Below, in pieces: positions 1-48,113 of a stretch of 48,113 nucleotides of DNA. The stretch covers positions 1 to 48,113 of the forward strand of contig JAFTHS010000007.1 of NCBI GenBank assembly GCA_017457295.1. Direction: 5' to 3'. Numbering within the stretch: the stretch's first letter is position 1; each line of letters starts with the position of its first letter. The translations under genes were made by a program, and so were the position numbers. Below the pieces are notes generated by a model. That model made no database searches. It was not told the origin of the DNA and worked only from the letters and a program-made list of their open reading frames with translations. Origin of the DNA: Paludibacteraceae bacterium (GTDB lineage Bacteria > Bacteroidota > Bacteroidia > Bacteroidales > Paludibacteraceae).

Positions 1-1
1 A

Positions 2-325
2 CGTGGAGGCAACGAGAGTGCCATGTTTCAGGGCGAAGGCATCTCTTCTTCAGCTCTGCAACCCAACGATAGAATAGAAGTCTGCTGGCAACCCAATCGT
101 AGGTGCGTATTCTGCTATTTAGGTAATAACCAATTTGTTGTGGAAGAATCAAAAAATGCCAAATTGCACATAGGCGACCGCTTTAGCGCTGCCACTTTTA
201 TGGTGGGACACCCTATGTATTTAGATAATCTGCTTCTCTCTGATGGCACCTGCACTTCCTATGTTGCAGGCAAACGCCACGGCCTCACTTCCGTCACCAT
301 TCTAAACAATTCTACACCACTCTAA
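2..325 (+). CDS. C-terminal part of an unidentified protein (5' partial)
   Basis: The reading frame is open to the left edge of the window, so the ATG at 23 may be internal and the gene probably starts outside. The visible ~108 residues are soluble, with no membrane segment. They include a Cys-containing stretch (PNRRCVFCYLG) and a beta-rich look (NQFVVEES, SAATFMVG). I recognise no family. The stop codon lies inside the start of the 10-bp tandem repeat that separates it from the kinase gene 62 bp downstream. Same strand and lack of a promoter between them suggest co-transcription with the kinase. Confidence 0.5.
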   Translation, partial: RGGNESAMFQGEGISSSALQPNDRIEVCWQPNRRCVFCYLGNNQFVVEESKNAKLHIGDRFSAATFMVGHPMYLDNLLLSDGTCTSYVAGKRHGLTSVTILNNSTPL

Positions 326-381
326 ACAACTGCTACACAACCCTATACAACCCTACACAACTCTACACCACTCTACACAAC
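301..381. repeat. Tandem repeat, period 10 bp, eight units
   Basis: Eight imperfect copies of a unit like TCTACACAAC run head to tail (units start at 301, 311, 321, 331, 342, 352, 362 and 372; one unit is 11 bp). The array covers the last codons of the upstream gene and ends 6 bp before the kinase start codon. It is one of five intergenic arrays in the window with a 10-11 bp period. Confidence 0.9.
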
Positions 382-387
382 ACTCTC

Positions 388-1455
388 ATGGACCTCTCTG
401 ATTCTGGCTTCATATCACCCGCAGCTTTCTCTGCCGAATGGCAGGATATCACGCTCTTTCAGCAGCGCAATCACAACTATCTGTACACCGCCTCTCGCTA
501 TGGCAAACGCTATGTGTTGAAGGGCTTATCTGCTGATTGCCAGTCATTAACAGATATGCTGCTCCTTCAGCAGAAGGAGTTCTCGTTGGGCATCACGCTC
601 AGCCATCCCAATATCGCAGAAACCTATTCTTTGGAAGAGGTTGCAGAGTGCGGTAGGTGTATCGTGATGGAGTATGTGGATGGCATCACATTGGCGGAAT
701 GGCTCGCTACCAACCCTTCTCATTCGGCACGCCAGCGCGTTATGCTACAGCTCTTAGATGCGTTGGAGTATATCCATTCTCTACAACTCGTCCATCATGA
801 CCTCAAGAGCAGCAATATCCTTATCACCCGCAATGGGCAGAATGTCAAACTCATTGATTTCGGACTGAGCGAACTGGACACCACCAATCCGCAGAACGAT
901 ATCCAGCATGACATACAGAAGTTCGGGCAGACATTGCAACTGCTTTTCCCTTCTCGTTACAAACGCCTCTGTCAGCAATGTCAAAACGGACACTTTGCCA
1001 ATATGGCAGCTATCCGCCTCTCTATCGAAAAACGCCAACGCCGCCAAAAATACATCCCTTATATCATTGCAACAATCATTTTGATTATCAGTGCTTTGCT
1101 ATCTATTCATACCTATTGCCTTTACCAAGAATCCGAGCAGATGGCACAAGTGGCAAACGAGTATGCACAAAAGCAGCAGCGCGAGCAAGAGATGATAGCG
1201 CAGATACACCGATTGGTGGATTTGGAAACCGAAAAACTGCAATATATAGCTGATACTTCTGCATCGTATATGGTTTTCTGCCAACAACTCCAGAATTTAT
1301 GGGAATCGCAAGCGCAAGTGCGTGACTCGCTTGCTAATTGTTATGCCGATAATACAGACTTGAAGTATCGCTACGTAGAAATCTGGGCACAGGAATTTGG
1401 TACTCGAGTAATGCAAATCGACTCCCAAGTCAAGCAAACCAAACCTCTTTATTAA
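388..1455 (+). CDS. Membrane-anchored eukaryotic-like Ser/Thr protein kinase
   Basis: A 355-residue Hanks-type kinase. Visible landmarks are the beta3 lysine in YVLKG (Lys45), a likely alpha-C Glu64, a hinge VMEYVDG (93-99), the catalytic loop HHDLKSSN (Asp138, Asn143) with HHD in place of HRD, and the DFG motif at 157-159. The glycine-rich loop is poorly conserved and the C-lobe is short, ending near residue 215. One transmembrane segment (about 222-245) follows a basic KRQRRQK stretch. A Gln/Glu-rich, probably coiled-coil tail of ~110 residues follows and should be periplasmic. The layout of cytoplasmic kinase plus external sensor is that of PknB-like receptors, but without PASTA repeats. 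The key catalytic residues are present, so activity is plausible; the substrate is unknown. Confidence 0.85.
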   Translation: MDLSDSGFISPAAFSAEWQDITLFQQRNHNYLYTASRYGKRYVLKGLSADCQSLTDMLLLQQKEFSLGITLSHPNIAETYSLEEVAECGRCIVMEYVDGITLAEWLATNPSHSARQRVMLQLLDALEYIHSLQLVHHDLKSSNILITRNGQNVKLIDFGLSELDTTNPQNDIQHDIQKFGQTLQLLFPSRYKRLCQQCQNGHFANMAAIRLSIEKRQRRQKYIPYIIATIILIISALLSIHTYCLYQESEQMAQVANEYAQKQQREQEMIAQIHRLVDLETEKLQYIADTSASYMVFCQQLQNLWESQAQVRDSLANCYADNTDLKYRYVEIWAQEFGTRVMQIDSQVKQTKPLY

Positions 1456-1477
1456 TAATAAAGAGCAGTAATATAAG

Positions 1478-1507
1478 AAAAAATCGCTCAATCGGAGCGA
1501 TTTTTTT
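1478..1507 (+). terminator. Rho-independent terminator of the kinase gene
   Basis: Stem AATCGCTC / GAGCGATT with a short ATCG loop, flanked by an A-run and followed by seven T. It sits 23 bp after the kinase stop codon. Confidence 0.9.
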
Positions 1508-1538
1508 GTATATATGCTAAAAAAATAGTATCTTTGCG
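1505..1538 (+). promoter_or_regulatory. Bacteroidota-type promoter (-7 TATCTTTG) for the candidate RNA
   Basis: TATCTTTG at 1531-1538 matches the TAnnTTTG -7 box; a TTTG lies at 1505-1508 (22 bp spacing, slightly long). No convincing coding start follows for more than 500 bp. The promoter therefore most likely drives the structured RNA downstream, starting near 1545. Confidence 0.6.
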
Positions 1539-1544
1539 CCCGAA

Positions 1545-1857
1545 AAGATGATAGTAATATAAAATATTCCTCAATAGGTAAGCAAGCGTGCCGACCTAAT
1601 CTTTTCACGACATAGATAAAGTAGCATTTGCTATTTGTTCGCTAACATACCTTGAAACCTGAGAAATTTCAATTTGTATAGCGTCAATTGGGGCACGAAT
1701 GAGTAGAATCATTGTTGCCGATTGGTGGTATATTTGTATGTGTATTCCGAATAAATGAGCGAATGCCCACGTGTAGGCGTGGGCGATTCGTTGTTTGGAT
1801 GCACGGGTTTTCTCAGGACCTCAAGGTATGGACAAGGAATCGTTCATGCCTTTTTTT
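1545..1857 (+). ncRNA. Candidate structured non-coding RNA (possibly 6S-like / Bacteroidales-1 type)
   Basis: A 560-bp gap between genes holds a compact RNA-like design. CATACCTTGA (1646-1655) plus CCTGAGAAA (1658-1666) pair perfectly with TTTCTCAGG (1809-1817) plus TCAAGGTATG (1821-1830), a 19-bp helix with one small internal loop closing a 185-nt domain. Inside are a hairpin around AATGA/TCATT with outer CAAT/ATTG and GGCA/TGCC pairs (about 1686-1727) and a GC-rich hairpin GCCCACG/CGTGGGC (1765-1783). A 5' hairpin GAAAAGAT/ATCTTTTC lies just after the promoter. A weak AAGG/CCTT hairpin with seven T ends the unit at ~1857. The ~185-nt closed domain, own promoter and terminator resemble 6S-type RNA; the Bacteroidales-1 motif is another candidate. 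I cannot assign the family by eye. Confidence 0.5.
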
Positions 1858-1955
1858 GTGCGCCAAACTGCCAAATATAGCACGAAAACCATGCCACTAA
1901 TACCCTTTGGCAGACCCATGGCAGCCAAAAGAACCAACTTGAACCAACGCATTCC

Positions 1956-1986
1956 TTGCCCGCCCAACAAAAAAACACTACCTTTG
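1956..1986 (+). promoter_or_regulatory. Promoter of the WG-repeat lipoprotein gene
   Basis: TTG at 1956-1958, 20 bp spacer, TACCTTTG at 1979-1986: the standard Bacteroidota -33/-7 pair. The 5' leader to the ATG at 2066 is about 70 nt. Confidence 0.75.
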
Positions 1987-2065
1987 CAGAGCAAATGGAA
2001 TGACTAAGGAGAAAACCGAAAAGCCTTGATAAAAGTGAGTAGGTGTCATTAAAAAAATAAATATT

Positions 2066-3007
2066 ATGAAACAAAAACATTATGTTATTGGAACAGTTAT
2101 GTTCATGAGTTTGTTGATGTTGTCAGCTTGTTCAGCTTGTGGCAGCAAAGAAAATGGTCCGGCGGAAGATGTACTTTCGGAGGAAGTTTATTCTCGTGTT
2201 GTAAGTACATATGACCGTGTATATGATTTTTACGATGGTGTGGCAGTCGTAAGAATTACAGATGAGAAGTATCAATCAAAATACGGTGCGATCAATACCA
2301 GTGGGGAAGTTGTTATTCCAACTGAATACGATGACGTTAGGAATTGCCATGAAGGAAGATGTGTTGTGCGAATTGGTAGTTCGCTCTTTGGAAAATATGG
2401 CGTGATAGATGCTACTGGCAAAGTAATTGTAGAACCAACTTCCAGTTATGAGAGAATTGGAGATTTTGCAAATGGTTTGGCAGTTGTGAAGGACGCAAAA
2501 TCAAATTTATGGGGTTATATTAATCTCGATGGAGAAGTGGCTATCCCTTTGACCTACAAGGATGCATATTCTTTTTCGGAGGGCCTTGCATGTGTAGAAG
2601 TGAAAGCCAATAAATATGGCTACATCAATGAAAAAGGTGAGGTTGTAATCCCAACAACTTTTGATGTTGCCAAATCATTCTCAGAAGGATTAGCAGTAGT
2701 AAAAAAAGCAAAAAAAGAAATGGTGATAGATAAAGATGGCGAGATTATATATACACTACCTAAAAATCAAGAATTCTATGGTAAAGAGTATCATGATGGA
2801 TTGATTCGTGTTGTAAAAGACCGAGATGGTGATTGGTGGAGTGATGAAGATCAAAGCTGTGGCTATCTTGATACTAAGGGAGAGGTAGTGATTGATTTTA
2901 TATATGATGATGCAGACGACTTTGAAGATGGAATTGCATACGTAGAGATAAACGATGAGGTTTTTTGTATCAATACCAAAGGAAAGGTAGTGGAATGTGA
3001 CTATTAA
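2066..3007 (+). CDS. WG-repeat lipoprotein
   Basis: 313 residues. The N-terminus is a lipoprotein signal (hydrophobic 8-19, lipobox LSAC, lipidated Cys22). The rest is about six WG-type repeats of ~40 residues, each with an 'F..GLA.V' strand, a 'YGYIN..GEVVIP' core and a 'YD.A..F' end (repeats near 52, 92, 135, 172, 205 and 270). Such repeats build beta-rich surface scaffolds seen in secreted proteins of gut and oral bacteria. The binding partner is unknown. It has its own promoter and no co-directional partner except the decayed lipoprotein downstream. Confidence 0.85.
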   Translation: MKQKHYVIGTVMFMSLLMLSACSACGSKENGPAEDVLSEEVYSRVVSTYDRVYDFYDGVAVVRITDEKYQSKYGAINTSGEVVIPTEYDDVRNCHEGRCVVRIGSSLFGKYGVIDATGKVIVEPTSSYERIGDFANGLAVVKDAKSNLWGYINLDGEVAIPLTYKDAYSFSEGLACVEVKANKYGYINEKGEVVIPTTFDVAKSFSEGLAVVKKAKKEMVIDKDGEIIYTLPKNQEFYGKEYHDGLIRVVKDRDGDWWSDEDQSCGYLDTKGEVVIDFIYDDADDFEDGIAYVEINDEVFCINTKGKVVECDY

Positions 3008-3043
3008 TCAACTAATTATTAACATTATAAAACTTTTTTATTT

Positions 3044-3294
3044 ATAAAAAAATATTTATTTAACCTTTTGTGCAGCATGCATGTTGACTTTAGGTTCATG
3101 TAGCAAATCGAAAGATGCAACACTAACCCCTCTCTAGCCTTTCCTCTTTTTCTGATGTCTATGATGAGGTAAATGACCTATATAATGAGGCCATGAAAGA
3201 AGCTTCTGACATGTATGATGAAGCCCTCAAAGAGGCTGAGGAGATGTACGAAGATGCTTACGAACAAGCTTTAGAAGCTTTTGATGTTTGGTGA
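3044..3294 (+). pseudogene. Decayed small acidic lipoprotein gene
   Basis: Translation in successive frames gives a lipoprotein. An ATA (3044) stands where ATG would be, then KKYLFNLLC. After a shift near 3071-3077 comes ACMLTLGSCSKSKD, a clear lipobox with Cys at 3099-3101. That frame stops at 3135. After a second shift near 3130 it continues as SDVYDEVNDLYNEAMKEAS and a heptad-like acidic helix ending ALEAFDVW, stop 3292-3294. The lost start plus two frame changes argue for a pseudogene. The family is a short charged coiled-coil lipoprotein; function unknown. A terminator follows directly. Confidence 0.6.
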
Positions 3295-3317
3295 TCAAAC
3301 ACCTTCAATAATCAAGA

Positions 3318-3348
3318 CAGGTGAGCTTAATGGCTCACCTGATTTTTT
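3318..3348 (+). terminator. Rho-independent terminator
   Basis: Perfect 9-bp stem CAGGTGAGC / GCTCACCTG, loop TTAATG, then six T. It ends the lipoprotein/pseudogene transcript. Confidence 0.9.
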
Positions 3349-3436
3349 AACGTAGCTTTCAGTTCGTGCCCAGCCAGGTCGGGGAAGAATTTAACTATTC
3401 AAAGAATAATCAGACATCGCATCTTATGAATATAAG

Positions 3437-3468
3437 CACGCAGGTGGGCAATCAAGCCCACCTGCGTG
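3437..3468. other. Strong 13-bp hairpin between convergent genes
   Basis: Perfect stem CACGCAGGTGGGC / GCCCACCTGCGTG with loop AATCAA. It has no T-run on either strand, so it is not a classical terminator. Its core (CAGGTGGGC) is close to the stem of the terminator 119 bp upstream (CAGGTGAGC). It lies between the ends of converging transcripts and may be a transcription stop or a 3' RNA stabiliser. Confidence 0.6.
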
Positions 3469-3493
3469 TTATAGAGCAATACTCCAAAAAGTT

Positions 3494-3516
3494 TTCTTTG
3501 ACGTATTGTAGAGAAA
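3494..3516 (-). repeat. 23-bp direct repeat, copy 1 (just after the first fic gene)
   Basis: A 23-bp sequence starting TTCTTTGACG on the plus strand is identical at 4856-4878. Each copy lies just downstream of the stop codon of one of the two fic genes (1 bp and 17 bp after the stop). Confidence 0.9.
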
Positions 3517-3517
3517 G

Positions 3518-4546
3518 TCAAAAATATTCGCTTACAGCAAATTCAAATTGTGAGATGAAAATTTGCTTGAAGGCATGCAGATTATTTTGCTCGTAGAAGA
3601 TCAACATCGCTTTCTTGTAATCTATTGAATCTACTGTGCGGAATGACAAAGGGCAATAACTATGAGCAATCAGCAATGCGTTGCTCGTGATGCGAGCTGT
3701 ACGCTTGTTGCCGTCCGTAAAAGGTTGAATATAACTTAGCAATAGCAATGTTAATAATGCCTTTTCAAATACATTACTTTTACTATTTATCAAATCACAC
3801 GTAGCTTGCATGGCTTCGCGAATTTGAAACTCATTATCCAACGGACGATAGTTGGTTCCCGTAATGCCCACACGACGATAACGCAATCCCTTTTCCACGG
3901 ACAACTCTTTGGTTAGCAATGAGTGTATATCTTCTATATGGCCAATAGTCAGTGTCTGGAGATAATCAGGATTATCCAACACAAAGCGCAAAGCATCTTT
4001 ATGATTTAGCAACATTACTGCCTCCTCTTTGGTTTTGCCATCCGCCGTTTTGCTCTCACGCAAAAGGCGTTCGGTTTCTAAGAGAGAATAGGTGTTACCT
4101 TCTATCTGTGAGGACTTCCAACTGAGATCTATGCCCAATCGTTCCATCTCTTTGCGATAGTCGCCATCTGTCATCTCCGTCAAATGGCGACGGAATGTAT
4201 TATGCAATGATTGCAGATGTTCCTGTTCTGTAGGTGTAAATAATTCTACTTCTGGCAATAGACGAGTGACAAGATCAAAATTAAAACTTGTTTGCACTTG
4301 ACGCTCATCAATGTCATTCGCAAAGTAGGTATCTAGATTTATAGGCATCAACAAATGTGCTTGCGATGACAAACTATAGCGAGTAGCTTTGTTCTGGCCA
4401 GTCACGGTGATTGTTCCATTACGGACCTCTGCTGCAAGATAACGTTTCATCGTAGCATCACTGCCCGTAAAAACCAATCCATCAATGATATCCTTACGCG
4501 AAGAATTAGGATGGAAATGCAGATATTGTAATATCTCTTTATTCAT
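3518..4546 (-). CDS. Fic family protein with N-terminal winged helix; catalytic His replaced by Gln
   Basis: 342 residues. Residues 1-60 look like a small wHTH (RKDIIDGLVFTGSDATMKRY). The Fic domain covers about 110-330. The inhibitory motif SxxxEGN is present as SSQIEGN (145-151), of the N-terminal (class II) self-inhibited type. The Fic signature normally reads HPFxDGNxRxxR; here it is QPFTDGNKRTAR (274-285), with CAA (Gln) where the catalytic His is expected. The phosphate-binding GN and Arg residues are kept. Fic enzymes usually transfer AMP to a protein hydroxyl; loss of the general base may alter or abolish this. A promoter and an inverted repeat lie just upstream. Confidence 0.85.
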   Translation of the reverse strand: MNKEILQYLHFHPNSSRKDIIDGLVFTGSDATMKRYLAAEVRNGTITVTGQNKATRYSLSSQAHLLMPINLDTYFANDIDERQVQTSFNFDLVTRLLPEVELFTPTEQEHLQSLHNTFRRHLTEMTDGDYRKEMERLGIDLSWKSSQIEGNTYSLLETERLLRESKTADGKTKEEAVMLLNHKDALRFVLDNPDYLQTLTIGHIEDIHSLLTKELSVEKGLRYRRVGITGTNYRPLDNEFQIREAMQATCDLINSKSNVFEKALLTLLLLSYIQPFTDGNKRTARITSNALLIAHSYCPLSFRTVDSIDYKKAMLIFYEQNNLHAFKQIFISQFEFAVSEYF

Positions 4547-4575
4547 ATTCTTCAGGTGATTTTTAATTTGCGGCG

Positions 4576-4583
4576 CAAAGATA
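4576..4583 (-). promoter_or_regulatory. -7 box of the first fic gene
   Basis: The minus strand reads TATCTTTG 30 bp before the ATG at 4546. No good TTTG -33 box is seen at 20 bp; the region there is A/T-rich and contains the inverted repeat at 4600-4654. Confidence 0.6.
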
Positions 4584-4599
4584 CTACTTTTTTTTGATT

Positions 4600-4654
4600 T
4601 TGCGGCTCATTTTGAGCAAAAAAAACAAAAAAACTTACTTTTTTTGAGCCGCAA
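4600..4654. repeat. 10-bp inverted repeat at the first fic promoter
   Basis: TTGCGGCTCA (4600-4609) and TGAGCCGCAA (4645-4654) are perfect inverted arms 35 bp apart, with a smaller GCTCA/TGAGC hairpin nested in the left arm. It covers the area where the -33 contact and a regulator of the fic gene would sit. The wHTH domain of the Fic protein itself is a candidate ligand (inference). Confidence 0.6.
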
Positions 4655-4740
4655 GAGCTAAAGCGCAAGCATTTGGATAAAAAAACAACTATTTTTCTCT
4701 GCAATACTGCAAATACAATTGACATTAGTGAAGAATAGAT

Positions 4741-4836
4741 ATGGAAAAATTAACAACACAACAGGAAGATATTATTTGTGAATTACTTCATTGTTCATAT
4801 GCCTACGAGTGCTGGAATATCTTTTGCCAAAAATAA
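4741..4836 (+). CDS. 31-residue ORF, possible remnant of a regulator N-terminus
   Basis: ATG at 4741 to TAA at 4834 encodes MEKLTTQQEDIICELLHCS... . The start resembles the first helix of BlaI/MecI-like repressors (MEKLT.QEE). No helix-turn-helix follows, so it is either a truncated remnant or chance. It lies in a 349-bp gap between the two fic genes; nothing else coding is visible there. Confidence 0.25.
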   Translation: MEKLTTQQEDIICELLHCSYAYECWNIFCQK

Positions 4837-4855
4837 CGGCTTGCGTTTAAGTATA

Positions 4856-4878
4856 TTCTTTGACGTATTGTAGAGAAA
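4856..4878 (-). repeat. 23-bp direct repeat, copy 2 (just after the second fic gene)
   Basis: Identical to 3494-3516 and in the same place relative to a fic stop codon (17 bp downstream). The shared 3' element suggests that the two fic units descend from one module or share a 3' signal. Confidence 0.9.
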
Positions 4879-4895
4879 AGTTCCAATCGCAATCC

Positions 4896-5990
4896 TTACA
4901 TGGACGGTGTGATAAACACTCGCCATGAGCCATTGGTACTACCGCGCTCGATATAATGCTTGTCTTGCAATTGGTTAACTAACTTTTTGACCGCCGACAT
5001 ATTGATGCCTAACTCCTGCTGGATATGTTCCAATGTCAAGACTGGCTCTGTCATCATGAGCATTAAGATCTTGCTATAGTTAGAGGAACGGAATTCTACT
5101 TTTTCGCCATCATACCACCATAGATTCTCATCATGTTCAGTCAAAAAACAAACATTCGTATATACCTCATGCGCCACTAATCGTTTGAAATACTGCACGA
5201 AAGGTCGAATCTCTTGTAGCGAAGCATGAGCACCGTCACTTGGTATATTACCAACAAACAAGTCTGCTGCATGTAGAGCCTCAAGATACTCGTCTTTATT
5301 GCGGCTGCGCACTACTATCATTGGATAATCATGTCGCGTAAGAATATAGTTAACCAATAGTCGTGCTATACGCCCATTACCATCTTCAAACGGGTGGATA
5401 CGGATATAACGATAGTGAAACAATGCTGCTAACTCTACGGGTGAATATTTGCCTTCCTTTTCTGCCTGATTATACCAATCTACCAAGTCAGTCATCAATG
5501 CAGGTGTTTCTTCAGGAGAAGCATACTCAAATCGATCACCATAGCGAGTGATCACACTATTTGGGCGAGTCTTGTACTGTCCGGCATGAATCACATAGCT
5601 TGTTTGTTGCCCATTGCGTAATTGTTTATATACGGTATAATCCTCCCGTAATAAGGTATGGTGCAGTGTACGAATAAAATTAACCGTTAGTGGTGTCTCT
5701 TTGATAAGTGCTTCTTCTGACATCATTCTGAGCGTGACATTGCTCGCAGTCATATCCTGTACATCTTTTACATTGGCTTCGCCTATCACTTTTCCAAATA
5801 GCAACAATATCTCTGTTTGACCGTAGGTCAGCGTGTTGCCTTCAATATGGTTGCTATTGTAGTTAAAATCAATGGTAAACCGACGACTCAACTTCTGTTG
5901 GTCGTTTTCAGTTAAGGGTTGCAGTTTGCGCCATGCCTCTATGGCTTTTTCAAGAGTTAAATACCTCATAGTGGATATGATTTTTGACAA
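4896..5990 (-). CDS. Fic family protein (adenylyltransferase type) with C-terminal winged helix
   Basis: 364 residues. The inhibitory helix motif SNHIEGN is at 46-52, at the N-terminus (class II). The Fic domain covers about 60-260 with the complete signature HPFEDGNGRIAR (199-210), so AMP transfer from ATP to a target Ser/Thr/Tyr is expected, held in check by Glu50. A C-terminal wHTH (about 305-360, LTLEHIQQELGINMSAVKKLVNQL) suggests DNA binding or target recruitment. This is the common Fic-wHTH architecture of Bacteroidota. Met8 (MRYLTL) is an alternative start. It has its own promoter at 6032-6039. Confidence 0.9.
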   Translation of the reverse strand: MSKIISTMRYLTLEKAIEAWRKLQPLTENDQQKLSRRFTIDFNYNSNHIEGNTLTYGQTEILLLFGKVIGEANVKDVQDMTASNVTLRMMSEEALIKETPLTVNFIRTLHHTLLREDYTVYKQLRNGQQTSYVIHAGQYKTRPNSVITRYGDRFEYASPEETPALMTDLVDWYNQAEKEGKYSPVELAALFHYRYIRIHPFEDGNGRIARLLVNYILTRHDYPMIVVRSRNKDEYLEALHAADLFVGNIPSDGAHASLQEIRPFVQYFKRLVAHEVYTNVCFLTEHDENLWWYDGEKVEFRSSNYSKILMLMMTEPVLTLEHIQQELGINMSAVKKLVNQLQDKHYIERGSTNGSWRVFITPSM

Positions 5991-6003
5991 ATGTTTGCAT
6001 TAA

Positions 6004-6021
6004 GGTGGCTATTCGGCCACC
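6004..6021 (-). other. Hairpin in the 5' leader of the second fic gene
   Basis: GGTGGC / GCCACC, a 6-bp GC-rich stem with a 6-nt loop, lies between the -7 box (6032-6039) and the start codon (5990). It might affect translation. Confidence 0.4.
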
Positions 6022-6031
6022 ATTTCGGGTG

Positions 6032-6039
6032 CAAAGGTA
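6032..6039 (-). promoter_or_regulatory. -7 box of the second fic gene
   Basis: The minus strand reads TACCTTTG, a perfect TAnnTTTG box, about 42 bp before the ATG at 5990. Confidence 0.7.
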
Positions 6040-6337
6040 CTACAAAAAATGCACATACGCAAGCAAAGCGAGCCTTTTTTTGAAAAATAATAGATTTTAT
6101 CTATTGAAGCAGCTTCTCTGCTACTCGTTGGAAGCTGGCTTACATAAGAGTATGCAGAGGGGCAGATTCATAAGGCGAAGCCGTATTTTTCAAAACAGGC
6201 GAGCGCCGCTGGAGTATGGGCTGCATTGAGCGAACGTAGCTACGGGGGAATTGCTGAGTAAGAGTTTGAGCTTTTGCGAAAACAATTGCTCGGCAAGGCA
6301 GATGTCCGAAGGTACAACAAAAAATGCACATACGCAA
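6036..6337. repeat. Pair of 27-bp near-identical direct repeats bracketing an unexplained 248-bp segment
   Basis: 6036-6062 and 6311-6337 differ at one of 27 positions (GGTACTAC against GGTACAAC at the start). The left copy includes the promoter of the second fic gene; the right copy has a damaged -7 (minus strand TACCTTCG). The segment between holds small palindromes (ATAGAT/ATCTAT at 6090-6104, CGTAGCTACG at 6235-6244) but no convincing gene. I found no coding sequence anywhere in 5991-6634; short minus-strand frames there look like chance. Confidence 0.6.
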
Positions 6338-6456
6338 ATATTTAGGCAAAAATATCGAATTTTCTGCACATAAACAATATATAACAATGCGTAAAATACT
6401 GCATTTTTTCAGCACAATATTCAGCACGCACAATTTTTTTTCAAAAAAAATCACTC

Positions 6457-6491
6457 ACGCGGGAAGTCCAGTAAACACTGTGCTTCCGCGT
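6457..6491 (-). other. Long imperfect hairpin, possible minus-strand terminator or small RNA
   Basis: ACGCGG-GAAG...CAGT aaac ACTG...CTTC-CGCGT forms a ~14-bp stem with one bulge and one mismatch. Read on the minus strand it is followed after 7 nt by eight T. No gene on the minus strand runs into it from the right, so it may belong to an untranslated RNA. Confidence 0.4.
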
Positions 6492-6634
6492 ATTGTATAT
6501 ACCATTTCACCCTCCAACTTCTCCAATCTTCGGCGCAAAAACGACAAAACGCTGAGTATTCAGCACCACTATATTATATAGAGGCACCTCACAGAGTCTT
6601 CAATCTATAAACTTGTAAGTATAACCTAACACCA

Positions 6635-6666
6635 TTTGCATATCTGCAAATTTTTCCGTACCTTTG
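6635..6666 (+). promoter_or_regulatory. Promoter of the sirtuin gene
   Basis: TTTG at 6635-6638, 20 bp spacer, TACCTTTG at 6659-6666. The leader to the ATG at 6708 is about 35 nt. Confidence 0.8.
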
Positions 6667-6707
6667 CACTCGATAATCATACAAAACTAACATAACCCCT
6701 ATTTATT

Positions 6708-7409
6708 ATGACTAAGAAAATCGTTGTTTTTACAGGAGCAGGTGTATCCGCAGAGAGCGGATTAGGCACTTTTCGTGGCTCCGACGGCATGTGGGACCGC
6801 TACCGCATAGAAGATGTATGCACCCACGAGGCATGGCTCAACAACCCCCAACTCTGCGTTGAGTTCTACAACATGCGCCGTCGCGAAGCCCTCGCAGCCC
6901 AACCCAATGCTGCACATTATGCCATTGCACGCCTGCAGGAGGCCATTCCTAACACCCAAGTCATCACCCAAAACATTGACAATCTCCACGAGAGGGCAGG
7001 TAGCCACGATGTCATTCACCTGCATGGCGAATTGACCAAACTGCGTTCTGAAACCAACGAACTGGCAACTATCGACTTAGACGGTTGGGAGCAACACTAT
7101 GGCGACCGCCATCCCGATGGCTCGCTACTGCGCCCTTATGTAGTCTTCTTCGGAGAAGGAGTGCCTTATTTCCCTTTGGCTTGCGAGGTAGCCAGTCAGG
7201 CAGATATCCTTATCGTGGTGGGCACATCGCTCAATGTCTATCCCGCAGCATCCTTGTTGCAATATGCGCCCTCTTCAGCAGAGATCTATGTGATTGACCC
7301 CAACACTCCTGAGCTTGGCATCTACCGCCACCGCGCCCACCACATCCAGAAAAACGCCTCCGTCGGTGTTCCCGAATTGGTAGAAAAACTGATTGAATCC
7401 TATAAATAA
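6708..7409 (+). CDS. cobB: NAD-dependent protein deacylase, sirtuin class III (SIRT5/CobB-like)
   Basis: 233 residues, usual for bacterial sirtuins. Motifs in order: GAGVSAESGLGTFRG (10-24, NAD binding), TQNIDNLH (87-94), HLHGE with catalytic His106, GTSLNVYPA (172-180). Tyr54 and Arg57 in FYNMRRRE fit the YxxR pair that reads acidic acyl groups in SIRT5, so desuccinylase/demalonylase activity is likely besides deacetylation. The zinc-binding Cys pairs normally found after HxHGE are absent (none in 108-160). It acts in the cytoplasm. The gene has its own promoter and is followed by the sigma-54 promoter region of hsp20. Confidence 0.9.
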   Translation: MTKKIVVFTGAGVSAESGLGTFRGSDGMWDRYRIEDVCTHEAWLNNPQLCVEFYNMRRREALAAQPNAAHYAIARLQEAIPNTQVITQNIDNLHERAGSHDVIHLHGELTKLRSETNELATIDLDGWEQHYGDRHPDGSLLRPYVVFFGEGVPYFPLACEVASQADILIVVGTSLNVYPAASLLQYAPSSAEIYVIDPNTPELGIYRHRAHHIQKNASVGVPELVEKLIESYK

Positions 7410-7415
7410 GTATCG

Positions 7416-7442
7416 TTTTTACATAGGTTGTACATGTAAAAA
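7416..7442. promoter_or_regulatory. 9-bp inverted repeat, candidate enhancer site for the sigma-54 promoter
   Basis: TTTTTACAT (7416-7424) and ATGTAAAAA (7434-7442) form a perfect palindrome with a 9-bp spacer. It lies about 30-57 bp upstream of the -24 box of the hsp20 promoter, a fitting place for a dimeric activator, though closer than usual for an NtrC-type enhancer. Confidence 0.5.
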
Positions 7443-7472
7443 TACATTAATTTTTCTGCCAATCACATAGTT

Positions 7473-7488
7473 TGGCACGCTATTTGCA
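7473..7488 (+). promoter_or_regulatory. Sigma-54 (RpoN) promoter of hsp20
   Basis: TGGCACGCTATTTGCA matches the -24/-12 consensus TGGCACrNNNNTTGCw, with GG at 7474-7475, GC at 7486-7487 and the required 10 bp between them. No TAnnTTTG box precedes the gene. The leader to the start codon at 7580 is about 80 nt. Confidence 0.85.
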
Positions 7489-7579
7489 TTTATACCTATG
7501 CAAAGGCAAAATGGCGAGCAACCTAACAAGAGGAAGTTGCCATCAAACCTAAAACCTAACTATAAAATTTATTGTTATT

Positions 7580-8017
7580 ATGTTACCTACTATCAAAAGG
7601 CAAAACAATTGGTTGCCAACTATTTTCAACGATTTCTTCAACGACGATTGGTTTCCTATGCGCGCTGTAGCTGCTACTGCGCCCGCTATCAATGTCAAGG
7701 AAGACGACAATGCTTTCACCGTGGAGATTGCTGCTCCTGGTATGACTAAAGATGATTTCAAAGTCCATGTCAACGACAAAGAGCAATTGGTCATTTCTGT
7801 GGAGAAAAAGAAAGAAACCAAAGACGAAGACAAATCGGCTAAGTATCTACGCCGCGAATTCAACTACACTCGCTTCGAACAAGCATTGCTTCTTCCAGAG
7901 AATGTGGATAAAGAGGCCATCACAGCCAAAGCATGCAGTGGTGTGCTATGCATCACACTGCCAAAATTGGCTACGTTACCTGACAAACAACCCACTCGAG
8001 TGATAGATATTCAATAA
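7580..8017 (+). CDS. Small heat-shock protein Hsp20 (alpha-crystallin family)
   Basis: 145 residues. The N-terminal arm (1-32) is aromatic-rich (NNWLPTIFNDFFNDDWFP). The alpha-crystallin domain spans about 36-130, with the family's AAPGM loop (51-55) and the GVLCITLPK motif (120-128). A C-terminal I-x-I anchor (VIDIQ) lies at the end. It is an ATP-independent holdase in the cytoplasm that forms oligomers. It is controlled by a sigma-54 promoter rather than the usual Bacteroidota promoter. A strong terminator follows. Confidence 0.95.
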   Translation: MLPTIKRQNNWLPTIFNDFFNDDWFPMRAVAATAPAINVKEDDNAFTVEIAAPGMTKDDFKVHVNDKEQLVISVEKKKETKDEDKSAKYLRREFNYTRFEQALLLPENVDKEAITAKACSGVLCITLPKLATLPDKQPTRVIDIQ

Positions 8018-8102
8018 AACACCCATCTGCGGGTAGGTATCAACTCGCGGATGTTCATCATAACTACGATTGTTTTTTATTGTTTTTAGATTGTTTTTAT
8101 GT

Positions 8103-8134
8103 GGGGCTGTACCAGTGATGGTATGGCCCTTTTT
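8103..8134 (+). terminator. Rho-independent terminator of hsp20
   Basis: GGGC-T-GTACCA / TGGTAT-G-GCCC stem with a 4-nt loop and five T. Confidence 0.85.
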
Positions 8135-8142
8135 ATATTTTT

Positions 8143-8174
8143 TTTGCACATATACATTTTTTTTCGTACCTTTG
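8143..8174 (+). promoter_or_regulatory. Promoter of upp
   Basis: TTTG at 8143-8146, 20 bp spacer, TACCTTTG at 8167-8174, 23 bp before the ATG. Confidence 0.85.
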
Positions 8175-8196
8175 CAGAAAATTAATACAATCACCC

Positions 8197-8859
8197 ATGA
8201 AAGTAATCAATTTATCGGAGCAACCCTCTTTGCTCAACCAGTATCTAAAAGAAATGCGTTCTGTGGAAATACAGAAGGATAGTATGCGTTTTCGCCGCAA
8301 TATAGAGCGTATAGGCGAGATAATGGCTGTGGAAATCAGCAAACATCTTAGCTATGCTATCGAGCCCGTACAAACGCCTCTAGCTATAGCCGAAGTGCAG
8401 GTGCCGCAAGATCAAATAGTATTAGGTACTATCTTGCGTGCTGGTTTGCCGTTGCATCAAGGGTTTCTGAATATGTATGACCACGCAGAAAATGCTTTTG
8501 TTAGTGCCTACCGTAAAGAGGCGGAAGATGAACACGGCAATGTGCAGTTGGAGATAGTTTCTGAGTACTTGGCTGCTCCTTCATTAGAGGGCAAAACGCT
8601 GATATTGGTGGATCCAATGTTGGCTACGGGTATGTCAATGGAAATTGCCTACAAAGCCCTTCTCACGCATGGTACACCTAGCCATCTGCATCTCGTTTGT
8701 GCATTCGCTACTCCCAAAGCAATTGAGCACCTGCAAGCCACTATTCCTGCAGATGCTACGCTCTGGTGCGCTGTGATTGATCCAATGCTCAACGAGAAAA
8801 AATACATCGTTCCGGGCTTAGGAGATGCTGGCGACTTGTGCTTTGGAGGGAAATTGTAA
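8197..8859 (+). CDS. upp: Uracil phosphoribosyltransferase
   Basis: 220 residues. Converts uracil and PRPP to UMP (pyrimidine salvage, cytoplasm). The PRPP-binding motif VDPMLATGMS lies at 138-147, the ILRAG stretch at 79-83, and the uracil-binding GLGDAGDLCFGG near the C-terminus, all typical of UPRTs; the length fits the family. The ATG follows a good promoter. A VanZ-like gene starts 17 bp after the stop and is probably co-transcribed with it. Confidence 0.95.
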   Translation: MKVINLSEQPSLLNQYLKEMRSVEIQKDSMRFRRNIERIGEIMAVEISKHLSYAIEPVQTPLAIAEVQVPQDQIVLGTILRAGLPLHQGFLNMYDHAENAFVSAYRKEAEDEHGNVQLEIVSEYLAAPSLEGKTLILVDPMLATGMSMEIAYKALLTHGTPSHLHLVCAFATPKAIEHLQATIPADATLWCAVIDPMLNEKKYIVPGLGDAGDLCFGGKL

Positions 8860-8876
8860 TTATTTTCCATACCCTC

Positions 8877-9260
8877 ATGATGCGTATTTTGCAATATTGG
8901 AGAAGTATTGCTGTAGCATGCGTAATTCTCTACGGATGTTTATTGCGTGAGCCACGTTATACGTTGCCCCCAATCGAGGGTGGCGACAAATGGGTGCACT
9001 TGCTCATGTATGCCCTATTTGCCTATATGCTTATTTGGGATGCAATATGCGATGGACTGCGAGGGTGGCGATTGGTACTACTGACTTTGGTAGTTCCTAT
9101 CATGTATGGCGGATTAATCGAGATAATCCAAGAGCAGTGGTTTTATCCTCGTACAGGCGATTGGTATGATTGGTTGGCCGATAGTGTGGGTGTTATATTG
9201 GGTTTGGCTATATGGATGATGATTGATAAAATTCGGAATGTGCGACGAACTGATAAATAA
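8877..9260 (+). CDS. VanZ-like integral membrane protein
   Basis: 127 residues from the first of two adjacent ATGs (8877 or 8880). About four membrane segments (9-21, 38-54, 62-80, 100-118). VanZ-family hallmarks are DKWVHLLMYALFAYML and IEIIQEQWFYPRTGDWYDWLADSVGVILG (conserved E, R and D.L.N/D). The molecular function of the family is not settled (teicoplanin resistance association, envelope role). An in-frame start further upstream would run into upp and is unlikely. Its 3' end overlaps dprA. Confidence 0.85.
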   Translation: MMRILQYWRSIAVACVILYGCLLREPRYTLPPIEGGDKWVHLLMYALFAYMLIWDAICDGLRGWRLVLLTLVVPIMYGGLIEIIQEQWFYPRTGDWYDWLADSVGVILGLAIWMMIDKIRNVRRTDK

Positions 9261-10320
9261 GATTACTTTCAGCATACTAATGCGCAATGATTTGCGCAAT
9301 GCGCATGCTCTTCTAGCCACCTCTGCTACTGCCACTCAAGCACTGGCATCACTATCTGCTACCCACTTAGATAAACTATCTATCGCACATGAATTAGCAC
9401 TAAAAGAACTCGATTTCATCGAGAAACATGCTATTAAAACCTACTTCTTTGGAGACGCAGATTATCCTTTTCGTTTGAGTCAATGTGTAGATGCTCCACT
9501 AATGCTTTATGCCAAAGGGAATGCAAATACCAATCCTCAGCATGTGGTCAGCATTGTGGGCACACGTACTCCGTCTGAGCGAGGCAAAGATTGGTGCCGT
9601 CGTTTGGTTCTTGATTTGGCAGACCAAGTGCCCAATCTTACCATTGTGAGTGGCTTAGCATATGGAATAGATGTGGTAGCCCACAAAGCTGCGTTGGAAT
9701 CGGGTATTCCTACTATAATCATTCCCGCTCACGGGCTAGATAGAATCTATCCTTCCGTGCATCGTTCTATAGCTATTCAAGCACTTTCCAATGGAGGCAT
9801 TCTTACCGAATATGTCCATGGTACCGAGCCCGAACGCTACCATTTTGTAGCACGCAATCGTATCGTGGCAGGATTAGCAGATGCTATAGTAGTTGTAGAA
9901 TCAAAAGCCAAAGGTGGTTCGCTGATTACTGCGCAAATGGCAATAGATTATGGTAGAGATGTGTTTGCTTTGCCTGGCAGATATAACGATGTAAGTTCCG
10001 AAGGTTGCAACAATTTGATTAAACGTAACCAAGCTCAACTGATTACCGATGCTGTAGACTTAGTGCAGGCTATGAGATGGGAAATTCAAAAGAAAGATGC
10101 AGTACAGACCAATTTGCTTGATCAGTTTTGCAATTTATCTCCAATTCAACGCTCTCTATTGGATATTCTTGTAGCCGAAGAGGATGGAATACATGTTAAC
10201 CAGCTGGTTGTAAAATTACAACTACCGTACAACGAAGTAGTTTCTGAATTAATGATGATGGAACTACAGGGTATAATCAAAGGTATGCCCGGGGGAATAT
10301 GGAGGAAAATTGAAAAATAA
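9238..10320 (+). CDS. dprA: DNA-processing protein DprA
   Basis: 360 residues from Met at 9238, whose protein begins MCDELINKITFSIL, aligning with the usual DprA start; an upstream in-frame start at 9223 exists. It overlaps the VanZ-like gene by 23 bp. DprA loads RecA onto incoming single-stranded DNA in transformation. An N-terminal SAM-like region precedes the Rossmann domain (about 75-290) with VSIVGTRTPSERG, SGLAYGIDVVAHKAAL and KGGSLITAQMAIDYGRDVFALPG. A C-terminal DprA winged helix (about 305-358) is present. It is complete. Confidence 0.93.
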   Translation: MCDELINKITFSILMRNDLRNAHALLATSATATQALASLSATHLDKLSIAHELALKELDFIEKHAIKTYFFGDADYPFRLSQCVDAPLMLYAKGNANTNPQHVVSIVGTRTPSERGKDWCRRLVLDLADQVPNLTIVSGLAYGIDVVAHKAALESGIPTIIIPAHGLDRIYPSVHRSIAIQALSNGGILTEYVHGTEPERYHFVARNRIVAGLADAIVVVESKAKGGSLITAQMAIDYGRDVFALPGRYNDVSSEGCNNLIKRNQAQLITDAVDLVQAMRWEIQKKDAVQTNLLDQFCNLSPIQRSLLDILVAEEDGIHVNQLVVKLQLPYNEVVSELMMMELQGIIKGMPGGIWRKIEK

Positions 10321-10340
10321 AACTTTTTCTTTTGCTTTTC

Positions 10341-10371
10341 TTGCTAATCTGCGAAAAAAGTTGTACCTTTG
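10341..10371 (+). promoter_or_regulatory. Promoter of the small membrane protein-folB unit
   Basis: TTG at 10341-10343, 20 bp spacer, TACCTTTG at 10364-10371; start codon at 10406. Confidence 0.75.
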
Positions 10372-10405
10372 CAGCGAAAACGGAAATAACTAAAAAAATC
10401 GATAT

Positions 10406-10573
10406 ATGAAGACTCTTTTGGAAAATTTAGGTGCAATCCTAGTATTGCTGGGTGTAGTTTGCCTTGCTGTGTACTATTTCGGTGTACAAAAAAATGGCTT
10501 GCTTGTTGCAAGTATGGTTCTTGAGGTAGCAGGTGTATTGTCATACATTTTGCTCAATAAGCGCTTGAAATAA
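10406..10573 (+). CDS. Small conserved two-helix membrane protein
   Basis: 55 residues beginning MKTLLENLGAILVLLGVVCL. Two hydrophobic segments (about 8-25 and 33-50) are joined by a short polar turn (GVQKNG) and followed by a basic end (LNKRLK). It sits behind a good promoter and ends 4 bp before folB. Proteins of this look are common in Bacteroidales, without known function. The gene is too short for many gene finders, but promoter, start and codon use support it. Confidence 0.8.
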   Translation: MKTLLENLGAILVLLGVVCLAVYYFGVQKNGLLVASMVLEVAGVLSYILLNKRLK

Positions 10574-10577
10574 TACT

Positions 10578-10919
10578 GTGACTATTCGCTTATGCGACAT
10601 CCAATGCCATGCATTTCATGGCGTATTGGAAGAAGAAAAGAAAGAAGGCAATCTCTTTCGCGTGAATATCGCAATCACGATTGATGATGTAGTGGGCATG
10701 CATTCCGACGATATCCAAGACACCTTGGATTATCGTTGTGTTTCTAATATTGTGGCTCGCGAAATGGCCATTCCTTCTGACCTTATTGAGCATGTAGCAT
10801 GGCGCATCAAACATGCTTTGCAATTATCTTTTCCGCAGGCAACAGATATTCGTGTGGCTGTAGCTAAAAAAAATCCCCCACTGAGCTTACAAGTTGCTTG
10901 GGTTGAAGTTGAAATGTAA
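10578..10919 (+). CDS. folB: Dihydroneopterin aldolase
   Basis: 113 residues, GTG start (no in-frame ATG fits; the start lies 4 bp after the preceding stop). Converts 7,8-dihydroneopterin to 6-hydroxymethyl-dihydropterin in folate synthesis. FolB marks: FHGVLEEEKKEGNLFRVNI (13-31, with the conserved Glu), TLDYRCVSNIV (49-59), the helix around LIEHVAWRI (69-77), and the catalytic lysine region VAVAKKNPPL (93-102). The length matches the family. Part of the unit running towards parC. Confidence 0.92.
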   Translation: MTIRLCDIQCHAFHGVLEEEKKEGNLFRVNIAITIDDVVGMHSDDIQDTLDYRCVSNIVAREMAIPSDLIEHVAWRIKHALQLSFPQATDIRVAVAKKNPPLSLQVAWVEVEM

Positions 10920-10954
10920 TTCACATTACCTCCTAAGTATATTTTCTTACCACA

Positions 10955-13606
10955 ATGGCAGAATTCAACGATGCAATCAAACAACATTTGACAGGTATGT
11001 ACCAAGATTGGTTCTTGGACTATGCGTCATATGTGATTCTGGAGCGTGCCGTCCCTGCAATAGAGGATGGGCTCAAGCCTGTGCAGCGTCGTATTCTGCA
11101 TGCCATGAAATCGGTTGACGATGGCAAATACAACAAGGTAGCCAATATTGTGGGACAGACTATGCAATATCACCCACATGGCGATGCTAGTATTGGCGAT
11201 GCTTTGGTGCAATTGGGGCAAAAAAATCTATTGATTGATTGCCAGGGTAACTGGGGAAATATACTCACTGGAGATGGAGCTGCTGCTCCTCGTTATATTG
11301 AAGCTCGATTGAGTAAATTTGCTCTTGAAACAGTCTTCAATCCTAAGACGACAGAGTGGATGATGTCCTACGATGGCAGAAAGAAAGAACCTATTCATCT
11401 GCCTATCAAGTTCCCATTGCTTCTGGCACAAGGTGTAGAGGGTATTGCTGTGGGGCTTAACTCTAAAATCTTGCCACACAACTTCTGTGAGATTTGTGAT
11501 GCGGCTTTAGCACACTTGCGTGGAGAAGAGTTCTTGCTCTATCCAGACTTCCCTACGGGAGGCGAGATTGATGTCAGTCGCTACAACGATGGCGAACGAG
11601 GAGGCACTATACGCATACGTGCTAAAATCCAAAAGGCGGACGATAATCGCTCGTTGATAATCACCGAAATACCATTCGGTACTACTACTTCAAAAATCAT
11701 AGAGACAATTACTCGTGCAGCGCAGAAAGGAAAAATAAAAATCCGCAAAGTCGATGATTTTACCGCAGCGGAAGCGCGCATCGAGGTGCAATTAGCACCA
11801 GGTAGTTCGTCGGATAAGACAATAGATGCGTTATATGCATTCACGGATTGCGAAATTAATATATCGCCTAATTGTTGTGTGGTACAAGACAAGAAACCTA
11901 TTTTCACCACCATCAGCGATCTTCTGCGCATGTCGGTAGAGCATACAAAAGCCCTGTTAAAATGGGAATTGGAGATACAAAAAGCAGAGTTAGAGGAACA
12001 ATATTTCTATACTTCGTTAGAGAAGATCTTTATCGAAAATCGTATCTACAAAGAGGAGGGTTACGAGACGGCTCCCGACAAAGAAAAACTGATAGCTTTT
12101 GTAGATAATGCTCTTGAGCCTTGGAAAGAAAAACTCATTCGTGAAGTGCGTCGTGAGGATATAGAACGACTATTTGAGATTCGGATGATTCGTATCACAC
12201 GTTTTGACTCAAAGAAAGCCGATGAACTGATGCGAGACTTAGATAAGAAAATCAAAGCCACTATCAAGAATCTCAAGAACCTTAACGACTATACTATAGC
12301 ATGGTTCGAATCGTTAAAGGCCAAATACGGACAGTTGTATCCACGTCGCACAGAAGTACGCAACTTTGCGAATATCAATATCAAGACTGTCGTAGAAGCC
12401 AATGAAAAGTTATACATTAATCGTGCAGAGGGCTTCATTGGTACTGGACTGAAGAAAGATGAGTTCTTGTGCAATTGTTCAGATATTGATGACGTTATCA
12501 TATTCCACAAAGATGGAAAGTATAAGATTGTGAAGGTAGCGGACAAAGTGTTTGTTGGCACCGACATTATTCATATTGATATCTTCCGTAAGAATGACCA
12601 TCGTACCATATACAATGCTATCTATCGAGATGGCAAGGGTGGGGTATATTATATGAAGCGTTTTGCTGTTACGGGTATTGCTCGCGACAAAGAGTATGAC
12701 CTGACGCAAGGTACCAAGGGCTCACGTGTGATGTACTTTACCGCTAATCCAAACGGCGAAGCAGAAGTTATACGTGTACAACTGAAACCAGCGCTTCACT
12801 TAAAGAAGGTAGAAGTGATTAAAGACTTGAGCGAGTTGGCTATCAAGAGCCGTACTGCAAGAGGAAATGTGTTGACGAAGTTTGATGTCAAGTCAATCAC
12901 GATGAAGCAAAAAGGCCATTCTACTTTGGGTGGTCGCAAAGTATGGTTTGACCCCGATGTGTTGCGCTTGAACTACGATGGACTTGGCATCTATCTAGGT
13001 GAGTTTGTAGAAGAAGATCGCATATTGGTAATTACAAATACAGGCGATTATTATCTCACTACATTCGAACTGACTGCTCACTTTGACCAAAATATTTGGA
13101 GAATAGAGAAGTTTGATCGTGACAAAGTATGGTCATTGGCTATGTGGAATGCCGATTTGGGCTATTACTATGGCAAACGCTTCCAATTAGATGCGCAACT
13201 GAAGGTACAGAACATGTTGGGCGAGAATAGCGATAGCAAGATAATTATCCTCACTGATCGCGAAGAATCATTGTTCCGCATCACTTTTGTGGATGAGACC
13301 AAGTTGCCAATAGATGTAGATATGTCCGATTTCATCGAAGCCAAATCAGCAAAAGCTAAGGGCAAACGTTTCTCTACATTGGAGATAGCGAAGATAGAAG
13401 ATATTACTCCAGAGCCCGAAACTGAGCCAGAAATTGAGCCCGAAGAAGGTGGGGCAACTACTGAGAATAACGAACCAACAGAAGTAGTAGCCGAATCTGC
13501 AGAAGAACCACAAGCATCAGTATCTTTGGTGGATATTCCTTTCACTATCACAAACGAGGTACCCGAGGATAGCAAGCCTGTCGATGAACAGTTGAGTTTG
13601 TTCTAA
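10955..13606 (+). CDS. parC: DNA topoisomerase IV subunit A (GyrA/ParC family)
   Basis: 883 residues. The N-terminal breakage-reunion domain starts with YASYVILERAVPAIEDGLKPVQRRIL and has the catalytic tyrosine Tyr114 in AAPRYIEARL and the YHPHGDASIGDAL helix. A coiled-coil tower follows (about 330-470) and then a beta-pinwheel C-terminal domain (about 490-815). No perfect GyrA box (QRRGGKG) is seen, which favours topoisomerase IV over gyrase. The last ~60 residues are acidic and low in complexity (PEPETEPEIEPEEGG). It decatenates daughter chromosomes with ParE, which is not in this window. It ends 11 bp before the Met-sulfoxide reductase gene. Confidence 0.9.
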   Translation: MAEFNDAIKQHLTGMYQDWFLDYASYVILERAVPAIEDGLKPVQRRILHAMKSVDDGKYNKVANIVGQTMQYHPHGDASIGDALVQLGQKNLLIDCQGNWGNILTGDGAAAPRYIEARLSKFALETVFNPKTTEWMMSYDGRKKEPIHLPIKFPLLLAQGVEGIAVGLNSKILPHNFCEICDAALAHLRGEEFLLYPDFPTGGEIDVSRYNDGERGGTIRIRAKIQKADDNRSLIITEIPFGTTTSKIIETITRAAQKGKIKIRKVDDFTAAEARIEVQLAPGSSSDKTIDALYAFTDCEINISPNCCVVQDKKPIFTTISDLLRMSVEHTKALLKWELEIQKAELEEQYFYTSLEKIFIENRIYKEEGYETAPDKEKLIAFVDNALEPWKEKLIREVRREDIERLFEIRMIRITRFDSKKADELMRDLDKKIKATIKNLKNLNDYTIAWFESLKAKYGQLYPRRTEVRNFANINIKTVVEANEKLYINRAEGFIGTGLKKDEFLCNCSDIDDVIIFHKDGKYKIVKVADKVFVGTDIIHIDIFRKNDHRTIYNAIYRDGKGGVYYMKRFAVTGIARDKEYDLTQGTKGSRVMYFTANPNGEAEVIRVQLKPALHLKKVEVIKDLSELAIKSRTARGNVLTKFDVKSITMKQKGHSTLGGRKVWFDPDVLRLNYDGLGIYLGEFVEEDRILVITNTGDYYLTTFELTAHFDQNIWRIEKFDRDKVWSLAMWNADLGYYYGKRFQLDAQLKVQNMLGENSDSKIIILTDREESLFRITFVDETKLPIDVDMSDFIEAKSAKAKGKRFSTLEIAKIEDITPEPETEPEIEPEEGGATTENNEPTEVVAESAEEPQASVSLVDIPFTITNEVPEDSKPVDEQLSLF

Positions 13607-13617
13607 ACGCAACATTT

Positions 13618-14091
13618 ATGTCAGAATCATTGATAATTCAGGGTGAAACCAAATCCGAGCGTTATGCGGAATTGGCTTCTCAGTTGCACTCACTGCTTGC
13701 TGGTGAGGCAGATATGATTGCTCGTATGGCCAATGTGGCAGGAGCACTCAAAGAAGCATTTGATTGGTGGTGGGTCGGATTTTATCGTGTTATAGGTAAT
13801 CAATTAGTGCTTGGTCCATACCAAGGTCCTATTGCGTGCACACGCATAGCATATAATAGAGGGGTCTGTGGCACTGCATGGGCACAAAAACAAACGATAA
13901 TTGTTCCCGATGTAGAGCAGTTTCCTGGGCATATTGCTTGCAGCAGTCTTTCCCGTTCAGAGATTGTGGTCCCTATATTGATCAACAATGAGGTAATCGG
14001 AGTGTTAGATATTGATAGCGAACAGATAAATATGTTCGATGAAATCGATGAAAAGTGCTTAGAAGAGATAGTGCAGATAATAATTCATTAA
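13618..14091 (+). CDS. Free methionine-(R)-sulfoxide reductase (GAF domain)
   Basis: 157 residues, a single GAF domain. The three family cysteines are present: Cys74 in GPIACTRI, Cys84 in RGVCGTAW and Cys108 in GHIACSSLS, followed by SEIVVPI. The pattern matches E. coli MsrC (YebR), which reduces free Met-R-O with thioredoxin as donor. It is cytoplasmic and part of oxidative stress repair. It lies directly after parC and is closed by a terminator. Confidence 0.9.
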   Translation: MSESLIIQGETKSERYAELASQLHSLLAGEADMIARMANVAGALKEAFDWWWVGFYRVIGNQLVLGPYQGPIACTRIAYNRGVCGTAWAQKQTIIVPDVEQFPGHIACSSLSRSEIVVPILINNEVIGVLDIDSEQINMFDEIDEKCLEEIVQIIIH

Positions 14092-14120
14092 AAAAGTTGC
14101 TAATCTTAGCAACTTTTTTC
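14088..14120. terminator. Bidirectional terminator between fRMsr and asd
   Basis: AAAAAGTTGCTAA / TTAGCAACTTTTT, a 13-bp perfect stem with an A-run on one side and a T-run on the other, between convergent genes. Confidence 0.92.
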
Positions 14121-14148
14121 TATATAATTATTTCAGTTTGTTCTCTTA

Positions 14149-15174
14149 TTAGATTTTTCTTATAATCTTCTCTGCAATTTGTACTGCGTTGAGAGCGGCG
14201 CCTTTGCGGATTTGGTCGCCTACACACCAGAAGGTAATGCCATTCTCGTTGGCTAAGTCCTTGCGAATACGGCCTACGTACACATCGTCCGTACCACTCA
14301 AATATAGTGGCATAGGGTAGGGATATTGGCCGTTGGATTTGCTTGGATCATCCATCACTTGCACACCTTCTGCATTAGTAAGGGCCTCGCGTACTTGTTC
14401 AGGACTGAGTGATTCAGCAGTCTCCACCCACACCGCTTCGCTGTGAGCACGCAACGAAGGTACACGCACGCAAGTAGCAGATACAGCAATGTCTGAGTGC
14501 ATTATTTTACGCGTCTCGTGGTACATCTTTAACTCCTCTTTGGTATAGTCGTCATCGCCAAAGACATCAATCTGTGGAATGAGGTTGTATGCCAATTGGT
14601 AAGCAAACTTCTGATGCTTTACTTCCTCACCATTAAGGGCTTGGCGGTATTGTTCCTCTAATTCAGCCATCGCACTTGCTCCTGCACCCGAAGCCGATTG
14701 ATAGGAAGATACATGCACTCGCTTAATATGTGAGAGTTTCTCAATTGCCTGCAAACATACAGCCATAATAATGGTAGTGCAGTTGGGATTGGCAATAACA
14801 CGTCTTCCACCCTCTTTGAGAGCTTGTTGAATATCTTCTGGATTTATCTCTGGTACAATCAAAGGACATGATTCATCCATGCGGAAGGCAGATGAGTTGT
14901 CAATCATGATTGCTCCGTAGCGGGTGATATCCTCAGCGTATTCCTTTGATACAGAGCCACCTGCAGATACAAAGGCTATATCAATATCACGGAAAAGATC
15001 GCCGTGTTGCAATAACTCTACGGTATATTCTTTATCGTAGAAAGTATATTTAGAGCCTGCACTACGTGCAGATCCGAAGAGTTTAAGATTGGTAACTGGA
15101 AATTGGCGTTCTGCCAAAATCTTGAGCAGTTCTTGTCCTACTGCGCCTGATGCGCCCACGATAGCGATGTTCAT
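14149..15174 (-). CDS. asd: Aspartate-semialdehyde dehydrogenase
   Basis: 341 residues. Reduces aspartyl phosphate to aspartate semialdehyde with NADPH, the branch point to Lys/DAP, Thr and Met. The NADP-binding GASGAVGQE lies at 7-15, the SAGGSVSKE loop at 70-78, the catalytic Cys132 in ANPNCTTI, and the SYQSASGAG motif near 156-164. Length is typical. Upstream lies the 11-bp repeat array rather than a recognisable promoter, so it may be read with the small wHTH gene. Confidence 0.95.
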
Positions 15175-15197
15175 AGTATTTGAATATTATATGAATT

Positions 15198-15252
15198 GTG
15201 CGTTTATAGTGCGTCTATTGTCCGTCTATTGTGCGTGAATAGTGCGTAATTG
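15198..15252. repeat. Tandem repeat, period 11 bp, five units
   Basis: Units GTGCGTTTATA, GTGCGTCTATT, GTCCGTCTATT, GTGCGTGAATA, GTGCGTAATTG start at 15198, 15209, 15220, 15231 and 15242. The first five bases are kept best. It lies between the wHTH gene and asd. Confidence 0.92.
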
Positions 15253-15260
15253 GCTGGTAA

Positions 15261-15293
15261 AATAGGGCTGTTGACAGTGTCAAACAGCCCTAT
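15261..15293 (-). terminator. Terminator-like hairpin after the small wHTH gene
   Basis: On the minus strand GGGCTGTTTGACA / tGTCAACAGCCC forms a ~12-bp stem with a tiny loop, followed by TATTTTA. It is a few bases after the stop at 15299. The T-run is weak, so read-through to asd is possible. Confidence 0.7.
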
Positions 15294-15298
15294 CGTAA

Positions 15299-15493
15299 TT
15301 AAAGGAGAGAGATAGTCAATTCCTCTGCTGCCTCAAAAGCAACTTTACCTTCGCGAGCCAACCAGCCCAATGCGAGGTTCAAGTCATCATTTTTCAATTT
15401 TGTAGCTTTCTTCAAAGCTTTTAGCGTGAGAGCACCACCTTGTAATGCGTTCCAGATCAAACCTGCGTTCTCACCAATTTTACTTGTAATCAT
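15299..15493 (-). CDS. Small winged helix-turn-helix protein
   Basis: 64 residues, MITSKIGENAGLIWNALQGG... . The pattern of three helices (IGENAGLIWNAL, TLKALKKATKL, DDLNLALGWLAREGKV) and a beta wing (KVAFEAAEELTISLL) fits the stand-alone wHTH proteins of Bacteroidota with a LALGWLAREGKV motif. Such proteins are assumed to bind DNA; no target is known. It lies between fabF and asd on the same strand. Confidence 0.75.
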   Translation of the reverse strand: MITSKIGENAGLIWNALQGGALTLKALKKATKLKNDDLNLALGWLAREGKVAFEAAEELTISLL

Positions 15494-15528
15494 AATACCT
15501 TAAAAAATTAAAACAGTTAATATATAAT

Positions 15529-15548
15529 CGGGCAATGCCCGTTTTTTT
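15529..15548 (+). terminator. Plus-strand terminator hairpin without an obvious gene
   Basis: CGGGC AAT GCCCG followed by seven T on the plus strand, in the 5' leader of the minus-strand wHTH gene. No plus-strand gene leads into it. It may stop antisense transcription or act as a leader hairpin of the minus transcript. Confidence 0.6.
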
Positions 15549-15593
15549 CTAATTGCAAACCCAACAATCGTTTTGGTCGATTATGTGGATAGA

Positions 15594-16850
15594 CTATAGG
15601 ATGTTTGGGTTTTTGAATAGCAAACACGCATTATGTCCCCCAAAGCCAAAATTATTGCTCATGGCATATTGGATGGTGCGTGCTTTTGCGTGATTGAATG
15701 TGAAATCAAGTTTATAGTCTATGTTAGGGTCTTTATCGCCCTCTTCGTGATTGATGGTTGGTGTCACCATGCCATGCTGCATCGATAGAATGGATATAAT
15801 GGCTTCTACCGCGCCTGTACCACCCAATATATGCCCCGTCATAGATTTGGATGAGGTGATACTGATATTATAGGCATCTTCACCAAACAAATCTTGAATA
15901 GCTTTCACTTCTGCTATATCGCCAATAGGAGTAGAGGTGCCATGAGCATTGATATAATCCACTTGGCTTGGCAAGATACCAGCTTCGTTGATGGCCAATT
16001 GCATGGCATTCTTTGCTCCAATGCCTTCAGGGTCAGAGGCGGTGAGATGATAGGCATCAGCAGTAAGTCCTATACCTACAAGTTCCGCGTAGATATGTGC
16101 TCCACGTGCTTTAGCATGTTCGTATTCCTCGAGTACAAGCGTTCCAGCCCCTTCGCCCAGCACAAAACCATCTCGTGAAGCGGAGAATGGACGACAAGCT
16201 GTTTGGGGCGAGTCGTTGCGAGTAGATAGTGCATGCAGTGCATTGAATCCGCCAATGCCACAACATTCTATAGCTGCTTCACTGCCTCCTGTCAGAACCA
16301 CATCTGCCAATCCCATGCGTATTTGGTAGCACGCATTGGCAATGGCATGCGAAGAAGAAGAGCATGCGGATGTAGTAGCATAATTCACTCCTTTGAAGCC
16401 ATATCGTATAGCCAACATTCCTGCTGCCATATTAGTGATAATCATAGGAATGAAGAATGGACTATAGCGTGGTGTACCATCGCCTGCGCCAAATTCTCCA
16501 ATATTAGTATCAAGCGTTTTCACTCCTCCCATACCACTACCATAAATGACTCCGCAGCGCAACGGATTTTCTTGCGTGATATGAAGTCCCGCATTGTTGA
16601 TTGCTTCTTCTGCGGATTTTACCGCCAAATGGATATAGCGGTCGTAGCGACGCAATTCTTTAGGGTCAAAAAGATTTGAAACATCCAAATCTTTGACCTC
16701 ACAAGCAAACTGTGTTTTGAATTTGGATGAATCAAAATGCGTGATAGCTCCTGCTCCGCTTTTTCCTGCAATTAGATTAGCCCAACATGTAGTAACATCG
16801 TTTCCCAGCGCAGTTACTAATCCAAGACCTGTGACAACAACTCGTTTCAT
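15594..16850 (-). CDS. fabF: 3-oxoacyl-[acyl-carrier-protein] synthase II
   Basis: 418 residues, the usual KAS II length. Condenses malonyl-ACP with acyl-ACP in fatty-acid elongation. The Cys-His-His triad is visible: Cys163 in TTSACSSSSHAI, His303 in NAHGTSTPIGD, His340 in KSMTGHILGGTGAVE. It ends with the family's NNFGFGGHNA. It lies 71 bp downstream of acpP on the same strand, a classical acpP-fabF operon with a hairpin between the two genes. Confidence 0.96.
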   Translation of the reverse strand: MKRVVVTGLGLVTALGNDVTTCWANLIAGKSGAGAITHFDSSKFKTQFACEVKDLDVSNLFDPKELRRYDRYIHLAVKSAEEAINNAGLHITQENPLRCGVIYGSGMGGVKTLDTNIGEFGAGDGTPRYSPFFIPMIITNMAAGMLAIRYGFKGVNYATTSACSSSSHAIANACYQIRMGLADVVLTGGSEAAIECCGIGGFNALHALSTRNDSPQTACRPFSASRDGFVLGEGAGTLVLEEYEHAKARGAHIYAELVGIGLTADAYHLTASDPEGIGAKNAMQLAINEAGILPSQVDYINAHGTSTPIGDIAEVKAIQDLFGEDAYNISITSSKSMTGHILGGTGAVEAIISILSMQHGMVTPTINHEEGDKDPNIDYKLDFTFNHAKARTIQYAMSNNFGFGGHNACLLFKNPNIL

Positions 16851-16865
16851 GTCATATCAAACAAC

Positions 16866-16897
16866 GGCGAGTCCACGGATTATTCCGCAAACTCGCC
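16866..16897 (-). other. Hairpin between acpP and fabF (partial terminator or processing site)
   Basis: GGCGAGT / ACTCGCC with an inner CGGA / TCCG helix, and only a short T-rich stretch (GTTGTTTG) after it on the minus strand. It is placed to let acpP mRNA accumulate above fabF mRNA. Confidence 0.6.
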
Positions 16898-16921
16898 TGT
16901 TAAATGAATTGGATAGGCGTA

Positions 16922-17158
16922 TTAAGCCTGAAGTTTCTCAATGTAATCAATAACGTCCTTAACAGTGTTGATCTTTTGAGTATCTTCGTCTGGAATAGAG
17001 ATACCAAATTCTTTCTCAAACTCCATAATCAACTCAACTGTGTCCAAAGAGTCTGCGTTGAGATCAGCTGTAAAACTAGCATCGGGAGTAACTTGTGATT
17101 CTTCTACACCGAGTTTATCTACGATAATAGCTTTCACTTTTGCTTCCATTTCTGTCAT
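16922..17158 (-). CDS. acpP: Acyl carrier protein
   Basis: 78 residues, acidic, four-helix ACP. The phosphopantetheine attachment site is Ser37 in [19 protein letters not shown]. Carries growing acyl chains for FabF and other enzymes. The start at 17158 (MTEMEAK) is taken; Met4 (MEAKVK) is an alternative. Promoter about 75-105 bp upstream; first gene of the acpP-fabF unit. Confidence 0.96.
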
Positions 17159-17231
17159 AATACAATAATTTTTTTGTTATTAATATAGTATATTTTTTAA
17201 TTTTTTCTTTCAATTAAACCCAAATCGACTG

Positions 17232-17263
17232 CAAAGTAACAACTTTTTTTTGGAATTTACAAA
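17232..17263 (-). promoter_or_regulatory. Promoter of acpP-fabF
   Basis: Minus strand: TTTG (17260-17263), 20 bp spacer, TTACTTTG (17232-17239), one base off TAnnTTTG. It lies in an AT-rich leader region. Confidence 0.65.
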
Positions 17264-17284
17264 TTTTCTTGCAAAAATGTGTTA

Positions 17285-18133
17285 TTATTTGTTCATTTTG
17301 ACCATTATTTTGCCAATTCTTGCCCCAGATTTGCCCATTTGTGCCAAAAATACGGAGTCTCCTTGTAGATTTTCAACTTTGTAGTTGGTAACCACTTTAT
17401 GGGTATGCGCACCGATGATGATGTCTATGTCGGCTGTCGCTTTTGCTATTTGTTCATCGGATGCATATTGGTCGTTTTCGAATGTACCAATGTGGCTCAA
17501 ACATATCACAAGGTCGCAATGATGTTTTTGCTTGAGCAACGAAGCAACTTCTTGTGCAACAGGAATGGGCTCAAGGTACTTCACGGGCTCGAAATTCTTA
17601 TCCGCAATCAATCCTCTTGGATTGACTCCTAATCCGAAAACGCCAACCTTCATGCCTGCACGACGAAGAATAGTGTAGGGCTTTACAATTCCTTCCAACG
17701 GTGTGTTTCTTACATCATAATTGGCACTCACAACTGCGAATTGTGCATTCTGCAGTATGGCAGCAAGGGTGTCTATTCCATTATCGAACTCATGATTTCC
17801 TAGCGTGATAGCATCATATCCCATGCGATTGAGTGCATCTACTTCCACGCGACCATGATAGAAGTTGAAATATGGAGTACCTTGGCTAAAATCACCTGCG
17901 TCTAATAGTAAAAGATCTGGATTGATGTTGCGTTCTTGTGCAATGTATCCCATTCGTCTAGCATATCCTGCACAGTCACCATCGCGTTTGCCTGTTGGGA
18001 GTGGCTCTAATTGCGAATGGGTGTCGTTTGTATGTAAAATTTCAATTGTTCGCACCTTCTCGCCACATGCCGTAAATAATAGGCACAACGCACAGAGAAT
18101 AAGTGATTTAGAAGCGTTTTTGAATTTCATCAT
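17285..18133 (-). CDS. Lipoprotein metallophosphatase (5'-nucleotidase N-terminal domain, UshA-like)
   Basis: 282 residues. Lipoprotein signal with lipobox LFTAC (Cys23). Metallophosphatase motifs: HTNDTH (34-39), DAGDFSQGT (78-86), GNHEFDNG (112-119), SHIG near 214, GAHTHKV near 242, i.e. the full dinuclear metal site. UshA-type enzymes have a second, C-terminal substrate-binding domain; here the protein ends after the first domain and no separate partner gene lies next to it. Anchored in the outer or inner membrane, facing the periplasm. The start overlaps the mutL end by 26 bp (23 bp if Met2 is used), so translation is probably coupled. Confidence 0.85.
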   Translation of the reverse strand: MMKFKNASKSLILCALCLLFTACGEKVRTIEILHTNDTHSQLEPLPTGKRDGDCAGYARRMGYIAQERNINPDLLLLDAGDFSQGTPYFNFYHGRVEVDALNRMGYDAITLGNHEFDNGIDTLAAILQNAQFAVVSANYDVRNTPLEGIVKPYTILRRAGMKVGVFGLGVNPRGLIADKNFEPVKYLEPIPVAQEVASLLKQKHHCDLVICLSHIGTFENDQYASDEQIAKATADIDIIIGAHTHKVVTNYKVENLQGDSVFLAQMGKSGARIGKIMVKMNK

Positions 18134-19895
18134 TAGTTATAATTGTAATAATAGTTTGACCATTATTCAGAAAGCGTGATGGATGTTGTTCTTCCAGTCG
18201 TGAAAGCAGATCGCGCATTTCTATTTCGCTCAATGTTTTGCCTAAAGGTATGGCCATTTTGTCGGCAAGTGTCAATGCCATGTTTTCTTGCCACTGTTGA
18301 GTAGCAGTTCCTCCAGTATCTTGCACTTGATGAATAATCTGCAAGAGGGTTTCTGAAGGGTTGTTTGTTCCTAATTGCATAGGAACGGCATTTATACTAT
18401 AGGAATTAGGCGAAAATTGGTCTAAATCAAACCCTAGTACCTGTAATTCGACTTGCATATCCTGCAATGTCTGCATGTCATTGTTAGAAAGATCTAAAAT
18501 TTCAGGAAATAGCAATGTTTGCGATATGCTTTGTTGATTTTTGAGTTGTTGCAGTAATTCCTTATATAAAATAGCAGTATGTGCTCGATGTTGATGTATG
18601 AGCATAATACCATTATCTGTAGGTACTACAATATATTTATTCTGCCATTGAAGGATAGGAGTGTTGTCGTTTGATAGTGCGAATGTGGGTGATTCTTTAT
18701 TTGAATATACATTCGCAGGTTGGTCATACAAACCCATCCAATCTTTTGGAAGTGATTGAGCTGTGTGTGTATTGTTTTTTTTGAATGGGTTGTATGTAGG
18801 ATCCACTTTCAGGTGTGGAGCGGTAATGCTAATGGGTGCAGATGTTGGTTGTGGCATCTCTATACGAGTCTCTGAAGCAAAATCCAGCGATGGGGCTACA
18901 TTAAATTTACCAAGTGCCTCACGTACTGTTGCCAAAAGAATCTGGAAGATGGCTTGCTCATCTGCAAATTTGATTTCGGTCTTGGTAGGATGGATATTAA
19001 CATCTATAGCATCTGGTGCAATCTCAAAGTAGATGAAATAGGATGGGCTATACTCTGAAGCCAGTAGTCCAGAATACGCCGTCATCAGTGCTTTATGGAA
19101 ATATGGATGGCGCATATAACGTCCATTCACGAACATATATTGTTGGCTATTCTTGTTGGCTGCTTCTGGCTTGCCTACAAAGCCGTAGATATTCACTAGT
19201 TCGGTGTTTGTTTGGATATCTACTAATTGGCTTGTAAATGGTTTGGAGGAATGTCCAAATACGGCTTCTATTCGCTGTTTAGCGCTACAGATAGGAAGTT
19301 CGGATATAATCTCATCGTTGTTGATAAACGTGAATTGCACTTGAGGATTTACCAATACGATTCGATTGTATTCTGCAATCAGGTTTCTTAGTTCGGTTTG
19401 GTCAGTTTTGAGGAATTTTCTACGTGCAGGTACATTATAGAAAAGGTTTTTCACGCGCATGTTTGTACCTACAGGGCATTGTGTCATTTCTTGTGTAATA
19501 ACCTCTGAACCTGCAATTTCGAGTCTTGTACCGATTTCATCTTCGAGTCTTCGGGTGGTTACTTCCACATGTGCTACTGCGCAGATACTAGCCAGGGCTT
19601 CTCCTCTAAAGCCCATAGTGTGCAGTTCAAACAGGTCAGCTGCTTGTTGTATTTTAGATGTTGCATGACGTTCAAAAGCCATGCGTGCATCCGTTGGACT
19701 CATTCCTTTCCCGTTATCAATCACCTGCAATAGTGTTCTACCTCCATCCCTAACTAGCACTTTGATGTGTGTTGCTCCTGCGTCAAGTGAGTTTTCTACC
19801 AACTCTTTTAGGCATGAAGCAGGTCGCTGAATCACCTCACCAGCAGCAATTTGGTTGGCGACACTATCGGGCAATAGGTGAATGATATCGGTCAT
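18108..19895 (-). CDS. mutL: DNA mismatch repair protein MutL
   Basis: 595 residues from the ATG at 19895, which overlaps the upstream stop as ATGA and gives the normal MutL start MTDIIHLLPDSVANQIAAGE; a longer in-frame start at 19943 is rejected. GHKL ATPase motifs: Glu34-Asn35 in ELVENSLDAGA, DNGKGM, MGFRGEALASI, and PARRKFLK. The C-terminal dimerisation domain covers about 400-595. The site that reads DQHAxxExxxxE in nicking MutLs is IHQHRAHTAILYK here, and the CPHGRP site appears as HPSRFLNNG, so endonuclease activity is doubtful. It coordinates MutS recognition with strand excision. Confidence 0.94.
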   Translation of the reverse strand: MTDIIHLLPDSVANQIAAGEVIQRPASCLKELVENSLDAGATHIKVLVRDGGRTLLQVIDNGKGMSPTDARMAFERHATSKIQQAADLFELHTMGFRGEALASICAVAHVEVTTRRLEDEIGTRLEIAGSEVITQEMTQCPVGTNMRVKNLFYNVPARRKFLKTDQTELRNLIAEYNRIVLVNPQVQFTFINNDEIISELPICSAKQRIEAVFGHSSKPFTSQLVDIQTNTELVNIYGFVGKPEAANKNSQQYMFVNGRYMRHPYFHKALMTAYSGLLASEYSPSYFIYFEIAPDAIDVNIHPTKTEIKFADEQAIFQILLATVREALGKFNVAPSLDFASETRIEMPQPTSAPISITAPHLKVDPTYNPFKKNNTHTAQSLPKDWMGLYDQPANVYSNKESPTFALSNDNTPILQWQNKYIVVPTDNGIMLIHQHRAHTAILYKELLQQLKNQQSISQTLLFPEILDLSNNDMQTLQDMQVELQVLGFDLDQFSPNSYSINAVPMQLGTNNPSETLLQIIHQVQDTGGTATQQWQENMALTLADKMAIPLGKTLSEIEMRDLLSRLEEQHPSRFLNNGQTIITIITNDEIQKRF

Positions 19896-20131
19896 AGGAA
19901 ATAGTAGAAGACAATGATCAGTAAACCCAGCAACGCAATCCAAAATCCGAGTTTAGATTTACGTTGATTGCTGTTTTTGCGTTTGTATGTATTGGCTTCA
20001 TGTGCCTCGCGGAATGAACCACGATGAAGACGCGCAAGCTTATCCTTGCGCGCCTCCTTTTCTTTATCATAGTAAATGGGGCGATAGTCCCACTCACGTG
20101 GTTTCGGTACTTTTGGAAAAAGTATTGACAT
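19892..20131 (-). CDS. Small basic protein with C-terminal membrane anchor
   Basis: 79 residues. Residues 1-60 are polar and highly basic (KEKEARKDKLARLHRGSFREAHEANTYKRKN); one membrane helix follows at about 62-78 (GFWIALLGLLIIVFYYFL). Tail-anchored layout. Not recognised beyond its likely presence upstream of mutL in relatives. It overlaps the upstream lipoprotein gene by 1 bp and mutL by 4 bp, so it is translated in one coupled operon. Confidence 0.75.
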   Translation of the reverse strand: MSILFPKVPKPREWDYRPIYYDKEKEARKDKLARLHRGSFREAHEANTYKRKNSNQRKSKLGFWIALLGLLIIVFYYFL

Positions 20132-21810
20132 TATTTAACGATAGCTTGGAACTGAGCATCTTCTTTGTACTTAGCAAATTCGATGTCAGTTTGTGCTGTA
20201 GCTTTCAGTTGAGCATCGCGCTCAATAGCTACTTTGAGGTTGCTGTAAACAGCATCGCGATCGTTGGTGCGTGAAGCCACGATTGCTGCCAAGTAAGCGG
20301 TAGTAGCATTTGGTTGAGCCACTTTAGCCAATGTTTGGCGAGCTGCAGCGTAGTCCTCGTTCAAGATTTGTTGAACAGCAGCATTGTTGCTTGGAACGTC
20401 GCCATAAGCGTTCTTAGCTGCAGCGTAGTCACCCTTCATAGTGTAGAGTGTACCCATAGCGGCATTGAGGTTACCCTCTGTGCCAGCTGCTTTGCCAAGG
20501 TGTTGCTCTGCTTGCGCCAAGTCGTTCTCAGCCATTGCTGCAATACCTGCGTTGTAGTTTACGTCTGCATTAGTTGGCTCAAGTTGCAATGCTTTAGCAA
20601 AGCTACGACGAGCTTCTGCTACGTTGCCTTGAGCGAAGTAAACCATACCCATATTGTTGTATGCGCGATATTCGTTAGGGAAGAGTTCTGCTACTTTCTT
20701 GTAGATAGCCAATTTCTCGTTAGCGTCTGCGGTCAAGGTAGCAGCATACAATGCTTCTTCTACGTGGAGAGCAGCTGGGTTGTTCTTCATCAGTTCAGCA
20801 ATCTCCTCATCTGATTTACCAATCAAGTCGGTAGTCAAGATCAAACGGCTACGACGCAACTCTGGCAATACCTCTTCTGCGATAGTTTTGTAAACTGCGC
20901 TCAAGTTCTTGATTTGTGCCTCGCGCTCTTCTGGGTCTGTGTACATGCTGAGTACGCGGAGAACCAACTCTTTATCTTGGATATTGCTTGCTTCCATAGC
21001 TTTTTGGAAACCTGCCCAGTCCTCTGCGGTTACGTTTGACTCGATTGCGGTGTTCACTTTAGCACGTTTCAGTTGTTTTTGCAAGTATTTTTGTGCTTTT
21101 TCTTGACGAGCGTTAGCCAATTTCTCGTTCAAATCTGACTCGCCATCTGGAGATGCATAACCTGCCACCTCAAGTTTATTGATTGCTTTGTTTGCTGTGG
21201 TGTCTGCGCTCTTGATTGCTGCGTGCAAGTCTTTCATCTCTTGAGACTTCAACTCTGAGTTACGCAAGGTAGATTGTTGAATCAAGAAGTGGATATCTGC
21301 TTCTTGCATCTCTTGGATGATACGTTGGAATTTGTCAGCAGTGATTTGAGGTTTTACGTCCTCTGCCTTTGCCAATTTTGCGGTAGCCATACAGCCGTCA
21401 GCAATCTTCACTTCTGGAATCTCAACGGTCTTGTTGCCATTGGTAGCTGTAAATCGCAAATAGAGTTCAGACTTTGCCATTGCTGGTACATAGTCGAATG
21501 TAGCAGTTTGTTTGTACTTGCCACCTGCCTTGTAAGATACTTTCTTGCCGTTCTCTTTTGCGCTCTCACCTACATATACAATAGGTTTGCCTACTGCCTC
21601 ACCGCCTTCATACTTCAATACTGGAGTGATGGTCAATACTGCTTTCTTAGAGAATTTCTTTACAGGGAAGGTACCTGTAATATCAGCCGTAATTTGATCG
21701 CCAACCACGGTCAATGGGCTTGGGTTTACTTTCACTTGCTCTGGTTGAACCGCAGTTCCGCAAGCTGTCAGCACTACTAGGGCTGAAACAAAGAATAATA
21801 ATTTTTTCAT
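20131..21810 (-). CDS. Lipoprotein with OmpA-like and tetratricopeptide repeat domains
   Basis: 559 residues from Met at 21810 (MKKLLFFVSALVVLTACG, lipobox Cys17); a longer frame would start upstream in the leader. Residues 20-135 are beta-rich. About 180-295 contains an OmpA/MotB-like pattern (LEVAGYASPDGESDLNEKLANARQEKAQKYL), the part that usually contacts peptidoglycan. About 345-530 holds several TPRs (NEYRAYNNMGMVYFAQGN, NADVNYNAGIAAMAEND). Likely an envelope scaffold between outer membrane and cell wall. It heads the operon with the small membrane protein, mutL and metallophosphatase; the strong promoter suggests high expression. Confidence 0.85.
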   Translation of the reverse strand: MKKLLFFVSALVVLTACGTAVQPEQVKVNPSPLTVVGDQITADITGTFPVKKFSKKAVLTITPVLKYEGGEAVGKPIVYVGESAKENGKKVSYKAGGKYKQTATFDYVPAMAKSELYLRFTATNGNKTVEIPEVKIADGCMATAKLAKAEDVKPQITADKFQRIIQEMQEADIHFLIQQSTLRNSELKSQEMKDLHAAIKSADTTANKAINKLEVAGYASPDGESDLNEKLANARQEKAQKYLQKQLKRAKVNTAIESNVTAEDWAGFQKAMEASNIQDKELVLRVLSMYTDPEEREAQIKNLSAVYKTIAEEVLPELRRSRLILTTDLIGKSDEEIAELMKNNPAALHVEEALYAATLTADANEKLAIYKKVAELFPNEYRAYNNMGMVYFAQGNVAEARRSFAKALQLEPTNADVNYNAGIAAMAENDLAQAEQHLGKAAGTEGNLNAAMGTLYTMKGDYAAAKNAYGDVPSNNAAVQQILNEDYAAARQTLAKVAQPNATTAYLAAIVASRTNDRDAVYSNLKVAIERDAQLKATAQTDIEFAKYKEDAQFQAIVK

Positions 21811-21889
21811 ACTTTTATTTATTTTGATTTTGTTTGTTACTTTCTGCTCTCTTAGCAAAAATCGTGCAATAGGCACACTATATCGGGTG

Positions 21890-21921
21890 CAAAGGTACTA
21901 AAATATTTGCAAACCACCAAA
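21890..21921 (-). promoter_or_regulatory. Promoter of the OmpA/TPR lipoprotein operon
   Basis: Minus strand: TTTG (21918-21921), 20 bp spacer, TACCTTTG (21890-21897). Divergent from the promoter at 21970. Confidence 0.85.
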
Positions 21922-21969
21922 TTTATGCGTTTTTTTTGCGTTTTTTTCGTGTTTTTCAACTTTTATTTG

Positions 21970-21977
21970 TATCTTTG
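21970..21977 (+). promoter_or_regulatory. -7 box of the lipoprotein gene at 22017
   Basis: TATCTTTG 39 bp before the start codon; a clear -33 box is not seen at 20 bp. Confidence 0.7.
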
Positions 21978-22016
21978 CAGCGTTTTTCGGGCATAAATGC
22001 CGAGAAATGACTGAAA

Positions 22017-22832
22017 ATGAAAGGCAAATACATTATTTTATTCTTGTTAGCATCCGTGTTGTTTTCGTGCGGACCTTCCGATGATGAACGCGCGCAACTG
22101 TTGGTGGATGAAGCCCGTCTGATGGTCGAGGACGGACAGTGGAGAAACGCTCGTTTCCTCTTGGACTCTGTGCATGCTACCTATCCGAAGGAGGTAGCCA
22201 AACGACGTTTGGCAAAAGCACTTGAGGATAGCATCGTTTATCTTGAGGCGCAAGCTACTTTGCAGTACGCTGATACCATGCTGCCGCCACTGTTAGAGCA
22301 GGCGGATAAATTGCTCAAGCAGTTCCGCTATGAGAAAAACGACAACTACGAGGACTATGGCCGCTATGTGCATCGTCTTCTGAATACAGGCAGCAACACT
22401 TCGCGCAATTTCCTGCAAGCATACGTTCGAGATGACCGCCAAACGATTGTCAAAAGCTACTATTTTGGCTCCCGCAACGTGGGTCAAACTGCCATTATCC
22501 TATCTGCGGCTGGTGAGGAAGCGCGCTTTTCGGGAAGCAATCATGCTTTCGAGATGGAAGGTTGGCACGAAGTCATGACTATGGAAGACGAATCTGCTTT
22601 GCGTTTGCTCAACTTCATCAGTTCTCATATGTCCGATCGTTTGCGTGTAGGTGGCGAGGGTTCAAAGCCAAACAACACGTGGGTGTATTATCTTAATGAC
22701 AAAGAAAAAGAGGCATTATCCCAAACCTATCAACTCGGTTGGCTGATGAAAGATATTCGCCGTTTAGAGCAAATGTCAAACGTTGCAAATGCTCAAATCG
22801 CCCGATTTCAACGGAAAAATAGCGCACAATAA
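22017..22832 (+). CDS. Helical lipoprotein of unknown function
   Basis: 271 residues. Signal MKGKYIILFLLASVLFSCG with lipobox LFSC (Cys18). Residues 22-110 are predicted helical (ARLMVEDGQWRNARFLLDSV, LPPLLEQADKLLKQF) and look like a TPR-like or coiled-coil pair. A beta-rich part around 130-190 (SYYFGSRNVGQTAIILSAAGEEARF) and a final helix follow. I do not recognise the family; proteins of this shape recur in Bacteroidales. It has its own promoter and terminator, so it is monocistronic and divergent from the OmpA/TPR lipoprotein. Confidence 0.8.
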   Translation: MKGKYIILFLLASVLFSCGPSDDERAQLLVDEARLMVEDGQWRNARFLLDSVHATYPKEVAKRRLAKALEDSIVYLEAQATLQYADTMLPPLLEQADKLLKQFRYEKNDNYEDYGRYVHRLLNTGSNTSRNFLQAYVRDDRQTIVKSYYFGSRNVGQTAIILSAAGEEARFSGSNHAFEMEGWHEVMTMEDESALRLLNFISSHMSDRLRVGGEGSKPNNTWVYYLNDKEKEALSQTYQLGWLMKDIRRLEQMSNVANAQIARFQRKNSAQ

Positions 22833-22910
22833 TTGTTCTGTGCTTTTCCTTTCGATGCTTCTCTATTGCGCTCAAAATCCCGCTTGATTATCCAATCAAC
22901 GCATTGTTCA

Positions 22911-22952
22911 ACGCCCCACTCGAAGTTGCTTCAACTTTTGGTGGGGTGTTTT
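22911..22952 (+). terminator. Rho-independent terminator
   Basis: CGCCCCAC / GTGGGGTG outer stem and AAGTTG / CAACTT inner stem, then four T. Confidence 0.8.
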
Positions 22953-23013
22953 AATTGTCGAGAATATACTCCCTCTATCATTGTCTTTTTTTTGTCCTAC
23001 CTTTATGCTTCCG

Positions 23014-23079
23014 TTAATTAGTGATTAATTAGTGATTAGTTAGTGATTAATTAGTGATTGATTAGTGATTAGTTAGTGA
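23014..23079. repeat. Tandem repeat, period 11 bp, six units
   Basis: Units of TTAATTAGTGA: three exact copies (starting 23014, 23025, 23047) and three that differ at one or two bases, TTAGTTAGTGA or TTGATTAGTGA (23036, 23058, 23069). The cleanest of the five arrays. It lies between a terminator and the holB promoter. The rest of the 409-bp gap (22833-23241) has no gene. Confidence 0.95.
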
Positions 23080-23147
23080 TTGTTCTACCTTCAACCTAAC
23101 AAAATCGTTGTTTCGTGCCATTGTTTCCCTGATTTTATGCTTTTTTC

Positions 23148-23178
23148 TTGCGTATTTGCAAAAAAAATAGTATCTTTG
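23148..23178 (+). promoter_or_regulatory. Promoter of the holB-ricT-gldH-trmB-mrp-MATE unit
   Basis: TTG at 23148-23150, 20 bp spacer, TATCTTTG at 23171-23178; start codon at 23242. Confidence 0.75.
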
Positions 23179-23241
23179 CAGGCTAAACTGTGGAGATATG
23201 CGTTTCTCACAACCAAAGCACATAAACAACGATAATAAAAA

Positions 23242-24390
23242 ATGCAATTTCGCAACATAATAGGGCAAGAAGAGGTCAAGCAACAGCTCCGCCAAGCGGT
23301 GAGGGATGGGCGTATCCCGCATGCTCAGCTTTTCACTGGCATATCGGGGGTGGGAAAACTGCCTTTAGCGCTGGCTTATGCTCAGTACATTGCATGTCCC
23401 AACCGTACGGATGAAGACTCTTGTGGCACGTGTCCTACATGTTTGCAATACCAGAAATTGCAGCATCCTGACTTGCATTTCGCTTTCCCAATTGTGAAGG
23501 GAGATGCAGGAGATGTTTGCGATGATTTCATGGATAAGTTCCGCTCGATGATTCTTTCGCAACCCTACTTTGACATCGATGATTGGTATCGTTATTTGGG
23601 GGTAGAGACCAAGCAGGGAATGATCTACGAGAAGGAGAGTGGGGAGATCTTGCGTAAGTTGTCGCTCAAGAGTTTTGGCGATGGCTACAAGGTTATGATT
23701 ATTTGGCTGCCCGAAAAAATGCATGTCGCCTGTGCGAACAAACTGCTGAAATTATTAGAGGAACCACCGATGAAAACGGTGTTTTTGTTGGTAAGCGAGC
23801 AGCCAGAATTGCTATTGACTACCATCGTCTCTCGTACGCAAGAGGTGCGCGTACCACGCCTAACGGAAGCGGAGATTGCGGAGGTCTTGCTGCGAGACCA
23901 TTCCGATGTCTCTCCTTCGTTGGCTGCCGATATTGCTCATATGTCCAGCGGAAGCTACCTAACTGCGTTGAAAGTTGTGGATGAAAACGAGGGAAATAGC
24001 CAAAATTTCAACGATTTCGTGGCACTAATGCGCAATGCATGGCTGGTTGGGCAGAAAAAGGATTATAGTGCGTTGCTGCAATTGCGTAAGTGGAGTTTAG
24101 ATATGGCAGACTCCAACTTGGGGAGGGAGAAGCAAAAGGCATTCTTGCAGTATGCACAGCGACAATTGAGAGAAAACTACATATATAATTTTCATTGCGC
24201 AGACATGAACTACCAGACGGAGGCAGAAAGAAATTTCTCAAGCAAATTTGCGCCGTTTATTCACGAAAACAACGTCGAGCGAATGATGGATGAGTTATCC
24301 AAGGCCGAGCAGCAAATAGCTCAGAATGGTAATGCGAAAATCATTTTCTTTGACTTGTGTCTGCAAATGATAGTACTAGTAAAAAAATAA
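23242..24390 (+). CDS. holB: DNA polymerase III subunit delta'
   Basis: 382 residues. Clamp-loader AAA+ subunit. P-loop GISGVGKL (33-40; Leu in place of the usual Ser/Thr, in keeping with a delta' that does not hydrolyse ATP). Zinc module Cys52, Cys61, Cys64, Cys67 (DSCGTCPTC) follows. LLKLLEEPP and IVSRTQ (sensor-1 SRC-like region) are present. The C-terminal collar domain is about 270-382. First gene of a six-gene unit; ricT starts 4 bp after it. Confidence 0.92.
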   Translation: MQFRNIIGQEEVKQQLRQAVRDGRIPHAQLFTGISGVGKLPLALAYAQYIACPNRTDEDSCGTCPTCLQYQKLQHPDLHFAFPIVKGDAGDVCDDFMDKFRSMILSQPYFDIDDWYRYLGVETKQGMIYEKESGEILRKLSLKSFGDGYKVMIIWLPEKMHVACANKLLKLLEEPPMKTVFLLVSEQPELLLTTIVSRTQEVRVPRLTEAEIAEVLLRDHSDVSPSLAADIAHMSSGSYLTALKVVDENEGNSQNFNDFVALMRNAWLVGQKKDYSALLQLRKWSLDMADSNLGREKQKAFLQYAQRQLRENYIYNFHCADMNYQTEAERNFSSKFAPFIHENNVERMMDELSKAEQQIAQNGNAKIIFFDLCLQMIVLVKK

Positions 24391-24394
24391 TGGT

Positions 24395-25546
24395 ATGGAA
24401 GAAACATTTGTTATAGATAATGGCTCGTGCCAAATCTCACGAAAGTCATGCAACCGCAATTCGCATCACATGTTGCCTGTGGTGGATTGGATGAGTGATG
24501 TTCCTAAAACGCCCGATGAATCCGACCTTGTAGAGGTGCAATTCAAGAACACGCGCAAGGGGTATTACCACAATGCTGAGCACTTGCCTCTGGAGAAGGG
24601 TTCTGTGATTATTGTAGAGGCCAACCCTGGCTGCGACATGGGCGAAGTCACACTCACAGGGCGTTTGGTGGCCACTCAAATCAAGAAAAATCGTATCAAC
24701 ACCGAGAGATATGAGATTCGCAACGTGATCCGTCTTGCTACCGATGCCGACTTGCAGCGTGCTGCGGAAGCGCATGCCAAGGAGCAAGATACTATGATTC
24801 AAGCGCGCCAATTGGCCAAATCGCTTGGCCTTGAAATGAAAATTGGCGATGTCGAATATCAAGGCGATGGCACCAAGGCAATCTTTTATTATATTGCCGA
24901 GGGACGTGTCGATTTCCGCCAACTTATCAAAGTATATGCCGAAACATTTCGCGTGCGAATCGAGATGAAGCAGATTGGTGCTCGCCAAGAGGCTGGACGC
25001 ATTGGTGGCACAGGCCCCTGCGGAAGAGAACTTTGCTGTTCGACATGGATGACGCAATTCACATCTGTAGGAACGAATGCGGCAAGATTGCAAAATATAT
25101 CGTTGAATCCGCAGAAATTAGCAGGTCAATGTGCTAAACTCAAGTGCTGTTTGAACTACGAAGTGCCTGTCTACGAGGAGGCAGTCAAGAAGTTGCCATC
25201 ACGCCACCATACTTTGGAAACGAAGGATGCTACCTACTATTTCTTCTCTTCCGATCCTATCAAAGGTGAGATTACATACTCTACCGATTCTCACCGACCA
25301 ATGAATTTGCAAACGATATCTGCCAAGATGGCACGAGATATCATTGAGATGAATTGTCGTGGCGAAAAACCCATCTCATTAGGAGGCAAGCAATCATCAA
25401 GCGAATTGATTGAAATAGATTATCAGAATGTAGTAGGACAAGATGATTTGACGCGTTTCGATAAGAAGAAAAACAATCGCAATCGCAACAACAACGGACG
25501 CCGTCGCGACAATCATTCGCGCAATCAACAATCCAATAAAGCGTAA
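24395..25546 (+). CDS. ricT: PSP1-domain regulatory protein (RicT/YaaT family)
   Basis: 383 residues. The PSP1 core spans about 80-180 and is followed by the family's Cys-rich segment GPCGRELCC...GQCAKLKCCLNYE (210-250), which in RicT relatives binds Fe-S clusters. The last 30 residues are Asn/Arg-rich (NNRNRNNNGRRRD) and probably contact RNA or stay disordered. In Bacillus the Ric complex affects RNA processing; in Bacteroidota the role is not known. The order holB-ricT-gldH is a Bacteroidota hallmark. Confidence 0.88.
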   Translation: MEETFVIDNGSCQISRKSCNRNSHHMLPVVDWMSDVPKTPDESDLVEVQFKNTRKGYYHNAEHLPLEKGSVIIVEANPGCDMGEVTLTGRLVATQIKKNRINTERYEIRNVIRLATDADLQRAAEAHAKEQDTMIQARQLAKSLGLEMKIGDVEYQGDGTKAIFYYIAEGRVDFRQLIKVYAETFRVRIEMKQIGARQEAGRIGGTGPCGRELCCSTWMTQFTSVGTNAARLQNISLNPQKLAGQCAKLKCCLNYEVPVYEEAVKKLPSRHHTLETKDATYYFFSSDPIKGEITYSTDSHRPMNLQTISAKMARDIIEMNCRGEKPISLGGKQSSSELIEIDYQNVVGQDDLTRFDKKKNNRNRNNNGRRRDNHSRNQQSNKA

Positions 25547-25582
25547 GGAAATATTGTTCAAAAAAATATAACAATATTGTTC

Positions 25583-26053
25583 ATGAGAAGACTACTATTA
25601 ATAATATTAGGTGCTGCGGCTATCCTAACTGCTTGTCAGCCTGAGCGGATATATAGCGAGTTTCATTCGATTTCAACGGATGGATGGCACAAGGATTCTG
25701 TTCTGCGCTATGAAATAAATATCGTAGATAGTATATCGAAATTTGATGTGTTGATTACTCTGCGCCACAATGCACAATATCCATATCAAAATATGTGGAT
25801 GTTTGTGAATGAATGGTATGGTGGTTTGCTTCTACAGCGCGATACTATTGAATGTGACTTAGCCGATTCATATGGTCGTTGGTTGGGCAATGGGGCTAGT
25901 ATATACGAATTGCCTTTGCTATACACTTCGTCCTATCAGTTTGCTCGAACGGGAGAATATCTATTCACCATTCAGCATGGAATGCGCACCGAATGGTTGC
26001 AAGGTATAACGGATATTGGTTTGATAATAGAAGAAAGTAATGGGAAAAAATAA
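25583..26053 (+). CDS. gldH: Gliding motility lipoprotein GldH
   Basis: 156 residues from the ATG at 25583; a TTG two codons earlier is less likely. Signal MRRLLLIILGAAAILTAC with lipobox (Cys18). The body shows the GldH pattern: YSEFHSISTDGWHKDSVLRYE, NMWMFVNEW, and the ADSYGRWLGNG motif (about 98-108). GldH is needed for gliding/type IX secretion in Flavobacterium; in non-gliding Bacteroidales it travels with T9SS, fitting the T9SS-tailed proteins in this window. An AATATTGTTCA direct repeat lies just upstream. It overlaps trmB by 14 bp. Confidence 0.88.
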   Translation: MRRLLLIILGAAAILTACQPERIYSEFHSISTDGWHKDSVLRYEINIVDSISKFDVLITLRHNAQYPYQNMWMFVNEWYGGLLLQRDTIECDLADSYGRWLGNGASIYELPLLYTSSYQFARTGEYLFTIQHGMRTEWLQGITDIGLIIEESNGKK

Positions 26054-26807
26054 GCTGAAAAAGTTCGCTGAAATGGAGACTTTTCACAACGTGTTTCAGT
26101 GTGGAGCACGTGAGGTGATAGAGGACAATCCTGCTGTGGCTATGGCAGGACATTGGCGTGAGAAATATTTTCACAATGACAATCCAATCGTATTGGAATT
26201 GGGTTGCGGACGAGGTGAATATACGGTAGGGTTGGCGCAGCGTGACCCAAGCAAGAATTATATTGGTGTGGATATCAAGGGAGCTCGTATGTGGGCTGGT
26301 GCCAAGTTAGCTGAGCAAAGTGGCATGACCAATGTGGCTTTTCTGCGAACGAATATTGAGATGTTAAGTCGTTTCTTTTCTACCGATGAAATCGATGAGA
26401 TTTGGATTACTTTCCCCGATCCGCAGATGAAGAAAGCTACCAAGCGACTCACATCCACATTCTTCATGCAACGATATATGCAGATATTGCGTCCAGAGGG
26501 GCTTATTCATCTCAAGACGGACAGCCCTTTCCTATATACATATACGCAAGCGATGGTCAAGGAGAACGCATACCCTATCATGGTTGATACCAATGATTTA
26601 TATGCAGCGCAACCTTCTGAGGCAATAGAAGATGCACGTTGTTTGCAAACGCACTACGAAAAGCAATGGCTAGATCGAGGACTAACAATCAAGTACCTGA
26701 CTTGGCGATTACCTTCGAATCCATCGCTAGTTGAACCCGAAATAGAAATCGAAAAAGATACTTATCGTTCATACGGTCGTAATTATGTATCCACAACAAA
26801 TCATTGA
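26040..26807 (+). CDS. trmB: tRNA (guanine-N7-)-methyltransferase
   Basis: 255 residues. SAM-binding motif VLELGCGRGEYT (51-62), GVDIKGARMW (75-84), and the TrmB signature TFPDPQMKKATKRL (about 124-137), where Asp and Pro are conserved. Methylates G46 in the variable loop of tRNAs. The C-terminus ends in the usual charged tail. It overlaps the mrp start by 23 bp. Confidence 0.93.
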   Translation: MGKNKLKKFAEMETFHNVFQCGAREVIEDNPAVAMAGHWREKYFHNDNPIVLELGCGRGEYTVGLAQRDPSKNYIGVDIKGARMWAGAKLAEQSGMTNVAFLRTNIEMLSRFFSTDEIDEIWITFPDPQMKKATKRLTSTFFMQRYMQILRPEGLIHLKTDSPFLYTYTQAMVKENAYPIMVDTNDLYAAQPSEAIEDARCLQTHYEKQWLDRGLTIKYLTWRLPSNPSLVEPEIEIEKDTYRSYGRNYVSTTNH

Positions 26808-27825
26808 TGCTCTACAGCATGTACGCTATCCTGGCACAGGAAAAAATCTAATTGAGGCAGGAATGTTGGAAGATGATATTCGGATTTCTGGTCTCGAAGT
26901 TTCCTTCTCTCTCATCTTCGACAAAGACAACGACCCATTCCGCAAATCTGTGGTCAAAGCAGCGGAAGTGGCTATTCAAACATATGTTGATGCGAATGCC
27001 GCAGTCCATATTCATTCCAAGTTCCGCAAACAGAACATGCCGATGAAATCGGACGATTCTTCCAGTTGGCATGCCCAATATACTATTGCTATTCACTCTG
27101 GAAAAGGTGGAGTGGGAAAATCCACTATCTCTGCTAATCTGGCAATCACACTTGCCAAAATGGGCTACCGCGTGGGCTTATTAGACGCCGATATTCACGG
27201 ACCATCTATTCCAAAGATGTTTCATACCGAGGGCTGTCGTCCTGTTTCTACTCCTGTTAATGGGCGCAATCTTATTGAGCCTATCGAGCAATATGGTGTA
27301 AAAATGCTATCAATTGGCTTCTTTGTTGATCCTCAGCAGGCAGTAGTTTGGCGTGGAGGAATGGCGAGCAACGCCATTAAACAACTGATTCAAGATGCCA
27401 ACTGGGGAGAATTAGACTATTTTCTCATCGACTTACCTCCAGGAACAAGCGACATCCACCTCACATTGGTGCAGCATCTTCAACTTACAGGTGCTATTGT
27501 GGTTACTACCCCTCAGCCTGTTGCTTTGGTTGATGCACGTAAGGGAGTGGATATGTTCCGTAACGACAAAATCAATGTCCCTGTTTTGGGATTAATCGAG
27601 AATATGGCTTGGTTTACTCCTGCTGAACTGCCCAATAATCGCTACTATATATTTGGTAAAGATGGTGGCAAGCAACTTGCAGAAGAACTCAATATCCCAT
27701 TGCTCGGACAAGTACCACTTGTACAATCCATCCGCGAAGGTGGCGATGAGGGTGCACCAATCTCATTGCAAGATGGCCACCCTGCGGCACAAATGTTTGA
27801 ATCTATATGTCAGCACCTAAAATAA
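26785..27825 (+). CDS. Mrp/NBP35-type iron-sulfur carrier ATPase
   Basis: 346 residues. N-terminal MIP18-like domain (1-80) and a ParA/MinD-like P-loop domain with GKGGVGKS at 106-113, LLDADIHGPSIPKMF and DLPPGTSDIHLTL. Transfers Fe-S clusters to apo-proteins. The CPHC cysteine pair that binds the bridging cluster in many Mrp proteins is missing: the site reads NMAWFTPAELPNNRYYIFG. I take this to be the form usual in Bacteroidales. It overlaps MATE by 19 bp. Confidence 0.9.
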   Translation: MYPQQIIDALQHVRYPGTGKNLIEAGMLEDDIRISGLEVSFSLIFDKDNDPFRKSVVKAAEVAIQTYVDANAAVHIHSKFRKQNMPMKSDDSSSWHAQYTIAIHSGKGGVGKSTISANLAITLAKMGYRVGLLDADIHGPSIPKMFHTEGCRPVSTPVNGRNLIEPIEQYGVKMLSIGFFVDPQQAVVWRGGMASNAIKQLIQDANWGELDYFLIDLPPGTSDIHLTLVQHLQLTGAIVVTTPQPVALVDARKGVDMFRNDKINVPVLGLIENMAWFTPAELPNNRYYIFGKDGGKQLAEELNIPLLGQVPLVQSIREGGDEGAPISLQDGHPAAQMFESICQHLK

Positions 27826-29204
27826 CCGAACTCGGCACTCAATCCATTCGTAGCTTGCTACTCAAGTATGCCTTGCCTGGTATTATTGCCATGACAGCTA
27901 CTTCGCTATACAATATGGTGGACTCAATCTTCATTGGGCATGGTGTAGGAGCAATGGCATTGTCTGGATTAACAATAGCCAAACCCTTCATGGATATTTG
28001 TGCTGCTTTTGGTAGTCTGGTGGGAGTTGGAGCCAGTTCGTTGGTTGCTATCAAGTTAGGTGAGAAAGACTACCGTTCAGCCAACGATGTATTGGCAAAT
28101 GTCATACTGCTGAATGTGCTGTTGGGTGCTTTGGTAATGGTAGTAGGATTATATTGGTTAGATCCTATCTTGTATGCTTTTGGAGCGAGCGAAGTGACTA
28201 TTACCTATGCTCATGAATATATGGAGGTAATTTTGTGGGCAAATATATTGACGCATATTTACTACGGACTCAATAGCATGTTGCGTTCAATAGGTCACCC
28301 CAAAGTAGCTATGGTATCTACCATCGTGGCGGTGGTGGCGAATATTATTCTAGACCCTATCTTTATCTTCGTATTGGATATGGGGGTACGAGGTGCGGCA
28401 TTAGCGACTGTACTTTCACAAGCGGTAGCAGTAATTGGGCAAATGGTGATATTCCTTAATCCTAAAGAAGTAATCTATTTCCACCGCGGCATATGGCGTC
28501 TCAAACGCGATATTACCATGCGTGCTTTGGGTATAGGCATGGCGCCTTTCTTGATGCACATGGCAGCTTGCTTTGTGGTCATTGTCCTCAACAACCAACT
28601 CAAGCGTTATGGAGGCGACATGGCGATTGCTACATTCGGAATGACTAACCGCTTTATGTTCTTCTTCTCGATGATTGTGATGGGTATCAATCAGGGTATG
28701 CAACCTATAGTAGGGTATAACTACGGTGCCAACCTATATCCTCGTATGATGCGTGCTTTCAAGTTGTCCGTCTATTGCGCCACTTGTGTAATGGGAGGAT
28801 TATGGTTGTTTGGAGTGATATGGCCAGAAGGGTTCATTCGTTTGTTTACTCACGACGAACTGTTGATAGCGCAATCTATTGCGCCTGCGCGCATTATGTT
28901 ATGCGTGATGTTTATGGTGGGATTCCCAATGATTACGGGTAATTTCTATACATCTATTGGCATGTCGGGGAAAGCAATATTCCTTAGTCTTTCGCGTCAA
29001 GTATTATTCTTGATTCCACTAATGTTGTTGTTGCCTAAACTATTAGGTGTATGGGAAGTTACTACGCACTTTTCTCCTATCTGGGGGGTGTGGTGGAGTT
29101 TGCCTATCAGCGATGCTCTTTCTGCGATTACTGCGGCCATACTTATCAATCGCGATATGCGCAAGTTCAAAGTTGCGCCTCATCTTCCCACCGACAATGC
29201 ATAG
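27807..29204 (+). CDS. MATE family multidrug/Na+-coupled efflux transporter
   Basis: 465 residues, about 12 membrane helices in two homologous halves. The first half begins ALPGIIAMTATSLYNMVDSIFIGHGVG, the MATE start with conserved Pro and the VDSIFIG motif. The second half repeats this pattern from about residue 235 (GIGMAPFLMHMAACFVVIVLNNQL). Exports cationic compounds using Na+ or H+ gradients; substrate unknown. Last gene of the holB unit; its 3' end overlaps the convergent T9SS-tailed gene by 25 bp. Confidence 0.92.
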   Translation: MSAPKITELGTQSIRSLLLKYALPGIIAMTATSLYNMVDSIFIGHGVGAMALSGLTIAKPFMDICAAFGSLVGVGASSLVAIKLGEKDYRSANDVLANVILLNVLLGALVMVVGLYWLDPILYAFGASEVTITYAHEYMEVILWANILTHIYYGLNSMLRSIGHPKVAMVSTIVAVVANIILDPIFIFVLDMGVRGAALATVLSQAVAVIGQMVIFLNPKEVIYFHRGIWRLKRDITMRALGIGMAPFLMHMAACFVVIVLNNQLKRYGGDMAIATFGMTNRFMFFFSMIVMGINQGMQPIVGYNYGANLYPRMMRAFKLSVYCATCVMGGLWLFGVIWPEGFIRLFTHDELLIAQSIAPARIMLCVMFMVGFPMITGNFYTSIGMSGKAIFLSLSRQVLFLIPLMLLLPKLLGVWEVTTHFSPIWGVWWSLPISDALSAITAAILINRDMRKFKVAPHLPTDNA

Positions 29205-30175
29205 CGCTGGCGAAGGGTAGGAATAGTGGGTGATTGGATCTCTATGTGCAATACATATACCCCTATATCTACTATTTGACCATTCATATTGGTTCCGTCC
29301 CAACAGACCATACCTTCTGATGAAGAGGACACTTGTGGCACATGTTTTACCAGTACTCCATTGGCTGTATAGATAGACAACTTTGCTGTGGTCTTTTGGG
29401 TGGGCACATAGTAGGTAATACATGCTTCGTCTTCCCAGCCATCACCATTAGGGGAAATACTTTCTGTTTGTAGTTGTATAGAGGCCTTGTTGTAGGTTTC
29501 TTCATCGGTGAGTGGTGTGTTTTGCACTTCTCCTTTTACGTAGATATCATCTATATAAAAGTCATAACCACGCTTCTTGCTATTCTTTATCACGATAGCA
29601 CTATATTTACTGCTGAGCATAGGAACAAAGCATTCGCCTTCTTTGGTCCATACACTATCTTTCCCCTCTACTAACGAGTATAAATGCATTACGCCATCTT
29701 CTGAACGCGTTACGCGAACATGTACATACGAGGCATCTGCATCCAATAGCTTCTTCCGAGTAGTATCCTCAATGATTTTCCGTGCCTCGCCCTCTGTTTG
29801 TTGATAAAGAGTTATATTCTTGTTTGCTCCCCCTATCTGTACAAAGAGGCCATTGCTGCTAATGTCGTCTTCCTCCAAGGCAATGTAAAACCGAATTAGA
29901 TTATATGCGCTGCATGTTCCTGAAATACGTACCCAAAACTTCCATTCCGCATCAATGGCTGCGGTGCTTTCGTGAAAAAGCACACTTTCTGCAGCTTCGG
30001 CTGCTTGACTTTGTAGTTGTCCTTGTTTATTGATGGCAAACGACTCCCAATTGCCCCACCATACCATTTGTGAATGTTCTGGATTCGAGAAATCGTCCTG
30101 CCATTCTTCTGCTATTGCTGAGCAGCATACTAATAAACCAATCAACAAGAGGAAACTTCTTGGTAACTTTTTCAT
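29180..30175 (-). CDS. Exported protein with gliding/T9SS-type (CHU_C/FlgD-like) C-terminal domain
   Basis: 331 residues. Signal peptide MKKLPRSFLLLIGLLVCCSAIA (cleavage near 22-23). Residues 25-215 form a beta-rich, jelly-roll-like domain (EEWQDDFSNPEHSQMVWWGNWESF, FYIDDIYVKGEV) similar to carbohydrate-binding or concanavalin-like folds. The C-terminal ~90 residues start with SISPNGDGWEDEACITYYVP and contain SIYTANGVLVK and DGTNMNGQIVDIGVYVLHIEI, the classical gliding-motility-associated/FlgD-Ig pattern used for T9SS export or surface anchoring. It overlaps the upstream DUF4294 gene by 4 bp (ATGA). Confidence 0.8.
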   Translation of the reverse strand: MKKLPRSFLLLIGLLVCCSAIAEEWQDDFSNPEHSQMVWWGNWESFAINKQGQLQSQAAEAAESVLFHESTAAIDAEWKFWVRISGTCSAYNLIRFYIALEEDDISSNGLFVQIGGANKNITLYQQTEGEARKIIEDTTRKKLLDADASYVHVRVTRSEDGVMHLYSLVEGKDSVWTKEGECFVPMLSSKYSAIVIKNSKKRGYDFYIDDIYVKGEVQNTPLTDEETYNKASIQLQTESISPNGDGWEDEACITYYVPTQKTTAKLSIYTANGVLVKHVPQVSSSSEGMVCWDGTNMNGQIVDIGVYVLHIEIQSPTIPTLRQRYALSVGR

Positions 30176-30750
30176 AACATACCTGCCTCTACCAAGTTTA
30201 TCACACGTTCTACGATGCGATCTTTATCATCTGCATCATATTCTTCCTTAAGGTCATTCTTGAATAGTTTAGCCACGAACTGCCAGAAATTGGCACTTGC
30301 CTTACCCCTATAATGCTTAATTATTTCGTAACTCGTTCTATCACTTTCTCTATCCATAAGTTTCATCAGCATCTGCCCCTGTGAGGCCGTCATGTGACGA
30401 AAATCATTCTCGTATTTCCTAAATAGGTACTTCTCGTGTTGTCTCCACCATTTGCGACGTGCTTTATCGTCAGGCAACAAAGCCAACTGATGGTCAGCTA
30501 CTTGCATTTCTTTTGTTAATTCCTTGGCAAAGGGGAGGGTTTTCTTCACATCGCGAACAGTCTTCCAATAGAAACGTTCTTGTTTCTTGTTTTTGAAGAC
30601 CATCTTTGGGTACACCCACACATCCTGCATTCGAGCCAAGTAGAAGGTGTCATTTTGATTTATTTGCAGCATTACGGAATCCACAACACTTTGGCTATAT
30701 ACCAAGTTTGTGAATACGAATATAACGAGTATGCAAAAAATCTTCTTCAT
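30172..30750 (-). CDS. DUF4294 family exported protein
   Basis: 192 residues. Signal peptide MKKIFCILVIFVFTNLVYS, then a highly charged helical protein with the DUF4294 features YLARMQDVWVYP, RFYWKTVRDVKKTLPFAKEL and the C-terminal FNQ-like DRIVERVINLVEAG. The family occurs in Bacteroidota only and has no known activity; it is thought to be periplasmic. It overlaps the T9SS-tailed gene by 4 bp, so the two are probably translated together. Confidence 0.85.
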   Translation of the reverse strand: MKKIFCILVIFVFTNLVYSQSVVDSVMLQINQNDTFYLARMQDVWVYPKMVFKNKKQERFYWKTVRDVKKTLPFAKELTKEMQVADHQLALLPDDKARRKWWRQHEKYLFRKYENDFRHMTASQGQMLMKLMDRESDRTSYEIIKHYRGKASANFWQFVAKLFKNDLKEEYDADDKDRIVERVINLVEAGML

Positions 30751-30788
30751 ACTTAGTCAAAACGGAACGTCAGGGGAGCGGATTTTTG

Positions 30789-30821
30789 TATACCCTTGGT
30801 ATAGGTTTAGTATACCCTTGA
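30789..30821. repeat. Tandem repeat, period 11 bp, three units (middle one degenerate)
   Basis: TATACCCTTGG (30789), TATAGGTTTAG (30800), TATACCCTTGA (30811). The outer two share 10 of 11 bases. It sits between the end of the amidase C gene and the DUF4294 gene. Confidence 0.65.
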
Positions 30822-30853
30822 TGCAAGATTGATCAGCAAAGATCAATCTTGCA
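30822..30853 (-). terminator. Perfect 13-bp hairpin at the end of the amidase C gene
   Basis: TGCAAGATTGATC / GATCAATCTTGCA with a 6-nt loop; the stem includes the stop codon of the amidase C gene (30843-30845). There is no T-run behind it on the minus strand, so it may stop or protect the mRNA only partially. Confidence 0.6.
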
Positions 30854-33326
30854 TTTGTCCCATGATGTTGTAGATTTTGCCGTCACGCAAGATGAATATT
30901 TGACCATCTTGCATGATCTTCTGCACATTATTTGTTTGGGTTGGCAGATGATCTACATCAGTTGTGCCATTTATTTTCCAGATAGCATATAGTGTGCCAT
31001 ACCATCCTGCAGGGATAGAGGTAATCGCTGTACCTGTGCCTTCTGGGTTGTCGAACCATCCCACAAAAACGTATCCATCTTTCACAGGAATTGGGAGTAC
31101 GAACGTTTCTGTCACTTTGGTAGGTAGGTCACCTGTCAAACCATAAGCCACTCGATACGCATCTCCCCATGCTTCAGGTTTTCCTGCTTGAGAGAAGTCG
31201 ATGGTTGAACCAACTACAGTACCATCTGCTTTCTTTGAAACATTGGTGCAGTTGAAGAATGCATAGAATTGTTGACGCCACTCCGAATCGGTGGTGATGG
31301 ATATGCCTTGAGCAGAAGCCACAGACAGGATATAATCGCCTAACCATTTCCATGGCGATTTAGAATCGGTCATGAAATCTAATCCCAAAGCTCCAATATT
31401 GGTCCAAGTGAATTCCAGCACCTCGGTAATAGGGCGCGAAGTACGCGTTTTGAATGTGCCGCTTTCGTTGCTGTATCCTGTATAGTATGCGTTGAAACCG
31501 TCCATAAATTCAATCCACAGTTCCTCATTGCTTGGTACTTTGCCGCCCAATACTTTACCTCCGTTCAATACCCAAGTAATGGTATAGATAGCTTCATCCG
31601 AATCGGGGTTGCTATTCTTCCAAATAGCATATATAGTACCCTTATATCCTGCTGGTATAGAGGTGATCTTAGCACCCTCGCCCTTTGGATCTTCATACCA
31701 TCCTACAAATTCATCACCATCTTTTACAGGTGTTGGCAAGGTGTAAGTAGCATCTACGGACGATGGCAGTTTTGCGCTTATGCCATGTGCCTCTCTGTAT
31801 GCATCTCCCCATGCCTCAGGTTTTCCTGCTTGAGAGAAATTGGCTGTAGCAACCTTTTGATTACCTTGTACAGTTCCATCATTGCAGTTAAAGAAAGCAT
31901 GTACATGCCAACGCCATGCACTTTCGCCATCCAATGCACCTGCTACAGATATAATATAATCACCCAACCACTTGTATTCAGATTTGCTATTGGTCATAAT
32001 ATCTTGCATCTTTGCGTTGGCAAAGGTAGCTACGTTCTCAATAGTTTGATCTGCACGGTTAAGACCATAATATGAGTTGTAGTATGGTTTGAATGTCTCC
32101 CATAAGTCGGTATTGCTTGGCACATCGCCGCCTAATACTTTGCCGCCATTCAATTTCCATACAATATCAGGGTTGATTGGATCAACATCAGGCTCTGTGC
32201 CTTGACCTTTCTCTAAGAAGATTTCTGGATAGGTGGTTTTGTCGGCTGTAACAGTCACAGTACCAGTATAGTCTTTGTATCCATTCGCATGTACAGAGAC
32301 TGTGTATTTGCCTGGTTCCAAATTCTCGTACATAAAGATACCATTGTAGTTATGGTCTGTGGTGTAGTAATCTTGATCCTTGAGCATTCGTTTTACGTAT
32401 GGATAGCAGTTACATTTAATCACCTCGCCTTTCTCATTGCGCAATACAACTTTCGCGCCATTAATAGGCTTATATATATCATTTGAACTTGGATAAGGTA
32501 CGTAATGCGTATGACTAAAGGTTTCTGTCTTTGAGCGAACATAACCCAATATATACCCCACTTTTTCTCCTGCTTTACCATAGTAATCCATAATACCTCG
32601 ATAATAGCGAATACCCTCTTCTCGGCACCAATCTGGATTCAATGCGCGATGACGAGCAGGGCTATAGGTGTGGAAATAACCTTCGGACAAGAAACCAGGA
32701 ATCTCATGCTTCAAGGCGCCCAAATAGCCATATGTCGAAGATGTGTTATAGAACGACAAGTCGCCTACAACGCGTGGGTTGCTAGGAGAGTAATAAGTGG
32801 TTGGTTCTGGTCCGCCACCACCATTCTTATTTTTTGGTGTAGTATAAAAAATATCATACAAACGCGCCATACATTTCTTAGCCATCTTATCACTATTAGT
32901 AACTTTTGGTTCTCCTGTATAGCCGCGATATAGAATTACAGGATAGTTTGCGAAACTTCCGTCACTTCCATCTGGTCCTGCATTCGAGTGAATAGATATA
33001 AAGTAATCTGCTCCATAGTTTTCGGCTTCAGAGCAAATAGTACTCAATGCTTTGTTGTATTCATTAGTCCCGCTACCACCTGATGCGCGGCGAGACATTT
33101 TTACGTCAAAACCAGCATCTTTGAGCTTGGTCTCCAGCATAAATGCTTTCCATAGGTTGGTGTTCGATTCAAAGAATCCTAATGTATCGCCAGCAGCATA
33201 GTTGATGGTGGCCATAGGGCGGCAATTTGGTCCCCAACTGCCGTGACCAGGGTTGATATATACTTTCGTTGCATTGGCTGACATCAATACAAGGCAAAAT
33301 GCAAATATAGAAGCAATTCGTTTCAT
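30843..33326 (-). CDS. Exported N-acetylmuramoyl-L-alanine amidase (amidase C) with two repeat modules
   Basis: 827 residues. Signal peptide 1-19. Amidase_3 domain about 20-250 with its zinc ligands His28 (INPGHGSWG), Glu53 (FFESNTNLW), His113 (SIHSNAG) and the catalytic Glu215 (FLSEGYFHTY). It cuts the bond between muramic acid and L-Ala, leaving denuded glycan. A carboxypeptidase-regulatory-like beta domain follows (256-372). Then come two copies (387-570 and 582-784) of a ~190-residue module that starts VWKLNGGKVLGG and ends IPAGYKGTIYAIWK. The tail GQIFILRDGKIYNIMGQMQD resembles short Por/T9SS sorting ends. 23 bp downstream of the frameshifted propeller C; third amidase of the locus. Confidence 0.88.
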   Translation of the reverse strand: MKRIASIFAFCLVLMSANATKVYINPGHGSWGPNCRPMATINYAAGDTLGFFESNTNLWKAFMLETKLKDAGFDVKMSRRASGGSGTNEYNKALSTICSEAENYGADYFISIHSNAGPDGSDGSFANYPVILYRGYTGEPKVTNSDKMAKKCMARLYDIFYTTPKNKNGGGGPEPTTYYSPSNPRVVGDLSFYNTSSTYGYLGALKHEIPGFLSEGYFHTYSPARHRALNPDWCREEGIRYYRGIMDYYGKAGEKVGYILGYVRSKTETFSHTHYVPYPSSNDIYKPINGAKVVLRNEKGEVIKCNCYPYVKRMLKDQDYYTTDHNYNGIFMYENLEPGKYTVSVHANGYKDYTGTVTVTADKTTYPEIFLEKGQGTEPDVDPINPDIVWKLNGGKVLGGDVPSNTDLWETFKPYYNSYYGLNRADQTIENVATFANAKMQDIMTNSKSEYKWLGDYIISVAGALDGESAWRWHVHAFFNCNDGTVQGNQKVATANFSQAGKPEAWGDAYREAHGISAKLPSSVDATYTLPTPVKDGDEFVGWYEDPKGEGAKITSIPAGYKGTIYAIWKNSNPDSDEAIYTITWVLNGGKVLGGKVPSNEELWIEFMDGFNAYYTGYSNESGTFKTRTSRPITEVLEFTWTNIGALGLDFMTDSKSPWKWLGDYILSVASAQGISITTDSEWRQQFYAFFNCTNVSKKADGTVVGSTIDFSQAGKPEAWGDAYRVAYGLTGDLPTKVTETFVLPIPVKDGYVFVGWFDNPEGTGTAITSIPAGWYGTLYAIWKINGTTDVDHLPTQTNNVQKIMQDGQIFILRDGKIYNIMGQMQD
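30975..32168 (-). repeat. Two copies of the LNGG...AIWK module in amidase C
   Basis: Copy 1 is encoded by 31617-32168 and copy 2 by 30975-31583. Shared landmarks in order: LNGGKVLGG, P SN .. LW, WLGDYI.SVA, W..Q/H.AFFNC, FSQAGKPEAWGDAYR, LP...TYTLP.PVKDG, F VGW.., TSIPAG..GT.YAIWK. A third copy lies in the GHL10 gene (45118-45737). Confidence 0.85.
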
Positions 33327-33349
33327 AATGGATAATCTTTATGGGTGAT

Positions 33350-34188
33350 TTATTTTACATTCATTACATATACTTTTCCTGCTGCGGTTGAGAAGGCTAT
33401 TTGTCCATTTGCTGCATAAGGATAGATGGCCATCATCTCCTTATTTATCAATATTTGCTTCTTTCCTTGCATATCATATGCCACGATAGCTGAAGCCGTT
33501 AAGTATTTGCCATTATCCTCATCGTGCATACCAATGATAATATTATCGTTATACCATTGTGGTGCACGGCAGTCAAGTGCGATATAGTGCACGTTCTTAC
33601 CATTCAAATCGCAAGTATAGCAACCCTTACCAGAAACGTAATACAGAATCTTAGTTCATCGGGTGAAATGCTTGCCCAATTGTAAGCATCATCTGCTCCG
33701 TTGGGCGTGAGGATAGTAGATTTTCCATTGAGTGTGAGTACAATATGTAGGTCACCATTGATAGCCACGTTGTTGGCTTGGTTGGCAGGTACAAGCTTGC
33801 TCAGATCGCGTTGCCCCTTAGCTATCATCGCTCTTTTTTGAGCTTTGATAGTGTATTTCACGATGTTGTTTCGTAGTGTCATGTCATCATTCATATATCT
33901 TTCGCGATACACGATTTCTTGTCCATCTGAACTAATCTTTACGGCCCAACCTGCACCCTCGGCATCGGTAATAGTGGTGATATTACCTGTAGCCAAGTCA
34001 TAGCGTTTTAATCCACTATTTACGTCATTAGTCAGTAGAAGGTAATCGCCTTTTGGACTGAAACCTGCTACTTTCATCTCCTCGTTGGTAGAGGTCGAAA
34101 GTTGTTCTGTTGAAACTATCTCTAATAGTTGAGCACTGGCGAACATACTGATGGTGCATATTGCACAAAGAAGAATTGTTTTTCTCAT
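33350..34188 (-). pseudogene. Frameshifted TolB/WD40-like propeller gene (propeller C)
   Basis: The intact relatives at 38155-38982 and 44085-44921 are ~276 residues. Here the frame from ATG 34188 (MRKTILLCAICTISMFASA signal) runs through FSPKGDYLLLTN and WASISPDE, then leaves frame near 33646-33656 and stops soon after. In the next frame it continues ILYYVSGKGCYTCDLNGKNV to the normal end VYVMNVK at 33350. One missing base explains it. The downstream half could still be translated alone from 33607. It is either a genuine pseudogene or a sequence error. It precedes amidase C just as the intact propellers precede amidases A and B. Confidence 0.85.
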
Positions 34189-34234
34189 GATATTCATTGT
34201 ATAAATGTGAATAGTTGATTTGCTTATTTTGCGA

Positions 34235-34266
34235 CAAAGTTACTACATTTTCGGTATATACGCAAA
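34235..34266 (-). promoter_or_regulatory. Promoter of the propeller C-amidase C cassette
   Basis: Minus strand: TTTG (34263-34266), 20 bp spacer, TAACTTTG (34235-34242), about 45 bp before the start codon. Confidence 0.8.
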
Positions 34267-34330
34267 TATTTACAAAAAAAATCGTGATATTTTTATTTCA
34301 TTTATCCTTCCTGAATGAGCAATTAGCAAT

Positions 34331-34361
34331 AAAAAAGGTGCCTAACTCGCGTCAGGCACCT
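34331..34361 (-). terminator. Terminator of amidase B
   Basis: Minus strand: AGGTGCCT, 10-nt loop, AGGCACCT, T-run (34331-34336 read in reverse). Almost identical to the terminator of amidase A at 39122-39152. Confidence 0.93.
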
Positions 34362-34384
34362 AATATTAATTTAATCCTATTGGA

Positions 34385-37300
34385 TTATTGTAGCAAGAAT
34401 GATCGACCATTTTGAATTACGATACCACGATAGTTCTTATCTACTTGGCGACCCAATACATCGTACATAGGAGCGTTGAGATCAAGAGTTGCCTCTGTCA
34501 CAACATCCTCTACTGCTGTATCAGGATCTGGAGCTTGAGCATCAGCCAAAGCTGTCTTAGCTGGGATAACGATAGTGTTATCAGCGGTTGGCATGGTGTA
34601 GCGAGTAATATGGCCTGCAGAAGAAGCGATCAAGTTACCTGCATAGTCGAAACTCAATTGGTGGATAGGACCAAGGTTGTGCTTGAATGACTCTACGTAC
34701 TTCACAGTAAGTTTACCTGCCTCATCCCATGCGCATTCGAAGACAATGAACTGGTTGTTATCATCAGGCAATACAAGATACTTTTGGTCGTTGCTGAGAG
34801 CAAGAGCACCGTCGTTGCTACCATTTACGTATGAAGCAAATGCATCGTAGTGAGTAGAGAACTCGCACTCCTCATTGAAGTTGTAGTAGCGAGCAGAAGT
34901 AGCATAGCTATTGTTACCTCCCGAATAACGGAGAGTAGAGCAGAAGAAACCGTAGTCAGTCAAGATAGGTTGGCCGTTCTTGTTAACAAGACCCGCGAGG
35001 TTGCTGCCCTTTCCATATATCTCAGAAGGAGCACCCTCCCAAACTTTGGCGATAGAGCCATCCGCTTGACCAATATTGTAAATGAGGATATTACCCAAAG
35101 ATGTACCGAAGTCTTCGTTGTAAACGATGAGCTTAGACTCAGTGCCCTCTTTGTAGATAGAAATACCTGCGGTAGAAGCACCTACATTCACGCCATTGTT
35201 GCTAATAACACCTGCAGCATCGCGTGTGCCAGCGAAGAATTGGCTTACCTTGGTTGGGTCGGCAGGATCAATTACGAAGATACCACTATTGCCGTCACTA
35301 TACTCAGCTGCGAATACTGTACCATCAGATGCTACAGCCAAACGTCTTGGAGCATCCCAAGTGCCACCATCTATACATGCGTATGGCGTACTGTTGAGTT
35401 GGGTAAACGCTTGGTCGTAAATAAACAAACCCTTAGTATCTGCGGCATTCATGACATAATAGCGTCCGAAGTAGTTAGACTCAGGATGTGTATCAACAAC
35501 ACCATAAGGCATAGTGAGTAATGTAGTATCCATATAATCACTGACAAGACCCATACCAGGAACAGGTTTGCCGCTTACGCGCACAGCCCAAGTGGTAGGT
35601 GTACCAGAGTAGCCAGGCAGCTCGTTGTACTTAACCACTACGGTATTCTCACCCTTCACTGCAGGAGTTGGCATAGCCACTTCGCCTACCTCTTTACCAT
35701 CTTGGTAGAATACGATAGCAGAAGAAACAGCGTTTTCGGTTGCTTGGAAAGTGAAGGTGTAAGTAGAGTCGGTAGTGTTGTTAGTGAGTTGTAGGTCATA
35801 TGCACCTACGCGTGCTACGATGGGCTGTTGTACGCCGTCGGTGGTGTAAGAATATACCTTGCTATCTGCATAGAGATAGAGGTTGAGTACAGCACCATTA
35901 ACATATGCACCTGCGCTTGCGTGAACAGCTGCTACTGGAGCTGCGAGAGTAGTACCTTGGGTTAATACTAGAACGGCTTTGTCTAGTCCCTCAGTGATAT
36001 CAAACAACTTGATACCTGCCACATTGCCTTCAGCATCTTCGTAAGGAGTTACCATCAAGCTCTTGCCTGCATACTTGAAGTAAGAAGCACCTTGATACTT
36101 CACGCCGATGAGCGTAGAGTCGAATTCGCCAAGAACGACAGGATCCTCGTTAGGACCAGCGGTTTTGAATTCAACTGGCGCCATCTTCTCAGCATCCATG
36201 ATGAAGTCTTTCTTTTCGCCAAGAGGAGAGAGGGTCAGGCGGAAGTCTGCGCCATCTACAGCCTCATCGAAGACAGCCGTTTCATCAGTGGTGGCATCGC
36301 TTAAGCCAGAACCCAATTGGTAGCCAAAGTATGCTTCGCTTGCGAGCATGCTATTAGCCACATTAAAGATGGTAAAGCGAGCACCATTGCCATAACGGTG
36401 AACACCTGTGGTGAGGATGGTACAGTTGTCGGACATACCGCTGATAGCCATAGTATATCCTTGGTCTGATTTGAAGGAGTTGCTGGAGAATTGCGATGTG
36501 AACCATTCTACAGGATCAGCATAGAAGTCATCCCAAATATAGAAGCGAGTAGTACCACGTTTGTATCCACTTTCTACAGCATCATCTTGATAGTTGCAGC
36601 GAGTATAGTTAACACCTACGAGTTTGTTATCGCAAGTGATAGCAATATCGGAAAGTGCAAGGTGGTCACCTGGGTTGGTAGTATCTACTGGCACGATACC
36701 CACGGTAGAGATAGTATCTAGTTTGCCAGTAGTGTTGTTGAGTACATAGATATGTGCAGTACCATTCTCTTCGTGAGTGAGGTAGAAGACAGAGTCAGCA
36801 TGTTGGATAGTACGTTTAATCGTACCCTTAATAGAAGCTGTAAAGTCTTTTGGATCATTTTGCTTCATATTGAATTGCTCTGGTACAGCCGCATATGCAG
36901 GTTGATCAGGATTTGGGTAATCTTGGAAGTTAGCACTTGGGTCTATATAACCTTCTTCCTCCAAGAAGAGGAATGGATAACTTGTTGCATTTGCTACCAC
37001 CTCTATGGTTTGATATTTGCGGTGAAGAGGTTTATAACCTTCTGCAGTAGCCATTAACTTGTAGGTACCTGGCTCAAGATCAGGGAAGTAGAACAAACCA
37101 TTATAGTTGTTATCTACCGTGTAGGTAGCCACCACTTCGCCATTCTCTTTGCTCAACGTAACTACAGCACCATTGAGTGGAGCATATTGGTCATTGGTAT
37201 TAGCTGCATACTTGTAGAGTTCGTGGGTGAATGGATTGTGCTCATCTTTTACAGTACCCAAGATATAACCCTTGGTGTCTGGCTCTGCGCCGTAGAAATC

Positions 37301-38158
37301 CACGATACCGCGGTAGTAACGGATACCCTCTTGCTTGCAGTAGTCGGGGTTCAATGCACGGTGACGAGCTGGTTGATAGGTGTGGAAATATCCCTCTACG
37401 AGGAAACCAGGAACACCATGGTGCAATACGCCGAGGTAACCTGTATAAGTCTTACCAGAAGATGGAAGAGTAGCATCATAGCTGCTTCCGTAGAAATCAA
37501 TATCTGCCAAGATATGCTTAGATGTCTCAGGGTCACGGGTATCGTAGTTGGTAGGCTCAAGACCATCCATAGAACGGCACTCAAATGCGTGATACCAAGA
37601 GCGTTTGCAACGGTCAATAGCACCTGGAACTACGTGTGTACCATCTGTATTACCACGATAGAAGTATGACAAATAGTTCACGGTGTTACCATCGGTAGCA
37701 GCGTTAGAGTGAACAGAGATGAAGTAATCCATGTTGTTTGCCTCCGCCTCATCAGCGATGTCAAGCAATGGACGGTTGTATTTCTCGTAATCTGGCAAAC
37801 TCTTGTAGTGCTCGTAAGTATAATCTGGATACTCACCATCCACTTTCTCGTATGGCCAAGGACCTGCTTGTGTGTGAGACATCATGACAAAAGCACCGGC
37901 TGCCTCAAGGCGGTCACGGAGCTCAAGACACTTCCAGAGGTTGGTGTTCGACTCGTAGAAACCGCATGTATCAGGCATACCTGTAGACTCTAAATTAGGA
38001 TAAGGAATAGTAGCATTAGGACGGTCATTAGGCCCCCAACTACCGTGACCTGGGTTGATATAAATACGTTTGCCAGTCAAGTCAGTTGCAAACATGGCGA
38101 TGCTAACTACGCATGCAGCCATAATAAGTAATGTCTTTTTCATAGTCGTATGCATCAT
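34385..38158 (-). CDS. Exported N-acetylmuramoyl-L-alanine amidase (amidase B), multidomain
   Basis: 1257 residues from the ATG at 38158, which overlaps the propeller B stop as ATGA; Met6 (38143, MKKTLLIMAACVVSIAMFA) is an alternative and gives a more usual signal peptide. The Amidase_3 domain follows, with INPGHGSWGPNDRP (zinc His), FYESNTNLW (Glu), ISVHSNAA (His) and FLVEGYFHTY (catalytic Glu). Next are a carboxypeptidase-regulatory-like domain (YILGTVKDEHN to YPFLFLEEEG), a long NHL/SMP30-like beta-propeller region (RRLAVASDGTVFAAEY, SFDYAGNLIASSAG) and a T9SS-like tail NAPMYDVLGRQVDKNYRGIV. Predicted to be exported and to strip stem peptides from peptidoglycan. Second cassette of the locus. 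Confidence 0.88.
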   Translation of the reverse strand: MMHTTMKKTLLIMAACVVSIAMFATDLTGKRIYINPGHGSWGPNDRPNATIPYPNLESTGMPDTCGFYESNTNLWKCLELRDRLEAAGAFVMMSHTQAGPWPYEKVDGEYPDYTYEHYKSLPDYEKYNRPLLDIADEAEANNMDYFISVHSNAATDGNTVNYLSYFYRGNTDGTHVVPGAIDRCKRSWYHAFECRSMDGLEPTNYDTRDPETSKHILADIDFYGSSYDATLPSSGKTYTGYLGVLHHGVPGFLVEGYFHTYQPARHRALNPDYCKQEGIRYYRGIVDFYGAEPDTKGYILGTVKDEHNPFTHELYKYAANTNDQYAPLNGAVVTLSKENGEVVATYTVDNNYNGLFYFPDLEPGTYKLMATAEGYKPLHRKYQTIEVVANATSYPFLFLEEEGYIDPSANFQDYPNPDQPAYAAVPEQFNMKQNDPKDFTASIKGTIKRTIQHADSVFYLTHEENGTAHIYVLNNTTGKLDTISTVGIVPVDTTNPGDHLALSDIAITCDNKLVGVNYTRCNYQDDAVESGYKRGTTRFYIWDDFYADPVEWFTSQFSSNSFKSDQGYTMAISGMSDNCTILTTGVHRYGNGARFTIFNVANSMLASEAYFGYQLGSGLSDATTDETAVFDEAVDGADFRLTLSPLGEKKDFIMDAEKMAPVEFKTAGPNEDPVVLGEFDSTLIGVKYQGASYFKYAGKSLMVTPYEDAEGNVAGIKLFDITEGLDKAVLVLTQGTTLAAPVAAVHASAGAYVNGAVLNLYLYADSKVYSYTTDGVQQPIVARVGAYDLQLTNNTTDSTYTFTFQATENAVSSAIVFYQDGKEVGEVAMPTPAVKGENTVVVKYNELPGYSGTPTTWAVRVSGKPVPGMGLVSDYMDTTLLTMPYGVVDTHPESNYFGRYYVMNAADTKGLFIYDQAFTQLNSTPYACIDGGTWDAPRRLAVASDGTVFAAEYSDGNSGIFVIDPADPTKVSQFFAGTRDAAGVISNNGVNVGASTAGISIYKEGTESKLIVYNEDFGTSLGNILIYNIGQADGSIAKVWEGAPSEIYGKGSNLAGLVNKNGQPILTDYGFFCSTLRYSGGNNSYATSARYYNFNEECEFSTHYDAFASYVNGSNDGALALSNDQKYLVLPDDNNQFIVFECAWDEAGKLTVKYVESFKHNLGPIHQLSFDYAGNLIASSAGHITRYTMPTADNTIVIPAKTALADAQAPDPDTAVEDVVTEATLDLNAPMYDVLGRQVDKNYRGIVIQNGRSFLLQ

Positions 38159-38982
38159 TTAACGTTCATTACATAGATTTCACCTTCGCTTGTAGAGTAA
38201 GCGATTTTTCCATCGGCCGCTTGTGGGAACACCGCGATTTGCTCGCCATTGGTCAATACTTGCTTCTTGCCATCCAAGCTATAAGCTACGATAACAGACT
38301 CCAATACCACTTCGCCATTATCCTTGGTATCACAACCAACGAGGATATTGTCGTTGTACCATACAGGAGCGAGGCAGTTGTGACCAATAAATTGGATATT
38401 GCTGCCATCAATGTCGCATACGAAGCAACCTACTGCACTGATGTAGTAAGATACTTTCTTGCCGTTAGGAGAAAGAGATGCCCAGTGGTAGCTGTATTGC
38501 TGTCCGTTAGGTGAGAATACGCGAGTCTCACCATTCTCTGTGATCATTAGTTGTCGATCTTTTACGGAGAAAGAAGGACGCTCTGCCTCTACAACCATAG
38601 CTTCTAACGTGAGTTGGCTTTTAGCCATCATTTTGCGTGGTGCACCATCAAAACTATGGCGGACCACATTGCTGCGGCGAATTTGCTTTGCATCGGTAAC
38701 TACTTCGCGGTAAACGATTTGCTTACCATCGCGTGCTACTTTTACATTGTAGCCTGCGCCATCAGCAGTAGTAATAGGAGTGATTTTTTTACTTGCTAAA
38801 TCAAAGCGTTGTAAACCTTGATTGCTAGTGTTAGTTAACAAGAGGTAATCGCCATTAGGGCTAAATGCTGCTACTTTCGCATTGGCATTGTTTGCCACAC
38901 GTTCAGTAGAAGCCACCTCCAACAATTGTGCGCTCGCCATCATTGGGATAGCCAACGCCAAAAAAAGATAGATTTTTTTCAT
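38155..38982 (-). CDS. Exported TolB/WD40-like beta-propeller protein (propeller B)
   Basis: 275 residues. Signal peptide MKKIYLFLALAIPMMASA. The body repeats blade-like strands typical of TolB/PD40 propellers: FSPNGDYLLLTN, DGKQIVYREV, RVFSPNGQQYSYHWASLSPNGKKVSYY, DGKKQVLTNGEQIAVFP, ADGKIAYSTSEGEIYVMNVK. The ending YVMNVK is shared with propellers A and C. TolB-type propellers bind other periplasmic proteins; here the amidase encoded directly downstream (4-bp overlap) is the obvious candidate partner, as chaperone, inhibitor or targeting factor (inference). It has its own promoter. Confidence 0.82.
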   Translation of the reverse strand: MKKIYLFLALAIPMMASAQLLEVASTERVANNANAKVAAFSPNGDYLLLTNTSNQGLQRFDLASKKITPITTADGAGYNVKVARDGKQIVYREVVTDAKQIRRSNVVRHSFDGAPRKMMAKSQLTLEAMVVEAERPSFSVKDRQLMITENGETRVFSPNGQQYSYHWASLSPNGKKVSYYISAVGCFVCDIDGSNIQFIGHNCLAPVWYNDNILVGCDTKDNGEVVLESVIVAYSLDGKKQVLTNGEQIAVFPQAADGKIAYSTSEGEIYVMNVK

Positions 38983-39046
38983 GGTTGTTGTGTATTTTTA
39001 TAAAAGGTTAATTAAAATGGTTGTGTGTCTTTTTGCTAAAGCGCTA

Positions 39047-39078
39047 TAAAGTTACTGCTTTTTTTTGACCTAAGCAAA
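39047..39078 (-). promoter_or_regulatory. Promoter of the propeller B-amidase B cassette
   Basis: Minus strand: TTTG (39075-39078), 20 bp spacer, TAACTTTA (39047-39054), one base off TAnnTTTG. Confidence 0.6.
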
Positions 39079-39121
39079 TATAAAGACGAAAAATACAATT
39101 TTTTACAAATGAACTAGTCAT

Positions 39122-39152
39122 AAAAAAGGTGCCTAACTCGTGTCAGGCACCT
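39122..39152 (-). terminator. Terminator of amidase A
   Basis: Minus strand: AGGTGCCT, 10-nt loop, AGGCACCT, six T. One base in the loop differs from the amidase B terminator. Confidence 0.93.
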
Positions 39153-39175
39153 AATATTAATTAAATCCTATTGGA

Positions 39176-42100
39176 TTATTGGAGCAAGAATTTGTAGCCG
39201 TTTTGAATTACGATACCACGATAGTTCTTATCTACTTGGCGACCAAGTACATCGTACATAGGAGCATTGATATCCAAAACCTGAATATTCATCACGCCAT
39301 CAACAATGCGTACGGTTACCACGCAGGTTGCTTTGAATCCCCCATCAGTAGTAGTTACGGTAATATTAGCAGTACCCTCAGCTACTGCCGTTACTATGCC
39401 ATCAACTACGGTAGCCACAGTTTCGTTATCAGAAGCCCAAGTGACAGACTTATCCGTAGCATCTTCAGGAGCAACGGTTGCTTTCAATGTAGCAGTTTGA
39501 GGAACATCCAATGTCAACTCAGTAATATCCAATGTCACACCTGTTACTTTAATAATAGGTTCGAGTACTGTTATAACACAAGTTGCACTATGATTACCAT
39601 CAACAGTAGTAACGGTGATAGTTGCTATACCAGGAGCAACAGCTGTTACTACACCATCTGTCACTGTTGCTATTGAATCTTTATCTGACGTCCAAACAAC
39701 AGATTTATCGGTTGCATTTTCTGGAAGTACGGTAGCAACTAATGTGAGGGTTTCTGATACTTCAAGTTCTGCTTTGGTTTGATCAAGCACTACACCAGTA
39801 ACAGGTTGCGTGATAGTAACGATACACGTTGTTGTTACGTTATCAGCAGTTGCTGTGATAGTAGCAGTGCCTACAGCCATTGCGGTTACTACGCCATCAA
39901 CTACTGTTGCAATGTTATTATCTGAAGATTCCCATGATACAGTTTTCAATGTGGCGTTTTCTGGTGCTATAGTGGCAGTTAAAGTGTCTTTTTCTCCAGG
40001 AACCATGTTCAATGTGGTATGGTTAAGAGTAACAGATTGTACCGCTTCTTTTACGATGACTTTAAGATGATCTTGATATCCTCCATCTTCAGTTGTAACG
40101 GTAATTGTTGCTTCACCTGTTTTTAGACCAATAATTAAAGCAGTATTTTGAATATCAACAATAGTTGAATCAGATGAGGTCCAAATCGTATTTTTATTTG
40201 CGGCATTAGCTGGTCTAATCGAATATGCAATACTATAGTTACTCTCCTTACCAATATACATAACTCCATTATTGCCCGCTAAAATCTTAATGCCCTTTAC
40301 TGAGATTGGCTTAACAGTTAATGTCAATGTATCAGAGAAATTACCTTCTACTGAAGTAACGGCTATCTTGGTCGTTCCAACGGCTTTTGCTGTTGCTATT
40401 CCGTCAATATCAATAGTAGCGATTGATTGTTCGGTAGACTCCCACTTAACCATTGTATTAGTTGCATTGAGTGGAGTAAATGTTGGTAAAGTAGATAAGT
40501 CTATGGTCTCACCAACTTCGATAGTTGCTTCTTTGTTTGATAATTGCATTCCTTCAACCGCAATACCAGCAGTACGAATTAAGGTTAAAGCTTTTTTGGC
40601 TGGTATGAGTGTGGTATTTTCTTTACTTGGCAAACTTACGAGGTATATACCTGCATCACCAGTACATACGATATTGCCAGCATAATCCCAGTTCATTTGA
40701 CGAATCTTTGCAATACCGTGCTTGATAGTATAGCGCAATGCCAATACTGGTTTGTCACCTTCCCAAGTAATATCGAATACGAGGAAGTTTTGTGCACCAT
40801 CGTTGAATACCAATACGGATTCATCAGCAGATACTACATAACCACCTGCATTAGAACCTGTAATGATTTCTTTGTAGAGATCTGAAGCAGATGACATTTG
40901 TTCATTACCTGCATTGTCATAGAACTTCAATGAAGTAGCACCAGTATTGTTTTGACCATCCTCGCGCACTTGACTTACGAAGAAACCGTGGCTGGTACCC
41001 CATGGATTACCCTCGGTGTTGGCTTGACCTGTCAAGGTATAAACAGCACTTGGAGCGGTCTCCCATTTGTGAAGGATTGTGCCATCTGCTTGACCAATGT
41101 TATAAACGGCCATACCATTCTTTGGCAAGGTGCCTGCAGGATCTTCGTTATAAACGAACAACTTAACTTCCTTACCATTGTCATATACATAGCAGCCCGG
41201 AGTGGAAGAACCTGTATAAGCACCATTATTATTGAATACGCCATTGCCATCGCGTGTACCAGCGAAGAATTGGGTAAATGGTTGGGTCATATCCGCTGTG
41301 TTAGCCATGAAGATACCAGAGTTACCATCTGCCCAGTCTGCAATATAGAGATAACCTTCACGATCCATACTCATACGAGTTGGGTTACCAAACTTAGCAA
41401 CACCACCTTTGTAAACTTCGGTATTTTGTTTTGCCAAATTGTGGTCGAACTCCCAAATACCGCTCTTTGGAGCGTTTGCGGAGGAGGAAGAACCTGCACG
41501 GTGCATGACATAGATATGGCCGAATTGATCTGATTCTGGGTTGGTGTTTACAGCATTGAATAGGCGAGATGTGCTCGACTCAATCAATGAATTGTCGGAA
41601 GCAATTATGCCAAAGTTAGAAATAGAATTGCCGGTAAGTTGAACTGCCCATGTGAGTGTTGCACCTACAGAATCTGGCAATACTGCTGCCTTAAGATCAA
41701 TAGAATTATGACCTTGTTTTATACCCTTTACTGGTATTCTTCCTACTTCTACATCCTGTGCATTATAAAATACAACTTCCGCAGATATAGCATCAGTATT
41801 GGCATCGAATGTAAATGTATAAATTTCATTTTTCAATGAAACATTTAAATTATATGCCATAATAGCAGGAATAGCTGGTTGTGTTACTCCTATTGTCGAG
41901 AATTTACTCAAGGAATTATCTTTCAATAAGTAGAGTGTCAAGTTTGCATCTTTTACTTGAGCAGCTGCCATTGTATAAGCAGGATTTGAAATATCCAATG
42001 TGGTGTTGGTAGTCTTTATTAGAATAGGTTTATCAACACCATCTGTGATATCGTAAACGGCAATACCAGTATTAAGACCGCCCAATTCTTCTAAAGGAGC

Positions 42101-44074
42101 AACCATCAATGATTTATTTGCATATTTGAAGTAATTTGCTACATGGGTGTGGAATGGCATTGTGCCTTTGATGGTAGGAGCCGATTTTGTAGTATTAACA
42201 ATTTGCCACTCAAATGCCTCTTTATTTGGAGAAGAGAAAATGAAACTACTACTATCGCGTGGAGATACTACCATTTGAATTTCATGTCCATATTCTGCTA
42301 ATGTAACACCTTCTGGTTGATTTCGTAAAGAACCTTCAATGCGATCATCAGAAATTGTATAAATAACAAAACGAGTACCATGAGTGCTACTACCAGTTGT
42401 GTAAGCGGTAGTTGCAATAATTCCTTCTGTTAATGTTCCCGAATAAGCAAGTGTTGTTCCAACCATTGCATTGTTGTAGTTGCCTGCAGTTTCGTTATTG
42501 GCATGTGATTGCCACAACGTACCCGTCCATTTACCATTTGCTTTTGTCCATTTATATAGATTCCATTTGTTAGAGGGATTAAAAGTTACAGCTTCCATAT
42601 TACATCCAACTAAAACACCTTCGGCTGTAAAGGATATGTCACTCAACTTATAGCCATTAGTTGATACTACAGAACAGAAATCTGTTGGCAAGGTCGTTTC
42701 AATTTTGCATGAATCTGGATTAACAACAGCTAAGGTAGGTTCTTTTTTGCTATCAATAGCTAATACATACATTAAACCATTACGATACAATGCGCGACGA
42801 ATTGTTTTTCCTGTAAACAACTTATCCAATTGTTTATTAACAAACACTTGTTCCATTTCGAATGATTTAGGAACATCCAAATAAATAGGTTGATTAGGAT
42901 TAGGATAGTTGGTATAATGGATTGTTGGAGGTATATATGCAGTATCGTTCAAATGCAAGAACTTATAGGTAGTCTCATTAGCTTTCACTGAGAATGGAGC
43001 TTTGTGTACCTCATGCATTGGGTGATAGCCTTCGCAGCTTGCTTCCAAAGTATAATCGTCACCAGGCTCAAGACCTTCGAAAATGAAAAGGCCGTTATAG
43101 TTATTATCTACAGTATATCGATCAACTTCTACGCCACCTTTTTTCAATATAACCTCAGCACCATTACATGGCACCCATTGATCGTTGGTTTTTGGAGCAT
43201 ATTGGAATAACGAGTGATTCATCTTGAATAATGAGTCCTTCACTGTACCCATAATATAACCAACATTCTCCTTGTCGGCACCATAGTAATCTACGATACC
43301 GCGGTAGTATGCCAGACCCTCCATATGGCAATAGTCTTGATTCAAAGCACGGTGACGAGCTGGTTGGTAGGTGTGGAAATAACCCTCTACAAGGAAACCA
43401 GATGCACTGTTTTTGAGTACACCCAAGCTATTGCTGCCTTCTATTTTTTTTGAGCTACCAGGTGTGGCGTAATGGGATGCGGGGTCAATTCCGCTTGACA
43501 TGATTTCAACGCGATGAGGCCAACTTGCTACAGATTTTTCGTAACTACCTTCATTGGTATCACTAGATGCTGTGGCTCCACTTCCGCGGAAAATATAATA
43601 AAGATAATTGGTTGTACTCGCTTCTGTAGCTGCGTTCGAGTGAATAGAGATGAAATAGTCAATATTATTTGCATCTACTTCTGTACAAATCTCTGAGAGG
43701 TTGCGGTTGTATTTTTGGTAATCAGGTAAATTCTTGTATTCCTCCCAAGTATAATCAGGATAGTCTCCATCTACCATAGTGTATGGCCAAGGACCATTTT
43801 GAGTACGAGAGTACAATACGGTAGCCCCTGCAGCCTCTAGTTTCTCGCCGAGGTACATACTTTTCCAGAGGTTGGTGTTAGACTCGTAGAAACCGAGTGT
43901 ATCTGGCATACCAGTAGTAGGTAATTCTGGATAAGGGATAGTAGCCATAGGGCGGTCGTTTGGTCCCCAGCTACCGTGACCAGGGTTTATGTAAATGCGT
44001 TTGCCAGTCAAATCAGTAGCAGACATAGAGAGAGTTAGCAATGCTGCTGCAAGAATCATAAATATCTTTTTCAT
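39176..44074 (-). CDS. Exported N-acetylmuramoyl-L-alanine amidase (amidase A) with five Ig-like (Big_2) domains
   Basis: 1632 residues, the largest protein in the window. Signal peptide 1-19. Amidase_3 at about 26-265 with His33 (INPGHGSWG), Glu64 (FYESNTNLW), His145 (SIHSNAA) and catalytic Glu230 (LVEGYFHTY). Carboxypeptidase-regulatory-like domain about 272-375. A long beta-propeller-like region (about 400-1170) homologous to amidase B (LSDISFTAEGVLVGCN, TRMSMDREGYLYIADWADGN, QMNWDYAGNIVCTG). Five tandem Big_2 domains at about 1175-1590, absent from amidases B and C. The T9SS-like tail NAPMYDVLGRQVDKNYRGIV is shared with amidase B. The Big_2 stalk suggests display at a distance from the surface. 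It starts 10 bp after propeller A. Confidence 0.9.
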   Translation of the reverse strand: MKKIFMILAAALLTLSMSATDLTGKRIYINPGHGSWGPNDRPMATIPYPELPTTGMPDTLGFYESNTNLWKSMYLGEKLEAAGATVLYSRTQNGPWPYTMVDGDYPDYTWEEYKNLPDYQKYNRNLSEICTEVDANNIDYFISIHSNAATEASTTNYLYYIFRGSGATASSDTNEGSYEKSVASWPHRVEIMSSGIDPASHYATPGSSKKIEGSNSLGVLKNSASGFLVEGYFHTYQPARHRALNQDYCHMEGLAYYRGIVDYYGADKENVGYIMGTVKDSLFKMNHSLFQYAPKTNDQWVPCNGAEVILKKGGVEVDRYTVDNNYNGLFIFEGLEPGDDYTLEASCEGYHPMHEVHKAPFSVKANETTYKFLHLNDTAYIPPTIHYTNYPNPNQPIYLDVPKSFEMEQVFVNKQLDKLFTGKTIRRALYRNGLMYVLAIDSKKEPTLAVVNPDSCKIETTLPTDFCSVVSTNGYKLSDISFTAEGVLVGCNMEAVTFNPSNKWNLYKWTKANGKWTGTLWQSHANNETAGNYNNAMVGTTLAYSGTLTEGIIATTAYTTGSSTHGTRFVIYTISDDRIEGSLRNQPEGVTLAEYGHEIQMVVSPRDSSSFIFSSPNKEAFEWQIVNTTKSAPTIKGTMPFHTHVANYFKYANKSLMVAPLEELGGLNTGIAVYDITDGVDKPILIKTTNTTLDISNPAYTMAAAQVKDANLTLYLLKDNSLSKFSTIGVTQPAIPAIMAYNLNVSLKNEIYTFTFDANTDAISAEVVFYNAQDVEVGRIPVKGIKQGHNSIDLKAAVLPDSVGATLTWAVQLTGNSISNFGIIASDNSLIESSTSRLFNAVNTNPESDQFGHIYVMHRAGSSSSANAPKSGIWEFDHNLAKQNTEVYKGGVAKFGNPTRMSMDREGYLYIADWADGNSGIFMANTADMTQPFTQFFAGTRDGNGVFNNNGAYTGSSTPGCYVYDNGKEVKLFVYNEDPAGTLPKNGMAVYNIGQADGTILHKWETAPSAVYTLTGQANTEGNPWGTSHGFFVSQVREDGQNNTGATSLKFYDNAGNEQMSSASDLYKEIITGSNAGGYVVSADESVLVFNDGAQNFLVFDITWEGDKPVLALRYTIKHGIAKIRQMNWDYAGNIVCTGDAGIYLVSLPSKENTTLIPAKKALTLIRTAGIAVEGMQLSNKEATIEVGETIDLSTLPTFTPLNATNTMVKWESTEQSIATIDIDGIATAKAVGTTKIAVTSVEGNFSDTLTLTVKPISVKGIKILAGNNGVMYIGKESNYSIAYSIRPANAANKNTIWTSSDSTIVDIQNTALIIGLKTGEATITVTTEDGGYQDHLKVIVKEAVQSVTLNHTTLNMVPGEKDTLTATIAPENATLKTVSWESSDNNIATVVDGVVTAMAVGTATITATADNVTTTCIVTITQPVTGVVLDQTKAELEVSETLTLVATVLPENATDKSVVWTSDKDSIATVTDGVVTAVAPGIATITVTTVDGNHSATCVITVLEPIIKVTGVTLDITELTLDVPQTATLKATVAPEDATDKSVTWASDNETVATVVDGIVTAVAEGTANITVTTTDGGFKATCVVTVRIVDGVMNIQVLDINAPMYDVLGRQVDKNYRGIVIQNGYKFLLQ
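39306..40562 (-). repeat. Five tandem Big_2 domain repeats within amidase A
   Basis: Each repeat is ~80 codons with VTGV.L, L.....TL.ATV.PENATDKSV.W.S, IATV.DGVVTAVA.GTA.ITVTT. The three C-terminal repeats are the most alike, also at DNA level, which produces long shadow frames on the plus strand. The first two are more diverged. Confidence 0.88.
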
Positions 44075-44084
44075 AATAGTCTGC

Positions 44085-44921
44085 TTATTTTACATTCAAC
44101 ATATAAGTTTCGCCTTGCAATGTGGCAAATACGATAGTATTTTTCGCCACATAAGGATACATTGCAATCATGTCACTATTGGTCAATGTTTGCATTTTGC
44201 CATCCAGTGTATAAGCAACGATAGCAGAAGCGGTGGTGAAGTGGCCATCATCCTCGTCAGCCATAGCTATGAGTGTATTGTTGTTATACCACTTAGCAGC
44301 ACGACAAGCGCGAGCAATAAAGAGTGGATTAGAACCGTCGATGTTAGCAACGAAGCAACCTTTGCCAGCTACATAGTAGCAGATTTTTCTGCCGTCAGGA
44401 GATACAGAAGGCCAGATGTAGCTCTCGTTCATACCATTAGGAGCCAAAGTGGTGGTGAGACCATTGCGTTTCAAGACGATAAGGCGGTCCTTGATACTAA
44501 CCGTAGTAAGGTTGTCAGAGGTTGCCATGTGTTTCAGGTCGCGTTGATTGCGCGCTACTACATGTTGGCGTTGGTTGTACATGTTGAGGCGTACAATCTT
44601 GTTTTGGCGCATTTGATTGCGGTCGAGAGTTGTCTCGCGATAAACAATTTCTTGACCATCGCTGCTCACTTGCACATTGAAGCCAGCACCAGCAGCTTCG
44701 GTGATGGTGGTGAGTGCTTGACTCTCAAGGTCATAGCGTTGCAGACCTTGGTTAGAACCAGTGGTGAGAAGAATATAATCACCTGCAGGACTAATACCTG
44801 CCACCTTCATGTCTGCTTGAGCAGCGATAGGTAGTTGTTGCATAGATATTACTTCGAGTACCTGTGCGCTGGCAGCCAGACTGAGAAGGCAAGCTGCCAC
44901 AAAAAGCATTGTTTTTTTCAT
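44085..44921 (-). CDS. Exported TolB/WD40-like beta-propeller protein (propeller A)
   Basis: 278 residues. Signal peptide MKKTMLFVAACLLSLAASA. Same family as propellers B and C: VAGISPAGDYILLTTGSNQGLQRYDLES, DGQEIVYRETT, PSVSPDGRKICYYVAGKGCFVANIDGSNPLF, WYNNNTLIAM, and the shared end YMLNVK. It lies 43 bp downstream of the GHL10 gene and 10 bp upstream of amidase A, on the same strand. It is probably exported to the periplasm and works with that amidase (inference). No enzyme motif is seen. Confidence 0.82.
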   Translation of the reverse strand: MKKTMLFVAACLLSLAASAQVLEVISMQQLPIAAQADMKVAGISPAGDYILLTTGSNQGLQRYDLESQALTTITEAAGAGFNVQVSSDGQEIVYRETTLDRNQMRQNKIVRLNMYNQRQHVVARNQRDLKHMATSDNLTTVSIKDRLIVLKRNGLTTTLAPNGMNESYIWPSVSPDGRKICYYVAGKGCFVANIDGSNPLFIARACRAAKWYNNNTLIAMADEDDGHFTTASAIVAYTLDGKMQTLTNSDMIAMYPYVAKNTIVFATLQGETYMLNVK

Positions 44922-44964
44922 GCGTTTTGATTTAAAAGTTAATAATAATGGTTAATTGTCTGTT

Positions 44965-47289
44965 TTATCGAATGATTTTAATTCGTTGTCCGTTTTGTTC
45001 TATGATGAATAGGCCGTGTCCAACAGTATTTATATCTGTTCCTACCATACGTCCCATGATATCGTATATGCATACTTTATCATCATGCGTTATGTTCTCA
45101 ATACTTGTGTTCATGCCTTTCCAATGTGCATACAATGTGCCTTTCCAACCGGCTGGAATCACATATAATTGTTCTCCTTTGAATTGGCCATTGTCCCACC
45201 ATCCAAGGAATGTATAGCCTTCAGGGTGGGTTAGATTTGTGGGCAAGGTATAAGGCGCATCTACAAATGATGGCAATGTAATTGCGCCATGATCTGCTTG
45301 ATATGTCTCTCCCCATTGTGCAGGTAATCCCGCATTGGTAAAGTCGCCGCATTCTGCCCAACCAATAACGGAGCCATCTGCATAGCGAACTTCGTTAGTT
45401 GCATTAAAGAAGGCATAGAGATTAAATCGCCAATCACGGTCTTTATTAGCGTCGCTAATGGTTTCTCCACCAATAGATAGGATATAATCTCTCAACCAAC
45501 TCCAATCAGCATGTTGTTCCATCATTTCGCTGGCTAATGCTTTTCCTACTGAATTAGGCCAAGTATATTCCAATACGGATGTGATAGGCAAATCTCCCAT
45601 GGATTCGTATCCGCTATAAAGAGCAGAATAAAAATCGTCATAATCTGTTTTGAAGGTTTCCCATAACTCCGCATTGGTTGGAACTTCTATTGTTGGTAAT
45701 ACTCCGCCATTAAGTTCCCAGATAATATCGGGTTCAATGTTTTCTCCATAAATCGCTACTCCATGCTCTACACCATAGCGATCATAACTGCATACGGCTA
45801 CTGTTGTGTTGTTCCAATCCTCCATCTCTGATAACTCCCACGACTTACCATATACTACGCCCTGCAAGTATCGTGCATCTTTTTGGGCTGTGGCAAAATC
45901 CAAGTCCTTTGGATATACATACACAGTAAAACGCTCTGCAGTAGCATGTTGCCACGTGATTTTTTTGCCTGAGATTGTTAAGTTGCTTGGAGCTGCCAAC
46001 GTATTCTCTGATTTCCAGTCCATTGCAGGAGGTAAGGCTTTCTCTTGGAAATGCGATGCCGCCAATTGGTCATACATCTTGCAATATGCAGTAGTATTAT
46101 AGAATACGGAACCTGTATAACCTGATGATAAATTAGCGCGGTTGGCATCTATCTGTTTTTGAATTTCAGCAACACCATCATCGTATCCCTTATACTCATC
46201 ATAAGCATGATATGCGGCTTGCGAAGAGAAGAAATGTACTTTCTTACCATTTGGCAACTGATTGGAGAAATGCTCACACACATCTTTTGCCCACCATTCG
46301 CACAATACATCGTAGTCTTGTCCAGCATAGTCTGTGGACCAATACAATTGTGGATTGATATAATCCACCCATCCCTGTTTTACCCATTCTACTGTGTTAC
46401 ATGCTTGTACATCATAGTCGTCAAGACCTACGATACCGTTGGGCAAACTAATGCCGTATGCTTGAGCAGCTTTCTTTTGTGTCGTCCAAATGCCGAAAGG
46501 CCCCATTCCGAAACGCACCCAAGGTTTTACTGCTTGCAGCTGGTCATAGAGCATTTTCATGCAACTATCCACATTTGCACGGCGCCAATCATCGTCGGTA
46601 TAGCCATCTTGATTAACATCTACTACATTCGATGGTTTGTACTTTGACTTAGAGTTACTATCCTCTGTGGTGGTACCTCCGTAGGGATAAAAATAGTCAT
46701 CCATCAAAATACCGTCCACATCGTATTTGTTCACAATTTCCATCAACACCTTTATTACGTACGCGCGCGCTTCAGGAAAACCTGGGTCAATGATTTGACC
46801 TTTGAACGAACCATTATCGTATTTAATAATCCAATCGCTTGCATTTTGCCACACCTTATCGGAAGTTGCTATTGATTCAGAACTCGTCACGCGAAATGGA
46901 TTTACCCATATGTGCAACTCTAATCCGCGTTTGTGTGCTTCCTCAATTGCGAAAGCCAATGGATCATAACCTGGATCTTTGCCACGAGTACCAGTCAGGG
47001 CTGCCGACCATGGCTCATATGAGGACTGATACATGGCATCGCACAATGAACGCACTTGCATACAGCAGGCATTCATATTACCAGCTACCATCTTGTCAAA
47101 AATGTCAGTTAGTTCTTTTTGCTGTTGCTTGCGTGTAGCGTCGTTGGTAACTTTGGTTTTTGGCCAATCAATGTTTTGTACTGTAGCCAACCATGTGGCA
47201 CGGAACTCGTGTTTGTGCGCATTATTGGCTAATATCATGTGGCTTGCGAATATGGCCACAGCCAAAAGAGTAAATCTGAAGTGTTTCAT
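44965..47289 (-). CDS. Exported GHL10 family glycoside hydrolase (DigH/YngK-like) with LNGG...HWK module
   Basis: 774 residues from the ATG at 47289 (ATGA overlap with the upstream gene; MKHFRFTLLAVAIFASHMILA signal peptide). GHL10 (PF02638-like, formerly DUF187) domain about 26-400 with FRATWLATVQNIDWP (29-43), HIWVNPFR (126-133), IIDPGFPEAR (167-175) and the acidic active-site stretch DVDGILMDDYFYP (190-202). E. coli DigH of this family cleaves peptidoglycan glycans freed of stem peptides, which fits the three amidases next door. A fibronectin-like segment (about 430-525) follows, then one copy of the ~190-residue module (about 530-724) also found twice in amidase C, and a T9SS-like tail CIYDIMGRMVGTDINTVGHG. 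Confidence 0.88.
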   Translation of the reverse strand: MKHFRFTLLAVAIFASHMILANNAHKHEFRATWLATVQNIDWPKTKVTNDATRKQQQKELTDIFDKMVAGNMNACCMQVRSLCDAMYQSSYEPWSAALTGTRGKDPGYDPLAFAIEEAHKRGLELHIWVNPFRVTSSESIATSDKVWQNASDWIIKYDNGSFKGQIIDPGFPEARAYVIKVLMEIVNKYDVDGILMDDYFYPYGGTTTEDSNSKSKYKPSNVVDVNQDGYTDDDWRRANVDSCMKMLYDQLQAVKPWVRFGMGPFGIWTTQKKAAQAYGISLPNGIVGLDDYDVQACNTVEWVKQGWVDYINPQLYWSTDYAGQDYDVLCEWWAKDVCEHFSNQLPNGKKVHFFSSQAAYHAYDEYKGYDDGVAEIQKQIDANRANLSSGYTGSVFYNTTAYCKMYDQLAASHFQEKALPPAMDWKSENTLAAPSNLTISGKKITWQHATAERFTVYVYPKDLDFATAQKDARYLQGVVYGKSWELSEMEDWNNTTVAVCSYDRYGVEHGVAIYGENIEPDIIWELNGGVLPTIEVPTNAELWETFKTDYDDFYSALYSGYESMGDLPITSVLEYTWPNSVGKALASEMMEQHADWSWLRDYILSIGGETISDANKDRDWRFNLYAFFNATNEVRYADGSVIGWAECGDFTNAGLPAQWGETYQADHGAITLPSFVDAPYTLPTNLTHPEGYTFLGWWDNGQFKGEQLYVIPAGWKGTLYAHWKGMNTSIENITHDDKVCIYDIMGRMVGTDINTVGHGLFIIEQNGQRIKIIR
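45118..45737 (-). repeat. Third copy of the LNGG...HWK module (in the GHL10 enzyme)
   Basis: Same order of landmarks as in amidase C: IIWELNGG, PTNAELWETFK, ITSVLEYTW, WLRDYILSIGG, WRFNLYAFFNATNE, ADGSVIGW, FTNAGLPAQWGETYQADHG, LP, YTLPTNLTHPEGYTFLGWWDN, IPAGWKGTLYAHWK. Confidence 0.85.
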
Positions 47290-48023
47290 AGTAGTAATTT
47301 TTCTATATTGCTCCATATTCCAAATCCCAATGCGCAGCATACAAGTACAATGTATATTACTCCACTGGCGACTGATGGAAAACGAAGAGGAAGCAGGTTA
47401 AAAAAAATTGTAAGTATCATCATGCCAATTGCCATCCACATTTGCCAATGCGACAAGTCAAATATATCAGCAAACGGCATCTCTATTGCGCCCAAGAAAT
47501 ATGCAATAGCAAAATATAGTGCCACGGTTGCTACGCCAATCAGCGATGCCATCCATACCCGTAGCGTCATTACTCCGCGTAGTGTTAATAATCCCCATAT
47601 TACTCCCACCAAAATGATTACTTCGGGCAGTATAGCACAAGTACCCGCGATGATTAAACTGCTCAAGAATGCCTGTTCTACGGGTACCTCTTGATAATTA
47701 ACCGTTTGCAGTATGCAATAGGCAACCATTATGGCCAGCACTACTGCTTGTCCTTGCCAACATCCGTGCAAAATGGTTATTGATGATATCACTAACCAAT
47801 ACGTAGCCCCTACAAACGCTGATGGCAGGTTGGTCACTCTTATTTTGCAGAATAGGTTCATCATTATCAGAGCATTGATACCAACTAGCACCAGTGTTAC
47901 AACCTCCGACACTACTCCATTACCATCTAGTAGATTAGGTATCCACATAGCTGTGCCAAGAACGATGAATAATATCGTTCTTAGCATGCTATTTTGGGCA
48001 ATGTTTTTTAAGAAATATCTCAA
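47286..48023 (-). CDS. Multi-pass membrane protein of unknown function
   Basis: 245 residues. The frame starts at a TTG (48023, MRYFLKNIAQNS); Met13 at 47987 is the alternative ATG. About seven or eight hydrophobic helices (for example LRTILFIVLGTAMWIPNL, VVTLVLVGINALIMMNLF, IILVGVIWGLLTLRGVM, VIYIVLVCCALGFGIW). It resembles the small polytopic proteins of Bacteroidota envelope loci (DUF6427-like look, not certain). Its stop overlaps the GHL10 start by 4 bp, so it is translationally coupled with the hydrolase and may open the whole operon. No promoter is visible before the window ends. Confidence 0.7.
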   Translation of the reverse strand: MRYFLKNIAQNSMLRTILFIVLGTAMWIPNLLDGNGVVSEVVTLVLVGINALIMMNLFCKIRVTNLPSAFVGATYWLVISSITILHGCWQGQAVVLAIMVAYCILQTVNYQEVPVEQAFLSSLIIAGTCAILPEVIILVGVIWGLLTLRGVMTLRVWMASLIGVATVALYFAIAYFLGAIEMPFADIFDLSHWQMWMAIGMMILTIFFNLLPLRFPSVASGVIYIVLVCCALGFGIWSNIEKLLL

Positions 48024-48059
48024 GTGATATGTTGTGTTTCTTTTGGTATTATCTGCTGT

Positions 48060-48092
48060 CGTTGCCGTCTCGTTGCCGTGTCGTTGCCGTAA
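48060..48092. repeat. Tandem repeat, period 11 bp, three units
   Basis: CGTTGCCGTCT (48060), CGTTGCCGTGT (48071), CGTTGCCGTAA (48082). It lies directly upstream of the membrane-protein/GHL10/amidase locus and has the same period as the other arrays. The array may have more units in the sequence before the minus-strand gene. Confidence 0.9.
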
Positions 48093-48113
48093 TTGTCAGG
48101 TAATAGATAGGTA

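Follow-up and report, generated by a model that had tools for sequence, protein, structure and literature searches.

A TolB-like propeller paired with a wall amidase: a candidate latency or escort partner for T9SS cargo

Several described systems share parts with the locus reported here. For E. coli, amidases are reported to produce denuded glycans, which DigH then cuts (PMC12288456), and the amidase activators EnvC and NlpD are described as LytM proteins, not propellers (PMC12440217). These E. coli amidases, together with lytic transglycosylases and DigH, serve daughter-cell separation and act on the cell's own wall. We take DigH to belong to the GHL10 family. Cwp19 of Clostridioides difficile likewise has a GHL10 domain, which acts on peptidoglycan as a lytic transglycosylase, but it is a Gram-positive surface protein with cell-wall-binding repeats, and the available part of that paper mentions no propeller partner (PMC6016235). 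In the T6SS pair Tse1/Tsi1, a wall amidase is inhibited by its periplasmic partner, which resembles a propeller (PMC3391265). Tse1, however, is a cysteine enzyme of the NlpC/P60 type that the T6SS injects, whereas the enzyme considered here is an Amidase_3 protein, often T9SS-tailed; Tsi1 is a partial propeller, whereas the propeller here is complete and at most a putative inhibitor.

A further likeness is to the T9SS zymogens. Like gingipain RgpB, the fused form of the system described below is built from a signal peptide, an N-terminal partner domain, a catalytic domain, further domains and a C-terminal tail, but gingipains are peptidases with the prodomain in cis, whereas here the enzyme is an amidase and the propeller is usually a separate protein. 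A review states that the T9SS exports to the surface or medium, that folding of its effectors is proposed to occur in the periplasm, and that gingipains are kept inactive there by their N-terminal prodomain (PMC10202324). If T9SS cargo folds in the periplasm, wall-cutting cargo therefore poses a self-harm problem; this problem is described for peptidases (PMC10202324), and nothing on wall lysins as T9SS cargo was found in open-access papers. Nor was a description of the propeller-amidase pair, or of its combination with NAGPA, found in the open-access PubMed Central literature.

The window, the whole stretch of 48,113 nucleotides that was analysed, comes from a probable gut bacterium, and a good part of the named genomes carrying propeller-amidase pairs come from animal guts. 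The features of the locus are as follows.

47286..48023, minus strand: ORF for a polytopic membrane protein, family unassigned, overlapping the GHL10 start as ATGA
44965..47289, minus strand: exported GHL10 protein (PF02638), start at 47289, ORF open from 47340
44085..44921, minus strand: propeller 1, exported TolB-like six-bladed propeller, 278 aa, partner of amidase 1
39176..44074, minus strand: amidase 1, 1632 aa, with Amidase_3, a middle region, five Big_2 stretches and a short C-terminal tail
38155..38982, minus strand: propeller 2, ORF of 275 aa, partner of amidase 2
34385..38158, minus strand: amidase 2, 1257 aa, with Amidase_3, catalytic domain at 38080-37091
33350..34197, minus strand: propeller 3, frameshifted near 33,650, in pieces 34197-33604 and about 33655-33350
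30843..33326, minus strand: amidase 3, 827 aa, with Amidase_3, a carboxypeptidase-regulatory-like domain, Flg_new repeats and a short tail

The first-pass annotation had described three tandem propeller-amidase pairs on one strand. Two intact pairs and amidase 3 were recovered, but the frame of propeller 3 is interrupted, leaving an ORF of 197 aa plus a further fragment, so that only two of the three pairs in the window are intact. Either a pseudogene or a misassembly could account for the break; relatives keep an intact counterpart adjoining the matching amidase (L055, L130). Propeller 1 lies 10 bp from amidase 1, and the start of amidase 2 overlaps the stop of propeller 2 by 4 bp (ATGA); the two propellers are 46-47% identical. 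The ATGA coupling of the membrane protein to the GHL10 gene, also described earlier, was confirmed. No Pfam or NCBIfam model matched the membrane protein above cut-off, and several relatives have a related ORF upstream of their GHL10 or propeller gene. The GHL10 protein scored 210.2 bits against a cut-off of 27.9. Taken as a whole, the locus carries a two-gene export module in triplicate, and this module is found widely in the phylum.

Amidase_3 (PF01520) was matched in amidases 1, 2 and 3 at 44.4, 30.8 and 33.4 bits, respectively (Pfam cut-off 27). The His, Glu, His, Glu motifs, presumably the zinc ligands and catalytic residues, are in place in all three, in agreement with the first reading, and these columns are conserved across 34 Amidase_3 domains. 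From sequence, amidase and GHL10 activities are probable. Among relatives, L180 (24.1 bits) and L185 (21.5 bits) fall beneath the Pfam cut-off and L177 gave no Amidase_3 match at 0.01; these three are called amidases solely by a profile built in this analysis.

The propeller was predicted to adopt a TolB-like fold by structure prediction and fold comparison, and the mature chain, 259 residues long, was modelled as a propeller. Most alignments to TolB start near TolB residue 187 and residue 2-3 of the model; unlike TolB, the propeller of Tol-Pal, the window protein has no N-terminal TolB domain, and its partner gene is an amidase. That it is TolB itself was ruled out, with propeller 1 scoring 21.8 bits on the NCBIfam TolB model (cut-off 343.15). 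Some fused propellers are short, at about 130 to 190 residues.

To follow the pairing across genomes, loci were picked by the propeller alone. Propeller ORFs were those scoring 60 bits or more; a downstream ORF counted as an adjoining amidase if it scored over 35 bits on a profile built in this analysis and its start lay no more than 250 bp away. By these criteria, 154 of the 179 distinct propeller ORFs adjoin an amidase ORF and another 15 are fused to one, giving 169 of 179 beside or fused to an amidase; "distinct" here means differing in residues 31-230, so near-identical copies from kin are still included and the 179 ORFs cannot be counted as independent. The gap does not exceed 50 bp in 142 of the 154 adjoining pairs, and 42 of these are the 4-bp overlap. 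The ten exceptions include the frameshifted propeller 3 of the window, a propeller separated from its amidase by GHL10 (L160), a tandem propeller (L300) and three at stretch ends (L134, L186, L192). The other four have no downstream amidase: L291 is an orphan, whereas L277, L302 and L113 are additional propellers in loci holding another pair, the L113 copy lying downstream of an amidase. Conversely, some amidases have no propeller of their own (L131, L133, L143), although a neighbour's is nearby.

The converse search covered 395 phylum genomes. A propeller was found within 3 kb of 54 of 60 long amidase frames and of 0 of 29 short frames (330-394 aa); this count omits own-genome rows (four in one search), the second piece of one ORF (G510) and some other second pieces. 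Ten of the 29 short-frame regions were also checked with a broader propeller model, and none held a propeller. Seven phylum genomes with a propeller gave no long amidase match; in two of them an adjoining amidase scored 40-41 bits (L310, L312), and the remainder are G512, G552, G569, G581 and G609. The alignment-based genome searches scored at most six candidates per genome, and copies may be missed. In the order sample (393 genomes), propeller matches occurred in 25 genomes. All 12 with a strong match (E<1e-50) hold the amidase clade, and the other 13 gave weak matches only (1e-16 to 1e-6). Regions were examined for four of the latter: in G274 and G416 the propeller, amidase and GHL10 genes follow one another, and no amidase was found in the regions of G063 and G163. 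Two matches from another search, at E about 8e-4 (G028:C15, G011:C29), lie outside the regions examined. Overall, the amidase clade was found in 16 of 393 order genomes and 63 of 395 phylum genomes, short frames counted.

The pairing of propeller and amidase is thus general and beyond chance, and it passes the test of co-occurrence in other genomes that the first-pass annotation had named. The same pairing in other genomes rules out a peculiarity of the Paludibacteraceae source genome. Across 148 propeller-amidase pairs, the tree distances of the two partners show a correlation of r = 0.92, and the highest value in 1000 permutations was 0.16; nearest neighbours agree for 64 of 148 and partners across multi-pair loci for 134 of 182. 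Joint descent alone can yield such a value, and an old operon retained through common descent, with adjacency but no function, would predict it; close relatives also share flanks, and the ORFs are not independent. We nevertheless regard this account as highly improbable, given 15 fusions, a reversed gene order in four loci (L345, L347, L348 and L349, of which L347 and L348 are close kin) and a pairing that spans several families and classes.

Export signals were then compared between the partners. Por_Secre_tail was above cut-off in 10 of 10 amidase partners scanned outside the order (from 40 regions) and in 4 of 6 from Bacteroidales. In a further Pfam scan of nine long amidases and one short, the PF18962 tail was present in 6 of 10. 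The nine had been picked since the first search gave no propeller or a downstream one; among them a propeller accompanies 5 of 6 tailed and 0 of 3 untailed enzymes, the tailed exception (L346) having none within about 5 kb. The single short-frame amidase scanned had no tail, and the others are taken as tail-less because of their length. The propeller thus tends to accompany a T9SS-tailed amidase. No PF18962 match was obtained for the three window amidases, the source genome's one fused propeller-amidase, the amidases of L177 and L068, or two GHL10 proteins scanned (L059, L151). The source genome does encode SprA (PF14349, E 2.4e-173) and has 11 PF18962 matches, seven above cut-off and none on the window's contig; T9SS export of the window's own amidases is presumed by extension from relatives.

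A pairing that recurs on export-marked enzymes points to a partner dedicated to them, which might be a safety catch. We favour the reading, at a probability of roughly 0.45, that the propeller is dedicated to the amidase and acts in the periplasm as its latency or escort partner, the amidase itself being exported by the T9SS to work outside the cell. This builds on the observed pairing, fusion and joint inheritance, on the predicted folds and active-site motifs, and on the T9SS tails of relatives and the presence of SprA. The gingipain prodomain (PMC10202324) and the inhibition of Tse1 by Tsi1 (PMC3391265) speak for it as precedents. The signal-peptide-bearing, TolB-like propeller, itself without a T9SS tail, would bind the freshly folded amidase in the periplasm, and would shield the cell's own wall from it, pass it to the T9SS, or both. 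It could act in trans as a separate protein or, in some loci, in cis as the N-terminal part, like a gingipain prodomain. Once outside, the amidase would remove stem peptides from wall material, probably that of other bacteria; where GHL10 is present, it would cut the bared glycan, and in the minority of loci with SusC/SusD, fragments would be imported. A separate propeller, which accompanies 54 of 60 long amidases but lies beside none of the 29 short sisters, would offer a testable answer to the self-harm problem.

That the propeller is the amidase's cognate partner was also the earlier proposal. Genomic pairing supports this, but the predicted interaction that was to accompany it was not obtained. 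In a joint AlphaFold chain both domains fold well, but the pTM was 0.56 (77 rows, 12 paired), and there is therefore no confident propeller-amidase contact. A targeting or activating partner would give the same gene pattern. In the former case the propeller would accompany the amidase as a subunit for targeting or substrate binding, and would tether the enzyme to wall material or to the cell surface. Propellers commonly bind ligands, the fused forms put both domains on one chain, and additional Ig and repeat domains are present in many of the amidases. On the other hand, a T9SS tail was found in 0 of 47 separate propellers, all from Bacteroidales, so they would either have to leave the cell attached to the amidase or remain within it, and short amidases might need targeting too, yet have no propeller. 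We consider a targeting role unlikely, though a serious contender.

The nearest folds of the amidase part include the AmiB-EnvC, LytH-ActH and CwlD-GerS structures, and partner-bound Amidase_3 enzymes therefore exist. These structures speak for a propeller that activates the amidase for own-wall remodelling, as EnvC does for AmiB or ActH for LytH. Against such a role, many amidase partners are T9SS-tailed, and the amidase clade is patchy, not core, and is accompanied by NAGPA and, in a few loci, by SusC/SusD; activation is accordingly judged improbable. An equally improbable account is an effector-immunity pair, with the amidase as a weapon and the propeller protecting the producer and its kin. 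It would fit the tandem arrangement and the repeat-rich tails seen in the window, and it has a precedent in the periplasmic partial propeller Tsi1, which neutralises the amidase Tse1 (PMC3391265). Against it, the pairs are stably inherited (r = 0.92), and weapon genes usually turn over fast; the T9SS, as reviewed, delivers to the surface or medium (PMC10202324), not to a neighbour's periplasm.

The first-pass annotation had further cast the locus as a two-step wall-degrading unit of amidase and GHL10. A GHL10 gene occurs no farther than 5 kb from 42 of 179 propellers (genus-level set, 14/34; order, 3/21; named-genome scan, 23/81; phylum, 2/43), and one locus encodes a single Amidase_3 and GHL10 polypeptide adjoining a propeller (L068). 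The two-step unit thus holds as a recurring option, but with GHL10 near only 5 of 64 propellers in the order and phylum sets together, and in a minority overall, GHL10 as a core part was ruled out. Within 9 kb, SusC-like genes lie near 10 of 179 propellers and SusD-like genes near 4, as judged by single-sequence queries on short stretches; none of the window ORFs matched these queries. Several propeller-amidase loci, with SusC, SusD and glycan enzymes, resemble polysaccharide utilisation loci, whereas the window locus is without these. No peptidoglycan utilisation locus with such a gene set was found in open-access PubMed Central papers.

Among the settings first suggested (division, recycling, predation or competition), outward use is indicated, and not the cell's own division, because relatives carry T9SS tails and a minority of loci have SusC/SusD neighbours. 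If so, many members of the phylum would carry dedicated means to dismantle the walls of other bacteria. More tentatively, and on balance doubtfully, the propellers may represent a widespread and so far undescribed class of dedicated factors, themselves exported, that keep T9SS cargo latent or escort it: a TolB-like propeller, either separate (in trans) or fused (in cis), would silence a wall amidase on its way across the periplasm. It would form the core of a surface system that digests and, in some lineages, imports other bacteria's walls; the enzymes would be the amidase, GHL10 and a phosphodiester glycosidase, the last perhaps releasing links of the teichoic-acid type. Of the 15 fused copies, 12 have GHL10 and 8 have NAGPA within 9 kb. 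The source genome has four GHL10 genes above cut-off, two in propeller-amidase loci (C77, C116) and two elsewhere (C36, C145), and its own fused copy, on another contig, is accompanied by SusC, SusD, GHL10 and NAGPA.

The ORF listing for the window places the locus on the minus strand, as follows.

48,023 to 30,843, minus strand: membrane protein, GHL10 enzyme (PF02638) and three propeller-amidase pairs

All three amidases exceed the Pfam cut-off for Amidase_3 (PF01520) and carry the active-site motifs, as the first-pass annotation had read them, and the GHL10 protein scores far beyond its family cut-off. The ATGA coupling reported there between the membrane protein and GHL10 was confirmed as a stop/start overlap; a second ATGA overlap joins propeller 2 to amidase 2. 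The three pairs were likewise found, except that propeller 3 is not whole, its reading frame breaking at a frameshift close to 33,650; relatives of this copy with an unbroken frame exist in other loci. Elsewhere in the window, an adjoining ORF pair (3518-4546 and 4896-5990, minus strand) shows Fic-like HPFxDGNGR-type motifs by eye.

A propeller search of the same genome gave matches on contigs C77 and C116 only, with none near its other Amidase_3 genes (contigs C127, C133 and C10). The C116 match is a 1002-residue ORF in which a shorter propeller is fused to an amidase; upstream lie SusC, SusD, a PKD protein, GHL10 and an NAGPA-type phosphodiester glycosidase, a run that looks like a wall-directed utilisation locus.

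L018:1499-19941, contig C116: SusC, SusD, PKD protein, GHL10, OB/propeller protein, NAGPA and fused propeller-amidase in one run

With propeller 1 as query, 12 of 61 genomes matched (11 of 37 from the genus, own genome included, and 1 of 24 others from the order Bacteroidales). Regions were fetched for every match except the two weakest, and in all 28 the propeller was directly 5′ of an amidase or fused to it. Among the best 80 matches in a scan of named genomes were 77 loci in Paludibacteraceae, Muribaculaceae, Prevotellaceae and others, including Hoylesella buccalis ATCC 35310; the amidase follows the retrieving propeller in 75 of them, and in the remaining two a GHL10 gene intervenes (L160) or the contig ends (L134). 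Within the same best 80 matches, the closest propeller (97% identical) is from a Paludibacteraceae MAG of yak colon and the second closest (91%) from another Paludibacteraceae MAG, of dairy cattle caecum, a gut origin that hints at the window's home.

A profile built from 30 propellers found matches in 25 of 393 order genomes (threshold 1e-6) and, at 1e-10, in 59 of 395 phylum (Bacteroidota) genomes, of which 55 fall outside the window's class. All fetched loci were then pooled, with duplicates removed and propeller ORFs of at least 60 bits retained (n = 179). The amidase was adjacent downstream in 154 and fused in 15, which bears out the co-occurrence expected by the first-pass annotation; in 3 more it lay no further than 3 kb away on that strand, another 3 were cut off by a stretch end and 4 had no amidase. 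Since loci were picked by propeller alone, amidase presence was not built into the selection. Across 148 pairs, propeller and amidase tree distances correlated at 0.92 (highest of 1000 permuted values, 0.16), and when multi-pair loci were compared with each other, partners agreed in 134 of 182 cases; the tree correlation shows joint inheritance, not contact.

For the converse test, an amidase profile was run on the same numbers of order (393, at 1e-15) and phylum (395) genomes, matching 16 and 63, respectively. All 12 order genomes whose propeller match was strong (E below 1e-50) were among the 16; two others (G274 and G416) have a weaker propeller still adjoining the amidase, and in the last two the amidase is at a contig start (G296) or is a weak match in a 299-aa frame (G358). 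Among 89 phylum matches, own genome excluded, a propeller lay within 3 kb of 54 of 60 amidase frames over 450 aa versus 0 of 29 frames of 330–394 aa. Six long frames are exceptions: L343 and L344 adjoin a diverged propeller, L346 carries a T9SS tail and lacks a propeller, and L350–L352 lack both. The short sisters (about 350 aa) form a useful control, with no propeller beside them in ten regions (L353–L362); several have lipoprotein-like starts by eye. Amidase-first order was seen in L345, L347, L348 and L349, all outside the window's class, the last with a GHL10 gene directly upstream, and in L343, where the contig ends inside the amidase. Two chains (L351:5174-7291 and L352:4818-6881) combine Amidase_3 with a beta-lactamase-type domain (PF13354), with no T9SS tail or propeller.

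Ten partner amidases, all outside the order, were scanned from 40 phylum regions, and every one carries the type IX sorting domain (PF18962) above cut-off. Four of six Bacteroidales partners also do; the others are L068, with neither tail nor dockerin, and L177.

L177:10898-14692: dockerin_1 domain as amidase C-terminus, replacing the T9SS tail (Pfam)

The tails of L181, L192, L195 and L200 resemble that of L177 by eye. L177, L180 and L185 fall below the Pfam Amidase_3 cut-off or are unmatched, and are amidases by our own profile only. The sorting domain was absent from 47 propellers, all Bacteroidales, and from two GHL10 proteins scanned. The window's genome encodes the T9SS component SprA; seven of its proteins match the sorting domain above cut-off, and the window's contig encodes none of them. 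As the short C-terminal tails of the window's amidases are not recognized by Pfam, their export by T9SS is inferred from relatives.

The periplasm is the proposed site of folding for T9SS cargo, and in the same account an N-terminal prodomain keeps gingipains inactive there (PMC10202324); a folded wall amidase there would confront the cell's own wall. Tsi1 is described as a periplasmic propeller-like protein able to inhibit a wall amidase (PMC3391265). The propeller accompanies long, mostly tailed amidases and not short sisters, can be fused at the N terminus, and has no tail itself. Together these points favour a latency or escort partner of the amidase, at a probability near 0.45. A targeting subunit is the next most likely reading, and an activator or an immunity protein ranks lower. 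All component families are already known; the combination of a partner-bearing wall amidase with T9SS cargo is one that we could not find described in the open-access papers searched, nor did these give an account of a conserved propeller-amidase module or its link to T9SS tails.

We take DigH to be a GHL10 member. It is described as cutting denuded glycan (PMC12288456), and the GHL10 protein Cwp19 as having lytic transglycosylase activity (PMC6016235), so in loci that have both, attack by the amidase first and by GHL10 second would make sense. One ORF may be a natural fusion of these two steps, which the first-pass annotation had proposed as a wall-degrading unit.

L068:327-7073, minus strand: 2248-residue single ORF with Amidase_3 and GHL10, adjoining a propeller gene (region and Pfam)

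SusC-like and SusD-like genes lay within 9 kb of only 10 and 4 of the 179 propellers, so fragment import is a minority use at best. NAGPA is described as freeing phosphodiester-linked sugars (PMC12419801) and might free teichoic-acid links in such loci.

Several variants accompany the pairs. In the fused forms L075, L076 and L077, only about 130 to 160 propeller residues precede the amidase. This is too few to close a six-bladed ring and is comparable with the partial propeller Tsi1. In L121, L123, L124, L275 and L276 the pair has, a few kb away, a second long amidase type that resembles L020:7028-9946 with its Golvesin_C domain. Extra diverged propellers were seen beside the pair at L277:5417-6403, L284:11874-12848, L294:9297-10271 and L300:7323-8309; lipobox-like starts in L277, L284 (by eye) and L300 suggest that a second, lipid-anchored propeller may exist at some loci.
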